Source: Nocardioides marmoriginsengisoli
Lineage (GTDB): Bacteria > Actinomycetota > Actinomycetes > Propionibacteriales > Nocardioidaceae
Length of the DNA: 43,263 nucleotides
Reading direction: 5' to 3'
Assembly (NCBI RefSeq): GCF_003725695.1
Contig: NZ_RJSE01000009.1
Coordinates: 524,831 to 568,093 of the forward strand
Positions 1 through 43,263 of this stretch are shown here, in pieces. The notes below the pieces were generated by a model, which searched no databases, was not told where the DNA came from, and saw only the letters and a program-made list of their open reading frames with translations. Positions within the stretch are counted from its first letter, which is position 1. The number at the start of each line of letters is the position of its first letter. Made by a program: the position numbers and the translations under genes.

Positions 1-5
1 AGAAC

Positions 6-38
6 TTATCCCCACCCTGGGGACAACCCTGTGGAGAA
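6..38. other. Two DnaA-box-like sequences
   Basis: TTATCCCCA at 6-14 on the plus strand and TTCTCCACA on the minus strand (30-38) each differ by one base from the classical DnaA box TTATCCACA. They lie just downstream of the crgA-like gene. The gene block that follows is known to sit near the origin in several actinobacteria, so the boxes fit that setting. Two degenerate boxes are not an origin, and chance is possible. Confidence 0.3.
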
Positions 39-49
39 CTACACCGGTG

Positions 50-535
50 TCATTCCCACTTCGTGGCGAACGTGAACCCGACCGCCATGAACGCCACCCC
101 GACGATCAGGTTCATCTGGTCCAGCTTGTCCATCACCGGGATGTGGAAGCCGTCGCCGCTCTCCTGGCCGACGAAGTAGTACGTCACGATCCAGATCAGG
201 CCGAGCAGGAAGCAGCCGAGCATGCCGACGACCACGCCCTGCCCGCGACCCAGCGGGGTCTTCGGGTGCGCGGAGATGATCAGGCCGAGGAAGATCAGCC
301 CGAACCCGATGGCGTAGTTCCACCGGTACATGTCACTCATCCACGGAAGGGGGTCCTTCGGCTTCTCGACGAGCAGCTTGTGGGCGAACTCGGCCGGGTC
401 CATGGCGACGTGGGTGTACACGACCATCCAGGCGATTCCGGCGGCGACCAGGAGGACGACGATGGCGCAGCGCACCAGGGACGTCTCGTAGCCACTCAGC
501 GTCGGAGACGTGTTTCGGGCGGCGGGCTTGGACAC
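50..535 (-). CDS. CrgA-like cell division membrane protein, tandemly duplicated
   Basis: The product is about 161 aa with four predicted membrane segments (about 22-40, 73-88, 101-121 and 142-156). CrgA (UPF0233) normally has about 85-95 aa and two segments, and helps recruit septal peptidoglycan enzymes to the divisome. The C-terminal half (about 101-161, with GLIWIV and ending ATKWE) looks like the CrgA C-terminus (LIWLMV, ending TMRWH in M. tuberculosis). The first half also has a CrgA-like segment, IAWMVVY followed by RWNYAIGFGL, matching WNYAIAF of CrgA. I read this as two CrgA units fused head to tail. The GTG start at 535 is chosen because GGGAG lies about 8 nt upstream; in-frame GTG codons further upstream lack such a site. 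It is divergent from the DUF881 gene, as crgA is from Rv0012. Assignment rests on motif resemblance and synteny. Confidence 0.75.
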   Translation of the reverse strand: MSKPAARNTSPTLSGYETSLVRCAIVVLLVAAGIAWMVVYTHVAMDPAEFAHKLLVEKPKDPLPWMSDMYRWNYAIGFGLIFLGLIISAHPKTPLGRGQGVVVGMLGCFLLGLIWIVTYYFVGQESGDGFHIPVMDKLDQMNLIVGVAFMAVGFTFATKWE

Positions 536-655
536 GGCAGGGCTCCCAGGATCGAGGCTTAGAGATTGGAGGTCGTCGGTTAGCGTAGTCACCGCTGGCC
601 CGTTCCGGGGTAGCGGCCAGGTATTGGCGGTCTCGAGTGTGCTGGGGAGGGTGTC

Positions 656-1459
656 GTGACGACCGGTCGCAACGAATCGCTGGCGCGCTGGCGCGACCTG
701 CTCCGGTTCCGTTTCCGGGGCCGCTGGCGCCCCGCGGCGGTGGCGATGTTCGTCTTCGCCGGAGCCCTTTTCGTGACCACCTCGGTGAACTCGAAGGGCC
801 TGGACCTGCGGGCGGCGAGCATCACCGACCTCGACCACGTGGTCCGCTCCGAGCGGATCCACGCCAACGACCTGCAGAACCGGGTGGCCAGCCTCAACGG
901 CGAGGTCGGCCGGCTGACCCGGCTGGTCGACAACGCCCAGGTCGAGGAGCTCCAGCGGCAGGTGGACGAGCTGCGCGAACCGGCCGGTTTCGCCCCGGTC
1001 CGCGGCCCGGGGCTGACCGTGGTGCTCGACGACGCTCCCAAGAACCTGATCAAGGCGGCGTACGAGCCGGGCGGGATCACCCCCGACGAGCTGGTCGTGC
1101 ACCAGCAGGACATCCAGGCGGTCGTGAACGCGCTCTGGGCCGGCGGCGCGGAGGCGATGACGATCCAGGGCGAGCGGGTGATCTCGACGACCGGGATCAA
1201 GTGCGTGGGCAACACCGTGATCCTGCACGGCGTCAACTACTCCCCGCCGTACCGGATCTCGGCGATCGGCAGCGTTTCGGACCTCTACGCCAGCCTGGAC
1301 AACAGCGTGTACGTCGACGCCTACAAGACCTTCGTGGACGCCTACCAGCTCGGGTACGAGGTGACGCCGAGCATCTCCCTGGAGTTCGGCGGCTACACCG
1401 GTACGTCGGCGCTCAAGTACGCCGTGCCCGGCACGCCCGACCAGCCCAGCCGCGGCTGA
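656..1459 (+). CDS. DUF881 family membrane-anchored protein
   Basis: This 267-aa protein has one N-terminal membrane segment at about residues 26-44, then a heptad-rich coiled-coil stretch (about 60-110), then a globular DUF881 domain containing the GPGLTVVLDDAP motif. The family is encoded beside crgA and pknB in many actinobacteria (Rv0012 in M. tuberculosis). Its biochemical role is unknown, though the setting suggests the cell envelope or divisome. The GTG start at 656 is supported by GGGGAGG at 643-649. The gene is separated from the YibE/F gene by 18 nt and is probably co-transcribed with it. Confidence 0.85.
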   Translation: MTTGRNESLARWRDLLRFRFRGRWRPAAVAMFVFAGALFVTTSVNSKGLDLRAASITDLDHVVRSERIHANDLQNRVASLNGEVGRLTRLVDNAQVEELQRQVDELREPAGFAPVRGPGLTVVLDDAPKNLIKAAYEPGGITPDELVVHQQDIQAVVNALWAGGAEAMTIQGERVISTTGIKCVGNTVILHGVNYSPPYRISAIGSVSDLYASLDNSVYVDAYKTFVDAYQLGYEVTPSISLEFGGYTGTSALKYAVPGTPDQPSRG

Positions 1460-1477
1460 CAGCCGCAGAGGAGAACC

Positions 1478-2716
1478 GTGGCGCACTCGCACTCCCACGC
1501 GCATCGGCACGGCCCCTCCCGGGTGGCGGTCGCGCGCGGACCGGTCACCGTCCTGCTGATGTTCCTCGCGCTCTCCGCGGTCGCCACCGTGGTGGCCGTG
1601 TCGATGCTCTGGCCGGACTCGGCCAAGGTCGCCAAGCTGCGGGAGCAGGCGCAGTTCGCCGCTCCGGGCGTGACCTTCGTGAAGGCGACGGTCGAGTCGG
1701 TGCAGAAGGCCTGCCCGACCGAGCCCGGGGCCGAGCCGACCGGTCCGGCCTCGACCGACCCGATCTCGGCACCTGCCTGCGGCACGGTCGCGGCGGTGGT
1801 GTCCTCGGGACCGGAGTCCGGGAGCACCCAGCAGGTCGGCGTGCCCACGGCGGTCGCGGACTCCGGCCTCGCCCGCGGCGACACCGTCCGGCTGATGCGC
1901 GTGCCCGGGACCTCGGGTGCCGCCGCGACGTACTCCTTCGACGAGGTGATCCGGCTGAAGCCGCTGTGGATCCTCTGGGTGGCGTTCATCGTGGTGGTGG
2001 CGCTGGTGGCCCGGCTGCGCGGCATCCTGGCGCTGATCAGCCTCGGCTTCGGCGGACTGGTCCTGCTCAAGTTCATGCTGCCGGCGCTGCTCTCCGGCTC
2101 GTCCGGGATGGCGGTCTCGCTGGCCGGCTCGGCGGCGATCATGTTCGTCGTCCTCTACCTGGCGCACGGCCCGTCGATCCGGACCAGTGCCGCCCTCGCC
2201 GGGACGCTGCTCGGGGTCGGGGTGACGGCGGCGGTCGGGCAGATCGCGATCAACGGCTCGAACCTCTCCGGGTTCGCCGACGAGGGCACCGCGCTGCTCT
2301 CGGCGTTCGCGGGCAGCCTGTCGTTCCAGGGCCTGTTCACCTGCGCTCTGGTGATCGCCGGGCTCGGTGTCCTCAACGACGTCACGATCACCCAGGCGTC
2401 GGCGGTCTGGGAGCTGCGCGAGGCGGCGCCGGAGACGTCCCGGCGGGACCTGTTCACCAGCGCGATGCGGATCGGCCGGGACCACATCGCCTCGACGATC
2501 TACACGATCGTCTTCGCGTACGCCGGCAGCGCGCTCGCGGTGCTGCTGCTGCTCTCGCTCTACGACCGGCCGATCTTCGACCTGCTCTCGTCGGAGTCGA
2601 TCGCCGAGGAGATCGTCCGGACGCTGGCGAGCGGGATCGGCCTGGTGCTGGCGGTGCCGATCACCACGCTGATCGCGGCGCTCACGGTGGTCGGCCCGGT
2701 CAAGCCCGAGAATTGA
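1478..2716 (+). CDS. YibE/F family membrane protein
   Basis: The 412-aa product has a His-rich cytoplasmic N-terminus (HSHSHAHRHG), a membrane segment at about 24-44, an extracytoplasmic domain to about residue 155, and then a block of about seven hydrophobic segments. This layout matches the YibE/F family, an integral membrane family of uncertain function sometimes listed as a transporter. The His cluster could bind a metal, but that is inference. The GTG start at 1478 has GAGGAG just upstream. It takes the place that trpG holds in M. tuberculosis. A strong hairpin follows the stop codon. Confidence 0.85.
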   Translation: MAHSHSHAHRHGPSRVAVARGPVTVLLMFLALSAVATVVAVSMLWPDSAKVAKLREQAQFAAPGVTFVKATVESVQKACPTEPGAEPTGPASTDPISAPACGTVAAVVSSGPESGSTQQVGVPTAVADSGLARGDTVRLMRVPGTSGAAATYSFDEVIRLKPLWILWVAFIVVVALVARLRGILALISLGFGGLVLLKFMLPALLSGSSGMAVSLAGSAAIMFVVLYLAHGPSIRTSAALAGTLLGVGVTAAVGQIAINGSNLSGFADEGTALLSAFAGSLSFQGLFTCALVIAGLGVLNDVTITQASAVWELREAAPETSRRDLFTSAMRIGRDHIASTIYTIVFAYAGSALAVLLLLSLYDRPIFDLLSSESIAEEIVRTLASGIGLVLAVPITTLIAALTVVGPVKPEN

Positions 2717-2750
2717 CCGAGGTGCCGACGCGGTCGCGTCGGCACCTCGG
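2717..2750. terminator. Bidirectional terminator between yibE/F and pknB
   Basis: CCGAGGTGCCGACGCG is followed after 2 nt by its exact reverse complement, giving a stem of up to 15-16 bp. It starts one base after the yibE/F stop and lies 24 nt from the pknB stop. The two genes converge on it, so it can serve both. No T-run is visible, which is common in high-GC actinobacteria. Confidence 0.85.
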
Positions 2751-2774
2751 GTCGGGCGGGGTCTCGATCCGCGG

Positions 2775-4526
2775 CTACGGAATCTCCGGCTCTCCCGTCG
2801 GGGTCCCGGTCGGCGTGCCCGTCGGGGTGTCCGTGGGCGGGGGCGGCTCCTCGTAGGTCGAGACGAAGATCTGGATCGTCGTGTCCTGCAGCTGGGTGCT
2901 GCCGGCCGGCGGCGACTGGTTGGTGACGGTGCCCTTCGGCTCGGTCGAGTTCGAGTCCAGCTCCTTGCTGACCCGGAAACCGGCCGCCTCGAGCAGCTGC
3001 ACCGCCTCGGCCTCGGTCTTGCCGATCACGTTCGGGACCTTCTGCGGTCCTTCGGAGAAGTAGACGGTGACTCGCTCCCCGACCCGGATGCTGGCGCCGA
3101 CGGCGGGTGCGATCTCGACGACGTTGTCCTTGGCCTCGTCGGACGTCTTCGGCTTCAGCGACACCTTCAGGCCGAGTGCCTTCAGCTGCTCGGCGGCGGT
3201 GTTCTTGTTCTGCCCGATCAGGTCCGGGATGGTGACGACCTTCTTGCCGCTGGAGATCACCAGGTCGATGGTCGCGCCGGGGTCCACGAAGGAGCCGAAC
3301 TCGGGGTCGGAGCGGATCACGATGCCGTCCTCGACGGTGTCGCTCGGCTCGGGGATGATCTCGCCGACGGTGAAGCCCTTCGCGGCGATCGCCGCCCGGG
3401 CCTCGGCCTCGGTCATGGTGGCGAAGTTCGGCACCGATTCCTGCTCGGGGGCGGATCCGATCAGCTTGGGGATCAGGAAGATCGCGCCGACGATCACCGC
3501 GACCAGCAGCACCGCGAGCAGGGTCAGCGGGCCGACCCGGCGCTTCGGCTCGGGGGTCCACGGTCCGGCGCCGGGGACGACCGAGGTCGAGGCGGTGTCG
3601 GTGCCGAGCGTCGGGATCAGCGGCGCGGAGTACGCCGGCTCGGACGGGACCGGGGGCGCCTGGACCGGACGGCCGGCCAGGAACCGGTCGATGTCCTCCT
3701 TCATCGCCGCAGCGCTCTGGTAGCGGTCCTCGAGGCGCTTGGTGAGCGCCTTCGCGACGATCGCGTCGATCTCCGGCGGCAGGTCGGCGTCCAGGCTGGA
3801 CGGGGCCGGGGCCTGCTCGCGGACGTGCTGGTAGGCGACCGCGACGGGCGAGTCGCCGACGAACGGCGGCCGCCCGGTGAGCAGCTCGAAGAGCAGGCAC
3901 CCGGTCGAGTAGACGTCCGAGCGCGAGTCGACGGTCTCGCCGCGGGCCTGCTCCGGGGAGAGGTACTGGGCGGTGCCGACCACCGCCGCGGTCTGGGTCA
4001 TCGTGTTGTGCGCGTCGGCGACCGCGCGGGCGATGCCGAAGTCCATCACCTTCACGTCGCCGGCCGGGGTCAACATCACGTTGCCCGGCTTGATGTCGCG
4101 GTGGATGATCCCGGCGCGGTGGCTGTAGTCGAGCGCGCCGAGCGTGCCGGAGGTGATCTCCAGGGCCCGCTCGGGAAGGATCTTGCGCCCCTCGCGGAGG
4201 ATCTCGCGCAGGGTGCGGCCGGCGACGTACTCCATCACGATGTAGGGCTGTGCGACGTTGCTGCCGTCGGTCGACATCTCCTCGCCGGTGTCGTACACCG
4301 AGACGATCGCCGGGTGGTTCAGGGACGCCGCGGACTGGGCCTCCCTGCGGAAGCGGGCCTGGAAGGTCGCGTCGCTCGCCAGGTCGGTGCGCAGCCGCTT
4401 GATGGCGACGGTGCGGCCGAGGCGGACGTCGGTGCCCTTGCGGACCTCGGCCATCCCTCCTCGGCCGAGCAGCTCGCCGATCTCGTAGCGGCCGCCGATG
4501 CGGTGCGGTCCAGTGGGCTCAGACAT
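2775..4526 (-). CDS. pknB: Serine/threonine protein kinase PknB with PASTA domains
   Basis: A transmembrane Hanks-type kinase of 583 aa that senses cell-wall fragments and phosphorylates cell-division and wall-synthesis proteins. The kinase domain (about 14-283) has the glycine loop GRGGMAEV, Lys43 (VAIKRL), HRDIKPGN with Asp144, and DFG at 162-164. The activation loop carries TMTQT (175-179), matching the autophosphorylated Thr pair of mycobacterial PknB. A membrane helix spans about 331-354, followed by three extracellular PASTA repeats (about 365-432, 433-500, 501-563), one fewer than in M. tuberculosis PknB. The tail is a short TPTG repeat. It is the last gene of the fhaA-to-pknB operon, 63 nt after pbpA. 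No second kinase (pknA) is present. Confidence 0.95.
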   Translation of the reverse strand: MSEPTGPHRIGGRYEIGELLGRGGMAEVRKGTDVRLGRTVAIKRLRTDLASDATFQARFRREAQSAASLNHPAIVSVYDTGEEMSTDGSNVAQPYIVMEYVAGRTLREILREGRKILPERALEITSGTLGALDYSHRAGIIHRDIKPGNVMLTPAGDVKVMDFGIARAVADAHNTMTQTAAVVGTAQYLSPEQARGETVDSRSDVYSTGCLLFELLTGRPPFVGDSPVAVAYQHVREQAPAPSSLDADLPPEIDAIVAKALTKRLEDRYQSAAAMKEDIDRFLAGRPVQAPPVPSEPAYSAPLIPTLGTDTASTSVVPGAGPWTPEPKRRVGPLTLLAVLLVAVIVGAIFLIPKLIGSAPEQESVPNFATMTEAEARAAIAAKGFTVGEIIPEPSDTVEDGIVIRSDPEFGSFVDPGATIDLVISSGKKVVTIPDLIGQNKNTAAEQLKALGLKVSLKPKTSDEAKDNVVEIAPAVGASIRVGERVTVYFSEGPQKVPNVIGKTEAEAVQLLEAAGFRVSKELDSNSTEPKGTVTNQSPPAGSTQLQDTTIQIFVSTYEEPPPPTDTPTGTPTGTPTGEPEIP

Positions 4527-4589
4527 CGAGGTGTCCCCTCATTCGTTCACGTGCAGTGCTGGTCAGGTCTTCACGGTGTTGCGGTCGGG

Positions 4590-6077
4590 TCATGGGTTGA
4601 GCACCGCCTCCATCACGGACTTCGCGATCGGGGCGGCGAGGCCGCTGCCGGAGATCGCGTCCCGGTCGACGTTGGCGTCCTGGATCAGTACTGCGACGGC
4701 CACCCGGGCATTTACTGACGGCGCGAACGACACGAACCAGGCGTACGGCGGCCGGCTGGGCAGGCTCTGCGCGGTGCCGGTCTTGCCGGCGACCTTGATG
4801 CCGGGGATCTGCGCGGTCCGGCCGGTGCCGTTGTCGACCACGGCGACCATCATCTCGGCGAGCTTGCTCGCGGCCGAGGGCGTGATCGCCTGCGGGGTGA
4901 GCACCTTGGGCTCGATCGGCTTGATCACGTCGAGGTCGGCGGAGCGGATCTCGTCGACCAGGTACGGCGTCATCACCCGGCCGTTGTTGGCGATCCCGGC
5001 CGCCACCATCGCCATCTGCAACGGCGTCGCGGTGACGCTGGCCTGGCCGATCGCCGACAGCGCGGTCTGGGGTGCGTCGACGTCCTGGGGGAACTCGCTG
5101 GTGGCCTGGGAGGTCAGCGGGTCGTCCAGGTCGGTGAAGAAGTCGCGCTTGTTGAAGCCGAACTTCTCGGCCTGCTCGCGCAGCGCGTCGGCGCCGAGCT
5201 TGAGACCGACCGCGCCGAAGGCGACGTTGCAGGAGACCTCGAGGGCGCGGGTCAGGGTGATCTTGTTGCCGCCGCAGGAGCCGCGGCTCTCGTTGACCAG
5301 GTCCTTCGAGGTCTGCGGCAGGTCCAGGGACGCGCCGCCGGGGACGAGGGTGTCCGGGTTGTACTTGCCGCTGCTGAGCGCGGCGGCCGCGGTGACGAGC
5401 TTGAACGTCGAGCCCGGAGGCAGCCGCTCCTCGATCGCCCGGTTGTTCAGCGGGATCAGCTTGTCGGCGAGCAGCCGGTCGTAGGCCTTGTCGGAGATCG
5501 AGATGTCGTGGTTGGCCATCCGGGTCGGGTTGAACGTCGGGCTGGAGACCATCGCGAGGATCCGGCCGGTCGCCGGCTCGATCGCGACCACCGCGCCTCG
5601 GGTGTTGTTGCCGAGCGCCTTGAGCCCTTCGTAGGCGGCCTTCTGCGCCTTGGCGTTCAGGGTCAGCACGACGTTGCCGCCCTGCGGAGCCTGGTTGCCG
5701 AGCAGGTCGATCACCCGGTTCACGAAGAGGCCCGGGGCGTCGCCGGTGAGGATGTTGTTCTGGCTGGACTCGATGCCGCCGAACCGGCTGCGCGAGAAGT
5801 AGCCGGCGATGTGCGCGTACTCGGCGCCGAACGGGTAGACCCGCTGGTACTTGAACCGGTCGTTCGACTTCTTGCTGAGGGCGATCGCCTTCTTGCCGAC
5901 CAGGATCTGCCCGCGCGGCTCGGAGAAGGTGGCGTCCTTCACCCGGGTGTTGTTGTCGTGCTCGGTCAGCGAGTTGAGCGAGTCGGCCTGCCAGTACTGC
6001 AGGTAGGTGGCGTTGGCCATCAGTGCCAGGAACATCGCCATGCAGGCGATCGCGAGGTTGCGGATCGGGCGATTCAT
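4590..6077 (-). CDS. pbpA: Class B penicillin-binding protein PbpA (PBP2-like transpeptidase)
   Basis: This 495-aa D,D-transpeptidase cross-links peptidoglycan outside the membrane. It has an N-terminal membrane anchor (about 8-27) and a transpeptidase domain with all three catalytic motifs: S223-T-F-K226, S282-C-N284 and K432-T-G. It acts with the SEDS glycosyltransferase encoded just upstream; the two genes overlap by 4 nt (ATGA), which suggests translational coupling. Length and motifs match actinobacterial PbpA, which is needed for septum formation in mycobacteria. Confidence 0.95.
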   Translation of the reverse strand: MNRPIRNLAIACMAMFLALMANATYLQYWQADSLNSLTEHDNNTRVKDATFSEPRGQILVGKKAIALSKKSNDRFKYQRVYPFGAEYAHIAGYFSRSRFGGIESSQNNILTGDAPGLFVNRVIDLLGNQAPQGGNVVLTLNAKAQKAAYEGLKALGNNTRGAVVAIEPATGRILAMVSSPTFNPTRMANHDISISDKAYDRLLADKLIPLNNRAIEERLPPGSTFKLVTAAAALSSGKYNPDTLVPGGASLDLPQTSKDLVNESRGSCGGNKITLTRALEVSCNVAFGAVGLKLGADALREQAEKFGFNKRDFFTDLDDPLTSQATSEFPQDVDAPQTALSAIGQASVTATPLQMAMVAAGIANNGRVMTPYLVDEIRSADLDVIKPIEPKVLTPQAITPSAASKLAEMMVAVVDNGTGRTAQIPGIKVAGKTGTAQSLPSRPPYAWFVSFAPSVNARVAVAVLIQDANVDRDAISGSGLAAPIAKSVMEAVLNP

Positions 6078-7498
6078 CGCATGCTCACCACCTGGGTGGA
6101 GTCCATGTCTTCACCGGGCTCCAGGAACTCCGGCGGTGGTCGCCGGGCCTGGTCGGAGATCCGCAGCAGCAGCGCGATGATCACCCAGTTGGCGACCAGG
6201 CTGGAGCCGCCCTGGGAGAGGAACGGCGTGGTCAGGCCGGTCAGCGGGATCAGCTTGGTGACGCCGCCGATGACGACGAAGACCTGCAGCGCGAACACGA
6301 CCCCGAGGCCGGTGGCGACCAGCTTGCCGAAATTGTCCCGGCAGATCAGCGCGGTCCGCAGCGCCCGCTCGACCAGCAGCCCGTAGAGCAGGATGATCGC
6401 GATCACGCCGGTGAGCCCGAGCTCCTCGCCGAGGGCCGGGATGATGAAGTCGGACGAGGCGATCGGGGTGTCCTGCGGAGAGCCCAGTCCGAGGCCGCGC
6501 CCGGTCAGGCCGCCCCACGCCATCCCGAACATCCCCTGCACGATCTGGTAGCCGTTGTTGTCCGGGTTGAACGGGTCCAGCCAGGCCTCGACCCGGACCT
6601 TCACGTGCCCGGTGGTGAGGTAGCCGAAGTAGGCGCCGGCGATGAACATCAGGCCGCCGATGACCAGCCACCCGGGTCTCTCGGTGGCGACGTAGAGCAT
6701 CACCAGGAACATCCCGAAGAAGAGCAGCGACGAGCCGAGGTCGTTCTGGAAGACCAGGATGCCGAGGCTGATCAGCCACATCGCCAGGATCGGGCCGAGG
6801 TCGCGGCCGCGGGGCAGGTCGACGAAGAGGACCCGGCGTCCGGCCAGGGCCAGCGCGTCGCGGTAGAGCACCAGGTAACCGGCGAACGCGATCACCAGCA
6901 GCACCTTGGCGACCTCGCCGGGCTGGAAGCTCAGCGGGCCGAGGTGGATCCAGATCCGGGCGCCGCGGATGTTGCGGCCGATCCCGGGGACCATCGGCAG
7001 GAGCAGCAGCACCAGCGCGGCCAGCCCGGAGGTGTAGGTGAAGGCCTGCAGCCGGCGGTGGTCGCGGAGGAGCACCAGGACGCCGATGAACAGCGCGACC
7101 CCGAGGGTCATCCAGATCAGCTGCGAGGACGCGAGCGCCTGGTAGTCGGGCTTCTTGGCCTGCATGCCGAGGTCGATCCGGTGGATCATCGCGAGGCCGA
7201 GACCGTTCAGGGCGGCGACGATCGGCAGCAGGATCGGGTCGGCGTACGCGGCCTTCCAGCGGATGGTGAGGTGCGCCGCGACGATCAGCGCCGTCAGCCA
7301 GCCGCCGTACTTGTAGATGTCGGCGGGCACGCTGCCGTCGACGCCGAGCCCGACCGCGGCGTAGGCGCCGATGCCGACGACCAGGCTGAGGATCAGCAGG
7401 AAGAGCTCGGCGCCGCGGCGGCGGCGGTGCACGAACTCCATCAGCGGGCCCGGACGCGGGTCCCGTGGACGGGTGGGGGTCGGTGAGGTCCGGCTCAT
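6074..7498 (-). CDS. rodA: RodA/FtsW-family SEDS peptidoglycan glycosyltransferase
   Basis: A polytopic membrane protein of 474 aa that polymerises lipid II, paired with PbpA. SEDS hallmarks are visible: GARIWIHLGPLSFQPGEVAK, the FQNDLGSS segment that carries the likely catalytic Asp, DFIIPALGEELG, and PFLSQGGSSL near the C-terminus. The ATG at 7498 (protein starting MSRTSPTP) overlaps the pstP stop by 4 nt, which decides the start; an internal ATG at MEFVHRR is the alternative. Position between pstP and pbpA matches the mycobacterial rodA locus. Confidence 0.93.
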   Translation of the reverse strand: MSRTSPTPTRPRDPRPGPLMEFVHRRRRGAELFLLILSLVVGIGAYAAVGLGVDGSVPADIYKYGGWLTALIVAAHLTIRWKAAYADPILLPIVAALNGLGLAMIHRIDLGMQAKKPDYQALASSQLIWMTLGVALFIGVLVLLRDHRRLQAFTYTSGLAALVLLLLPMVPGIGRNIRGARIWIHLGPLSFQPGEVAKVLLVIAFAGYLVLYRDALALAGRRVLFVDLPRGRDLGPILAMWLISLGILVFQNDLGSSLLFFGMFLVMLYVATERPGWLVIGGLMFIAGAYFGYLTTGHVKVRVEAWLDPFNPDNNGYQIVQGMFGMAWGGLTGRGLGLGSPQDTPIASSDFIIPALGEELGLTGVIAIILLYGLLVERALRTALICRDNFGKLVATGLGVVFALQVFVVIGGVTKLIPLTGLTTPFLSQGGSSLVANWVIIALLLRISDQARRPPPEFLEPGEDMDSTQVVSMR

Positions 7499-8808
7499 GG
7501 CGCCTCGGCGCAGCTGGCGCCCGACGGGCTGGTGTCGGGGGTGGTCGACTGCGGCCCGATCGGCGGCAGCAGGCGGTCGAAGAAAGTACGGCCGGTGTCC
7601 TGGGTCGGGGTCGCGGCGCCAGCGTCGGTCGTGGGGCACGCCGCCTGGTAGACGAAGCCGATCGCGAGCGCGAGGGTGGTGAAGTCCTTGCCGTCGCGGA
7701 CCTCGTCGGCGAACTCGCCCATGTCCTCCAGGGTGAAGTCGGTCGTCCGGACCAGCGTGTGCATCTTCACTACCGGCAGGTCGATGTTGACGCCCTTGAA
7801 GACCGCGATGCTGCCGTTCGACTCGGTGACGAAGTAGCCGTTCTGGGAGACCCGGTAGGCGCCCCAGCCGGCGGCGCCGATCAGGCCCAGGACCACCAGG
7901 ACGGCGAGCAGGCGCCGGAGCCAGAGGCCTCGCGGGGGCGGCTGCGGCGCGTACCGGATCGCCTCCGGATCGATCGCCTCGGCGAGGCGATCGACGTCGG
8001 CCTCGTCCAGGTTGCCGGTCGACTCGTTGCTGATCAGCAGGTGCGGGGTCGAGGCCGCGGCGCCGACCACGAGCGGGCGGGCCGGCGGATCGTCGCCCTC
8101 GACGACCTCGGCGACCACCACGGTGACGTTGTCGGAGCTGCCGGCCTCCAGCGAGCTGCGCACCAGCCGGGCGGCGACGTCCTCGAGGGGGTCGCCGACC
8201 AGCAGCGCCGTGAGGGTCTCGGGCTCGAGCACGCCGGAGCAACCGTCGGAGCAGAACAGCAGCCGGTCGCCGGCCTGGACCGGCACCGAGAACAGGTCGG
8301 GCTCGGGGTCGTGCACGCCGTCGACCGCGCGGAGGATCAGGTTGCGGTGCGGGTGGACCCGGGCCTCCTCCTCGGTGATCCGGCCCTCGTCGACCAGGCT
8401 CTGCACGAGGGTGTGGTCGGAGGTCAGCTGGCGGAGCAGGCCGTCGCGGAGCAGGTACGCGCGGCTGTCCCCGATGTGGCCGAGGCGCAGGTGGGTGCCG
8501 TCGAAGATCGCGGCGCTGACCGTCGTACTGGTGCCGTCGAGGTCGGGATGCGCCTCGACGATCTCGGCGAGCCGGTCGTGGGCCAGGTGGATGGTCGCGG
8601 CGAGCTCGCTGAGGGCGTCGTTGCCCGGCGCGGCGTCGAGCTTGCGGAGGGCGTCCACGGTCGCGCTGCTGGCGATGTCGCCCCGGGCGGCCCCGCCGAC
8701 GCCGTCGGCGATGATCAGCAGGTGCGGTCCGACGTACCCGGAGTCCTGGTTGTCGCGGCGGACCCGGCCCACGTCCGAGAGCGCGGCGAAGCGGAGCGAG
8801 AGCGTCAT
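7495..8808 (-). CDS. pstP: PP2C-type serine/threonine phosphatase PstP
   Basis: The 437-aa membrane phosphatase reverses PknB phosphorylation. The N-terminal PP2C domain (about 5-236) has the metal-binding motifs RDNQD (18-22), ADGVGG (Asp35), GDSRAY, CSDG (Asp188) and SSDNVTV (Asp226). A membrane helix lies at about 298-318, followed by an extracytoplasmic tail of about 115 residues ending in a Cys-containing segment. The ATG at 8808 is 7 nt from the fhaB stop, and the pstP stop overlaps the rodA start. Confidence 0.95.
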   Translation of the reverse strand: MTLSLRFAALSDVGRVRRDNQDSGYVGPHLLIIADGVGGAARGDIASSATVDALRKLDAAPGNDALSELAATIHLAHDRLAEIVEAHPDLDGTSTTVSAAIFDGTHLRLGHIGDSRAYLLRDGLLRQLTSDHTLVQSLVDEGRITEEEARVHPHRNLILRAVDGVHDPEPDLFSVPVQAGDRLLFCSDGCSGVLEPETLTALLVGDPLEDVAARLVRSSLEAGSSDNVTVVVAEVVEGDDPPARPLVVGAAASTPHLLISNESTGNLDEADVDRLAEAIDPEAIRYAPQPPPRGLWLRRLLAVLVVLGLIGAAGWGAYRVSQNGYFVTESNGSIAVFKGVNIDLPVVKMHTLVRTTDFTLEDMGEFADEVRDGKDFTTLALAIGFVYQAACPTTDAGAATPTQDTGRTFFDRLLPPIGPQSTTPDTSPSGASCAEAP

Positions 8809-8815
8809 CCCTGGC

Positions 8816-9304
8816 TCACTTCCGCAGCTCCAGGATCGTCTTCCCGATGCGGATCTGGGTGCCCAGCGAGATCGCCGTCGCCTGGGTGATCCGGCTGTTG
8901 CCGACGTAGGTGCCGTTGGTGGAGCCGAGGTCCTCGACGTACCACTGCTCGCCGGAGCTGGCGATCCGCGCGTGCCGGGTGGAGACGTAGTCGTCGTCGA
9001 GACGGATCGCGGCGTCGTTGCCGCGGCCGATCAGCAGCGGCGCGGCGGCCAGCGACACGGTCTCGCCGGAGTTGCCGCCCTCGAGGATCACCACCGAGGT
9101 CGGGTCGCCGCGACGGGCCTTCACCGGCTTGGTCCGGGTCTTCCCCGCCGCCTTCGCGGCGCGGCGCTCCTGGGCGCGGCTGGCCTCGCGGGCAGCCCGG
9201 GCACCGAACATGTCGGTCCGGATCACCGAGATCGCGGAGAGCACGAAGATCCACAGGATCGCCAGGTACCCGAAGCGGATCAGCACCAGAGTCAGCTCAG
9301 ACAT
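8816..9304 (-). CDS. fhaB: FHA-domain membrane protein FhaB (FipA)
   Basis: A 162-aa protein with one N-terminal membrane helix (about 5-27), a basic linker and a C-terminal FHA domain (about 72-162). The FHA motifs LIGRGNDAAI, STRHARI and DLGSTNGTYV are all present. FHA domains read phospho-threonine; in mycobacteria this protein links kinase signalling to cell division. Length matches the M. tuberculosis protein. It is separated by 7 nt from each operon neighbour. Confidence 0.93.
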   Translation of the reverse strand: MSELTLVLIRFGYLAILWIFVLSAISVIRTDMFGARAAREASRAQERRAAKAAGKTRTKPVKARRGDPTSVVILEGGNSGETVSLAAAPLLIGRGNDAAIRLDDDYVSTRHARIASSGEQWYVEDLGSTNGTYVGNSRITQATAISLGTQIRIGKTILELRK

Positions 9305-9311
9305 CGCGTCC

Positions 9312-10022
9312 TCATTCCGGTCTCTGGTGGAAGGTCATCGTGGTGTTGCCGATCCGTACGACGGCGCCGTCGGCCAGCGCGGCGTTCTCGACCCGCTTGC
9401 CGTTGACCAGGACGCCGTTGGTGGAGCCGAGGTCATGGACGCTGACCCGGGGGCCGTGCTCGTCGCTGACCACCCGGAACTCGGCGTGCCGGCGGGAGAC
9501 GCCCGGGTCGTTCACCCGGAGGTCGGCGTCGTTGCCGCGGCCGACCACGATCCCCGGAGGCGCCAGCGGCATCCGCTCGCCGTTGATGTCGAGGACGGCG
9601 GTGGCGCGGCGTACCTGGGTCTCGCTGATCTCCGGCCCGCTCTGGCTGACCTTCGCCATCGCCTGGCTGCGGACCCGGAACCGCCCGGTAGTGAGGTCGT
9701 CGGCCACCTCGAGGGTGATCCCGACCGGGCCGGTGAAGACGTAGGACTGGGCCGCGGCGTGGTCCTTGAGCAGGCCGGTGAGCTCCGCGATCAGCGCGTC
9801 GCCCAACGAGGTGAGCCGGGCGTGGTCCGGTTCGGAGAGCTCGACGTGGAAGTCGTTGGGGGCCAGCCGGCGGTCGCGGCTGAGCACCTGCGCGGAGTTG
9901 TCGACCTCGCGCACGAGGGCCGAGGAGATCTCGACCGGCTGGACCGCGCTGCGGAAGGTGCGCGCGAAGACCCCGGAGATCATCTGCTCCAACCGGTTCT
10001 CGAAGCGTTGCAGCCCGCTCAG
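9312..10022 (-). CDS. fhaA: FHA-domain protein FhaA (DUF3662 + FHA), probable CTG start
   Basis: First gene of the cell-wall signalling operon. The N-terminal DUF3662 domain (LSGLQRFENRLEQMISG onwards) is followed almost directly by an FHA domain (about 150-236) with VVGRGNDADL, SRRHAEF and DLGSTNG. M. tuberculosis FhaA has over 500 aa because of a long linker; this one has about 236. In frame, no ATG, GTG or TTG fits the expected N-terminus. CTG at 10022 has GGGGG 7 nt upstream and gives the SGLQRFE start typical of the family. The alternative is ATG at MISGVFAR, 13 codons downstream, which would cut into the domain. Start confidence is moderate; identity is high. Confidence 0.88.
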   Translation of the reverse strand: MSGLQRFENRLEQMISGVFARTFRSAVQPVEISSALVREVDNSAQVLSRDRRLAPNDFHVELSEPDHARLTSLGDALIAELTGLLKDHAAAQSYVFTGPVGITLEVADDLTTGRFRVRSQAMAKVSQSGPEISETQVRRATAVLDINGERMPLAPPGIVVGRGNDADLRVNDPGVSRRHAEFRVVSDEHGPRVSVHDLGSTNGVLVNGKRVENAALADGAVVRIGNTTMTFHQRPE

Positions 10023-10080
10023 GTCCTCACCCCCTTCAGCACATGCGACAGTGCGCGGACCAATTCCGCGACCCGCCCAG

Positions 10081-10086
10081 CGTATA
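10081..10086 (-). promoter_or_regulatory. Possible -10 element for the fhaA operon
   Basis: On the minus strand TATACG lies about 60 nt upstream of the proposed fhaA CTG start, in the only noncoding gap available to a promoter for the six-gene operon. No convincing -35 was found at the right distance, so this is tentative. Confidence 0.3.
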
Positions 10087-10117
10087 GGGCGGGGCGACGG
10101 GTTCGTCCCCTCCCGGT

Positions 10118-10147
10118 TTGGGCAGGCGAGTCGGTCTGGGATAGCCT
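10118..10147 (+). promoter_or_regulatory. Candidate promoter of tRNA-Leu
   Basis: TTGGGC (10118-10123) and TAGCCT (10142-10147) are separated by 18 nt and would start transcription about 6-8 nt before the tRNA. Both boxes are imperfect, but position and spacing are right. Confidence 0.5.
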
Positions 10148-10160
10148 GTCCCCGCTTCAC

Positions 10161-10243
10161 GCGCGAGTGGCGGAACGGCAGACGCGCTGGCTTCAGGTGC
10201 CAGTGTCCGAAAGGGCGTGGGGGTTCAAATCCCCCCTCGCGCA
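10161..10243 (+). tRNA. tRNA-Leu (anticodon CAG)
   Basis: An 83-nt class II tRNA. The acceptor stem GCGCGAG pairs with CTCGCGC at the 3' end, followed by discriminator A. The anticodon stem CTGGC/GCCAG encloses TTCAGGT, placing CAG as the anticodon. A variable arm (TGTCCGAAAGGGCG) and the T-arm GGGGGTTCAAATCCCCC follow. CCA is not encoded. M. tuberculosis also has a tRNA-Leu gene beside fhaA. Confidence 0.96.
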
Positions 10244-10257
10244 CGTGTGAACAACGA

Positions 10258-10285
10258 GAGAGCCGGGCCTTCGGGCCCGGCTCTC
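10258..10285 (+). terminator. Terminator after tRNA-Leu
   Basis: A perfect 12-bp stem GAGAGCCGGGCC / GGCCCGGCTCTC closed by a TTCG tetraloop, 14 nt after the tRNA. It is a very stable hairpin and ends the tRNA transcript. Confidence 0.88.
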
Positions 10286-10385
10286 CGCGTCTCTCGTGAC
10301 GGTTCGTGCGAGCACGGGGACGTCTGGGCTCGCCGCTAGGTTGATCGCGACGAGAGTGAACACCGAGTCGGGAGGGGCGATCGCC

Positions 10386-10814
10386 GTGAACATGAGCAAG
10401 ATCCATCCGGGCGTCTACCGCCAGATGACGAAGCTCGACGAGGAGTGCGCCGCCGCGCTGGCGGCGGCCGGGGTGGCGCCGCTGCTGGTGGAGCTGGTCA
10501 AGATCCGCGTCTCGCAGCTCAACGGGTGCGGGTTCTGCCTGCGGATGCATTCACGCGACGCCCTGGCGCTCGGGGAGACCGCCGATCGGCTCGCGGTGCT
10601 TGCGGCCTGGTGGGAGACCGCGTACTTCACCGCTCAGGAGCGGGCGGCTCTGGGTCTGGCCGAGCAGATGACCTCGCTCGCGGTGCCGGAGTCGCGGTCC
10701 TGGGACGACGGCTCCCTGTCGGACGAGCAGACCTCCGCCGTGGCGTGGCTGGTCACCGTGATGAACGCCTGGAACCGGGTCGCGATCACCAGCCACTACC
10801 CGGTCCTGCCGTAA
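10386..10814 (+). CDS. AhpD / carboxymuconolactone decarboxylase family protein
   Basis: A 142-aa all-helical protein of the alkylhydroperoxidase-like AhpD/CMD superfamily. The redox motif GCGFC (CxxC) is followed by LRMHSRDA, as in peroxidase-type members. A thiol-dependent peroxidase role is likely, but the partner is unknown. The GTG at 10386 is chosen because GGGAGGGG lies upstream; an ATG two codons later is also possible. Earlier in-frame starts would run back towards the tRNA terminator. It stands alone, converging on the UPF0324 gene. Confidence 0.85.
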   Translation: MNMSKIHPGVYRQMTKLDEECAAALAAAGVAPLLVELVKIRVSQLNGCGFCLRMHSRDALALGETADRLAVLAAWWETAYFTAQERAALGLAEQMTSLAVPESRSWDDGSLSDEQTSAVAWLVTVMNAWNRVAITSHYPVLP

Positions 10815-10825
10815 GTTCACTCTTG

Positions 10826-10841
10826 TTCACCTTCTGGTGAA
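10826..10841. terminator. Weak hairpin after the AhpD-like gene
   Basis: TTCACC TTCT GGTGAA forms a 6-bp stem 11 nt after the stop codon. It lies in the 157-nt gap between two convergent genes, which otherwise shows only a weak 5-bp inverted repeat around 10863-10880. Confidence 0.4.
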
Positions 10842-10971
10842 TTAGGGCCCAGAACGCGGGTTCGCACCGAGCGAAGTGCGGTGATGATCAATGCGCCGAA
10901 CATGAGCGACGTCTTCGTTGCGCTGGGTGAGCCGTCAGCGGATGCTGCGACAGGCCTGATCGCTGCGCCGG

Positions 10972-12027
10972 TCAGTGGATCAGCACGGCGCCGACGAGCC
11001 CGACCACGGTCACCCACGCGGTCGCTGCGCCCGCGAGCAGCATCGGCGCCCACCCGGCCGCGCGCAGCACCCGGACCTGGACCCCGCAGCCGAGCGCGAA
11101 CATCGCGGCGGCGAGGAGCAGGGTCTCGGCGTTCTTCGCCAGCTCCAGGACCAGTTCCGGCGGGGCGGCCCAGGTGCGGACGAGGACCATCACCACGAAG
11201 CCGGCGATGAAGCCAGGGACCAGGGGCGGGAGGGTGGTCACCGTCCGGTTCGCGCGGAGCCGGCGGCGCTGCTGCCAGGTCACCCAGGCGACCACCGGCG
11301 CGAGCATCAGGACCCGGCCGAGCTTGACGACGATCGCGACCGTCAGGGCACCGCTCCCGACCAGGCCTCCGGCGGCGACCACCTGGGCGACCTCGTGGAT
11401 CGACGCTCCGGCCCAGGTGCCGGCGGTGCGGTCGTCGAGGTTCAGGAGCAGGGCGGCCACCGGGAGGACGCCGATCATCAGGGTGCCGAACACGACGACC
11501 AGGGCGATCGCGGTGGCGGTCTCCTCCTCGTCGGCGTCGATCGCCCCGTCGACCGCAGCGATCGCCGCGGCGCCGCAGATCGAGAAGCCGCAGGCGATCA
11601 GCACCCGCTGCGTCCAGGAGACGCCGAGGGCACGGCCGACGGCCAGGGTGAACGCGATGCCCGAGGCGACCACGACGACGATCAGGACCAGCGTCCGCGG
11701 TCCGAGGTCGGCGATCTGACGCAGCGAGACCTGGAGGCCGAGCAGGACGATCCCGGCGCGGAGGAGCGTCCGCGACCCGTAGGCGAGACCCGGCAGGAGG
11801 CGAGGACCGGGCGCGGCGACGGCGGCGACCGCCGTCCCGAGGAAGATCGCGACGAGGAGCGGGCTGAGCGCCGGCACGAGGTGGGCGAGGCCGAACGCGA
11901 CCGCCGCAGCGGCACCGCAGGCCGCCACCCCCGGAGCCAACCCGGTACGCCGCGCTGGTGCCGCTGGTGCCGCTGGTGCCGCTGGTTGCCGGGTCGCCGT
12001 CGTCATGCCTCCACTCTGTGCCGACAC
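10972..12027 (-). CDS. UPF0324 (YeiH-type) integral membrane protein
   Basis: About 351 aa with roughly ten hydrophobic segments. The family signatures CGFSICGAAAIAA and GASIHEVAQVV are present. UPF0324 proteins are predicted anion (sulfonate/sulfate-type) exporters, and E. coli yeiH sits beside the LysR gene yeiE; the same pairing occurs here. The start is uncertain: GTG at 12027 has no Shine-Dalgarno and may be leaderless, while ATG at 12006 has GGAGG only 1 nt away, too close to work normally. The N-terminus carries an Ala-Pro repeat encoded by a 9-bp tandem repeat. Confidence 0.82.
   Translation of the reverse strand: MSAQSGGMTTATRQPAAPAAPAAPARRTGLAPGVAACGAAAAVAFGLAHLVPALSPLLVAIFLGTAVAAVAAPGPRLLPGLAYGSRTLLRAGIVLLGLQVSLRQIADLGPRTLVLIVVVVASGIAFTLAVGRALGVSWTQRVLIACGFSICGAAAIAAVDGAIDADEEETATAIALVVVFGTLMIGVLPVAALLLNLDDRTAGTWAGASIHEVAQVVAAGGLVGSGALTVAIVVKLGRVLMLAPVVAWVTWQQRRRLRANRTVTTLPPLVPGFIAGFVVMVLVRTWAAPPELVLELAKNAETLLLAAAMFALGCGVQVRVLRAAGWAPMLLAGAATAWVTVVGLVGAVLIH
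11954..11985. repeat. 9-bp tandem repeat coding Ala-Pro-Ala
   Basis: GCTGGTGCC occurs three times in a row, then once partially. On the minus strand it encodes the Ala/Pro-rich N-terminus of the UPF0324 protein. Its length is likely to vary between strains by slippage in steps of three codons without a frameshift. Confidence 0.85.
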
Positions 12028-12062
12028 CGGCGGTCGCAGTAGCCGTCACTTCTCCATGCCGC

Positions 12063-12077
12063 TATATCCTTCGGAGA
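12063..12077 (+). promoter_or_regulatory. Candidate -10 element and LysR-type box at the lysR start
   Basis: TATATC (12063-12068) lies 8 nt before the lysR ATG at 12077, as a -10 box would for a leaderless transcript. Overlapping it, 12065-12077 (TATCC TTC GGAGA) is an imperfect dyad of T-N11-A form, the usual shape of a LysR-type binding site. The gap to the divergent UPF0324 gene is only 49 nt, so one site could control both. Confidence 0.35.
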
Positions 12078-12976
12078 TGACGCAATGGCCTGATCTGAGC
12101 GCCGTCGAGCTGCTCGTCGCGATCGCCGAGCACGGCAGCGTCAGCGCTGGCGCGAAGGCGATCGGGATGGCGCAGCCCAATGCCAGTCGGTCGCTGGCCC
12201 GCCTCGAGCGAGCCCTGGACGTCAGCCTGGTGACGCGCTCCACCACCGGTGCCCGGCTGACTCCTGCGGGGCTGATGGTCGTGGACTGGTCCCGCGACGT
12301 GCTCTCGGCCGCCTCGGTGCTGATCCACGGAGCCGCGACCCTGGCGAGCTCCGGCGGCGGCGAGCTGACGGTCTCGGCGAGCCAGACGATCGCCGAGCAC
12401 CTGCTCCCGGCCTGGCTGGCGTCCTTGCGCGCGGAGCACGAGGACGTCGCCGTCCGGGTCGAGGTGCTCAACACGGCGGCGGTGCTCGCCGCGGTGCTCA
12501 GCGGTTCGTGCGAGGTCGGGTTCGTCGAGGGCCCGCGGGCCCCGAGCGGGGTGCACTCGGCGGTGGTCGCCCGCGACGAGCTGGTCCTCGTCGTGGGCGC
12601 GGAGCATCCGTGGGCGCGGCGGCGCGGCCGGGTCACCAGCGAGGAGCTGGTCGACACCCCGATGCTGACCCGCGAACCCGGCTCCGGGACGCGGGTCCGT
12701 CTCGACGACGAGCTGCGCCGGCGTACCGGCCGGGTCGTGACGGCGCAGCAGGAGCTGGCCAGCAACGCCGCCGTCCGCGTGGCTGTCCAGGCCGGCGCCG
12801 GCCCCGCGGTGCTGAGTCGGTTGTCGGTGGCCGAGGCGCTGGCGACCGGTGCCGTCCTGGAGGTGCCGGTGGACCTCGACCTGGGTCGTGAGCTCCGCGC
12901 CGTCTGGACCGGGCCCCGACGCCTGACCGGCCCGTCCGCGGACCTGGTCAGGATCGCCCGGGCGCACCGGTTCTGA
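12077..12976 (+). CDS. LysR-family transcriptional regulator
   Basis: A 299-aa regulator with an N-terminal winged helix-turn-helix (about 5-65: ELLVAIAEHGSVSAGAKAIG, then QPNASRSLARLE) and a periplasmic-binding-like effector domain (about 90-295). It is divergent from the UPF0324 gene and probably controls it, as in the yeiE-yeiH pair. The ATG at 12077 gives a normal LysR N-terminus. GGAG directly abuts the ATG without spacing, so the mRNA may be leaderless; an in-frame ATG at 12056 is the alternative. Confidence 0.88.
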   Translation: MTQWPDLSAVELLVAIAEHGSVSAGAKAIGMAQPNASRSLARLERALDVSLVTRSTTGARLTPAGLMVVDWSRDVLSAASVLIHGAATLASSGGGELTVSASQTIAEHLLPAWLASLRAEHEDVAVRVEVLNTAAVLAAVLSGSCEVGFVEGPRAPSGVHSAVVARDELVLVVGAEHPWARRRGRVTSEELVDTPMLTREPGSGTRVRLDDELRRRTGRVVTAQQELASNAAVRVAVQAGAGPAVLSRLSVAEALATGAVLEVPVDLDLGRELRAVWTGPRRLTGPSADLVRIARAHRF

Positions 12977-12982
12977 GCGGGA

Positions 12983-13639
12983 TCAGCTGCCCCAGAACGC
13001 TCCGGTGAGGCCGACCTCGCGCAGGTACTGCGCCGACTCGGCCGGGTCCCGCCGCCGGTAGCCGCGCTGGAGGCGGCCGTCGTACCAGTGCTCGGCGAGG
13101 CGCCAGAGCGTAGGCAGGTCGAGAACCTCGCCCTTGGTCCTGCCGGCGGACGCGGTCCAGTTGTCGACGCAGGCCTCGGAGCAGAAGATCCGCTGGTGGG
13201 CGCAGGTGCGGACGACGTCGTCCCACATGTTCGCCACCGGGACCAGGAAGTGCGCGACCTGGTCGCCCTCGGGAGGCTCCTGGTCGGAGACGTTCCAGAC
13301 GTGCGGGCGGTCGCAGGCGGGGCACCGGGTCGACACCAGCACGGGAGCCTGCTCGGGAAGCAGGTGCGGCAGCGCGAACGAGTCCCAGGCGCAGCCGCCC
13401 CACCAGAGCACGTCCTTGCCCATCACTGCGAATCCCTGCGGAACGGCCGAGAACGGGTGCGCCATCAGGATCGCGCCGGTGCTGTCGAGGACGACGTGCC
13501 GGCCGAGGGAGAGCGTGATCAGGCCGGTGCGGACCTGGTCCGGCATCGCCCGGAGCTCGAGGGCGAGGGTGGCGATCGTCGGGAACCGTCCCGCGGCGAA
13601 CGCGCGGTACACGGCCAGGCGCAGGTCTTCGGTGTTCAC
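12983..13639 (-). CDS. Alkylmercury lyase (MerB)-like protein
   Basis: The 218-aa protein starts with a winged-helix-like region (about 1-65), then GGCAWDSFALP, which aligns with MerB WCALDTLIFP. Cys83 and Asp86 thus match the catalytic Cys96 and Asp99 of E. coli plasmid MerB. Cys146 (VVRTCAH) aligns with MerB Cys159, so all three catalytic residues appear kept. Extra cysteines occur as CPAC (106-109) and at 153 and 157. No merA, merR or mercury transporter is nearby, so organomercurial cleavage is not assured; the fold may serve another reaction. The GTG start at 13639 has only a weakly placed GGAG. It converges with lysR. Confidence 0.7.
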   Translation of the reverse strand: MNTEDLRLAVYRAFAAGRFPTIATLALELRAMPDQVRTGLITLSLGRHVVLDSTGAILMAHPFSAVPQGFAVMGKDVLWWGGCAWDSFALPHLLPEQAPVLVSTRCPACDRPHVWNVSDQEPPEGDQVAHFLVPVANMWDDVVRTCAHQRIFCSEACVDNWTASAGRTKGEVLDLPTLWRLAEHWYDGRLQRGYRRRDPAESAQYLREVGLTGAFWGS

Positions 13640-13753
13640 CGCTCCAGGCTAGTTGCCGCTGCCCGGGCACCCCCGGCGCGCGCGACGTGCACGGCCGAGG
13701 GAGGCTGGGCGGGTCATTTTGAGCGCGCGCATTTTCGAGTTTCAGGAGATCCC

Positions 13754-13782
13754 TTGACACACGTGACCCAAGACACCAGTAT
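13754..13782 (+). promoter_or_regulatory. Promoter of the SBP-demethylase operon
   Basis: TTGACA (13754-13759), a 17-nt spacer and CAGTAT (13777-13782) form a strong sigma-70-type promoter. Transcription would begin at about 13789, inside the operator that follows. Confidence 0.8.
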
Positions 13783-13785
13783 TTC

Positions 13786-13812
13786 GGATCAACGGTTTGA
13801 TCAGTGAACCAA
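13786..13812 (+). promoter_or_regulatory. Island operator, site A (substrate-binding protein operon)
   Basis: The 17-bp core GGTTTGATCAGTGAACC is at 13794-13810, with upstream half-site GGATCA at 13786-13791. It covers roughly -3 to +24 of the predicted transcript, a position for repression. Related copies precede five other transcription units in this island. The half-site architecture also forms an internal perfect dyad GATCAA/TTGATC. Confidence 0.75.
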
Positions 13813-13865
13813 GGGCGGCCCGAGCAGTCGGAGATCTCACCCTTGTCAAACGGAAGGTTCTAGCA

Positions 13866-15410
13866 ATGGCGCAACCTCCAGGTAGCCGGCTTCGGTGGAG
13901 TATCGGGCTCACCTTTGCTCTGGTTTCCGCCCTCGTGCTCAGTGCATGCGGTGGCCTCTCCGGCGGCGATGAGCCGTCCGGCAACGGCAACAAGACGCTC
14001 CGCATCGGAATGGCTTCCGATGCGCAGAGCCTCGACCCGCCGAACTTCGTCCTCGCGGGCGACTTCACGCGGGACAACCTGGTCTACGAAGGCCTGGTGA
14101 AGCTCACCAACGACGGCCAGTTCGAGCCCAGCCTCGCGACGTCGTGGAAGCAGGTCTCCGACACCGAGTGGGACTTCAAGCTCCGTGAGGGCGTCAAGTT
14201 CCAGGACGGCACCGACTTCGACTCGGCCGCGGTCAAGAAGAGCCTCGAGCGGGCCTCGACCCAGGCTCAGGGCAAGGGCTTCCTCGGCATGATCAAGGAA
14301 GTTCAGACCCCCGACCCGATGACGGCGCGGCTCGTCCTGACGAACCCGTTCTCCAGCATCCTGAACAACCTGACCGTTCCGGTCGCCGCGATCATCAGCC
14401 CCAAGGCGCTGGACGAGAAGGGCGACAAGATCGCGAAGGAGCCGGTCGGAACCGGTCCGTTCGAGTTCGTGGAGTGGATCCCGGACACCTCGATGACCTT
14501 CAAGCGGTACTCCGGCTACTGGGGCGACAAGCCCTCGGTCGACAAGGTCTCGTTCATCCCGATCCCCGAGGCGAGCACCCGCTACAGCGCGCTCCAGGCC
14601 GGTGACATCGACGTCATCGAGAACCCGCCGCCGGACCAGGCCGCCTCGCTCAAGTCGTCCTCGGACTTCTACCTGATCACCGAGCCGAAGGCCCGGCCGA
14701 TCTTCCTCGGCTTCAACCTCAAGACCGTCACCAACCCGGTGATCCGCAAGGCCGTCGCCCACGCGATCGACCGCAACGCGATCGTCGACGACGTGCTCGA
14801 AGGCATCGGCAACGCTGCCAACGAGGGTCTGGTGTCGCCGGAGTTCCTGAAGAACGACCCGCCGATCAAGCTCGACTACAACCCGGAAGAGTCCAAGAAG
14901 CTCCTCAAGGACGCCGGTCTGTCGAACGTCAAGCTCACGCTGACGCTCCCGGCGGCTCGCTACCTCAAGGACAAGGACATCGGCGAGGTCGTCCAGCAGC
15001 AGCTGGCGAAGGTCGGCATCACGCTGAAGCTCGACGTGCAGGAGGCCGGTACCTGGTACCAGTCGCTGCTCGACCACAAGACCGAGATGTACTACCTCGG
15101 CTGGGGCATGAGCTCCGGTGACCCGGGCGACATGCTGCTCCGCGTGTTCCGCAGCGACTCGGTGAACAACATGTCGCAGTTCAAGGACCCGGCTGTCGAC
15201 GCTCAGATCGACTCGCTCGCCACCCTCGAGGTCGGCAGCGACGAGCGCAACCAGGTGATGCAGGACGTCCAGCGCAAGCTGGTCGAGGACGACGCCGTCG
15301 TCATCCCGCTGTACCACATGGTCAACTTCTTCGCCGCTCGTAAGGGAGTCCAGAACTTCCACACGACGACGTCGGAGCTCATCGATCTGTCTGACGTCAC
15401 GGTCGACTGA
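13866..15410 (+). CDS. ABC transporter substrate-binding lipoprotein (family 5)
   Basis: A 514-aa lipoprotein with lipobox LSAC (Cys28) after a hydrophobic signal peptide. The mature part reads as a family 5 (peptide/nickel/opine-type) solute-binding protein: LRIGMASDAQSLDPP near the start, FKLREGVKFQDGTDF, and GTGPFEFVEW. Family 5 proteins bind peptides but also opines, glutathione and other amine-containing solutes, so the ligand cannot be named. ATG 13866 has GGAAGG 8 nt upstream; the longer frame from 13797 would begin inside the operator. It heads an operon with the demethylase gene. Its permeases and ATPases are encoded at 31,544-33,338 and 22,664-24,813. Confidence 0.92.
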   Translation: MAQPPGSRLRWSIGLTFALVSALVLSACGGLSGGDEPSGNGNKTLRIGMASDAQSLDPPNFVLAGDFTRDNLVYEGLVKLTNDGQFEPSLATSWKQVSDTEWDFKLREGVKFQDGTDFDSAAVKKSLERASTQAQGKGFLGMIKEVQTPDPMTARLVLTNPFSSILNNLTVPVAAIISPKALDEKGDKIAKEPVGTGPFEFVEWIPDTSMTFKRYSGYWGDKPSVDKVSFIPIPEASTRYSALQAGDIDVIENPPPDQAASLKSSSDFYLITEPKARPIFLGFNLKTVTNPVIRKAVAHAIDRNAIVDDVLEGIGNAANEGLVSPEFLKNDPPIKLDYNPEESKKLLKDAGLSNVKLTLTLPAARYLKDKDIGEVVQQQLAKVGITLKLDVQEAGTWYQSLLDHKTEMYYLGWGMSSGDPGDMLLRVFRSDSVNNMSQFKDPAVDAQIDSLATLEVGSDERNQVMQDVQRKLVEDDAVVIPLYHMVNFFAARKGVQNFHTTTSELIDLSDVTVD

Positions 15411-15415
15411 TCGTG

Positions 15416-15450
15416 GTGGGGTGCCGTCGTTTCGCCGCGCGGCACCCCAC
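15416..15450 (+). terminator. Intercistronic hairpin after the binding-protein gene
   Basis: GTGGGGTGCCG (15416-15426) pairs with CGGCACCCCAC (15440-15450) across a 13-nt loop, 5 nt after the stop. With no promoter seen before the next gene, it probably acts as a partial terminator or 3' stabiliser, keeping binding-protein mRNA in excess over the downstream enzymes. Confidence 0.65.
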
Positions 15451-15489
15451 CGCACCCACCCCCCGCAGCACTCACTGAAAGAAGGAACA

Positions 15490-17943
15490 ATGGCTACCCC
15501 CCAGCCGTCCCGAGCACAGGTCGTTGTGATCGGCGGCGGCATCGTCGGCACGAGCGTCGCGTACCACCTCACCAAGCTGGGGGTGACCGATGTCGTAGTC
15601 CTCGAGCAGGGCAAGCTCTCCGGCGGAACGACCTGGCACGCCGCCGGGCTGGTCGGCCAGCTGCGGCCGACCGACGCGATGACCAAGCTCATCCAGTACT
15701 CCACCCAGCTCTACGCCACGCTCGAGGAGGAGACCGGTCTCGGCACCGGCTGGAAGCGCTGCGGCAGCCTCTCGGTGGCGCGCACCGAGGAGCGGATGAC
15801 GTCGCTGATGCGCACGCTCGCCACCGCCCGCGCGTTCGGCGTCGAGGCCGAGCGGCTCACCCCGGCCGAGGCCGGCGAGAAGTGGCCGCTGATGCGGACC
15901 GACGACCTGGTCGGCGCGGTCTGGCTGCCGGGTGACGGCAAGGCCAACCCCACCGACCTCACCCAGGCGCTGGCGCGCGGCGCCCGCAGCCATGGCGCGA
16001 TCGTCTGCGAGGACACCCAGGTCACCGACCTGGAGATGGCGGGCAACCGGATCACCGGCGTCCGCACCCAGAACGGCCTGATCGAGTGCGACACCGTCGT
16101 GAACTGCGCCGGCCAGTGGGCCGCCCAGATCGGCGCGATGGCCGGGGTGAAGGTCCCGCTGCACTCCGTCGAGCACTTCTACGTCGTGACCGACCCGATC
16201 GAGGGCGTCCACCGCGACCTGCCGGTGATGCGCGACCAGGACGGCTACATCTACTTCAAGGAAGAGGTCGGCGGCCTGGTGATGGGCGGGTTCGAGCCCG
16301 ACGCCAAGCCGTGGGTCGGTCCGTACGACATCCCGGACCCGTTCGTCTTCCAGCTGCTCGAGGACGACTGGGAGCAGTTCGCGATCCTGATGGAGAACGC
16401 GATCACCCGGGTCCCGGCGCTCGAGACCGCCGGCATGAAGAAGCTCTACAACGGCCCCGAGTCGTTCACGCCGGACAACAACTTCATCATGGGCGAGGCC
16501 GTCGAGTGCCCGAACATGTACGTGCTCGCCGGCTTCAACTCCACCGGGATCGCGTCGGCCGGCGGCGCCGGTATGGCGATGGCCGAGTGGATCGTCGCCG
16601 GTGAGCCCGACCGCGACCTGTGGCCGGTGGACATCCGCCGGTTCGCGCCGTTCAACTCCAACGAGACCTGGCTGCGCGAGCGCACCAAGGAGACCCTCGG
16701 CCTGCACTACGCGATCCCGTGGCCGAACAAGGAGCCCGACACCGGTCGCCCGCTGCGCCGCTCGCCGATCCACCACCTGCTCGACGACAGCGGTGCCGTG
16801 ATGGGCAACCGCAACGGCTGGGAGCGGCCGAACTGGTTCGCCCCCGAGGGCGTCGCCCGGGTCACCGAGTACTCCTTCGGCCACCAGAACTGGCGGCCGT
16901 ACGTGAACGCCGAGCACCAGGCCACCCGTGACCAGGTGGCACTGCTCGACCAGACCGCGTTCTCCAAGTTCCTGCTCCGCGGCCCGGACGTCGAGGCGGC
17001 GTTGCAGTGGATCTGCGCCAACGACATGGCGGTCGCACCGGGGACCACCGTCTACACCGGCATCCTCAACGACCGCGGCGGCTACGAGTCCGACGTGACT
17101 GTGACCCGGACGGCGATCGACGAGTACCTGCTGGTGACCGGCTCGGCCCAGGGCACCCGCGACGAGCACTACCTCAACCGGCACCTGCCTGCGGGCTCGC
17201 GGGTCGAGGTCGTCGACGTCACCTCGTCGTACGCGGTGCTCGGGATCATGGGGCCGCAGTCGCGGACCCTGCTCAACCGGCTCAGCAACGCCGACCTGGG
17301 CAACGAGGCGTTCCCGTTCTACACCAGCCAGAAGATCGACATCGGGCCGGTTCCGGTCCGCGCGACCCGGGTCTCGTACGTCGGCGACCTGGGCTGGGAG
17401 CTCTACATCCCCACCGAGTACGCCGTCACCGCCTACGAGCGCCTGGTCGACGCCGGCGCCGATCTCGGCCTGACCGCAGTCGGCCACTACGCGGTCGACG
17501 CGATGCGGATCGAGAAGGGCTACCGGGCCTGGGGCCGCGAGCTGACCCCGGACCGCACCCCGGTCGAGGCCGGGATGACGTTCACCTGCAAGCTGGCGAG
17601 CGGGGTCGACTTCCGCGGCCGGGAAGCGGTCGAGAAGGCGAAGGCCGCCGGCCCGCGTGCCCGGCTGGTCTCGGTCACCCTCAACGACCCGGACGCCGTC
17701 CTCTGGGGTGGTGAGCTGCTGCTCCGTAACGGTGAGCCCCGCGGGTTCGTGACCTCGGCGGCGTACAGCGCTGTCCTCGGTCGCTGCGTCGCGATGGCGT
17801 ACGTCGAGCCGGAGGTGGAGATCGCCGACGCCGACTACGTCCGCGGCGGGACCTACCAGGTCGAGGCGGCCGGCGTGGTCTTCGACGCCGAGGTCAGCCT
17901 CAAGGCGCCGTACGACCCGACCGGCTCGCGGCTGAAGGGCTGA
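15490..17943 (+). CDS. Dimethylglycine/sarcosine dehydrogenase-like N-demethylase (FAD + GcvT)
   Basis: An 817-aa two-part enzyme. Residues about 10-390 form a DAO-type FAD domain with the GGGIVG dinucleotide motif (15-20) and GTTWHAAGL, whose His50 matches the covalent FAD-binding His of dimethylglycine dehydrogenase. Residues about 430-800 form a GcvT-like tetrahydrofolate-binding domain plus C-terminal barrel. Such enzymes oxidise an N-methyl amine and pass the carbon to tetrahydrofolate as 5,10-methylene-THF. purU and folD follow directly. The same set occurs on plasmid pAO1 of a nicotine-degrading Paenarthrobacter, where mabO oxidises gamma-N-methylaminobutyrate. The true substrate here could be dimethylglycine, sarcosine, N-methyl-GABA or similar. 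ATG 15490 is preceded by GAAGGA. Confidence 0.88.
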   Translation: MATPQPSRAQVVVIGGGIVGTSVAYHLTKLGVTDVVVLEQGKLSGGTTWHAAGLVGQLRPTDAMTKLIQYSTQLYATLEEETGLGTGWKRCGSLSVARTEERMTSLMRTLATARAFGVEAERLTPAEAGEKWPLMRTDDLVGAVWLPGDGKANPTDLTQALARGARSHGAIVCEDTQVTDLEMAGNRITGVRTQNGLIECDTVVNCAGQWAAQIGAMAGVKVPLHSVEHFYVVTDPIEGVHRDLPVMRDQDGYIYFKEEVGGLVMGGFEPDAKPWVGPYDIPDPFVFQLLEDDWEQFAILMENAITRVPALETAGMKKLYNGPESFTPDNNFIMGEAVECPNMYVLAGFNSTGIASAGGAGMAMAEWIVAGEPDRDLWPVDIRRFAPFNSNETWLRERTKETLGLHYAIPWPNKEPDTGRPLRRSPIHHLLDDSGAVMGNRNGWERPNWFAPEGVARVTEYSFGHQNWRPYVNAEHQATRDQVALLDQTAFSKFLLRGPDVEAALQWICANDMAVAPGTTVYTGILNDRGGYESDVTVTRTAIDEYLLVTGSAQGTRDEHYLNRHLPAGSRVEVVDVTSSYAVLGIMGPQSRTLLNRLSNADLGNEAFPFYTSQKIDIGPVPVRATRVSYVGDLGWELYIPTEYAVTAYERLVDAGADLGLTAVGHYAVDAMRIEKGYRAWGRELTPDRTPVEAGMTFTCKLASGVDFRGREAVEKAKAAGPRARLVSVTLNDPDAVLWGGELLLRNGEPRGFVTSAAYSAVLGRCVAMAYVEPEVEIADADYVRGGTYQVEAAGVVFDAEVSLKAPYDPTGSRLKG

Positions 17944-17947
17944 GGAC

Positions 17948-18847
17948 ATGAGCGAGAGCACCCTCACCGCCCCGCAGCGCAAGACCGAGCCGGACGCCGG
18001 GGGGCTGGTGATCACCCTGTCCTGCGCCGACCGGCCCGGGATCGTCCGCGCGGTGGTCGACTTCTTCTTCCGGAACGGCTGCGACATCGTCGAGAGCAAC
18101 CAGTTCGGCGAACCGTCGTCCGGTCTGTTCTTCATGCGGGTGCAGATGCGCACCGGCGACTCCACGCCCGCACTGGCCGAGCTCGAAGCTGCCTTCGCAC
18201 CGATCGCGGCGGAGTTCGCGATGGACTACGAGATCAGCGACCTGGGCCGCCCGGTCCGGCTGCTGCTGATGGTCTCCAAGTTCGACCACTGCCTCCAGGA
18301 CCTGCTGTACCGCTGGTCCAGCGGCTTGCTGCCGGCCGAGATCCCGGTGATCGTCTCCAACCACCCGGACCTCGAACCGCTCGCGGCCCGGCACGGCATC
18401 GAGTTCCGGCACATCCCGGTGACCAAGGAGACCAAGGCGGCCGCCGAGGCCGAGCTGCTCGCGATCGTGGAGGAGCACGACGTCGACCTGGTGGTGCTGG
18501 CGCGCTACATGCAGATCCTCTCCGAGGACCTCTGCAAGGAGCTCGACGGTCGCGCGATCAACATCCACCACTCGTTCCTGCCGAGCTTCAAGGGCGCGAA
18601 CCCCTACCGCCAGGCGCACGAGCGCGGCGTCAAGCTGGTCGGCGCCACCGCGCACTACGTCACCTCGGACCTGGACGAGGGCCCGATCATCGAGCAGAAC
18701 GTCGCCCGCGTCGACCACCAGGCGTCGGTGCAGGACCTGGTCGCCCTGGGGCGCGACACCGAGTCGCACACCCTGGCCCGCGCGGTGCTCTGGCACGTCC
18801 AGCGCCGGGTGCTGCTCAACGGTCACCGCACCGTCGTCTTCCGCTGA
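17948..18847 (+). CDS. purU: Formyltetrahydrofolate deformylase PurU
   Basis: A 299-aa enzyme that hydrolyses 10-formyl-THF to formate and THF. An N-terminal ACT domain (about 20-100, starting VITLSCADRPGIV) precedes a formyltransferase-fold domain. The catalytic residues Asn205 and His207 (INIHHSFLPSFKGANPY) and Asp243 (SDLDEGPII) are present. It starts 4 nt after the demethylase stop. In this setting its job is to regenerate free THF and discard the methyl carbon as formate, rather than feed purine synthesis. Confidence 0.95.
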   Translation: MSESTLTAPQRKTEPDAGGLVITLSCADRPGIVRAVVDFFFRNGCDIVESNQFGEPSSGLFFMRVQMRTGDSTPALAELEAAFAPIAAEFAMDYEISDLGRPVRLLLMVSKFDHCLQDLLYRWSSGLLPAEIPVIVSNHPDLEPLAARHGIEFRHIPVTKETKAAAEAELLAIVEEHDVDLVVLARYMQILSEDLCKELDGRAINIHHSFLPSFKGANPYRQAHERGVKLVGATAHYVTSDLDEGPIIEQNVARVDHQASVQDLVALGRDTESHTLARAVLWHVQRRVLLNGHRTVVFR

Positions 18848-18904
18848 GCGGACCGGACACCCGCGCACCCTCACCCCCCTGAAGCAACCACGGAAGGAAC
18901 GTCC

Positions 18905-19741
18905 ATGGCCATCCTCGACGGCCAAGCAGCAGCAGCGGACCTGTTGGCCCACGTCGGCCTCCGCGCCGCGGAATTCACCGAGCGGACCGGCCGGGCGCCG
19001 ATGCTGGCGACCGTGCTCGTCGGCTCGGACCCCGCCTCGCACACCTACGTCAAGATGAAGCAGAACCGGTGCCGCCAGGTCGGCATCGAGTCCCGTCGCG
19101 TCGAGCTCGGTCAGGAGACCACGACCGAGGAGCTCGTCGCCGCGGTCGAGGCGCTCTCGGCCGACGACGCCGTGGACGGCATCCTGCTCCAGCACCCGGT
19201 GCCGCCGCAGATCGACGAGCACCTCGCGTTCGAGGCGATCAGCCCGGAGAAGGACGTCGACGGCGTGACGCTGGCGAGCTTCGCGGCGATGTCGTTCAGC
19301 GAGCCGGGCTACGCCTCGTGCACACCCGGCGGCATCATGCGGCTGCTCGACGCGTACGACGTCGACCTCGCCGGCAAGCACGCGGTCGTGGTCGGCCGGA
19401 GCCGGATCCTCGGCAAGCCGATGGCGATGCTGATGCTCGAGCGCAACGCGACCGTCACGATCTGCCACTCCCGGACGACGGACCTCGCCGACCGGGTCGC
19501 CGAGGCCGACGTCGTCGTCGCCGCGGTCGGCCGGCCCGAGCTGGTGCGCGGCGCCTGGATCAAGCCCGGCGCGGTCGTCGTCGACGCCGGCTACAACGCC
19601 GGCAACGTCGGTGACGTCGAGTACGGCGCCGCCGCGGAGCGGGCCTCCTGGATCACGCCGGTCCCCGGCGGGGTCGGCCCGATGACGATCGCGACGCTGC
19701 TCGCCCAGACCATGGACTCGGCCGAGCGCCGCGGTGCGTGA
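18905..19741 (+). CDS. folD: Methylene-THF dehydrogenase/cyclohydrolase FolD
   Basis: The 278-aa bifunctional enzyme turns 5,10-methylene-THF into 10-formyl-THF with NADP reduction. Family motifs are SHTYVKMKQ (Tyr48, catalytic Lys50), ILLQHPVP (Gln96), PEKDVDG (about 114-120), VVGRSRILGKP in the nucleotide-binding part, and TPVPGGVGPMTIA near the end. It bridges the demethylase and PurU in a methyl disposal route. GGAAGGA lies upstream of ATG 18905. This is probably a pathway-dedicated copy in addition to a housekeeping FolD elsewhere, which cannot be checked here. Confidence 0.95.
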   Translation: MAILDGQAAAADLLAHVGLRAAEFTERTGRAPMLATVLVGSDPASHTYVKMKQNRCRQVGIESRRVELGQETTTEELVAAVEALSADDAVDGILLQHPVPPQIDEHLAFEAISPEKDVDGVTLASFAAMSFSEPGYASCTPGGIMRLLDAYDVDLAGKHAVVVGRSRILGKPMAMLMLERNATVTICHSRTTDLADRVAEADVVVAAVGRPELVRGAWIKPGAVVVDAGYNAGNVGDVEYGAAAERASWITPVPGGVGPMTIATLLAQTMDSAERRGA

Positions 19742-19786
19742 CCCGGGCCTGACCCGGTCCTGACACCGGAGAGATCGAGGCTCGAC

Positions 19787-21082
19787 ATGGAGTACTTGGT
19801 GCGGGAGTACACCGATGACGACTTGGATCACATCGTTCATCTGTGGGACGCCACCGCAACCCTCGGCCAGCCCAGCATCTTCAGCGTCGGCGAGTGCCTC
19901 GCCGCCCTGGCCGCCAAGCAGCCGGCCGTGGTGGCGGTCCGGGACGGGCACCTGGTCGCGGCCGCCGTCTCGACGGTGGACACCGACCGCGCCTGGATCA
20001 TGCGGATGGCGGTGCACCCGGACCACCGCGGGCAGGGCCTGGTCAGCTCGCTGCTGACCAGCCTGGAGCGTTACCTGCTCAGCCAGGGCGCCCGCCGGAT
20101 CTCCTACGTGCTCCCGTACGAGGAGCAGCTGGCGATGGGGCTGGAGAAGGCCGGCTACGAGCGGCTGCCGGCGGCGGCGTACTACGAGCGTCGCGAGGGT
20201 CTCGGCCCCGGCGAGGCGGCCACCCTGGAGTCGCTCGGCGGACGGATCCAGCCCGACGGCCTCTGGGAGGGGCTCTCCGGGATGACCTTCGAGAAGGAGT
20301 TCATCGAGTCGCACGTGGTGCTCCCGCTGCAGCGCCGCGAGGAGGCCCGGGCGCACGGCTTCGTGCCGCCGCGCTCGGTGATCCTGTTCGGTCCGCCGGG
20401 CACCGGCAAGACCAGCTTCGCGCGGGCGATCGCGAGCCGCCTCGGCTGGCCGTTCGTCGAGATCTACCCGTCGCGGCTCTCCAGCCACCCGCACGGCCTG
20501 GCGATCGGGCTGCGCGAGACCTTCGCCCGGCTGGACCTGCTGGAACGCGTCGTCGTCTTCATCGACGAGGTCGAGGAGATCGTCTCCGAGCGCTCGACGC
20601 CCGCGGCCAGCGAACCGGGCCGGGGCGCGCACGGCGTCGTCAACGAGCTGCTGAAGCTGGTGCCGGCGTTCCGGGAGCGGGACTCCCGGCTGCTGATCTG
20701 CGCCACCAACTCGGTGCGGAGCATCGACAGCGCCTTCCTCCGGCCCGGGCGCTTCGACTACATCGTGCCGGTCGGCCCGCCGGACGACGTCGGCCGCCGG
20801 GCGATCTGGACCTCGCTGGTCGGACGCGCCGAGCGCGACGACGTCGACCTCGACCGCCTCGTCGACGCGTCGGAGAACATGACCCCGGCCGACCTGGCGC
20901 ACTGCGCCCAGGCCGCGGCGCACCGCTCCTTCGAGCGCGGCCTCGCCGTCGGCCAGCCCCGGGGCAGCCGGGGCGCGGAGACCGAGGACTACCTCGACGC
21001 CATCGCCCTGGTGCGACCGACCGTCGGGGCCGAGATGGCCGCGGCGTTCCAAGAGGACATCGACAGGTTCGGACGGGTCTGA
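19787..21082 (+). CDS. GNAT acetyltransferase - AAA+ ATPase fusion protein
   Basis: A 431-aa two-domain protein. Residues 1-135 form a GNAT N-acetyltransferase domain with the acetyl-CoA motif MAVHPDHRGQGL (75-85). Residues about 165-430 form an AAA+ ATPase with Walker A GPPGTGKT (202-209), Walker B FIDE (258-261), sensor-1 Asn308 (ICATNS) and the FLRPGRFD box (317-324). The AAA+ part resembles single-ring FtsH/katanin-type ATPases, not transcription activators. It lies between folD and the aldehyde dehydrogenase gene in the demethylation operon. Function is unknown; remodelling or covalent-flavin loading of the large flavoenzyme, or control by acetylation, are possibilities only. Confidence 0.8.
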   Translation: MEYLVREYTDDDLDHIVHLWDATATLGQPSIFSVGECLAALAAKQPAVVAVRDGHLVAAAVSTVDTDRAWIMRMAVHPDHRGQGLVSSLLTSLERYLLSQGARRISYVLPYEEQLAMGLEKAGYERLPAAAYYERREGLGPGEAATLESLGGRIQPDGLWEGLSGMTFEKEFIESHVVLPLQRREEARAHGFVPPRSVILFGPPGTGKTSFARAIASRLGWPFVEIYPSRLSSHPHGLAIGLRETFARLDLLERVVVFIDEVEEIVSERSTPAASEPGRGAHGVVNELLKLVPAFRERDSRLLICATNSVRSIDSAFLRPGRFDYIVPVGPPDDVGRRAIWTSLVGRAERDDVDLDRLVDASENMTPADLAHCAQAAAHRSFERGLAVGQPRGSRGAETEDYLDAIALVRPTVGAEMAAAFQEDIDRFGRV

Positions 21083-21126
21083 GCCCGGACCGAGCAACCA
21101 ACGAGAGATCACCACGGGAGAGAACA

Positions 21127-22605
21127 GTGAGCCACAACCACGACGAAGCCGGCCTGCTCGCGCAGGTGCGTACCGACCTGCTGATCGACGGTGAGTGGCG
21201 CCCGGCGACCGGGGGCGGGACGTTCGACGTCGCCGACCCGGCCACCGGGGCGGCCTTCACCGCGGTCGCCGACGCCACCGCCGAGGACGGTGCCGCCGCA
21301 CTCGACGCCGCCGTCCGGGCGCAGGCAGCCTGGGGCAGTACGGCGCCTCGGGAGCGCGGCGAGATCCTGCGCAAGGCCTACGACCGGATGATCGAGCGGG
21401 CCGACGACTTCGCCCTGCTGATGACGATCGAGATGGGCAAGCCGCTCGCCGAGGCCCGCGGCGAGGTCCTGTACGCCGCCGAGTTCCTGCGCTGGTTCTC
21501 CGAGGAGGCGGTCCGGATCGACGGCCGCTACACGGTCGCGCCGGACGGGAAGAACCGGCTGCTGGTGCACCGCCGCCCGGTCGGCCCGTGCCTGTTCATC
21601 ACCCCGTGGAACTTCCCGCTCGCGATGGCCACCCGGAAGGTGGCCCCCGCGGTCGCGGCCGGCTGCACGATGGTGATGAAGCCGCCGGCGCTGACCCCGC
21701 TCTCGACCCTGTTCTTCGCCCAGCTGATGGAGGAGTGCGGACTGCCCGCGGGCGTCCTCAACGTCGTTCCGACGACCAGCGCCGGCAAGGTCACCGGCCC
21801 GTTGATCGCGGACCCGCGGCTGCGCAAGCTCTCCTTCACCGGCTCCACCGAGGTCGGCCGCCGGCTGCTCCGCGACGCCGCCGACCAGGTCCTGCGCACC
21901 TCGATGGAGCTCGGCGGCAACGCCCCGCTGCTGGTCTTCGAGGACGCCGACCTGGACCTCGCCGTCGAGGGCGCGCTGGCCGCGAAGCTGCGCAACATGG
22001 GCCAGGCCTGCACGGCGGCCAACCGGATGATCGTGCACGAGTCGGTCGCGGTCGAGTTCTCCGAGCGGCTGGCCAAGCGGATGGACGCGCTGAGCACCGG
22101 GCGCGGCACCGAGGCCGGGACCGACATCGGCCCGCTGATCGACGAGCCCAGCCGGGCGAAGGTGCACGAGCTGGTCACCGACGCCGTCGACCGCGGCGCC
22201 CGGGCGCTCACCGGCGGCGAGCTCGTCGACGGGCCGGGCCACTACTACCGCCCGACGGTGCTGGTCGACGTACCGGCCGGGTCGCGGATCCTGGCCGAGG
22301 AGGTCTTCGGGCCGGTCGCCCCGATCGTCACGTTCAGCACCGAGGACGAGGCGGTCGCGCTCGCCAACGACACCGAGTACGGCCTGGCGGCGTACGTGTT
22401 CACCCGGGACGGCGCCCGCGGTCTGCGCCTCGCCGAGACGATCGAGTCCGGGATGCTCGGTCTCAACCTCGGGATCATCTCGAACGCGGCTGCTCCGTTC
22501 GGCGGCATCAAGCAGTCCGGGATGGGTCGCGAGGGCGGCGCCGAGGGCATCGAGGAGTACCTGGACGTCCGCTACCTGGCGATCGCGGACCCGTTCGCCT
22601 CCTGA
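21127..22605 (+). CDS. NAD(P)-dependent aldehyde dehydrogenase, succinate-semialdehyde type
   Basis: A 492-aa ALDH with the catalytic residues Asn162 (TPWNFP), Glu261 (MELGGNAP) and nucleophile Cys295 (NMGQACTAANR), and the FTGSTEVG cofactor loop. The sequence is closest in style to GabD/succinate-semialdehyde dehydrogenases. It probably oxidises the semialdehyde made by the aminotransferase at 34,948-36,309. pAO1 likewise carries a succinate-semialdehyde dehydrogenase with its N-methyl-GABA oxidase. GTG 21127 follows GGGAGAG. It is the last gene of this operon; a strong terminator follows. Confidence 0.9.
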   Translation: MSHNHDEAGLLAQVRTDLLIDGEWRPATGGGTFDVADPATGAAFTAVADATAEDGAAALDAAVRAQAAWGSTAPRERGEILRKAYDRMIERADDFALLMTIEMGKPLAEARGEVLYAAEFLRWFSEEAVRIDGRYTVAPDGKNRLLVHRRPVGPCLFITPWNFPLAMATRKVAPAVAAGCTMVMKPPALTPLSTLFFAQLMEECGLPAGVLNVVPTTSAGKVTGPLIADPRLRKLSFTGSTEVGRRLLRDAADQVLRTSMELGGNAPLLVFEDADLDLAVEGALAAKLRNMGQACTAANRMIVHESVAVEFSERLAKRMDALSTGRGTEAGTDIGPLIDEPSRAKVHELVTDAVDRGARALTGGELVDGPGHYYRPTVLVDVPAGSRILAEEVFGPVAPIVTFSTEDEAVALANDTEYGLAAYVFTRDGARGLRLAETIESGMLGLNLGIISNAAAPFGGIKQSGMGREGGAEGIEEYLDVRYLAIADPFAS

Positions 22606-22617
22606 GCCGGAACGACG

Positions 22618-22647
22618 AAGAGGCCGGCGCTGGTGCGCCGGCCTCTT
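22618..22647. terminator. Bidirectional terminator between ALDH and OppF-like genes
   Basis: AAGAGGCCGGCGC / GCGCCGGCCTCTT, a perfect 13-bp stem with a TGGT loop, lies between two convergent genes. Confidence 0.9.
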
Positions 22648-22663
22648 GCGTTGTCAGGGTCTG

Positions 22664-23785
22664 TCAGAGAGCTGCGGTGACGCCCACCGCGGCGTTGTCC
22701 TCGGGCGTCATCGGGAAGTGGCAGGCCGACCAGTGCGTCGCGCTGTCCGGGGTCAGCAGCGGCACCGTGGTGGTGCACGCGGTCGGAACCCGGCTGCCGT
22801 CGTCCAGGGTCGTCACCTGGTCGCCGGGGAGCTGTGCCGCCATCGTGGTGGCGTGGAAGCAGCGTCGGTGGAAGGCGCAGCCCGACGGCGGGTTGGCCGG
22901 GTTCGGCGGGTCGCCGCGCAGGACGATCCGCTGCCGGGTGCGCTCGATGGTCGGGTCCGGGACCGGCGCCGCGGAGAGCAGCGAGACGGTGTACGGGTGC
23001 CGGGGCGCGGTGAAGAGGCTGTTCTTGTCGGCCATCTCCACGATCCGGCCCAGGTACATCACCATCACCCGGTCGCTGACGTGGCGGACCACCGACAGGT
23101 CGTGGGAGATCAGGATGTAGCTGAGGTCGAACTCCTCGCGCAGGTCGCTGAGCAGGGTCAGCACCTGGGCCTGGATGGAGACGTCGAGCGCCGAGACCGG
23201 CTCGTCGAGCAGCAGCAGGTCGGGAGTCACCGAGAGCGCCCGGGCGATGCCGATCCGTTGCCGCTGGCCGCCGGAGAACTGGTGCGGGAACCGGCTCGCG
23301 TGCGCCGGGAGCAGACCCATCCGGGCGAGCAGCCCGTCGACGATCTCCTTCTTCTCGGCCTTGGACTTGCCCGAGTTGACCAGCGGCTCGGCCACGGTCG
23401 CGGAGATCCGCTGCCGCGGGTCGAGCGAGGCGTAGGGGTCCTGGAAGACCACCTGGGCGCGCTGCCGGAAGCGGCGCAGGTCGTTGCCCTTGAGGCCGGT
23501 CACCTGCTCGCCCTCCACCTCGACGCTGCCGGAGGTCGGCTCGATCAGGCGCAGCAGCATCCGGCTCAGCGTGGTCTTGCCGCAGCCGGACTCGCCGACC
23601 AGGCCGAGGGTCTCGCCGCGGGCCAGGTCGAAGGAGACGTCGTTGACGGCCTTCACGGTGGTGCTGGTGCCGCGGCGGCGGCGCTTGCCGAACTCCTTGC
23701 TCAGGTGCTCGACCCGCAGGATCGGGTTGTCGCCCGAGACGAAGGGCAGGGTCTCGGTCGACGGAAGCGGCTGGACGGACATCAC
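22664..23785 (-). CDS. Peptide-type ABC transporter ATPase (OppF/DppF-like)
   Basis: A 373-aa ATPase with Walker [11 protein letters not shown]-loop [11 protein letters not shown], signature [15 protein letters not shown], Walker [13 protein letters not shown] and switch His (ILISHDL). The C-terminal oligopeptide/dipeptide extension has the Cys motif CAFHRRC and further cysteines that may bind a cluster. The C-terminus is about 40-60 residues longer than usual. The start overlaps the OppD-like stop (GTG at 23785 or ATG at 23782). It energises the importer whose binding protein and permeases are encoded elsewhere in the island. Confidence 0.92.
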
Positions 23786-24813
23786 GCGCTCATCTCCTGA
23801 CGGGTCGCCGACAGCGACATCTCCTCGGCGTGGTGGCAGGCGGTCAGCTGACCGTCCGGGGTGAGCCGGCGGAGTACCGGGATCACCTGGCGGCAGTCGT
23901 CGCGCCCGGCGGTGACCTGGCAGCGCGGGTGGAAGCTGCAGCCCGCCGGTACGTCGGCGATGCTCGGCGGCTGCCCGGGGATCGCGGCCAGCCCGGCGGC
24001 GTCCGAGTCCGGGCGCGGCGTCGAGTTGCGCAGGGCTTGCGTGTACGGGTGCACCGAGGACTCGAGCACCTGGTGCACGGTGCCGCGCTCGACGATCCGG
24101 CCGCCGTACATCACGGCGACTTCCTCGGCGTACCGGGCGACGACGCCGAGGTCGTGGGTGATGATCACCAGCGACATCCCGAGCTGGGTGCGGAGGCTGT
24201 CAAGCAGCTCCATGATCTGCGCCTGGACGGTCACGTCGAGGGCGGTGGTCGGCTCGTCGGCGACCAGCACCTGCGGCCGCAGCGCGATCCCCATCGCGAT
24301 CATCACCCGCTGGCGCATGCCGCCGGAGAGCTGGTGCGGGTAGGCGTCCACCCGCTGCTCGGGGTTGGGGATGCCGACCAGGCCGAGGGTCTCGATCGCC
24401 TGGGCGCGGGCCACCTTGCGGGAGACCTTGTCGTGGTGGCGGATCACGTCGCCGATCTGCTGACCGATCGTGAACGCCGGGTTCAGGCCGGCCAGCGCGT
24501 CCTGGAAGATCATCCCGATCGACTTGCCGCGCAGCGCGCGCCGGGAGTCCTTGTCGGTGACGTCGATGGACTGGCCGTCGAACAGGATCTCGCCGGACTC
24601 GATCACGCCGCCGGCGGGGAGCAGGCCCAGGGTCGAGAGGAACGTCATCGACTTGCCGGAGCCGGACTCGCCGACCACGGCGAGGGTCCGGCCGCGGTGG
24701 CACTCCAGGGACACGTCGTTGACCGGATAGACCGGACCGCGCTGCGTCTCGATGCGACTGCGGAGTCCTCGGAGCTCGAGGATCACACCGCTGTGCTCGG
24801 CGTTGCTTGACAT
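23782..24813 (-). CDS. Peptide-type ABC transporter ATPase (OppD/DppD-like)
   Basis: The 343-aa partner ATPase has Walker A GESGSGKS, signature LSGGMRQRV, Walker [13 protein letters not shown], switch His (VIITHDL) and the C-terminal domain with SFHPRC. It is translationally coupled to the OppF-like gene. The promoter region holds island operator site E, 31 nt upstream of the ATG. Confidence 0.92.
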
Positions 24814-24844
24814 GACGTCTCCCTGGCCTGATCAACTGACTAGT

Positions 24845-24871
24845 GCGGTTCACTAGGTAAACCGTTGGATC
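24845..24871 (-). promoter_or_regulatory. Island operator, site E (ATPase operon)
   Basis: Read on the minus strand, the core GGTTTACCTAGTGAACC (24847-24863) is preceded by half-site GATCCA. It is oriented towards the OppD-like gene and sits in a 119-nt gap with the divergent acyl-CoA synthetase gene, so it may affect both. No clear -35/-10 pair could be fixed on either strand. Confidence 0.7.
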
Positions 24872-24932
24872 AAGATAACCGCTACGATGGGACCCCACAA
24901 GCGTAGGCACAGAAAAAGATTGGGATCCATTG

Positions 24933-27059
24933 ATGATGACGACCAACTTCCGGAATCTCCAGCCTCTGCTCGCACCCCGCGCGATCGCCGTCGTCGGGGC
25001 CTCGCCCCGCGGGAACCGGGGCTCGAGGGTGCTCGAGAACCTCGACCGGTTCGGGTTCGCCGGAGATGTGGTCGTCGTCCATCCGAAGCACGAGGAGGTG
25101 CTCGGACGACGCTGCGTGCCCAGTGTCGCGGACCTCCCGGACGGGATCGACCTGGTCGTGGTGGCGGTCTCCGCCGAGCGTGCGCTCGACGTCGTCCAGG
25201 CCGCCGGTGAGCGCGGCATCGGCGCCGTGGTCGTGATCGGGAGCGGCTTCGGCGAGGGCGAGAAGGGCGGCGACCGGCTCGCCGCCCTGGTCGGCACCCT
25301 CGAGAAGTACGACATGGTCGGCTGCGGCCCGAACTGCTACGGCACCCTCGACCTGGCCAGCGGCGCGGCGGCGTACTCGGGCCGGATCGTCGACCCGCTG
25401 CCGGCCGGCAACGTGGCGCTGGTGCTGCAGTCCGGCGCGCTGACCCACGCCGTCACCGACTCGGCGATCGGCCGCGGCCTGGCGGTCTCCGCGATCGTCA
25501 CCACCGGCAACGAGGCCTCGGCCACCGTCTCCGACTACGTCGCGCACTACGCCGAGGACGCCAGCACCGAGGTGATCGGCGTCTTCATCGAGGGCCTCCG
25601 CGACGCCGACAAGTTCGCCGCCGCGTGCCGGCTGGCGCGGTCCCGTGGCAAGGCGGTCGTGGTGCTCGCCTCCGGCCGGTCGGAGAGCGGACGCCGGGCC
25701 GCGATGGCGCACACCGGCGCGATCTCCGGCGGCTCCGCGGCGCTCGACGGCCTGCTGGCCACCAGCGGCGCGATCCGGGTCGACGACCTCGACGAGCTGC
25801 GCGAGACGCTGCTGCTCTTCTCCGCCCTCGCCGGCCGTACGCCGGCCGCGGCCGGGGTGGCGACGCTCTCCATCTCCGGAGGAGCCTGCGGGCTCACCGC
25901 GGACACGGCCGAGGCGGTCGGCGTCGACCTTCCGGTGTTCGGGCCGGAGACCACGGCCGAGCTGGTCGCCGTCCTTCCCGACTTCGCCGCGGTCAACAAC
26001 CCGCTCGACGTCACCGGTGCCGCGGCGGAGGATCCCGAGATCCTCGGCGCCGCGCTCCGGGTGGCCGCCGCCGACCCCGCGATCGGGCTGGTCGCGTTCG
26101 CGATGAACGTCGGCCTGGCCGGACCCGGTCAGGAGGACTTCTACCGCACCCAGGCCGAGATCCTGGCCCGCCAGGCCGCCGCGGATGCCAAGCCGGTCGT
26201 GCTGCTCGCCCTGACCGGCGGCGCGCTCGACCAGGGCATCGCCGCGGTGTCCCAGGAAGCCGGCGTCCCGGTGGTGATGGGGCTGCGCCCGGCGCTGAAG
26301 GCGATCTCCTCGTGGCTGCGCTGGCCCGGCCTGGTCGCCGAGGAGCGGCCGCAGGTCGAGCGCGCCGACCGGTGGCCCTCCGAGTACCCGGTAGCGGCCG
26401 GGAGGGACGCCCTGGACGCGCTGGTGGCCGCCGGCATCCCCGTCGCCCGGTACGACGTCGCCGCCGACCCTGCCGCGGCCGCGGAGCTGGTCGCCTCGGT
26501 CGGTGAGCGGGTGGTGCTCAAGATCGACTCGCCCGACATCGCCCACAAGACCGAGGTCGGAGGCGTCCGGCTCGGGGTCCGCCCGGAGACCGCGCTGACC
26601 GAGGCCGAGTGGCTGCTCTCCGATGTCCGGGCCGCTGAGCCCGAGGCCCGGATCGACGGCATCCTGATCCAGGAGATGGTCGCCGGCGAGCGGCTGGAGT
26701 GCCTGATCGGCGTCGTCGCCGACTCCCAGGTCGGCCTCTGCATGTCGATCGCGCCCGGCGGCGTGCTCGCCGAGCTGATGGGCCCGGCCGCCGCCCGGCC
26801 GGTGCCGCTGACCCGCAAGGACGCCGAGGAGCTGATCGACGCGAGCGTCCTGGGCACCCTGCTCGCCGGCTACCGGGGCGGGCCGGCCTTCGACCGGGAC
26901 GCGCTGGTGGAGACCGCCGTACGGTTCTCCGCGCTGGCGGCCTCGCTGCCGGGACTGGCGGCCGCCGAGATGAACCCGCTGCTCGTCGGCGAGGAGGGCC
27001 AGGGCGTCGCGGCGGTCGACTGCCTGCTGATCCGCGACGAGGAGCCTGCCGGGGCCTGA
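24933..27059 (+). CDS. ADP-forming acyl-CoA synthetase (acetate-CoA ligase family)
   Basis: About 708 aa in the fused alpha-beta layout of NDP-forming acyl-CoA synthetases. A CoA-binding Rossmann domain (LLAPRAIAVVGASPRGNRGSRVLENL), succinyl-CoA-ligase-like domains with the likely phospho-His in AMAHTGAISGG, and a C-terminal ATP-grasp domain (VVLKIDSPDIAHKTEVGGVRLG, then MVAGERLE) can be seen. It makes an acyl-CoA from a carboxylic acid, or ATP in reverse. In this island it could activate a product acid for the crotonase and the MDR reductase. The start is uncertain among TTG 24930, ATG 24933 and ATG 24936. A terminator separates it from the convergent LLM gene. Confidence 0.88.
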   Translation: MMTTNFRNLQPLLAPRAIAVVGASPRGNRGSRVLENLDRFGFAGDVVVVHPKHEEVLGRRCVPSVADLPDGIDLVVVAVSAERALDVVQAAGERGIGAVVVIGSGFGEGEKGGDRLAALVGTLEKYDMVGCGPNCYGTLDLASGAAAYSGRIVDPLPAGNVALVLQSGALTHAVTDSAIGRGLAVSAIVTTGNEASATVSDYVAHYAEDASTEVIGVFIEGLRDADKFAAACRLARSRGKAVVVLASGRSESGRRAAMAHTGAISGGSAALDGLLATSGAIRVDDLDELRETLLLFSALAGRTPAAAGVATLSISGGACGLTADTAEAVGVDLPVFGPETTAELVAVLPDFAAVNNPLDVTGAAAEDPEILGAALRVAAADPAIGLVAFAMNVGLAGPGQEDFYRTQAEILARQAAADAKPVVLLALTGGALDQGIAAVSQEAGVPVVMGLRPALKAISSWLRWPGLVAEERPQVERADRWPSEYPVAAGRDALDALVAAGIPVARYDVAADPAAAAELVASVGERVVLKIDSPDIAHKTEVGGVRLGVRPETALTEAEWLLSDVRAAEPEARIDGILIQEMVAGERLECLIGVVADSQVGLCMSIAPGGVLAELMGPAAARPVPLTRKDAEELIDASVLGTLLAGYRGGPAFDRDALVETAVRFSALAASLPGLAAAEMNPLLVGEEGQGVAAVDCLLIRDEEPAGA

Positions 27060-27071
27060 CCCCGGAAACGC

Positions 27072-27107
27072 AGACGTGGCCCTGTCGGGGGAGACAGGGC
27101 CACGTCT
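27072..27107. terminator. Bidirectional terminator between acyl-CoA synthetase and LLM genes
   Basis: AGACGTGGCCCTGTC / GACAGGGCCACGTCT, a perfect 15-bp stem with loop GGGGGA, lies 12 nt after the synthetase stop between two convergent genes. Confidence 0.92.
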
Positions 27108-27134
27108 GGGGAAAGCAGCTACGCCGAAGGGGAG

Positions 27135-28139
27135 TCAGCGAACCTGCGGGATCACTTCGGACGCGAAGCGCTCGATGTTGCGACGGACCAGCTCGCGCGG
27201 CATCCCCGGGAAGTTCAGCCGGACGATCAGGTCGGTGACGCCGAGGACGTCGCGGTGGTACAGGCAGTCCTCGATGACGTCGTCGACGCCGCCGACGATG
27301 AACCGGTTCTTGGTCAGCTCACCGAAGTCGCTGATCCCCGCACCGCTCTCGCCGGGGACGTTGTCGCCCATCCCCCAGCTGTAGTACGCCTTGTACTTCG
27401 CACCGATGAACGGCTCCGCCTCGCGCAGCGCGCTCTCCTTGTCGTCGCCGACGAAGAGCTCGACGCACTTGGCGAACCGGACCTCCTTCGCCAGGCCGGC
27501 GTCGGCCCGGGTCTGGTGGTACAGGTCGACCTGGCGCTTCATCTCGCCCCACTCGGTCATCGAGGTGGCGATCCAGGCGTCGGCCTGCAGCGCGGCCCGC
27601 TCGATGGCCTTGTCGGCCGTCGCGCCGAACCAGATCTGCGGGCGGTTCTGCAGCGGCTTCGGCGCGATGCTGACGTTGTCCAGGGTGAAGTGCTTGCCCT
27701 GGTACGAGACGTTGTCCTCGGTCCAGAGCCGCTTGAGGATCTCGACCCCCTCGACGAGCCGGCCGACCCGGTCCTTCTTGTCGAGCTGCATCGCCGCGAA
27801 CTCCTCGGCGCGGTAGCCCAGCCCGACCCCGAGGATCAGCTTGCCACCGGTGATCACGTCGAGGGTGGCGTACTGCTCGGCCACGTCCACCGGGTTGAGC
27901 ATCGGCAGCAGCAGCAGGTTGGTGCCGACGTTCATGTCCCCGGCCTCGGCCGAGAGCCGGGAGAGCAACGGCGTGGTCTGCAGGTACTGGGCGGGGTGGC
28001 TGAGGAAGTGCTGCCCCAGCCAGATCGCGTCGTACCCGGTGTCGCGGATCAGCCTGGTCTGCTCGATCAGGTCCTGGACCGCGACGGAGATGTCCTCGTC
28101 GGCCGAGTACTGCGACCCGAGGAAGACTCCGACGTCCAT
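27135..28139 (-). CDS. LLM-class flavin/F420-dependent oxidoreductase 1
   Basis: A 334-aa TIM-barrel protein of the bacterial luciferase-like family. LLM features include YDAIWLGQHF near the N-terminus, GTNLLLLPMLNPVDVAEQYATLD and GGKLILGVGLGYRAEEFAA. The family holds FMN-dependent monooxygenases (RutA on uracil, PyrA on pyridine, TrgA on trigonelline) and F420-dependent dehydrogenases/reductases; sequence alone does not decide the cofactor. No flavin reductase is encoded in the window, while an F420-reductase-like gene is. It is third in the operon after the cyclic amidohydrolase and amidase genes, so ring oxidation or reduction before hydrolysis is plausible. Confidence 0.87.
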   Translation of the reverse strand: MDVGVFLGSQYSADEDISVAVQDLIEQTRLIRDTGYDAIWLGQHFLSHPAQYLQTTPLLSRLSAEAGDMNVGTNLLLLPMLNPVDVAEQYATLDVITGGKLILGVGLGYRAEEFAAMQLDKKDRVGRLVEGVEILKRLWTEDNVSYQGKHFTLDNVSIAPKPLQNRPQIWFGATADKAIERAALQADAWIATSMTEWGEMKRQVDLYHQTRADAGLAKEVRFAKCVELFVGDDKESALREAEPFIGAKYKAYYSWGMGDNVPGESGAGISDFGELTKNRFIVGGVDDVIEDCLYHRDVLGVTDLIVRLNFPGMPRELVRRNIERFASEVIPQVR

Positions 28140-28153
28140 GGTCGTCCCCCTTC

Positions 28154-29056
28154 TCAGAGGACGCCGCGGGCGACGTCGTCGCTCAGGGTGCCGTAGAGCT
28201 CGGGGCGGCGGTCGCGGAAGAAGGTGTAACGGACGCCGTGCTGGTCGACCTGGTCCAGGTCGAGCTCGGCGGTCATCACGAACGGGCCCTCGCCGGCGGG
28301 ACCGGCAGCGAGCTCCTCACCCATCGGGGAGAAGATCCGGCTGGCTCCGAACATGTGCCGCGGGCCCTCGGTCTCCTCCAGTCCGCCCTTGTTCGAGGCG
28401 ACCACGAAGAGGCCGTTCTGGATGGCCGCGGTGCGCAGCTCGCCGCCCCACGAGTCGGCCCGGTTCGGACCCCAGGCGGCGACCGGCACGAACATGATCT
28501 TCGAGCCCTGCAGGGCCAGCACGCGCCACGCCTCGGGGAAGGAGCGCTCGTAGCAGATCAGGATCGAGATCTTGCCGTACTCGGTCTTGAAGGTCGCGAG
28601 GCCGGGACCCTCCTTGAAGTAGTAGCGCTCGTTCAGGCCGGGGCTGTAGCTCCACTGGTCCGGGATGTGGTTCTTCCGGTAGACGCTCACCTGGCGGCCG
28701 TCGGGCAGGTCGCCCTTGATCAGGTTGCCCTCACGGTCGATCACCGCGGCGCTGTTGTAGAACTCGCCCTTGACCTCGCCCTTCTCGTAGAACGGGAAGA
28801 TCACGTAGGCGCCGAGCTCCTTGGCCAGCTCCTGGTGCCGGCGTACCGACTCGCCGTCGATCGGCTCGGCGAGGTTGAAGTGCTCCGGGGTGTTGTACCC
28901 GCAGAAGTACTGCGTGTTCGAGAGCTCGCTGAACAGGACGAAGTCCGGCTTGAAGTCCTTGGTCGCCTCGCGGACCAGGGCCAGGTTGTCGTCGATGTTC
29001 TTCTGGGTGTCGGTCCCGGCCGGTCCGTTCTGGATCAGCAGTACTTTTGCCTTCAT
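28154..29056 (-). CDS. Nitrilase-superfamily C-N hydrolase 1 (N-carbamoyl/amide hydrolase-like)
   Basis: A 300-aa hydrolase with the Glu-Lys-Cys triad: Glu44 (FSELSNTQYF), Lys128 (YRKNHIPD) and Cys168 (LICYERSFPE). It reads like the beta-ureidopropionase/N-carbamoyl-amino-acid amidohydrolase group. The upstream gene encodes a dihydropyrimidinase-like enzyme, and that pair would convert a cyclic ureide to an amino acid, CO2 and ammonia. Amide or formamide substrates are also possible. ATG 29056 is preferred because GAGGAAG sits 9 nt upstream; the in-frame ATG at 29080 has no such site. Confidence 0.88.
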   Translation of the reverse strand: MKAKVLLIQNGPAGTDTQKNIDDNLALVREATKDFKPDFVLFSELSNTQYFCGYNTPEHFNLAEPIDGESVRRHQELAKELGAYVIFPFYEKGEVKGEFYNSAAVIDREGNLIKGDLPDGRQVSVYRKNHIPDQWSYSPGLNERYYFKEGPGLATFKTEYGKISILICYERSFPEAWRVLALQGSKIMFVPVAAWGPNRADSWGGELRTAAIQNGLFVVASNKGGLEETEGPRHMFGASRIFSPMGEELAAGPAGEGPFVMTAELDLDQVDQHGVRYTFFRDRRPELYGTLSDDVARGVL

Positions 29057-29106
29057 GGGTGGGGCTTCCTCATCTTTCAATTAGTTGACGCGGGGCGCTG
29101 TCACGC

Positions 29107-30465
29107 TCAGCGGCGGATGAACTTGCCAAGGGGTTCCCCGGTGACCTTGCCGTCGAGAGCGACGGTGGTACCGCGGACGATCGTGCGGACCGGCCAGCCG
29201 CGCAGGGCCTGGCCGTCGAGGATGCTGTAGTCGCAGAAGCTGTCCAGGTCCTCGTGGGCGACGGTGCGCTCGAGGTCCAGGTCGACGAGGACGAGGTCCG
29301 CGTCGGCTCCCGGGCGGAGGGTGCCCTTGCCGGGCATGTTGAAGATCGACGCGGTGTTGCCGGAGAGGACCTGGGCGACCCGCTGCAGCGACATGCCGCG
29401 CTTGTGGTGCCCCTCGGAGAGCAGCACCGGCAGCGTGGTCGCCATCCCCGGGAAGCCGGCCGCGGCGGACCAGATGTCGGTCTGCTTGTTCGCCAGCGGT
29501 ACGGCGCAGTGGTCGGTGCCGACGGTGTCGACCGATCCGTCGATCAGGCCCTGCCAGAGGGCTTCGACGTCCTCGGCACTGCGCACCGGCGGGTTGATCT
29601 TGGCCATCGGGCCGACCGGGCTGTCGTAGGTGTGCGTCAGGTAGTGCGGGCAGGTCTCCACCCACACCTTGCTGCCGCTGTCGCGGACGTAGCGGGCCGC
29701 GTCGAGGCTCTCCTGCGACCCGATGTGCACCAGGTAGACGGTGGCGTCGACGTGGTCGGCCAGGAACGCGACCCGGCGGATGTTCTCGGCCTCGGCGAAG
29801 GCGGGGCGTGCGTTCGACCAGGCCCGCAGGCCCTCCTCGCCGGCCTCCTTCACCAGCTTCATCGACCGGTTGACGATGTCGGTGTTCTCGGCGTGGATGC
29901 AGGCGACGCCGTCGATCGCGGCGATCTTCGCGAGCCCCTCGAGGAGCAGGCCGTCGTCGCACTCGTTGACCATGCCGACGGTGGCGCCGTCGGGTCCGCG
30001 GTAGGCCATGTAGAACTTGTGCGAGCTGACGCCGAGGTCGTTGTACTTGGCGATCTCGTTGACCTGGGACTCGGCGAGCATGCCGAAGTGCAGGCCGACG
30101 TCGACGTAGGAGGAGCTGTCGACGTCCGAGATCAGCTCCGGCAGCTCGTCGTACGGGGCCGGGTCGGCGCCCTTGTACTGCCGGTAGAAGGAGAGGATCG
30201 AGGTGACGCCGCCGACCGCGGCCGACCTGGTCTCGGACCGGAGGTCCTCGGCGAAGGTCTGCGCGTAGCCGAAGTGGGTGTGCGGGTCGATCACGCCGGG
30301 CAGCACCGCGAGCCCGGTGGCGTCGATGACCTCCGCGGCCTGGACCGGTACGTCGGGCGCGAAGATGCCCGCGATGCGGCCGTCGCGGATCGCGAGCGTA
30401 GCCTGCTGTTCACCCCACTGCGGATCGACGAGTCGTCCCCCGGTGATCGCAACGTCGAACTCCAT
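29107..30465 (-). CDS. Dihydropyrimidinase/hydantoinase-like cyclic amidohydrolase
   Basis: A 452-aa metal-dependent amidohydrolase. The binuclear metal site is complete: His62 and His64 (DPHTHFG), Lys150 likely carboxylated (SSHKFYM), His191 (CIHAENTD), His247 (VHIGSQ) and Asp318 (GTDHCA). The family opens cyclic amides and ureides such as dihydrouracil, hydantoins and allantoin. First gene of an operon with the amidase and LLM 1. ATG 30465 gives the usual family N-terminus (FDVAITGGRLVDP); the frame extends 15 codons upstream but the extra residues look noncoding. Operator site F lies 37 nt upstream. The substrate is unknown. Confidence 0.9.
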   Translation of the reverse strand: MEFDVAITGGRLVDPQWGEQQATLAIRDGRIAGIFAPDVPVQAAEVIDATGLAVLPGVIDPHTHFGYAQTFAEDLRSETRSAAVGGVTSILSFYRQYKGADPAPYDELPELISDVDSSSYVDVGLHFGMLAESQVNEIAKYNDLGVSSHKFYMAYRGPDGATVGMVNECDDGLLLEGLAKIAAIDGVACIHAENTDIVNRSMKLVKEAGEEGLRAWSNARPAFAEAENIRRVAFLADHVDATVYLVHIGSQESLDAARYVRDSGSKVWVETCPHYLTHTYDSPVGPMAKINPPVRSAEDVEALWQGLIDGSVDTVGTDHCAVPLANKQTDIWSAAAGFPGMATTLPVLLSEGHHKRGMSLQRVAQVLSGNTASIFNMPGKGTLRPGADADLVLVDLDLERTVAHEDLDSFCDYSILDGQALRGWPVRTIVRGTTVALDGKVTGEPLGKFIRR

Positions 30466-30501
30466 GGGGTCCCGCCTCTCCTCGGTGCGAGCGAACCTCG
30501 A

Positions 30502-30528
30502 CTGGTTCACTCATCGAACTGCCAGTTC
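30502..30528 (-). promoter_or_regulatory. Island operator, site F (cyclic amidohydrolase operon)
   Basis: On the minus strand the core AGTTCGATGAGTGAACC (30504-30520) is preceded by half-site GAACTG. Further upstream, 30526-30539 (TTCACT TT AGTGAA) is a perfect dyad that overlaps the third half-site and may extend it. It faces the amidohydrolase gene. Confidence 0.7.
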
Positions 30529-30590
30529 ACTTTAGTGAATCAATGACTGCCGCTGGTGTCAATGATCCGGGCCTGATGGTGATCTGGGTC

Positions 30591-30620
30591 TTGACAGCCG
30601 GCACTCCGGTGAAGTTGATT
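30591..30620 (+). promoter_or_regulatory. Candidate promoter of the crotonase-permease operon
   Basis: TTGACA at 30591-30596 is a perfect -35 element. The best -10 is TTGATT (30615-30620, 18-nt spacer), which is weak. The operator at 30631 would begin close to the start of transcription. Confidence 0.5.
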
Positions 30621-30630
30621 GTCCTAAATC

Positions 30631-30657
30631 GAATCAACGGTTCGACTATCGAACCAG
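30631..30657 (+). promoter_or_regulatory. Island operator, site B (crotonase-permease operon)
   Basis: The core GGTTCGACTATCGAACC (30639-30655) is the most symmetric copy and closely resembles IclR-family sites of the GTTCG-N5-CGAAC type known for PcaR/PcaU-like regulators. The half-site GAATCA lies upstream. Its end touches the AGGAGGAG ribosome binding site of the crotonase gene. Confidence 0.75.
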
Positions 30658-30670
30658 GAGGAGCTGCTCA

Positions 30671-31483
30671 GTGACGTTCGAGGACATCCGGCTGACGCGC
30701 GACGGACAGGTCGCGCTGATCACGCTCGCCCGGCCCAAGGCGCTCAACGCTCTGCGCGCCCAGACGGTGATCGAGCTGAACCGCGCGATCGACGAGGTCG
30801 AGGCGGATCCGGACGTCAAGGTCGTCGTCCTCGGCGCCGACGGGGACCGGGCCTTCTCCTCGGGTGTGGACCTGGTCAACGACCCGGCACCGGCCAACAC
30901 CATGGAGGTCGACGCGATCGCCCAGCGGAACGCGCGGATGATCGAGCGGCTCTGGTACCTGGACAAGGTGCTGATCACCTCGGTCAAGGGCGTCGCGCTC
31001 GCGGCCGGCTGCAACCTCGCCCTGATCGGCGACCTCACCGTCTGCGGCAAGTCCTCGTCGTTCGGCGAGCCCGAGATCCGGCACGGGACCCTGTCGCCGC
31101 TGCTGCTGCTCCCCTGGCTGACGCACTTCAAGCTGATGAACCACATGTACCTGACCGGCGACAGCGTCGCGGCCGACGAGGCCTACCGGCTCGGCCTGGT
31201 CAACAAGGTCGTCGAGGACGACCGGGTCGACGCGGAAGCGCTCGTGCTCGCGCACCGGATCGCCAACGCCCCGCTGCTCACGCTGCAGTCGGTGAAGCGC
31301 TCGGTGCGGATGATGCTCGACGCCCAGGGATTCAAGGGAACCCAGATGGGGCACCGGTTCGCCGACACCCTCGTCCTGGACTCCACCGGCCTGCCCGAGC
31401 GCGACCGGCTGCGCACCATCCGACAGGAAGAGGGCTTCAAGGCCTTCCTCGAAGCCAGGGACACCCCGTACCAGACCGACTGA
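30671..31483 (+). CDS. Enoyl-CoA hydratase/isomerase (crotonase) family protein
   Basis: A 270-aa crotonase. The oxyanion-hole segment VALAAGC and the FGEPEIRHG motif are present. Of the two catalytic Glu of rat enoyl-CoA hydratase, the second is kept (Glu135), but the first is Asn115 (GCNLAL instead of GCELAM). Plain hydration is therefore less likely, and a hydrolase, isomerase, lyase or decarboxylase-type reaction should be considered. GTG 30671 follows AGGAGGAG. It is followed after 60 nt by the two permease genes, probably in one operon. Confidence 0.87.
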   Translation: MTFEDIRLTRDGQVALITLARPKALNALRAQTVIELNRAIDEVEADPDVKVVVLGADGDRAFSSGVDLVNDPAPANTMEVDAIAQRNARMIERLWYLDKVLITSVKGVALAAGCNLALIGDLTVCGKSSSFGEPEIRHGTLSPLLLLPWLTHFKLMNHMYLTGDSVAADEAYRLGLVNKVVEDDRVDAEALVLAHRIANAPLLTLQSVKRSVRMMLDAQGFKGTQMGHRFADTLVLDSTGLPERDRLRTIRQEEGFKAFLEARDTPYQTD

Positions 31484-31543
31484 TCTCCGCCTAGGCTCTC
31501 GATCCTCACCCGGATCGGGCCGACGTGCCGGGAAGGACAAAGC

Positions 31544-32464
31544 ATGGCCCTCTACATCGCGAAGCGGGTGGCACAGATCGTGCCGCTGCTGCTGATCATC
31601 GCCTTCGTCGTCTTCATCGCCCTGGAGATGGCGCCGGGCGATCCCGCGACCCTGCTGCTCGGCCAGAACGCCACCCCTGCGGAGGTCGCCAAGCTGAACG
31701 CCGACCTCGGGCTCGACCGACCGGTGGTGGTCCAGTACCTCTCCTTCGTCGGCGACGCCGTCCAGGGCGACCTCGGCCAGTCGTACCGCAGCGGACGCGA
31801 CGTGGTCTCCGAGCTGTCCCGCACCGTCGGCGTCAGCGCGACCCTGGCGATCACCGCGATGCTGCTGGCGATCATCGTCGGCGTCTCGGTCGGGATCATC
31901 TCGGCGGTCAAGCAGTACACGTGGATCGACAACGTGGTCCGGGTCGGCGTGCTGGCGCTGGTCTCGGTGCCGGTCTTCTGGCTGGCCATCCTGCTGATCA
32001 TCATGTTCTCGGTGAAGCTGTCGTTGTTCCCGGCGTTCGGCTGGGGGACCTACGACCACCTGGTGCTCCCGGCGCTGGCACTGAGCACCTATCCCCTGGC
32101 GGTGATCGCGCGGCTCACCAGATCGAGCATGCTCGAGGTGCTCGGCAGCGACTACGTCCGGACCGCCCGCGCGGCCGGGATGCCCGAGCGCACCGTCGTG
32201 CTCAAGTACTCGCTGAAGAACGCGCTCGGCCCGGTGATGACCGTGATCGGCCTCCAGTTCGGTGCCCTGATCGGCGGCGCGGTGCTGACCGAGACCGTCT
32301 TCGGCATCCCCGGCCTCGGCCGGCTGATGGTGACCGCCATCGAGGGCCGCGACTACCCGTTGGTGCGGGGGGCGGTGCTGCTCGGCACCGTCGTCTTCGT
32401 GCTGATCAACCTGATCGTCGACGTCCTGTACAAGTGGGTCGACCCCCGGCAGAGAGAGATCTGA
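31544..32464 (+). CDS. Peptide-type ABC transporter permease (DppB-like)
   Basis: A 306-aa permease with an N-terminal membrane segment, FVVFIALEMAPGDP, a large loop (NADLGLDRPVVVQYL) and the ATPase-contact EAA loop DYVRTARAAGMPERTVVLKYSLKNA. GGGAAGGA precedes the ATG. It starts a permease pair; the partner begins one base after its stop. It matches the family 5 binding protein at 13,866. Confidence 0.93.
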   Translation: MALYIAKRVAQIVPLLLIIAFVVFIALEMAPGDPATLLLGQNATPAEVAKLNADLGLDRPVVVQYLSFVGDAVQGDLGQSYRSGRDVVSELSRTVGVSATLAITAMLLAIIVGVSVGIISAVKQYTWIDNVVRVGVLALVSVPVFWLAILLIIMFSVKLSLFPAFGWGTYDHLVLPALALSTYPLAVIARLTRSSMLEVLGSDYVRTARAAGMPERTVVLKYSLKNALGPVMTVIGLQFGALIGGAVLTETVFGIPGLGRLMVTAIEGRDYPLVRGAVLLGTVVFVLINLIVDVLYKWVDPRQREI

Positions 32465-32465
32465 G

Positions 32466-33338
32466 ATGAGTGATCAAGCAGCTCCCACGCAGCTCGCCGA
32501 GCAGGGCCGTTGGTCGGAGACCTGGGGCGCCTTCGCCAAGAACAAGGCGGCCGTCGTCGGTCTGGTCATCCTGGTCGTGCTGATCGTCGTCGCGCTCCTC
32601 GCTCCCTGGATCGCCCCGCACGACCCGGTCGCCCAGAACCTGGACCTGCGACGCCAGGGCCCCAGCGGAGACGCCTGGTTCGGGCGCGACGAGTTCGGCC
32701 GGGACATCCTGTCCCGGGTGATGGTCGGTGCCCGGGCGACGCTGCTCGCCGCCGTCGGCTCGGTCCTGCTGAGCGGCATCATCGGCACGATCATCGGCGT
32801 CGTGGCCGGCTACCGCGGCGGGTTCGCCGACAGCCTGCTGATGCGCTCGATGGACCTGGTGCTCTCGTTCCCGTACTTCCTGCTGGCGATCCTGGTCGTC
32901 GCTGTCGCCGGGCCCAGCCTGCGCAACGCCGCGATCGCGATCGGGATCACCTACATCCCGCAGTACGCCCGCGTGGTGCGCGGCGCGACGCTGGAGGTGA
33001 TGGGCAAGGAGTACGTCGAAGCGGCGCACGCCTCCGGCGTACGGGGGCCTCGGATCGCCTGGAAGCACGTGCTGCCGAACATCAGCGCGCCGATCATCGT
33101 GATCACCACGGTGGGCCTGGCGCTGGCGATCGTGGGCATCTCCTCGCTCAGCTTCCTGGGCCTCGGAGCGCAGCCGCCGAGCCCGGAATGGGGCGCGATG
33201 CTCGCCGGCGGTCGCCAGTACGTGGCCTCGGCAGCGCACATCAGCATCTTCCCCGGACTCGCGATCCTGGTGACGGTGTTGTGCCTCAACCTCGTCGGTG
33301 ACGGACTGCGCGACACCTTCGACCCCACCCTGCGCTGA
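32466..33338 (+). CDS. Peptide-type ABC transporter permease (DppC-like)
   Basis: The 290-aa second permease has the typical N-terminal segment (AFAKNKAAVVGLVILVVLIVVALLAPWI region), FGRDEFGRDILSRV, and the EAA loop KEYVEAAHASGVRGPRIAWKH. Length is normal. It is separated by 1 nt from the first permease gene, implying coupled translation. Confidence 0.93.
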   Translation: MSDQAAPTQLAEQGRWSETWGAFAKNKAAVVGLVILVVLIVVALLAPWIAPHDPVAQNLDLRRQGPSGDAWFGRDEFGRDILSRVMVGARATLLAAVGSVLLSGIIGTIIGVVAGYRGGFADSLLMRSMDLVLSFPYFLLAILVVAVAGPSLRNAAIAIGITYIPQYARVVRGATLEVMGKEYVEAAHASGVRGPRIAWKHVLPNISAPIIVITTVGLALAIVGISSLSFLGLGAQPPSPEWGAMLAGGRQYVASAAHISIFPGLAILVTVLCLNLVGDGLRDTFDPTLR

Positions 33339-33384
33339 CCCCACTGCGCTAGTCTTCGGCGGAAATCACCTACGGAAGGTTGAC

Positions 33385-34173
33385 ATGTCAGCCAGTGAGT
33401 CTGGGCTCGTACGACGCACGATCTGGGTACTGCGTGCTGTCGCTGCGCACCCCAACGGCGTCGGGCTCAGCGAGGTCTCGCGCGAGTCCGGGATCCCGAA
33501 AGCGACCTGCTACCGAGTGCTCAACGTGCTCGAGCGGGAGAGCTGGCTGACCCTCGACCCGGACACCCGGCGCTACAAGGTCTCGCTCGGGCTGCTCTCG
33601 ATCGTCGGCGGCTTCCTCGACAGCAACGGCGGCTACCGGCACATGCGCCAGGTGATCACCGACCTGGCGGCGTCGACCCAGGAGACCTGCGGCTTCGACG
33701 TCCTGCACCCGCCGAACGTCATGGTCGTGGCCCAGGCGGCCGGTCCGCGACTGATCGGCCAGACGATGAAGCCGGTCCCGCGTACCCAGCCGGTGTGGGC
33801 GACCTCGACCGGCAAGGTGCTGCTGGCCAAGATCGACCGCCAGCTCTTCCTCGACGAGTACGCCGAGGAGATCGAGAAGAACGCGCCGCCGTCGATCGGC
33901 GGGGTCGAGAAGTTCGTCGCCGCCCTGGACTCGATCCGGGACCGCGGCTACGCCTACACCCGCGACGAGCTCGAGGACGGTGCGACCTCGGTCGCCGCCC
34001 CGGTGCGGGTCGGCGACACCTTCCCGTACGCCGTCTGGATCGGCGGACCCAGTTTCCGGTTGACGCCGGAGTGGATGGAGGGCGTGGCGCCGCTGCTGCT
34101 GGAGGCGTCGGCGAAGCTCGGCGAGCTGCTCACCTACACGGATCTGCGGCTGCCCAGCGACATGCAGGTCTGA
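33385..34173 (+). CDS. IclR-family transcriptional regulator, likely controller of the island
   Basis: A 262-aa regulator with an N-terminal winged helix-turn-helix (about 8-70: GLSEVSRESGIPKATCYRVLNVLERESWL) and a C-terminal GAF-like effector domain (about 85-255, including the family-typical WATSTGKVLLA and RGYAYTRDELEDGATSVAAPV). It is the only regulator within the island, and the six operator copies have the GTTC-N-GAAC palindrome shape known for IclR-family sites. No operator copy precedes its own gene; it lies 46 nt after the permease pair and may be read from that operon. ATG 33385 follows GGAAGG; an upstream in-frame start would overlap the permease gene. Confidence 0.92.
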   Translation: MSASESGLVRRTIWVLRAVAAHPNGVGLSEVSRESGIPKATCYRVLNVLERESWLTLDPDTRRYKVSLGLLSIVGGFLDSNGGYRHMRQVITDLAASTQETCGFDVLHPPNVMVVAQAAGPRLIGQTMKPVPRTQPVWATSTGKVLLAKIDRQLFLDEYAEEIEKNAPPSIGGVEKFVAALDSIRDRGYAYTRDELEDGATSVAAPVRVGDTFPYAVWIGGPSFRLTPEWMEGVAPLLLEASAKLGELLTYTDLRLPSDMQV

Positions 34174-34195
34174 GGCTGCCCGCCTCGCCCCCCGG

Positions 34196-34252
34196 CCTCC
34201 CCTAGCGGGAGGTCCGCTCCGCCGTGCCCGGCCCCGGCTCGTTCCGGGGCCG
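34196..34252 (+). terminator. Tandem hairpins after the iclR gene
   Basis: CCTCCC CTAGC GGGAGG (34196-34212) is followed by CGGCCCCGG CTCGTT CCGGGGCCG (34229-34252). The second is a 9-bp GC stem and the likely terminator. They end the leftmost rightward operon before the next island promoter. Confidence 0.75.
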
Positions 34253-34301
34253 TCGTCGTACCCGGAGCGTGAAATCGGGCGTATCGAATTTCCCCAGGTA
34301 C

Positions 34302-34330
34302 TTGACATGGCGTCGTCGTCTCGCGAGGAT
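34302..34330 (+). promoter_or_regulatory. Promoter of the DUF1185-aminotransferase operon
   Basis: A perfect -35 TTGACA (34302-34307), 17-nt spacer and GAGGAT (34325-34330). The -10 is weak, but spacing is ideal and operator site C follows at once. Confidence 0.65.
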
Positions 34331-34332
34331 GT

Positions 34333-34359
34333 GGACCACCGGTTCAACTAATGAACCAG
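34333..34359 (+). promoter_or_regulatory. Island operator, site C (DUF1185 operon)
   Basis: The core GGTTCAACTAATGAACC (34341-34357) with half-site GGACCA upstream covers the predicted transcription start. An ATG within it (34351) is in frame with the DUF1185 gene but has no ribosome binding site. Confidence 0.75.
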
Positions 34360-34374
34360 ACGGAGAAGGGAAAG

Positions 34375-34941
34375 ATGATGACCATTTCGGTGCGGAAGAC
34401 GGTGCGGCACCTGGAGGTGACCGAGCTCGAGAACGGGCAGCCGGTTTCGCCGGAGCATCGATTGGCCTTCGTGGGCATCGTCATCGAGAACCCCTACGGC
34501 TCCGGCTACACCCAGGACCTGGTGACCCTGGCCGACGAGATCGCCGAGTCGATCGGCGACCTGACCGGCCCGGCGTGCGTCGAGCTCCTCGGCGCCCCTG
34601 TCGAGGCCTTCGGCAAGGTGGCCCTGGTCGGCATCGGCGGTGAGGTCGAGCACGGCTCGGCGCTGATCCACAACCTCAAGTTCGGGAACGTCTTCCGCAA
34701 CGCCGCCGGCGGCACCGAGCTGCTGCCCGCCGCGGAGAAGGTCGGCCTGCCCGGCGACCCGATCGACGTACCGCTCAAGCACAAGACCGACTCCAAGACC
34801 CGCTCGCACCACCAGACGGTGACGCTGCAGGTCCCCGGCGCCCCGCTGCCGAACGAGATCCTCGTCGGCTGCGTCGCGACCAGCTCCGGCCGTCCGCTCT
34901 CGCGGCTGGCGACCTTCGGTGCCGAGACCGGCGAGAAGTAG
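34375..34941 (+). CDS. DUF1185 family protein (amino acid synthesis family, PF06684)
   Basis: A 188-aa protein with IENPYGSGYTQDL near the N-terminus and ALVGIGGEVEHGSALIHN in the middle, typical of DUF1185. Structures of family members show a variant of the chorismate mutase fold, and a link to amino-acid metabolism was suggested from gene context, but no reaction is established. It heads the operon with the aminotransferase, 6 nt away. His84 and the HNLKFGN segment could be catalytic; this is a guess. ATG 34375 (or 34378) follows GGAGAAGGG. Confidence 0.82.
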   Translation: MMTISVRKTVRHLEVTELENGQPVSPEHRLAFVGIVIENPYGSGYTQDLVTLADEIAESIGDLTGPACVELLGAPVEAFGKVALVGIGGEVEHGSALIHNLKFGNVFRNAAGGTELLPAAEKVGLPGDPIDVPLKHKTDSKTRSHHQTVTLQVPGAPLPNEILVGCVATSSGRPLSRLATFGAETGEK

Positions 34942-34947
34942 GACCCC

Positions 34948-36309
34948 ATGACAACCAGCGATGTGGCCTCCACCTGGGACGCAGAGCGAATCCGGACTGC
35001 CGACAAGGAGTTCGTGATCCACTCCTGGTCCAACCAGGGAGCAGTGAACGCAACTCCGATCGCCGGCGGACTCGGCGCGTGGTTCTGGGACTACGACGGG
35101 AACCGGTACCTCGACTTCCAGTCGCAGCTGGTCAACATGAACCTCGGCCACCAGCACCCGAAGATGGTCGAGGCGATCCAGGCCAAGGCCGCCGAGATGT
35201 GCTACATCGGCCCGAACTACGCCGAGCGCTCCCGCGCGGAGCTCGCCGAGCTGATGGCCGAGGTCACCCCCGGTGACCTGAAGATGAGCTTCTTCACCAC
35301 CGGTGGTGCCGCGGCCAACGAGAACGCGATCCGGCTGGCCCGGCACGTGACCGGCCGCCAGAAGGTCGTCGCGCGCTACCGCAGCTACCACGGTGCGACG
35401 GCGGGCGCGATCGCGATGACCGGGGACCCGCGTCGCTGGCACGCCGAGCCGACGCCGTCCGGCGTCGTCCGGATGTTCGACCCCTACACCTACCGCTGCT
35501 CGGCCGGTCACCCCGACCCGTGCCCGGTCTGCACCGGCGGACCGCACCTCGAGGAGATCCTGCAGTACGAGGACCCGACCTCGGTGGCCGCGGTGATCCT
35601 GGAGACCGTCACCGGCACCAACGGTCTGCTGCCGCCGCCTCCGGGCTACCTGCAGTCGATCCGGGAGACCTGCGACAAGTACGGCATCCTGCTGATCCTC
35701 GACGAGGTGATGGCCGGCTTCGGCCGCACCGGCGAGTGGTTCGCGTGCGACAACTACGACGTCACCCCGGACATCCTGATCACCGCCAAGGGCCTCAACT
35801 CCGGCTACGTGCCGCTCGGCGCGATGACGGTGAACGAGGAGATCTCGGGCTGGCTGATGAAGAACAAGTTCTGGGGCGGCCAGACGTACGCCGGTCACCC
35901 GCTGGCCTGCGCCAGCGGCGTCGCCTCGATCGAGATCATGCGCGAGGAGAAGATCGTCGAGAACTCCCGGGAGATGGGCCAGCGCCTGCGCGCCGGCCTC
36001 GACGGGCTCGCCGAGCGGCACCCGAGCATCGGCGAGATCCGCGGTCTGGGTCTCTTCCAGGGCGTCGAGCTGGTCAAGGACCGGAGCACCCGCGAGCCGC
36101 TGGTGCCGTTCAACGCGGTCGGTCCCGCGGCCGCGCCGATGGGCGCGATCGTGGCCGCCGCGAAGAAGCAGGGTCTCTACCTGTCGGCGAACAACAACGT
36201 GCTGCGGCTGACTCCCCCGCTGGTGATCGGCGCCGAGGACATCGACCTCGCGGTCGGGATCCTCGACGACGTGCTCGGCATCGCCGACGAAGCAGCAGCG
36301 ACCGCCTGA
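34948..36309 (+). CDS. Class III (omega-amino acid) aminotransferase
   Basis: A 453-aa PLP enzyme. Features are TTGGAAANENAIRLAR (cofactor phosphate loop), SYHGATAGA, ILDEVMAGFGRTG with the cofactor-binding Asp, and Lys in ITAKGLNSGY as the Schiff base. The insert CSAGHPDPCPVC resembles taurine- and beta-alanine-pyruvate aminotransferases. It likely turns an omega-amino acid (beta-alanine, beta-aminoisobutyrate, GABA or taurine-like) into a semialdehyde for the aldehyde dehydrogenase at 21,127. Its stop overlaps the next start (TGATG type). Confidence 0.9.
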   Translation: MTTSDVASTWDAERIRTADKEFVIHSWSNQGAVNATPIAGGLGAWFWDYDGNRYLDFQSQLVNMNLGHQHPKMVEAIQAKAAEMCYIGPNYAERSRAELAELMAEVTPGDLKMSFFTTGGAAANENAIRLARHVTGRQKVVARYRSYHGATAGAIAMTGDPRRWHAEPTPSGVVRMFDPYTYRCSAGHPDPCPVCTGGPHLEEILQYEDPTSVAAVILETVTGTNGLLPPPPGYLQSIRETCDKYGILLILDEVMAGFGRTGEWFACDNYDVTPDILITAKGLNSGYVPLGAMTVNEEISGWLMKNKFWGGQTYAGHPLACASGVASIEIMREEKIVENSREMGQRLRAGLDGLAERHPSIGEIRGLGLFQGVELVKDRSTREPLVPFNAVGPAAAPMGAIVAAAKKQGLYLSANNNVLRLTPPLVIGAEDIDLAVGILDDVLGIADEAAATA

Positions 36310-36983
36310 TGGCGACCGTCGCGGTGCTCGGGGGTACCGGTGCACTCGGCTTCGGCCTGGTGCTCCGGTTCGCCGCGGCCGGCTATCAGGTGGCGATTGG
36401 GTCGCGTGACGCCGACCGCGCCAAGGCGGCCGCCGAGCGCGCGACCGAGCTGGTGCCCGAGGCCTGGGTGCACGGCATGTCGTACGCCGACGCCGCTGCC
36501 GACGCGACCCGTCTGGTCGTGCTGACGGTGCCGTTCGCGAGCCAGGCCGAGACGCTCAAGGCGGTCTCCGGATCGTTGCGCGAGGGGATGGTCGTGCTCG
36601 ACACGACCGTCCCGCTCGCGCCCGCGGTCGGCGGCCGGCCGACCCAGCTCGTCGGTGTCTGGCAAGGCTCCGCCGCCCAGCAGGCGGCAGCCCTGGTGCC
36701 GGCCGGCGTCCGGGTCGTCAGCGCCCTGCACACGATCAGCGCCGCGGCGCTCACCGACCTCGGGCACGAGGTCGACGAGGACACGTTCCTGGCCGGCGCC
36801 GCGGAGGCGAAGAAGGTCGTGGCCGACCACCTGCAGGTGGTGCCCGGGCTCCGCGCGATCGATGCCGGACCGCTGGAGGCGAGCCGGCTCACCGAGTCGA
36901 TCACGCCGCTGCTGATCGGCCTGAACATGCGCTACAAGACCCATACCGGGGTGCGGATCACCGGATTGGAAGCGATCGCCTGA
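36309..36983 (+). CDS. NADPH:F420 oxidoreductase-like protein (Fno family)
   Basis: A 224-aa Rossmann protein. VAVLGGTGALGFGLVLRFA followed by VAIGSRDADRA is the NADP-binding start of F420H2:NADP oxidoreductase, and VVSALHTISAA, IDAGPLEASRLTES and TPLLIGLNMR match the F420-site motifs of that family. It would pass hydride between NADPH and F420, giving F420H2 for the LLM enzymes or recovering NADPH from F420H2. ATG 36309 overlaps the aminotransferase stop by one base. Confidence 0.85.
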   Translation: MATVAVLGGTGALGFGLVLRFAAAGYQVAIGSRDADRAKAAAERATELVPEAWVHGMSYADAAADATRLVVLTVPFASQAETLKAVSGSLREGMVVLDTTVPLAPAVGGRPTQLVGVWQGSAAQQAAALVPAGVRVVSALHTISAAALTDLGHEVDEDTFLAGAAEAKKVVADHLQVVPGLRAIDAGPLEASRLTESITPLLIGLNMRYKTHTGVRITGLEAIA

Positions 36984-37014
36984 GGCACCGGCCCAGGCTC
37001 TAGGGAAGGAACCC

Positions 37015-38274
37015 ATGACCGACATCGTTCGCAAGAATGTCTCCACCACCGATGCCACCTTCGAGCTCGGCCAGCTGCCGCCGGTGGGTGAGGTACCGCG
37101 AACGATGACCGCGTTGGTGGTCCGCCAGGACCGCTTCGGGGACCCGGAGCAGGCGTTCAAGGTCGAGACCGGGATCCCGGTCCCGCCGATCGGCCCGGAC
37201 GAGGTGCTGATCGCGGTGATGGCCGCCGGCGTCAACTACAACAACGTGTGGGCCGCCCGCGGCTACCCGGTCGACCAGATCGCGACCCGGCAGAAGCGCG
37301 GCGAGACCGAGGACTTCCACGTCGGCGGCTCGGACGCCTCCGGCATCGTCTACGCCGTCGGCGAGAGCGTCACCGGGGTCGCGGTCGGCGACGAGGTCGT
37401 GGTGCACCCGGGTGTCTGGGACGCCGACGACCCGTGGATCGCCGCTGGCAAGGACCAGATGATCGCGCCGTCGGCCAAGATCTGGGGCTACGACACCAAC
37501 TACGGCTCGTTCGGCCAGTTCACCCGCGTGCAGGCGCACCAGGTGCTGCCCAAGGCACCGCACCTCTCCTGGGCGGAGGCCGCCGCCCCGACGCTGGTCG
37601 GCACGACGGCGTACCGGATGCTGCACGGCTTCGCTGGCAACACCGTCCAGCCCGACGACGTCGTCCTGGTCTGGGGTGGTTCCGGTGGACTCGGCACCCA
37701 GGCGGTCCAGCTGGCGGCGCTCGCCGGAGCCAAGGCGGTGGCCGTGGTCTCCGACGACGAGCGCGGCAAGTACGTGATGGAGCGCGGTGCGATCGGCTAC
37801 ATCAACCGCAACGACTTCACCCACTGGGGCATCCCGCCGCTGGTCGACGACGCCGCCGGCCAGAAGGAGTGGCTCGGCCAGGCCCGCGCCTTCGGCAAGA
37901 AGCTCTGGGACATCGTCGGCGAGCGCAAGGACCCCGCGATCGTCTTCGAGCACCCGGGCGCGGCCACCGTGCCGACCAGCATCATGGTCTGCGAGCCGGG
38001 CGGGATGGTCGTGATCTGCGCCGGCACCACCGGCTTCGACGCCGTCGTCGACCTCCGTTACCACTGGACCCGGCAGAAGCGCTTCCAGGGGAGCCACGGA
38101 ACCAACGACGAGCAGGCCCGGGCGTACAACGACCTGATGGTGGCCGGCAAGCTCGACCCCTGCCTCGGCCGCGTCGTCGCTTTCGCCGACCTGCCCCGGG
38201 TGCACTCCGAGATGGGCCGTGGCGAACAGGTCTTCGGCAACTCGGTGGCCCTCGTGGGTGCCGTCGCGGACTGA
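37015..38274 (+). CDS. Crotonyl-CoA carboxylase/reductase-like MDR dehydrogenase
   Basis: A 419-aa medium-chain reductase of the Ccr type. Ccr-like segments are AAGVNYNNVWAARG, SDASGIVYAVG, IWGYDTNYGSFGQFTRVQAHQ, TLVGTTAYRMLHGF, VWGGSGGLGTQAVQL and RQKRFQGSH, whose His matches a residue lining the CO2 pocket of characterised Ccr. It lacks structural zinc cysteines. It probably reduces (perhaps reductively carboxylates) a short enoyl-CoA such as acryloyl- or crotonyl-CoA. The Asp in GYDT replaces the Glu usual in GYET, so carboxylase activity is doubtful. GGGAAGGA precedes the ATG; the next gene starts one base after its stop. Confidence 0.85.
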   Translation: MTDIVRKNVSTTDATFELGQLPPVGEVPRTMTALVVRQDRFGDPEQAFKVETGIPVPPIGPDEVLIAVMAAGVNYNNVWAARGYPVDQIATRQKRGETEDFHVGGSDASGIVYAVGESVTGVAVGDEVVVHPGVWDADDPWIAAGKDQMIAPSAKIWGYDTNYGSFGQFTRVQAHQVLPKAPHLSWAEAAAPTLVGTTAYRMLHGFAGNTVQPDDVVLVWGGSGGLGTQAVQLAALAGAKAVAVVSDDERGKYVMERGAIGYINRNDFTHWGIPPLVDDAAGQKEWLGQARAFGKKLWDIVGERKDPAIVFEHPGAATVPTSIMVCEPGGMVVICAGTTGFDAVVDLRYHWTRQKRFQGSHGTNDEQARAYNDLMVAGKLDPCLGRVVAFADLPRVHSEMGRGEQVFGNSVALVGAVAD

Positions 38275-38275
38275 C

Positions 38276-39877
38276 GTGCTGGTCCCCCGCCGCCTCGCCG
38301 CGGCGCTGCGCGAGCTCGGAGTCGACACCGTCTTCGGCCTGATGGGTGACGGCAACCTGCATCACCTGATCGACTTCGACGACCTCGGCGGCACCGTGGT
38401 GACCGCCGTGACGGAGGGCGCCGCGGTCAGCATGGCCGACGGGTACGCCCGGGTCGGCAGCCGGCTCGGCGTCGCCTCGGTGACGCACGGTCCAGGCGCC
38501 ACCAACATGCTGACCGCGCTGGTGGAGGCGGTCCGCGCGCGGACGCCGCTGATCGTGCTGACCGGCGACACCGTCTCCCGGCCCGACCACCTGCAGGCCC
38601 TCGACCTGCGCGCGCTCGCCACCGTGGCCGGTGCCGGCTACCACCGGGTGCTGCGGGCCGAGGACGTCGCCGGCGACCTCGACGCCGTCGTCCGGCGGGT
38701 GCTGCGGTCGGGCACGCCGGTGCTCTTCGACGTCCCGGTCGACCTGCACGGGACCGAGGCAGCGGAGGCGCCGATCCTGCGTCCGGTCGACCTCGGCGCC
38801 GGACCGGCTCCGGGAGCCGACGACCTGGACCGGGCGCTCGGCGTGCTGGCCAGTGCGCGGCGGCCGGTGATCCTCGCCGGCCGCGGTGCCGCCGGGTCCC
38901 GGGACGAGATCCTCCGCCTCGCCGCGGTCCTCGGGGCACCGGTGGGGACGACGCTGCTCGGCAAGGGCCTCTTCGCGGGCGAGCCGCTCGACCTCGGCGT
39001 GATCGGCACGCTGAGCTCGGAGGTGACCGCCAGGACCGTGGGCGACGCCGACTGCGTGCTGGTGCTCGGCGCCGGGCTGAACCGTTACACCACCGTCGAC
39101 GGCTCGCTGTTCGCCGGCGCCGCGGTGGTGCACGTCGACCACGATGCGCTTCGGCTCTCCGGAGCGGCCGCGGTTGGGGTGGTCGCGGACGTCGGGGCCG
39201 CCGTACTGGCGATGACCGAGCTGCTGGTCGAGGTCGAGCACCCGGGTTCCTCGGGTCATCCCGCGGACCTGGCCGAGCGGCTCGCCGCGCACGATCCGTA
39301 CGACGAGTTCACCGACCGCAGCGGCGTCGACACCCTCGACGGCCGCACGGTGATGCTGGCGCTCGACGCGGTGCTGCCGCGGGAGCGGGTGGTGGTCACC
39401 GACACCGGCCGGTTCGTCTACGCGCCGTGGCGCTACCTCGGCGTGGCCGCCCCGACGGACTTCGTGCACACCTGCAACTTCGCGTCGATCGGCCTCGGAC
39501 TCGGTACGGCGATCGGGGCGGCGGTCGCGAGCGGCCGGCTCACCGTCGCGGTGGTCGGCGACGGCGGCGGCTTGATGAACCTGCTCGAGCTCAGCACCGC
39601 CGTACGTCTGGGCCTTCCGCTGGTGGTGGTCGTCTGCAACGACGGCGCCTACGGGATGGAGTACCGGCACCTGGTGCATGCCGGGCTGGACCCCTCACCG
39701 GCCCGGTGCGCGTGGCCGGACTTCGTCGAGATCGGTCGCGCGCTGGGTGCCGACGCGATCACCGTGCGCACCCGCGAGGAGCTCGACCGGGCGGGCGAGC
39801 TGTTCGCCGAGGTCCGGCGTCCGCTGCTGCTCGACGTCCGGTGCGACCCGTCGGTCGACGTCGGCGAAGCCTCCTGA
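38276..39877 (+). CDS. ThDP-dependent enzyme of the acetolactate synthase family
   Basis: A 533-aa enzyme with the three ThDP domains. The N-terminal part carries the activating Glu in VTEGAAVSMADGYAR; the middle domain is present; and the C-terminal domain has VGDGGGLMNLLELSTAVRLGLPLVVVVCND, the metal/ThDP-binding GDG-to-N motif. It is shorter than acetolactate synthase and lacks obvious hallmarks of oxalyl-CoA or benzoylformate enzymes. Decarboxylation or ligation of a 2-oxo acid is the general expectation; the substrate is unknown. The GTG start at 38276 is one base past the previous stop; no distinct ribosome site is seen, so coupling is likely. Confidence 0.83.
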   Translation: MLVPRRLAAALRELGVDTVFGLMGDGNLHHLIDFDDLGGTVVTAVTEGAAVSMADGYARVGSRLGVASVTHGPGATNMLTALVEAVRARTPLIVLTGDTVSRPDHLQALDLRALATVAGAGYHRVLRAEDVAGDLDAVVRRVLRSGTPVLFDVPVDLHGTEAAEAPILRPVDLGAGPAPGADDLDRALGVLASARRPVILAGRGAAGSRDEILRLAAVLGAPVGTTLLGKGLFAGEPLDLGVIGTLSSEVTARTVGDADCVLVLGAGLNRYTTVDGSLFAGAAVVHVDHDALRLSGAAAVGVVADVGAAVLAMTELLVEVEHPGSSGHPADLAERLAAHDPYDEFTDRSGVDTLDGRTVMLALDAVLPRERVVVTDTGRFVYAPWRYLGVAAPTDFVHTCNFASIGLGLGTAIGAAVASGRLTVAVVGDGGGLMNLLELSTAVRLGLPLVVVVCNDGAYGMEYRHLVHAGLDPSPARCAWPDFVEIGRALGADAITVRTREELDRAGELFAEVRRPLLLDVRCDPSVDVGEAS

Positions 39878-39920
39878 CCACGGGTTTCGCGCGGGGGCGG
39901 AAACTTGTGGTCGTCAGGTG

Positions 39921-39949
39921 TTGACAGAGCCTGCGAAGTCCTCAAGTAT
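39921..39949 (+). promoter_or_regulatory. Promoter of the LLM 2 operon
   Basis: TTGACA (39921-39926), 17-nt spacer, AAGTAT (39944-39949): a near-consensus promoter that would start at about 39956, inside the operator. Confidence 0.8.
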
Positions 39950-39951
39950 AT

Positions 39952-39978
39952 GAACCAGTGGTTCAACTACTGAACCAC
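39952..39978 (+). promoter_or_regulatory. Island operator, site D (LLM 2 operon)
   Basis: The core GGTTCAACTACTGAACC (39960-39976) and upstream half-site GAACCA. Here the third half-site is perfect: TGAACCA G TGGTTCA (39951-39965) is itself a dyad overlapping the core, so three alternating half-sites are exact. This is the cleanest copy. Confidence 0.8.
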
Positions 39979-40007
39979 CGACCGAGACACAGACGGGACG
40001 GAATTCG

Positions 40008-41018
40008 ATGCAGGCGTTGCCCCTTGGGATCCATGTCGGAGAGCGACTGAGCCTCGAGCAGACCTACTGGCAGGCCCAGGTCGCCGACGAGAACGGCTTC
40101 GAGTCGGTGTGGGTCGCCGAGGGCCGGCTCTCGCGCGACGGCATCGTCCCGGCCGCGATCATCGCGAGCAAGACGAACAACGTGAAGATCGGCACCGGCG
40201 TGCTCAACAACAAGAGCCGCAACGCCGCGCTGATGGCCGTCACCTTCAAGACCCTCGACGAGGTCGCTCCCGGTCGGGCGATCCTCGGCATCGGTGCCTG
40301 GTGGGAGCCGCTGGCCACCAAGGTCGGTCAGCCGCTGGAGAAGCCGCTGAAGTCGATGCGCGAGTACATCGAGGTCTGCCAGGCGTTCTTCCGCAACGAG
40401 GTCGTCAACTTCGAGGGCGAGTTCGTGCAGATGCGCGACGTCCGGTTCGACTCGATGTACCGCGAGAACAAGCCGGTCGACGTACCGATCTACATCGGCG
40501 CGGTCGGCCCGAAGATGCTCGAGCTCGCCGGCGAGATCTCCGACGGCGTGCACATGGACTTCCTGCTGCCGCCGTCGTACATGACCGGAGCGATCGAGGC
40601 CATCGACCGCGGCATCGCCAAGCGCACCGACGGCAAGACCGAGATCGACCTCACCCAGATCGTCTCGTGCAGCGTCAACGACAAGGACCCGCAGGAGGCC
40701 ATCGACGCCTGCAAGGCGTTCCTGACCCTCTACCTGTGCCAGCAGCCGCACATCGCCGAGCACTGCGGTGTCGAGCGCGAGCTGGTCGACCGGCTCCAGG
40801 AGATCGCCGGCTGGCCGGCCACCCCCGAGGACATCAAGCGCGCGATGGTGCTGGTGCCCAACGAGCTGGTGCAGCGGGTGACCGCGTGCGGCACCACCGA
40901 CCAGGCCTTCGAGAAGCTGGTCTCCTACCACGAGGCCGGCGTCCGCTGCCCGATCATCTCCACGCTGGGTGACAAGGAGCAGACGCTCACCCGGCTCGCC
41001 CAGGCCGCCCGGGCCTGA
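40008..41018 (+). CDS. LLM-class flavin/F420-dependent oxidoreductase 2
   Basis: A 336-aa luciferase-like barrel protein. ENGFESVWVAEGRLSRDG, VKIGTGVLNNKSRNAALMA, GRAILGIGAWWEP and IYIGAVGPKMLELAGEISDGV resemble the methylene-tetrahydromethanopterin reductase (Mer)/F420-dependent subgroup of LLM proteins more than the monooxygenase subgroup. It differs clearly from LLM 1, so the two probably catalyse separate steps. First gene of an operon with an amidase, glutamate dehydrogenase and the fbiC-like gene. Confidence 0.88.
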   Translation: MQALPLGIHVGERLSLEQTYWQAQVADENGFESVWVAEGRLSRDGIVPAAIIASKTNNVKIGTGVLNNKSRNAALMAVTFKTLDEVAPGRAILGIGAWWEPLATKVGQPLEKPLKSMREYIEVCQAFFRNEVVNFEGEFVQMRDVRFDSMYRENKPVDVPIYIGAVGPKMLELAGEISDGVHMDFLLPPSYMTGAIEAIDRGIAKRTDGKTEIDLTQIVSCSVNDKDPQEAIDACKAFLTLYLCQQPHIAEHCGVERELVDRLQEIAGWPATPEDIKRAMVLVPNELVQRVTACGTTDQAFEKLVSYHEAGVRCPIISTLGDKEQTLTRLAQAARA

Positions 41019-41055
41019 CCCCGTTCTGCTGCTACCGATCGCTGGAGGTCACACC

Positions 41056-41883
41056 ATGAAGCTCGCCGCCGTACAACTCCGCGCCTCCGACGACCGCGCG
41101 GAGACCATCGGACGCGCCGAGGCGCTGATCGACGACGCCGCGGCCCAGGGCACCCGGATGCTGCTGCTCCCGGAGATGTTCGCGGTCCCGTTCGTCCAGC
41201 CCGAGCCGGACCCGGAGTACTTCGTGCACGCCGAGACGCTCGACGGCCCGTCGAACACGATGGCCCAGGAGGCGTCCCGGCGGCACCAGATGACGGTGGT
41301 CTCCTCGATCTTCGAGGCCAGCGCGGTGCCCGGGGTCTACCACAACACCGCCTGCACGTACGTCGGCGGCGAGCTGCGCTCGGTCTACCGCAAGTCGCAC
41401 CTGCCGTTCTCCAACGGGTTCCCGGAGAAGTTCTACTTCCGTCCCGGCGAGACCGAGCCGGAGGTCGTGCAGACGCCGGACGGCGGCATCGGCACGATCA
41501 TCTGCTACGAGCGGCACTTCCCGGAGCTGGGCCGCGTCGTCGCGCTGCGCGGCGGCTCGGTGCTCTGCGTGCCGGTCGCCTCGGCGAGCGCGCCGATGAA
41601 GGAGGTCTTCCAGCTCGAGCTCCGTGCGCACGCGGTCTTCAACGGTCTCTTCGTGATCTGCGCGAACCGGTTCGGGGTCGAGGGCAGCAAGGAGTACTTC
41701 GGGCTCTCCGCGGTCTACGGTCCGAACGGTGACGTGCTCGCGCAGGCTCCCGACGACCAGGACGGGCTCGCGATCGCCGACGTCGACCTGGCCGAGGTGG
41801 ACGCCGTACGCCGTCGTCGTCCGTTCCTCCGCGACCGCCGCCCCGAGCTGTACACCCGGTTGAGCTCGGCCCAGGTGCAGTGA
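41056..41883 (+). CDS. Nitrilase-superfamily C-N hydrolase 2
   Basis: A 275-aa hydrolase with Glu40 (LLLPEMF), Lys113 (YRKSHLP) and Cys150 (IICYERHFPE). It is shorter than C-N hydrolase 1 and only moderately similar to it, so it likely acts on a different amide, carbamoyl or formamide bond. GGAGG lies upstream of ATG 41056. Its stop overlaps the dehydrogenase start (TGATG). Confidence 0.88.
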   Translation: MKLAAVQLRASDDRAETIGRAEALIDDAAAQGTRMLLLPEMFAVPFVQPEPDPEYFVHAETLDGPSNTMAQEASRRHQMTVVSSIFEASAVPGVYHNTACTYVGGELRSVYRKSHLPFSNGFPEKFYFRPGETEPEVVQTPDGGIGTIICYERHFPELGRVVALRGGSVLCVPVASASAPMKEVFQLELRAHAVFNGLFVICANRFGVEGSKEYFGLSAVYGPNGDVLAQAPDDQDGLAIADVDLAEVDAVRRRRPFLRDRRPELYTRLSSAQVQ

Positions 41884-43163
41884 TGACCGTCGTCCAGGAG
41901 GCCGCCCAGGAGGTCGCCGAGGCGGCCGATCCGCTCGGCGACGCCCGCAGCCGGCTGCGGCAGGCGGTCGAGGCGCTCGGCTACGACCAGCACATGTTCG
42001 AGATGCTCGCCTCCCCGCGTCGCGAGATGACCGTCAGCATCCCGCTGCGTCGGGATGACGGCACCGTCGAGGTGCTCACCGGTCACCGGGTGCAGCACAA
42101 CCTGTCCCGGGGTCCGGCGAAGGGCGGTCTGCGGTACAGCCCGGACGTGGACCTGGACGAGGTCCGGGCGCTGGCGATGTGGATGACCTGGAAGTGCGCC
42201 CTGCTGGACGTCCCGTACGGCGGCGCCAAGGGCGGGGTCCGGATCGATCCGCGGAACTACTCGCCGGCCGAGCTGGAGCGGGTCACGCGTCGCTACACCA
42301 GCGAGATCATGCCGATCATCGGGCCGGAGCAGGACATCCCGGCGCCCGACGTGGGCACCGACGAGCAGACCATGGCGTGGATCATGGACTCGTTCTCGGT
42401 GAACTCCGGCCACACCGTGCTCGGTGTCGTCACCGGGAAGCCGATCTCGCTGGGCGGGTCGCTCGGCCGGGCGACGGCGACCTCCCGCGGTGTCGTGCAC
42501 GTGGCGCTGGCCGCGCTCGCCGACCGCGGCTTCGAGGCGACACGGTCGCGCGCCGCGATCCAGGGATTCGGCAAGGTCGGTCGCAGCGCGGCCGTCTTCC
42601 TCGCCGAGGCCGGGGTGCGGATCACCGCGATCTCCGACCAGTACGGCGGCATCCGCTCCGAGGACGGCCTGGACGTCGCGGCGCTGGAGGAGCACGTCGA
42701 CCGGACCGGCTCGGTCGTCGGCTTCCCCGGCTCCGAGCCGCTGGACGGCGAGCTGCTGGTCGAGTGCGACGTCGAGGTGCTGGTCCCGGCTGCGGTCGAG
42801 TGCGTGATCCGCGCGGACAACGCCGCGCGGGTAGTCGCACCGATCATCGTCGAGGGCGCCAACGGTCCGACGACGCCGGAGGCCGACCGGATCCTCGAGG
42901 AGCGCGGCCAGCTGGTCGTCCCCGACATCCTGGCGAACGCCGGCGGCGTGATCGTCTCCTACTTCGAGTGGGTCCAGGCGAACCAGGCCTACTGGTGGAG
43001 CGAGGTCGAGGTCGAGGAGCGACTGCGCGTGCGGATGCTGACCGCGTGGGAGCGGGTCAGTGCCTACGCGACGGGTCGAAGCATCTCGTTGCGCGCGGCT
43101 GCGACGCAGCTCGCCGTACAGACGGTCGCGCAGGCTCACAAGCAGCGCGGGCTGTACCCCTGA
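41883..43163 (+). CDS. Glu/Leu/Phe/Val dehydrogenase, probably glutamate dehydrogenase
   Basis: A 426-aa enzyme. Lys80 (GPAKGGLRY) and Lys104 (MTWKCAL) would bind substrate and Lys116 (PYGGAKGG) is catalytic; AIQGFGKVGRSAA is the NAD-binding motif. It interconverts glutamate with 2-oxoglutarate and ammonia. In the island it can capture or release the ammonia set free by the amidases and recycle the amino donor/acceptor of the aminotransferase. The ATG overlaps the amidase stop; a GTG one codon earlier is possible. Confidence 0.92.
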   Translation: MTVVQEAAQEVAEAADPLGDARSRLRQAVEALGYDQHMFEMLASPRREMTVSIPLRRDDGTVEVLTGHRVQHNLSRGPAKGGLRYSPDVDLDEVRALAMWMTWKCALLDVPYGGAKGGVRIDPRNYSPAELERVTRRYTSEIMPIIGPEQDIPAPDVGTDEQTMAWIMDSFSVNSGHTVLGVVTGKPISLGGSLGRATATSRGVVHVALAALADRGFEATRSRAAIQGFGKVGRSAAVFLAEAGVRITAISDQYGGIRSEDGLDVAALEEHVDRTGSVVGFPGSEPLDGELLVECDVEVLVPAAVECVIRADNAARVVAPIIVEGANGPTTPEADRILEERGQLVVPDILANAGGVIVSYFEWVQANQAYWWSEVEVEERLRVRMLTAWERVSAYATGRSISLRAAATQLAVQTVAQAHKQRGLYP

Positions 43164-43263
43164 TCGCCACCCCGCAACAGATCCGCCGTGCGCTGGTGCG
43201 TGCGGAGCGCGGTGCTGCGCTGGACCTCGATGAGGTGGTGGCGTTGTTGTCGGCGCGTGGTGG
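43160..43263 (+). CDS. FO synthase (FbiC/CofGH)-like, 5' fragment
   Basis: Only the first 34 or so codons are in the window. TPQQIRRALVRAERG followed by ALDLDEVVALLSARG resembles the N-terminal leader of actinobacterial FbiC (in M. tuberculosis, ALRRVLRRARDG and LNVDEAAIAMTARGDE). FbiC makes the F420 chromophore FO from tyrosine and a ribityl-pyrimidine. The radical-SAM domains lie beyond the edge, so identity is provisional. No ATG fits; CTG at 43160 overlapping the dehydrogenase stop, or GTG at the LVRAE position, are the candidates. Confidence 0.6.
   Translation, partial: MIATPQQIRRALVRAERGAALDLDEVVALLSARG

Follow-up and report, generated by a model that had tools for sequence, protein, structure and literature searches.

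Operators composed of three boxes of alternating direction have been predicted for 32 orthologous groups of IclR-family regulators (PMC8222616). In the excerpts of that study considered here, sites of this kind belong to PcaU, PobR and HmgR, with one pair of boxes following the group 1 and one pair the group 2 consensus; the third box is required for binding by PcaU, and tandem IclR-family sites with 18-22 nt between their centres are on record (PMC8222616). A table in the same work lists NpdR, an IclR-family regulator of 2,4,6-trinitrophenol utilisation in Rhodococcus opacus, with the motif GTTCMRYATMRTGAWS (PMC8222616). According to the passages of a second source, such bacteria use F420H2-dependent enzymes of the LLM type to reduce picrate (PMC8498797).

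The locus compared with these systems belongs to Nocardioides marmoriginsengisoli (GCF_003725695.1, contig NZ_RJSE01000009.1, 524,831-568,093, + strand), and the window, i.e., the whole stretch of DNA analysed, comprises 43,263 nucleotides. Six sites in it share a genuine motif of 25 bp, consisting of GAACC, 3 bases, GGTTC, 7 bases and GAACC, in which the directions of the boxes alternate. The last two boxes (GGTTC-N7-GAACC) form a 17-bp palindrome, and the first box resembles half of a second palindrome.

Six probable operators in one gene island

The six 17-bp cores named in the original prediction have each been verified at their position and strand, exactly as written. With up to 1 mismatch, the pattern RGTTYRMYNANYGAACC has given 9 matches in the window, which correspond to the six sites, three of them matched on both strands; 0.06 matches are expected by chance, and 0 of 100 shuffles reach 9. 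A genome scan, proposed along with the cores, has covered 4.46 Mb, in which the 25-mer with up to 3 mismatches matches 24 times (5 exact, 1 with 2 mismatches, 18 with 3). The genome's six best matches are operators A-F, all inside the window; the 18 with exactly 3 mismatches all lie outside the window sites and exceed the 5 of the reversed pattern. The motif is restricted to the island and so is not common genome-wide, and chance or a genome-wide repeat as its source has been ruled out by the genome scan, the shuffles and the reversed-sequence control. A GRWYCA-like third half-site had been claimed for all six and is found at five, the exact 25-mers, whereas operator C carries an unfitting GAACTG, the weakest third box of the six, which accounts for the 2 mismatches of this operator.

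Operator A (13786-13810, +), with TTGAC at -32, precedes a solute-binding protein (SBP_bac_5; 13797-15410, +), the frame of which opens inside the operator and has its true start further on, an FAD oxidoreductase fused to GcvT-like domains (DMGO/GcvT-like; 15421-17943, +), a PurU-like protein with ACT and formyltransferase parts (17948-18847, +) and a FolD-like protein (18905-19741, +). A succinate-semialdehyde dehydrogenase-like aldehyde dehydrogenase with approximate start (21130-22605, +; 568.7 bits, cut-off 646.35) is a putative regulon member. Operator B (24847-24871, -) stands before the ATPases OppD (23782-24813, -) and OppF (22664-23785, -), between OppD and a divergent acyl-CoA synthetase of the NDP-forming type (24930-27059, +), and may serve both directions; no TTGAC box is present upstream of its first box. 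Operator C (30504-30528, -) precedes a hydantoinase/allantoinase-like amidohydrolase, carbon-nitrogen hydrolase 1 and LLM1 (together 27135-30510, -).

Operator D (30631-30655, +) is followed by enoyl-CoA hydratase (ECH), OppB and OppC (together 30671-33338, +) and the gene of an IclR-family regulator (33385-34173, +), which because of this position probably belongs to its own regulon. Operator E (34333-34357, +) precedes AA_synth (PF06684) and a class-III aminotransferase (AT3; together 34351-36309, +), the NADPH-dependent F420 reductase NpdG (36309-36983, +; TIGR01915 198.4 bits, cut-off 149.8), crotonyl-CoA carboxylase/reductase (CCR; 37015-38274, +; TIGR01751 478.8 bits, cut-off 378.55) and a TPP-dependent enzyme of the acetolactate-synthase superfamily (38219-39877, +), which is below cut-offs among the 25 families listed. 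Operator F (39952-39976, +) stands before LLM2 (40008-41018, +), the amidase carbon-nitrogen hydrolase 2 (40969-41883, +) and glutamate dehydrogenase (41880-43163, +). A minus-strand frame at 21109-22242 and a frame at 35520-36983 have been rejected as genes and replaced by the aldehyde dehydrogenase and NpdG; the tblastn maps of relatives' loci used these frames at the two positions.

The regulator and its relatives

The regulator of 262 aa has both the HTH and the C-terminal domain of the IclR family above cut-off (PF01614 66.7 bits, cut-off 24; PF09339 44.4 bits, cut-off 22; scores taken from the longer frame 33298-34173). Its membership in the pcaR_pcaU subfamily has been rejected (TIGR02431, 103.8 bits vs cut-off 284.75), yet this is its best NCBIfam family. 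Among 22 sequences, the window IclR included, mean identity to the window IclR is 0.85 for residues 1-70, 0.92 for the recognition helix and 0.62 for residues 71-262, i.e., the DNA-binding half is more conserved than the remainder. As originally predicted, it is the sole regulator among the island genes scanned.

A matrix of the six window sites has revealed the motif in 21/21 loci of other genomes encoding a close IclR relative, with best scores per locus of 18.2-41.1 vs 4.3-13.5 on reversed sequence. At a score of 16, 397,363 bases of these loci, which extend at most 10 kb per side, contain 66 matches (both strands counted) vs 0 reversed. At up to 1 mismatch the motif has been found in 20/20 searched genomes with an IclR relative (16 exact; reversed control 0/20), the pattern being drawn partly from the sites of those genomes and the genome of L030 being left out. 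The short Clostridia matches L044-L047 have been excluded from every site count.

The comparison with related genomes that had been suggested has shown the motif to be kept before matching genes, with orthology judged from similarity. All six operators have counterparts in three Nocardioides genomes (L023/L080, L024/L082, L025/L081). Those of A stand before SBP-DMGO in L080-L082, with GGATC as third box, those of B before OppD in L023-L025, L027 and L083, those of D before ECH in L023-L026, the L026 copy being without third box, and those of F before LLM2 in L023-L025, while operator C is represented in L023-L025 by tandem palindromes 20-21 bp apart without the usual third box. AA_synth is the downstream gene at 19 of the 38 sites having a mapped gene (window and relatives); in L043, no site has been seen immediately before it. 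For G214, G209 and G213, the site before AA_synth-AT3 (L049, L071, L085) and the IclR gene lie on different contigs, which links the motif to its target genes and not only to a neighbourhood.

As the relatives have been picked by their IclR gene, conservation there alone cannot distinguish the local IclR from a different linked factor. Independent evidence comes from the class-wide scan and is limited to 2 genomes with an IclR relative among 394; the exact motif occurs in 1 of the 394, which is the source organism, and G232, one of the two with an IclR relative, has no exact match and two sites found via the matrix only. Binding by another IclR-family paralogue from elsewhere in the genome, which carries 7 IclR_C genes, is nevertheless quite improbable, since the motif tracks relatives of the local IclR gene across genera and this gene is itself downstream of operator D. 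Even less credence is given to the neighbouring LysR-type regulator (12005-12976). Its gene sits 0.8 kb before operator A, and the palindrome GGTTC-N7-GAACC contains T-N11-A, the rule that LysR sites follow; but no LysR match at E<=1e-10 has been seen in the relatives' motif-bearing loci (flanks <=10 kb), and an operator that overlaps the start of transcription, as these apparently do, is unusual for LysR activators. The reading as an IclR-type regulon is favoured by the restriction of the motif, its conservation before matching genes and its tracking of the IclR gene.

Third box, promoter context and mode of action

The three-box layout, with deviations at inner positions, is present at the window sites and at 53 of 63 cores in relatives, which had been located by the core alone and for which about 4% (3.6%) would be expected; the third box never flanks both sides of a core. 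Of the 10 cores without it by the criterion used, 3 are of the A type, with GGATC, 5 belong to tandem palindromes and 2 are of neither kind. L090-L092 have been left out of the third-box, TTGAC and tandem-palindrome counts, L091 being part of L043's contig and L090/L092 probably duplicating L042/L028, and the site counts are not independent, as many sites share descent. The postulated uniform orientation relative to the gene has been examined at 59 sites (6 in the window, 53 in relatives): at 38 of them the flank opposite the third box has a mapped gene start no further than 250 bp off, and at 2 such a start is mapped on the third-box flank only. The 19 sites without mapped gene start result from mapping only the window's own proteins.

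TTGAC occurs 25-45 bp before the first box at 48/59 sites vs 2/59 in the mirror control, and at -34 to -29 in 40/59, with D-type sites at -40 and four other sites at -43. Operators A, C and D had been placed on the predicted start of transcription; in the present analysis, TTGAC lies 31-34 bp upstream of the first box at A, C, E and F, and 40 bp upstream at D. With the -35 box usually ~31 bp upstream, the operator should cover the -10/start region and is probably a repressor site. A simple -10 score has given a hexamer 17-18 bp after TTGAC in only 26 of 48 sites, and its choice at many others was a poor hexamer; the position of the start is therefore a predicted one.

From these regularities of the sequence we infer binding and repression by IclR, together with its oligomer and effector: the six sites are most likely operators of the protein encoded at 33385-34173, acting as repressor. 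PcaU and PobR, with three-box sites, act as activators, and pcaR_pcaU is the family nearest to the window IclR, albeit below cut-off, which would suit an effector-dependent activator, or an activator and repressor in one, at the same sites. Since the boxes lie downstream of TTGAC at 48/59 sites and activators usually bind further upstream, this is considered unlikely. As a repressor, an IclR dimer would sit on the palindromic core, with further contact at the third box as a tetramer or alternative dimer, and would block RNA polymerase at the -10/start region. A pathway metabolite would release it, and the six units, including the regulator's own operon, would be induced together.

Pathway reading and known systems

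The island yields a clean regulon defined by sequence and kept in several actinobacterial genera. Its operators reveal which genes group together, even across contigs, and point to an F420-dependent step. The predicted co-regulation of NpdG, a Mer-like reductase, hydantoinase, amidase and transaminase suggests F420-dependent breakdown of a cyclic ureide. The CofD model of F420 biosynthesis (TIGR01819) is over cut-off in 21/21 genomes, and LLM2 is nearest to F420-dependent methylene-H4MPT reductases, with Mer-type reductases as nearest solved structures, but remains below the curated Mer cut-offs. Tentatively, the IclR could govern an F420H2-dependent reductive route, as yet undescribed, by which actinobacteria would degrade pyrimidines or related cyclic ureides. 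NpdG would recharge F420, and the Mer-like LLM would take the role of dihydropyrimidine dehydrogenase and reduce the ring; the breakdown would then be finished by dihydropyrimidinase/hydantoinase, amidase, transaminase and aldehyde dehydrogenase.

Reductive pyrimidine catabolism consists of dihydropyrimidine dehydrogenase, dihydropyrimidinase and ureidopropionase. Similar to it, the L039 operon has a dihydropyrimidinase (499 vs cut-off 393.25 bits), amidase and transaminase; L039 is the only relative tested, and the window hydantoinase stays below the same cut-off (281.1 bits). The PreA-type model NF006183 is over cut-off in 0/19 genomes searched (L030, L041 and L043 left out). A Chloroflexota precedent for N-heterocycle breakdown likewise pairs HyuA, a hydantoinase-type gene, with a putative reductase of the F420 luciferase family; it differs in phylum, the passages on it contain no IclR regulon, and its YgfK/XdhD-type gene has no equivalent among the window genes scanned. 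A Haloferax paper has been set aside as precedent, as it concerns other genes in the excerpts considered. In the literature searched, partly by titles and abstract openings and including DUF1185, no description of the regulon with its apparent F420-dependent pathway has been found.

Judged by the motif alone, as tabulated in PMC8222616, NpdR is similar in that GTTCMRYATMRTGAWS resembles the window core, whereas its spacer is one base longer and the window island has a hydantoinase and amidases. The operators in the excerpts of PMC8222616, compared by eye, share the three alternating boxes with one group 1 and one group 2 pair, while regulator, genes and organisms differ, and inner positions and the GAACC box deviate from the consensuses; hydantoin, COG0044, COG2141, COG0388 and COG2085 are absent from its main text. 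The island operators add to an IclR operator type that is already described, the layout itself not being new, and through their natural variation (three boxes, tandem palindromes, two successive three-box operators) the question whether IclR proteins have alternative dimer modes, already raised in the literature, can be tested directly.

Operators and their linkage to the IclR gene

The six putative operators, A (13786..13810, +), B (24847..24871, -), C (30504..30528, -), D (30631..30655, +), E (34333..34357, +) and F (39952..39976, +), each join a 17-bp palindromic core and a GAACC-like half-site beside it, the third box, into a 25-base pattern. All six cores have been found where the original prediction placed them, and a search of the window with the core pattern at ≤1 mismatch has returned these six sites only (0.06 expected; as many in 0 of 100 shuffles). 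The motif is not common across the 4.46 Mb genome, in which the 25-base pattern matches exactly at five places and with two mismatches at a sixth, every one inside the window. At exactly three mismatches, 18 matches have been observed outside the window versus 5 for the reversed pattern.

The regulator proposed to act on all six operators is the predicted IclR protein (33385..34173, +), whose gene lies downstream of operator D, and autoregulation via this operator is therefore expected. Its DNA-binding domain is conserved above the remainder of the protein (22 proteins), and, among proteins of solved structure, its sequence relatives are IclR proteins of several kinds, including a Pca-regulon regulator, a p-hydroxybenzoate hydroxylase activator and TtgV. 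Genomes with the relative of this IclR gene carry the pattern at ≤1 mismatch in 20 of 20 cases and exactly in 16 (reversed control 0), a count that is partly circular, as the pattern was drawn in part from these same sites. Unlike this count, a class-wide scan of 394 genomes gives independent linkage evidence: an exact match has been found in one, the genome studied here, and the IclR relative in two, the second of which (G232) has two sites by the position matrix and no exact matches. Three genomes carry a site ahead of AA_synth-aminotransferase on a contig that lacks the IclR gene (loci L049 at 958, L071 and L085), and four more sites (L048, L068, L086, L049 at 496) have no assignable regulon gene. 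Those at 1501-1525 in L048 and at 1501-1525 in L068, the latter from Ruicaihuangia caeni, are operator-like and lie apart from the IclR locus; no regulon gene is evident downstream of them.

Conservation in related genomes

A scan of named genomes has yielded 25 loci, of which 21 (L023-L043) with the IclR gene, 46-83% identical to ours, were kept and four short matches excluded. Since only 2 of 197 genomes drawn from the family, our own included, have this IclR gene or its relative, the island is accessory. A matrix built from the six window sites only has detected the motif in 21/21 loci, with best scores of 18.2-41.1 vs 4.3-13.5 on reversed sequences. The sites are conserved upstream of matching genes: N. 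carbamazepini, Nocardioides sp. LHD-245 and SLBN-35 each have counterparts of all six operators ahead of the corresponding genes, that of operator C being a tandem palindrome. A second cluster type, in Micromonosporaceae, Streptomyces and others, carries two operators, the first heading a gene run that ends with IclR, the other upstream of AA_synth-aminotransferase-dihydropyrimidinase-LLM2-NpdG-amidase (gene names checked in L039). Some Streptomyces loci have one more site ahead of a further gene; directly upstream of the AA_synth gene of L043, no site has been seen.

Island genes and the putative pathway

The gene scan, covering the window from 12005 rightwards, has identified an oligopeptide-type ABC transporter (OppBCDF with a solute-binding protein), an FAD/GcvT enzyme accompanied by PurU and FolD, an acyl-CoA synthetase, two LLM enzymes, two carbon-nitrogen hydrolases, a hydantoinase-like amidohydrolase, enoyl-CoA hydratase, IclR, AA_synth, class-III aminotransferase, a TPP enzyme and glutamate dehydrogenase. 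The run behind operator E includes NpdG, an NADPH-dependent F420 reductase (36309-36983), adjoined by crotonyl-CoA carboxylase/reductase (37015-38274). An aldehyde dehydrogenase lies at ~21130-22605, and a single open frame at 19787-21082 combines GNAT acetyltransferase and AAA ATPase domains. Operator B, located between the divergent OppD and acyl-CoA synthetase genes (24814-24929), may serve both. Between LysR and operator A, codon-position GC gives a strong coding signal at 13134-13652.

Because NpdG and the Mer-like LLM2 belong to the regulon, we infer that it runs an F420-dependent reduction of a cyclic ureide, whose substrate may be larger or methylated, to judge from the additional genes for CoA and one-carbon chemistry. 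CofD has been found above cut-off in 21/21 genomes and a PreA-type dihydropyrimidine dehydrogenase in 0/19, the latter being weak evidence, as such absence may be common. The window hydantoinase scores below cut-off against the dihydropyrimidinase model. An earlier proposal for a different N-heterocycle pathway, in Chloroflexota, involves an F420 luciferase-family reductase (PMC12507026).

Operator architecture and promoter geometry

When sites were located with the 17-bp core alone, 63 distinct cores were obtained at 35 loci (104 matches counting both strands; 1 in reversed sequence), and 53 of them have a GAACC-like box at a fixed position on one side (expected 3.6%), none on both. The ten cores without it comprise three of the site A type with GGATC, five within tandem palindromes and two others. 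Palindrome pairs are spaced, centre to centre, by 20 bp (6), 21 bp (2), 25 bp (2) and 42 bp (2); the 25-bp pairs (L031 ~5976-6025, L037 ~5960-6009) resemble two consecutive operators.

TTGAC occurs 25-45 bp upstream of the third box, the first box met from that side, at 48/59 sites (mirror control 2/59), most commonly at a distance of 31 (21 sites) and at 29-34 in 40/59. A simple -10 score gives a 17-18 bp spacer in just 26 of the 48, and the transcription start is therefore a predicted one. A fourth box completing the palindrome on the upstream side would overlap the expected -10 region, which may be why most operators have three boxes, not four.

A term search of the main text of PMC8222616 has not returned the present regulon, which its supplements may list. 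Tandem IclR sites spaced by 18-22 nt have already been published there, and the three-box layout is likewise known, since Suvorova and Gelfand describe the same architecture in 32 orthologous groups, naming PcaU, PobR and HmgR (PMC8222616).
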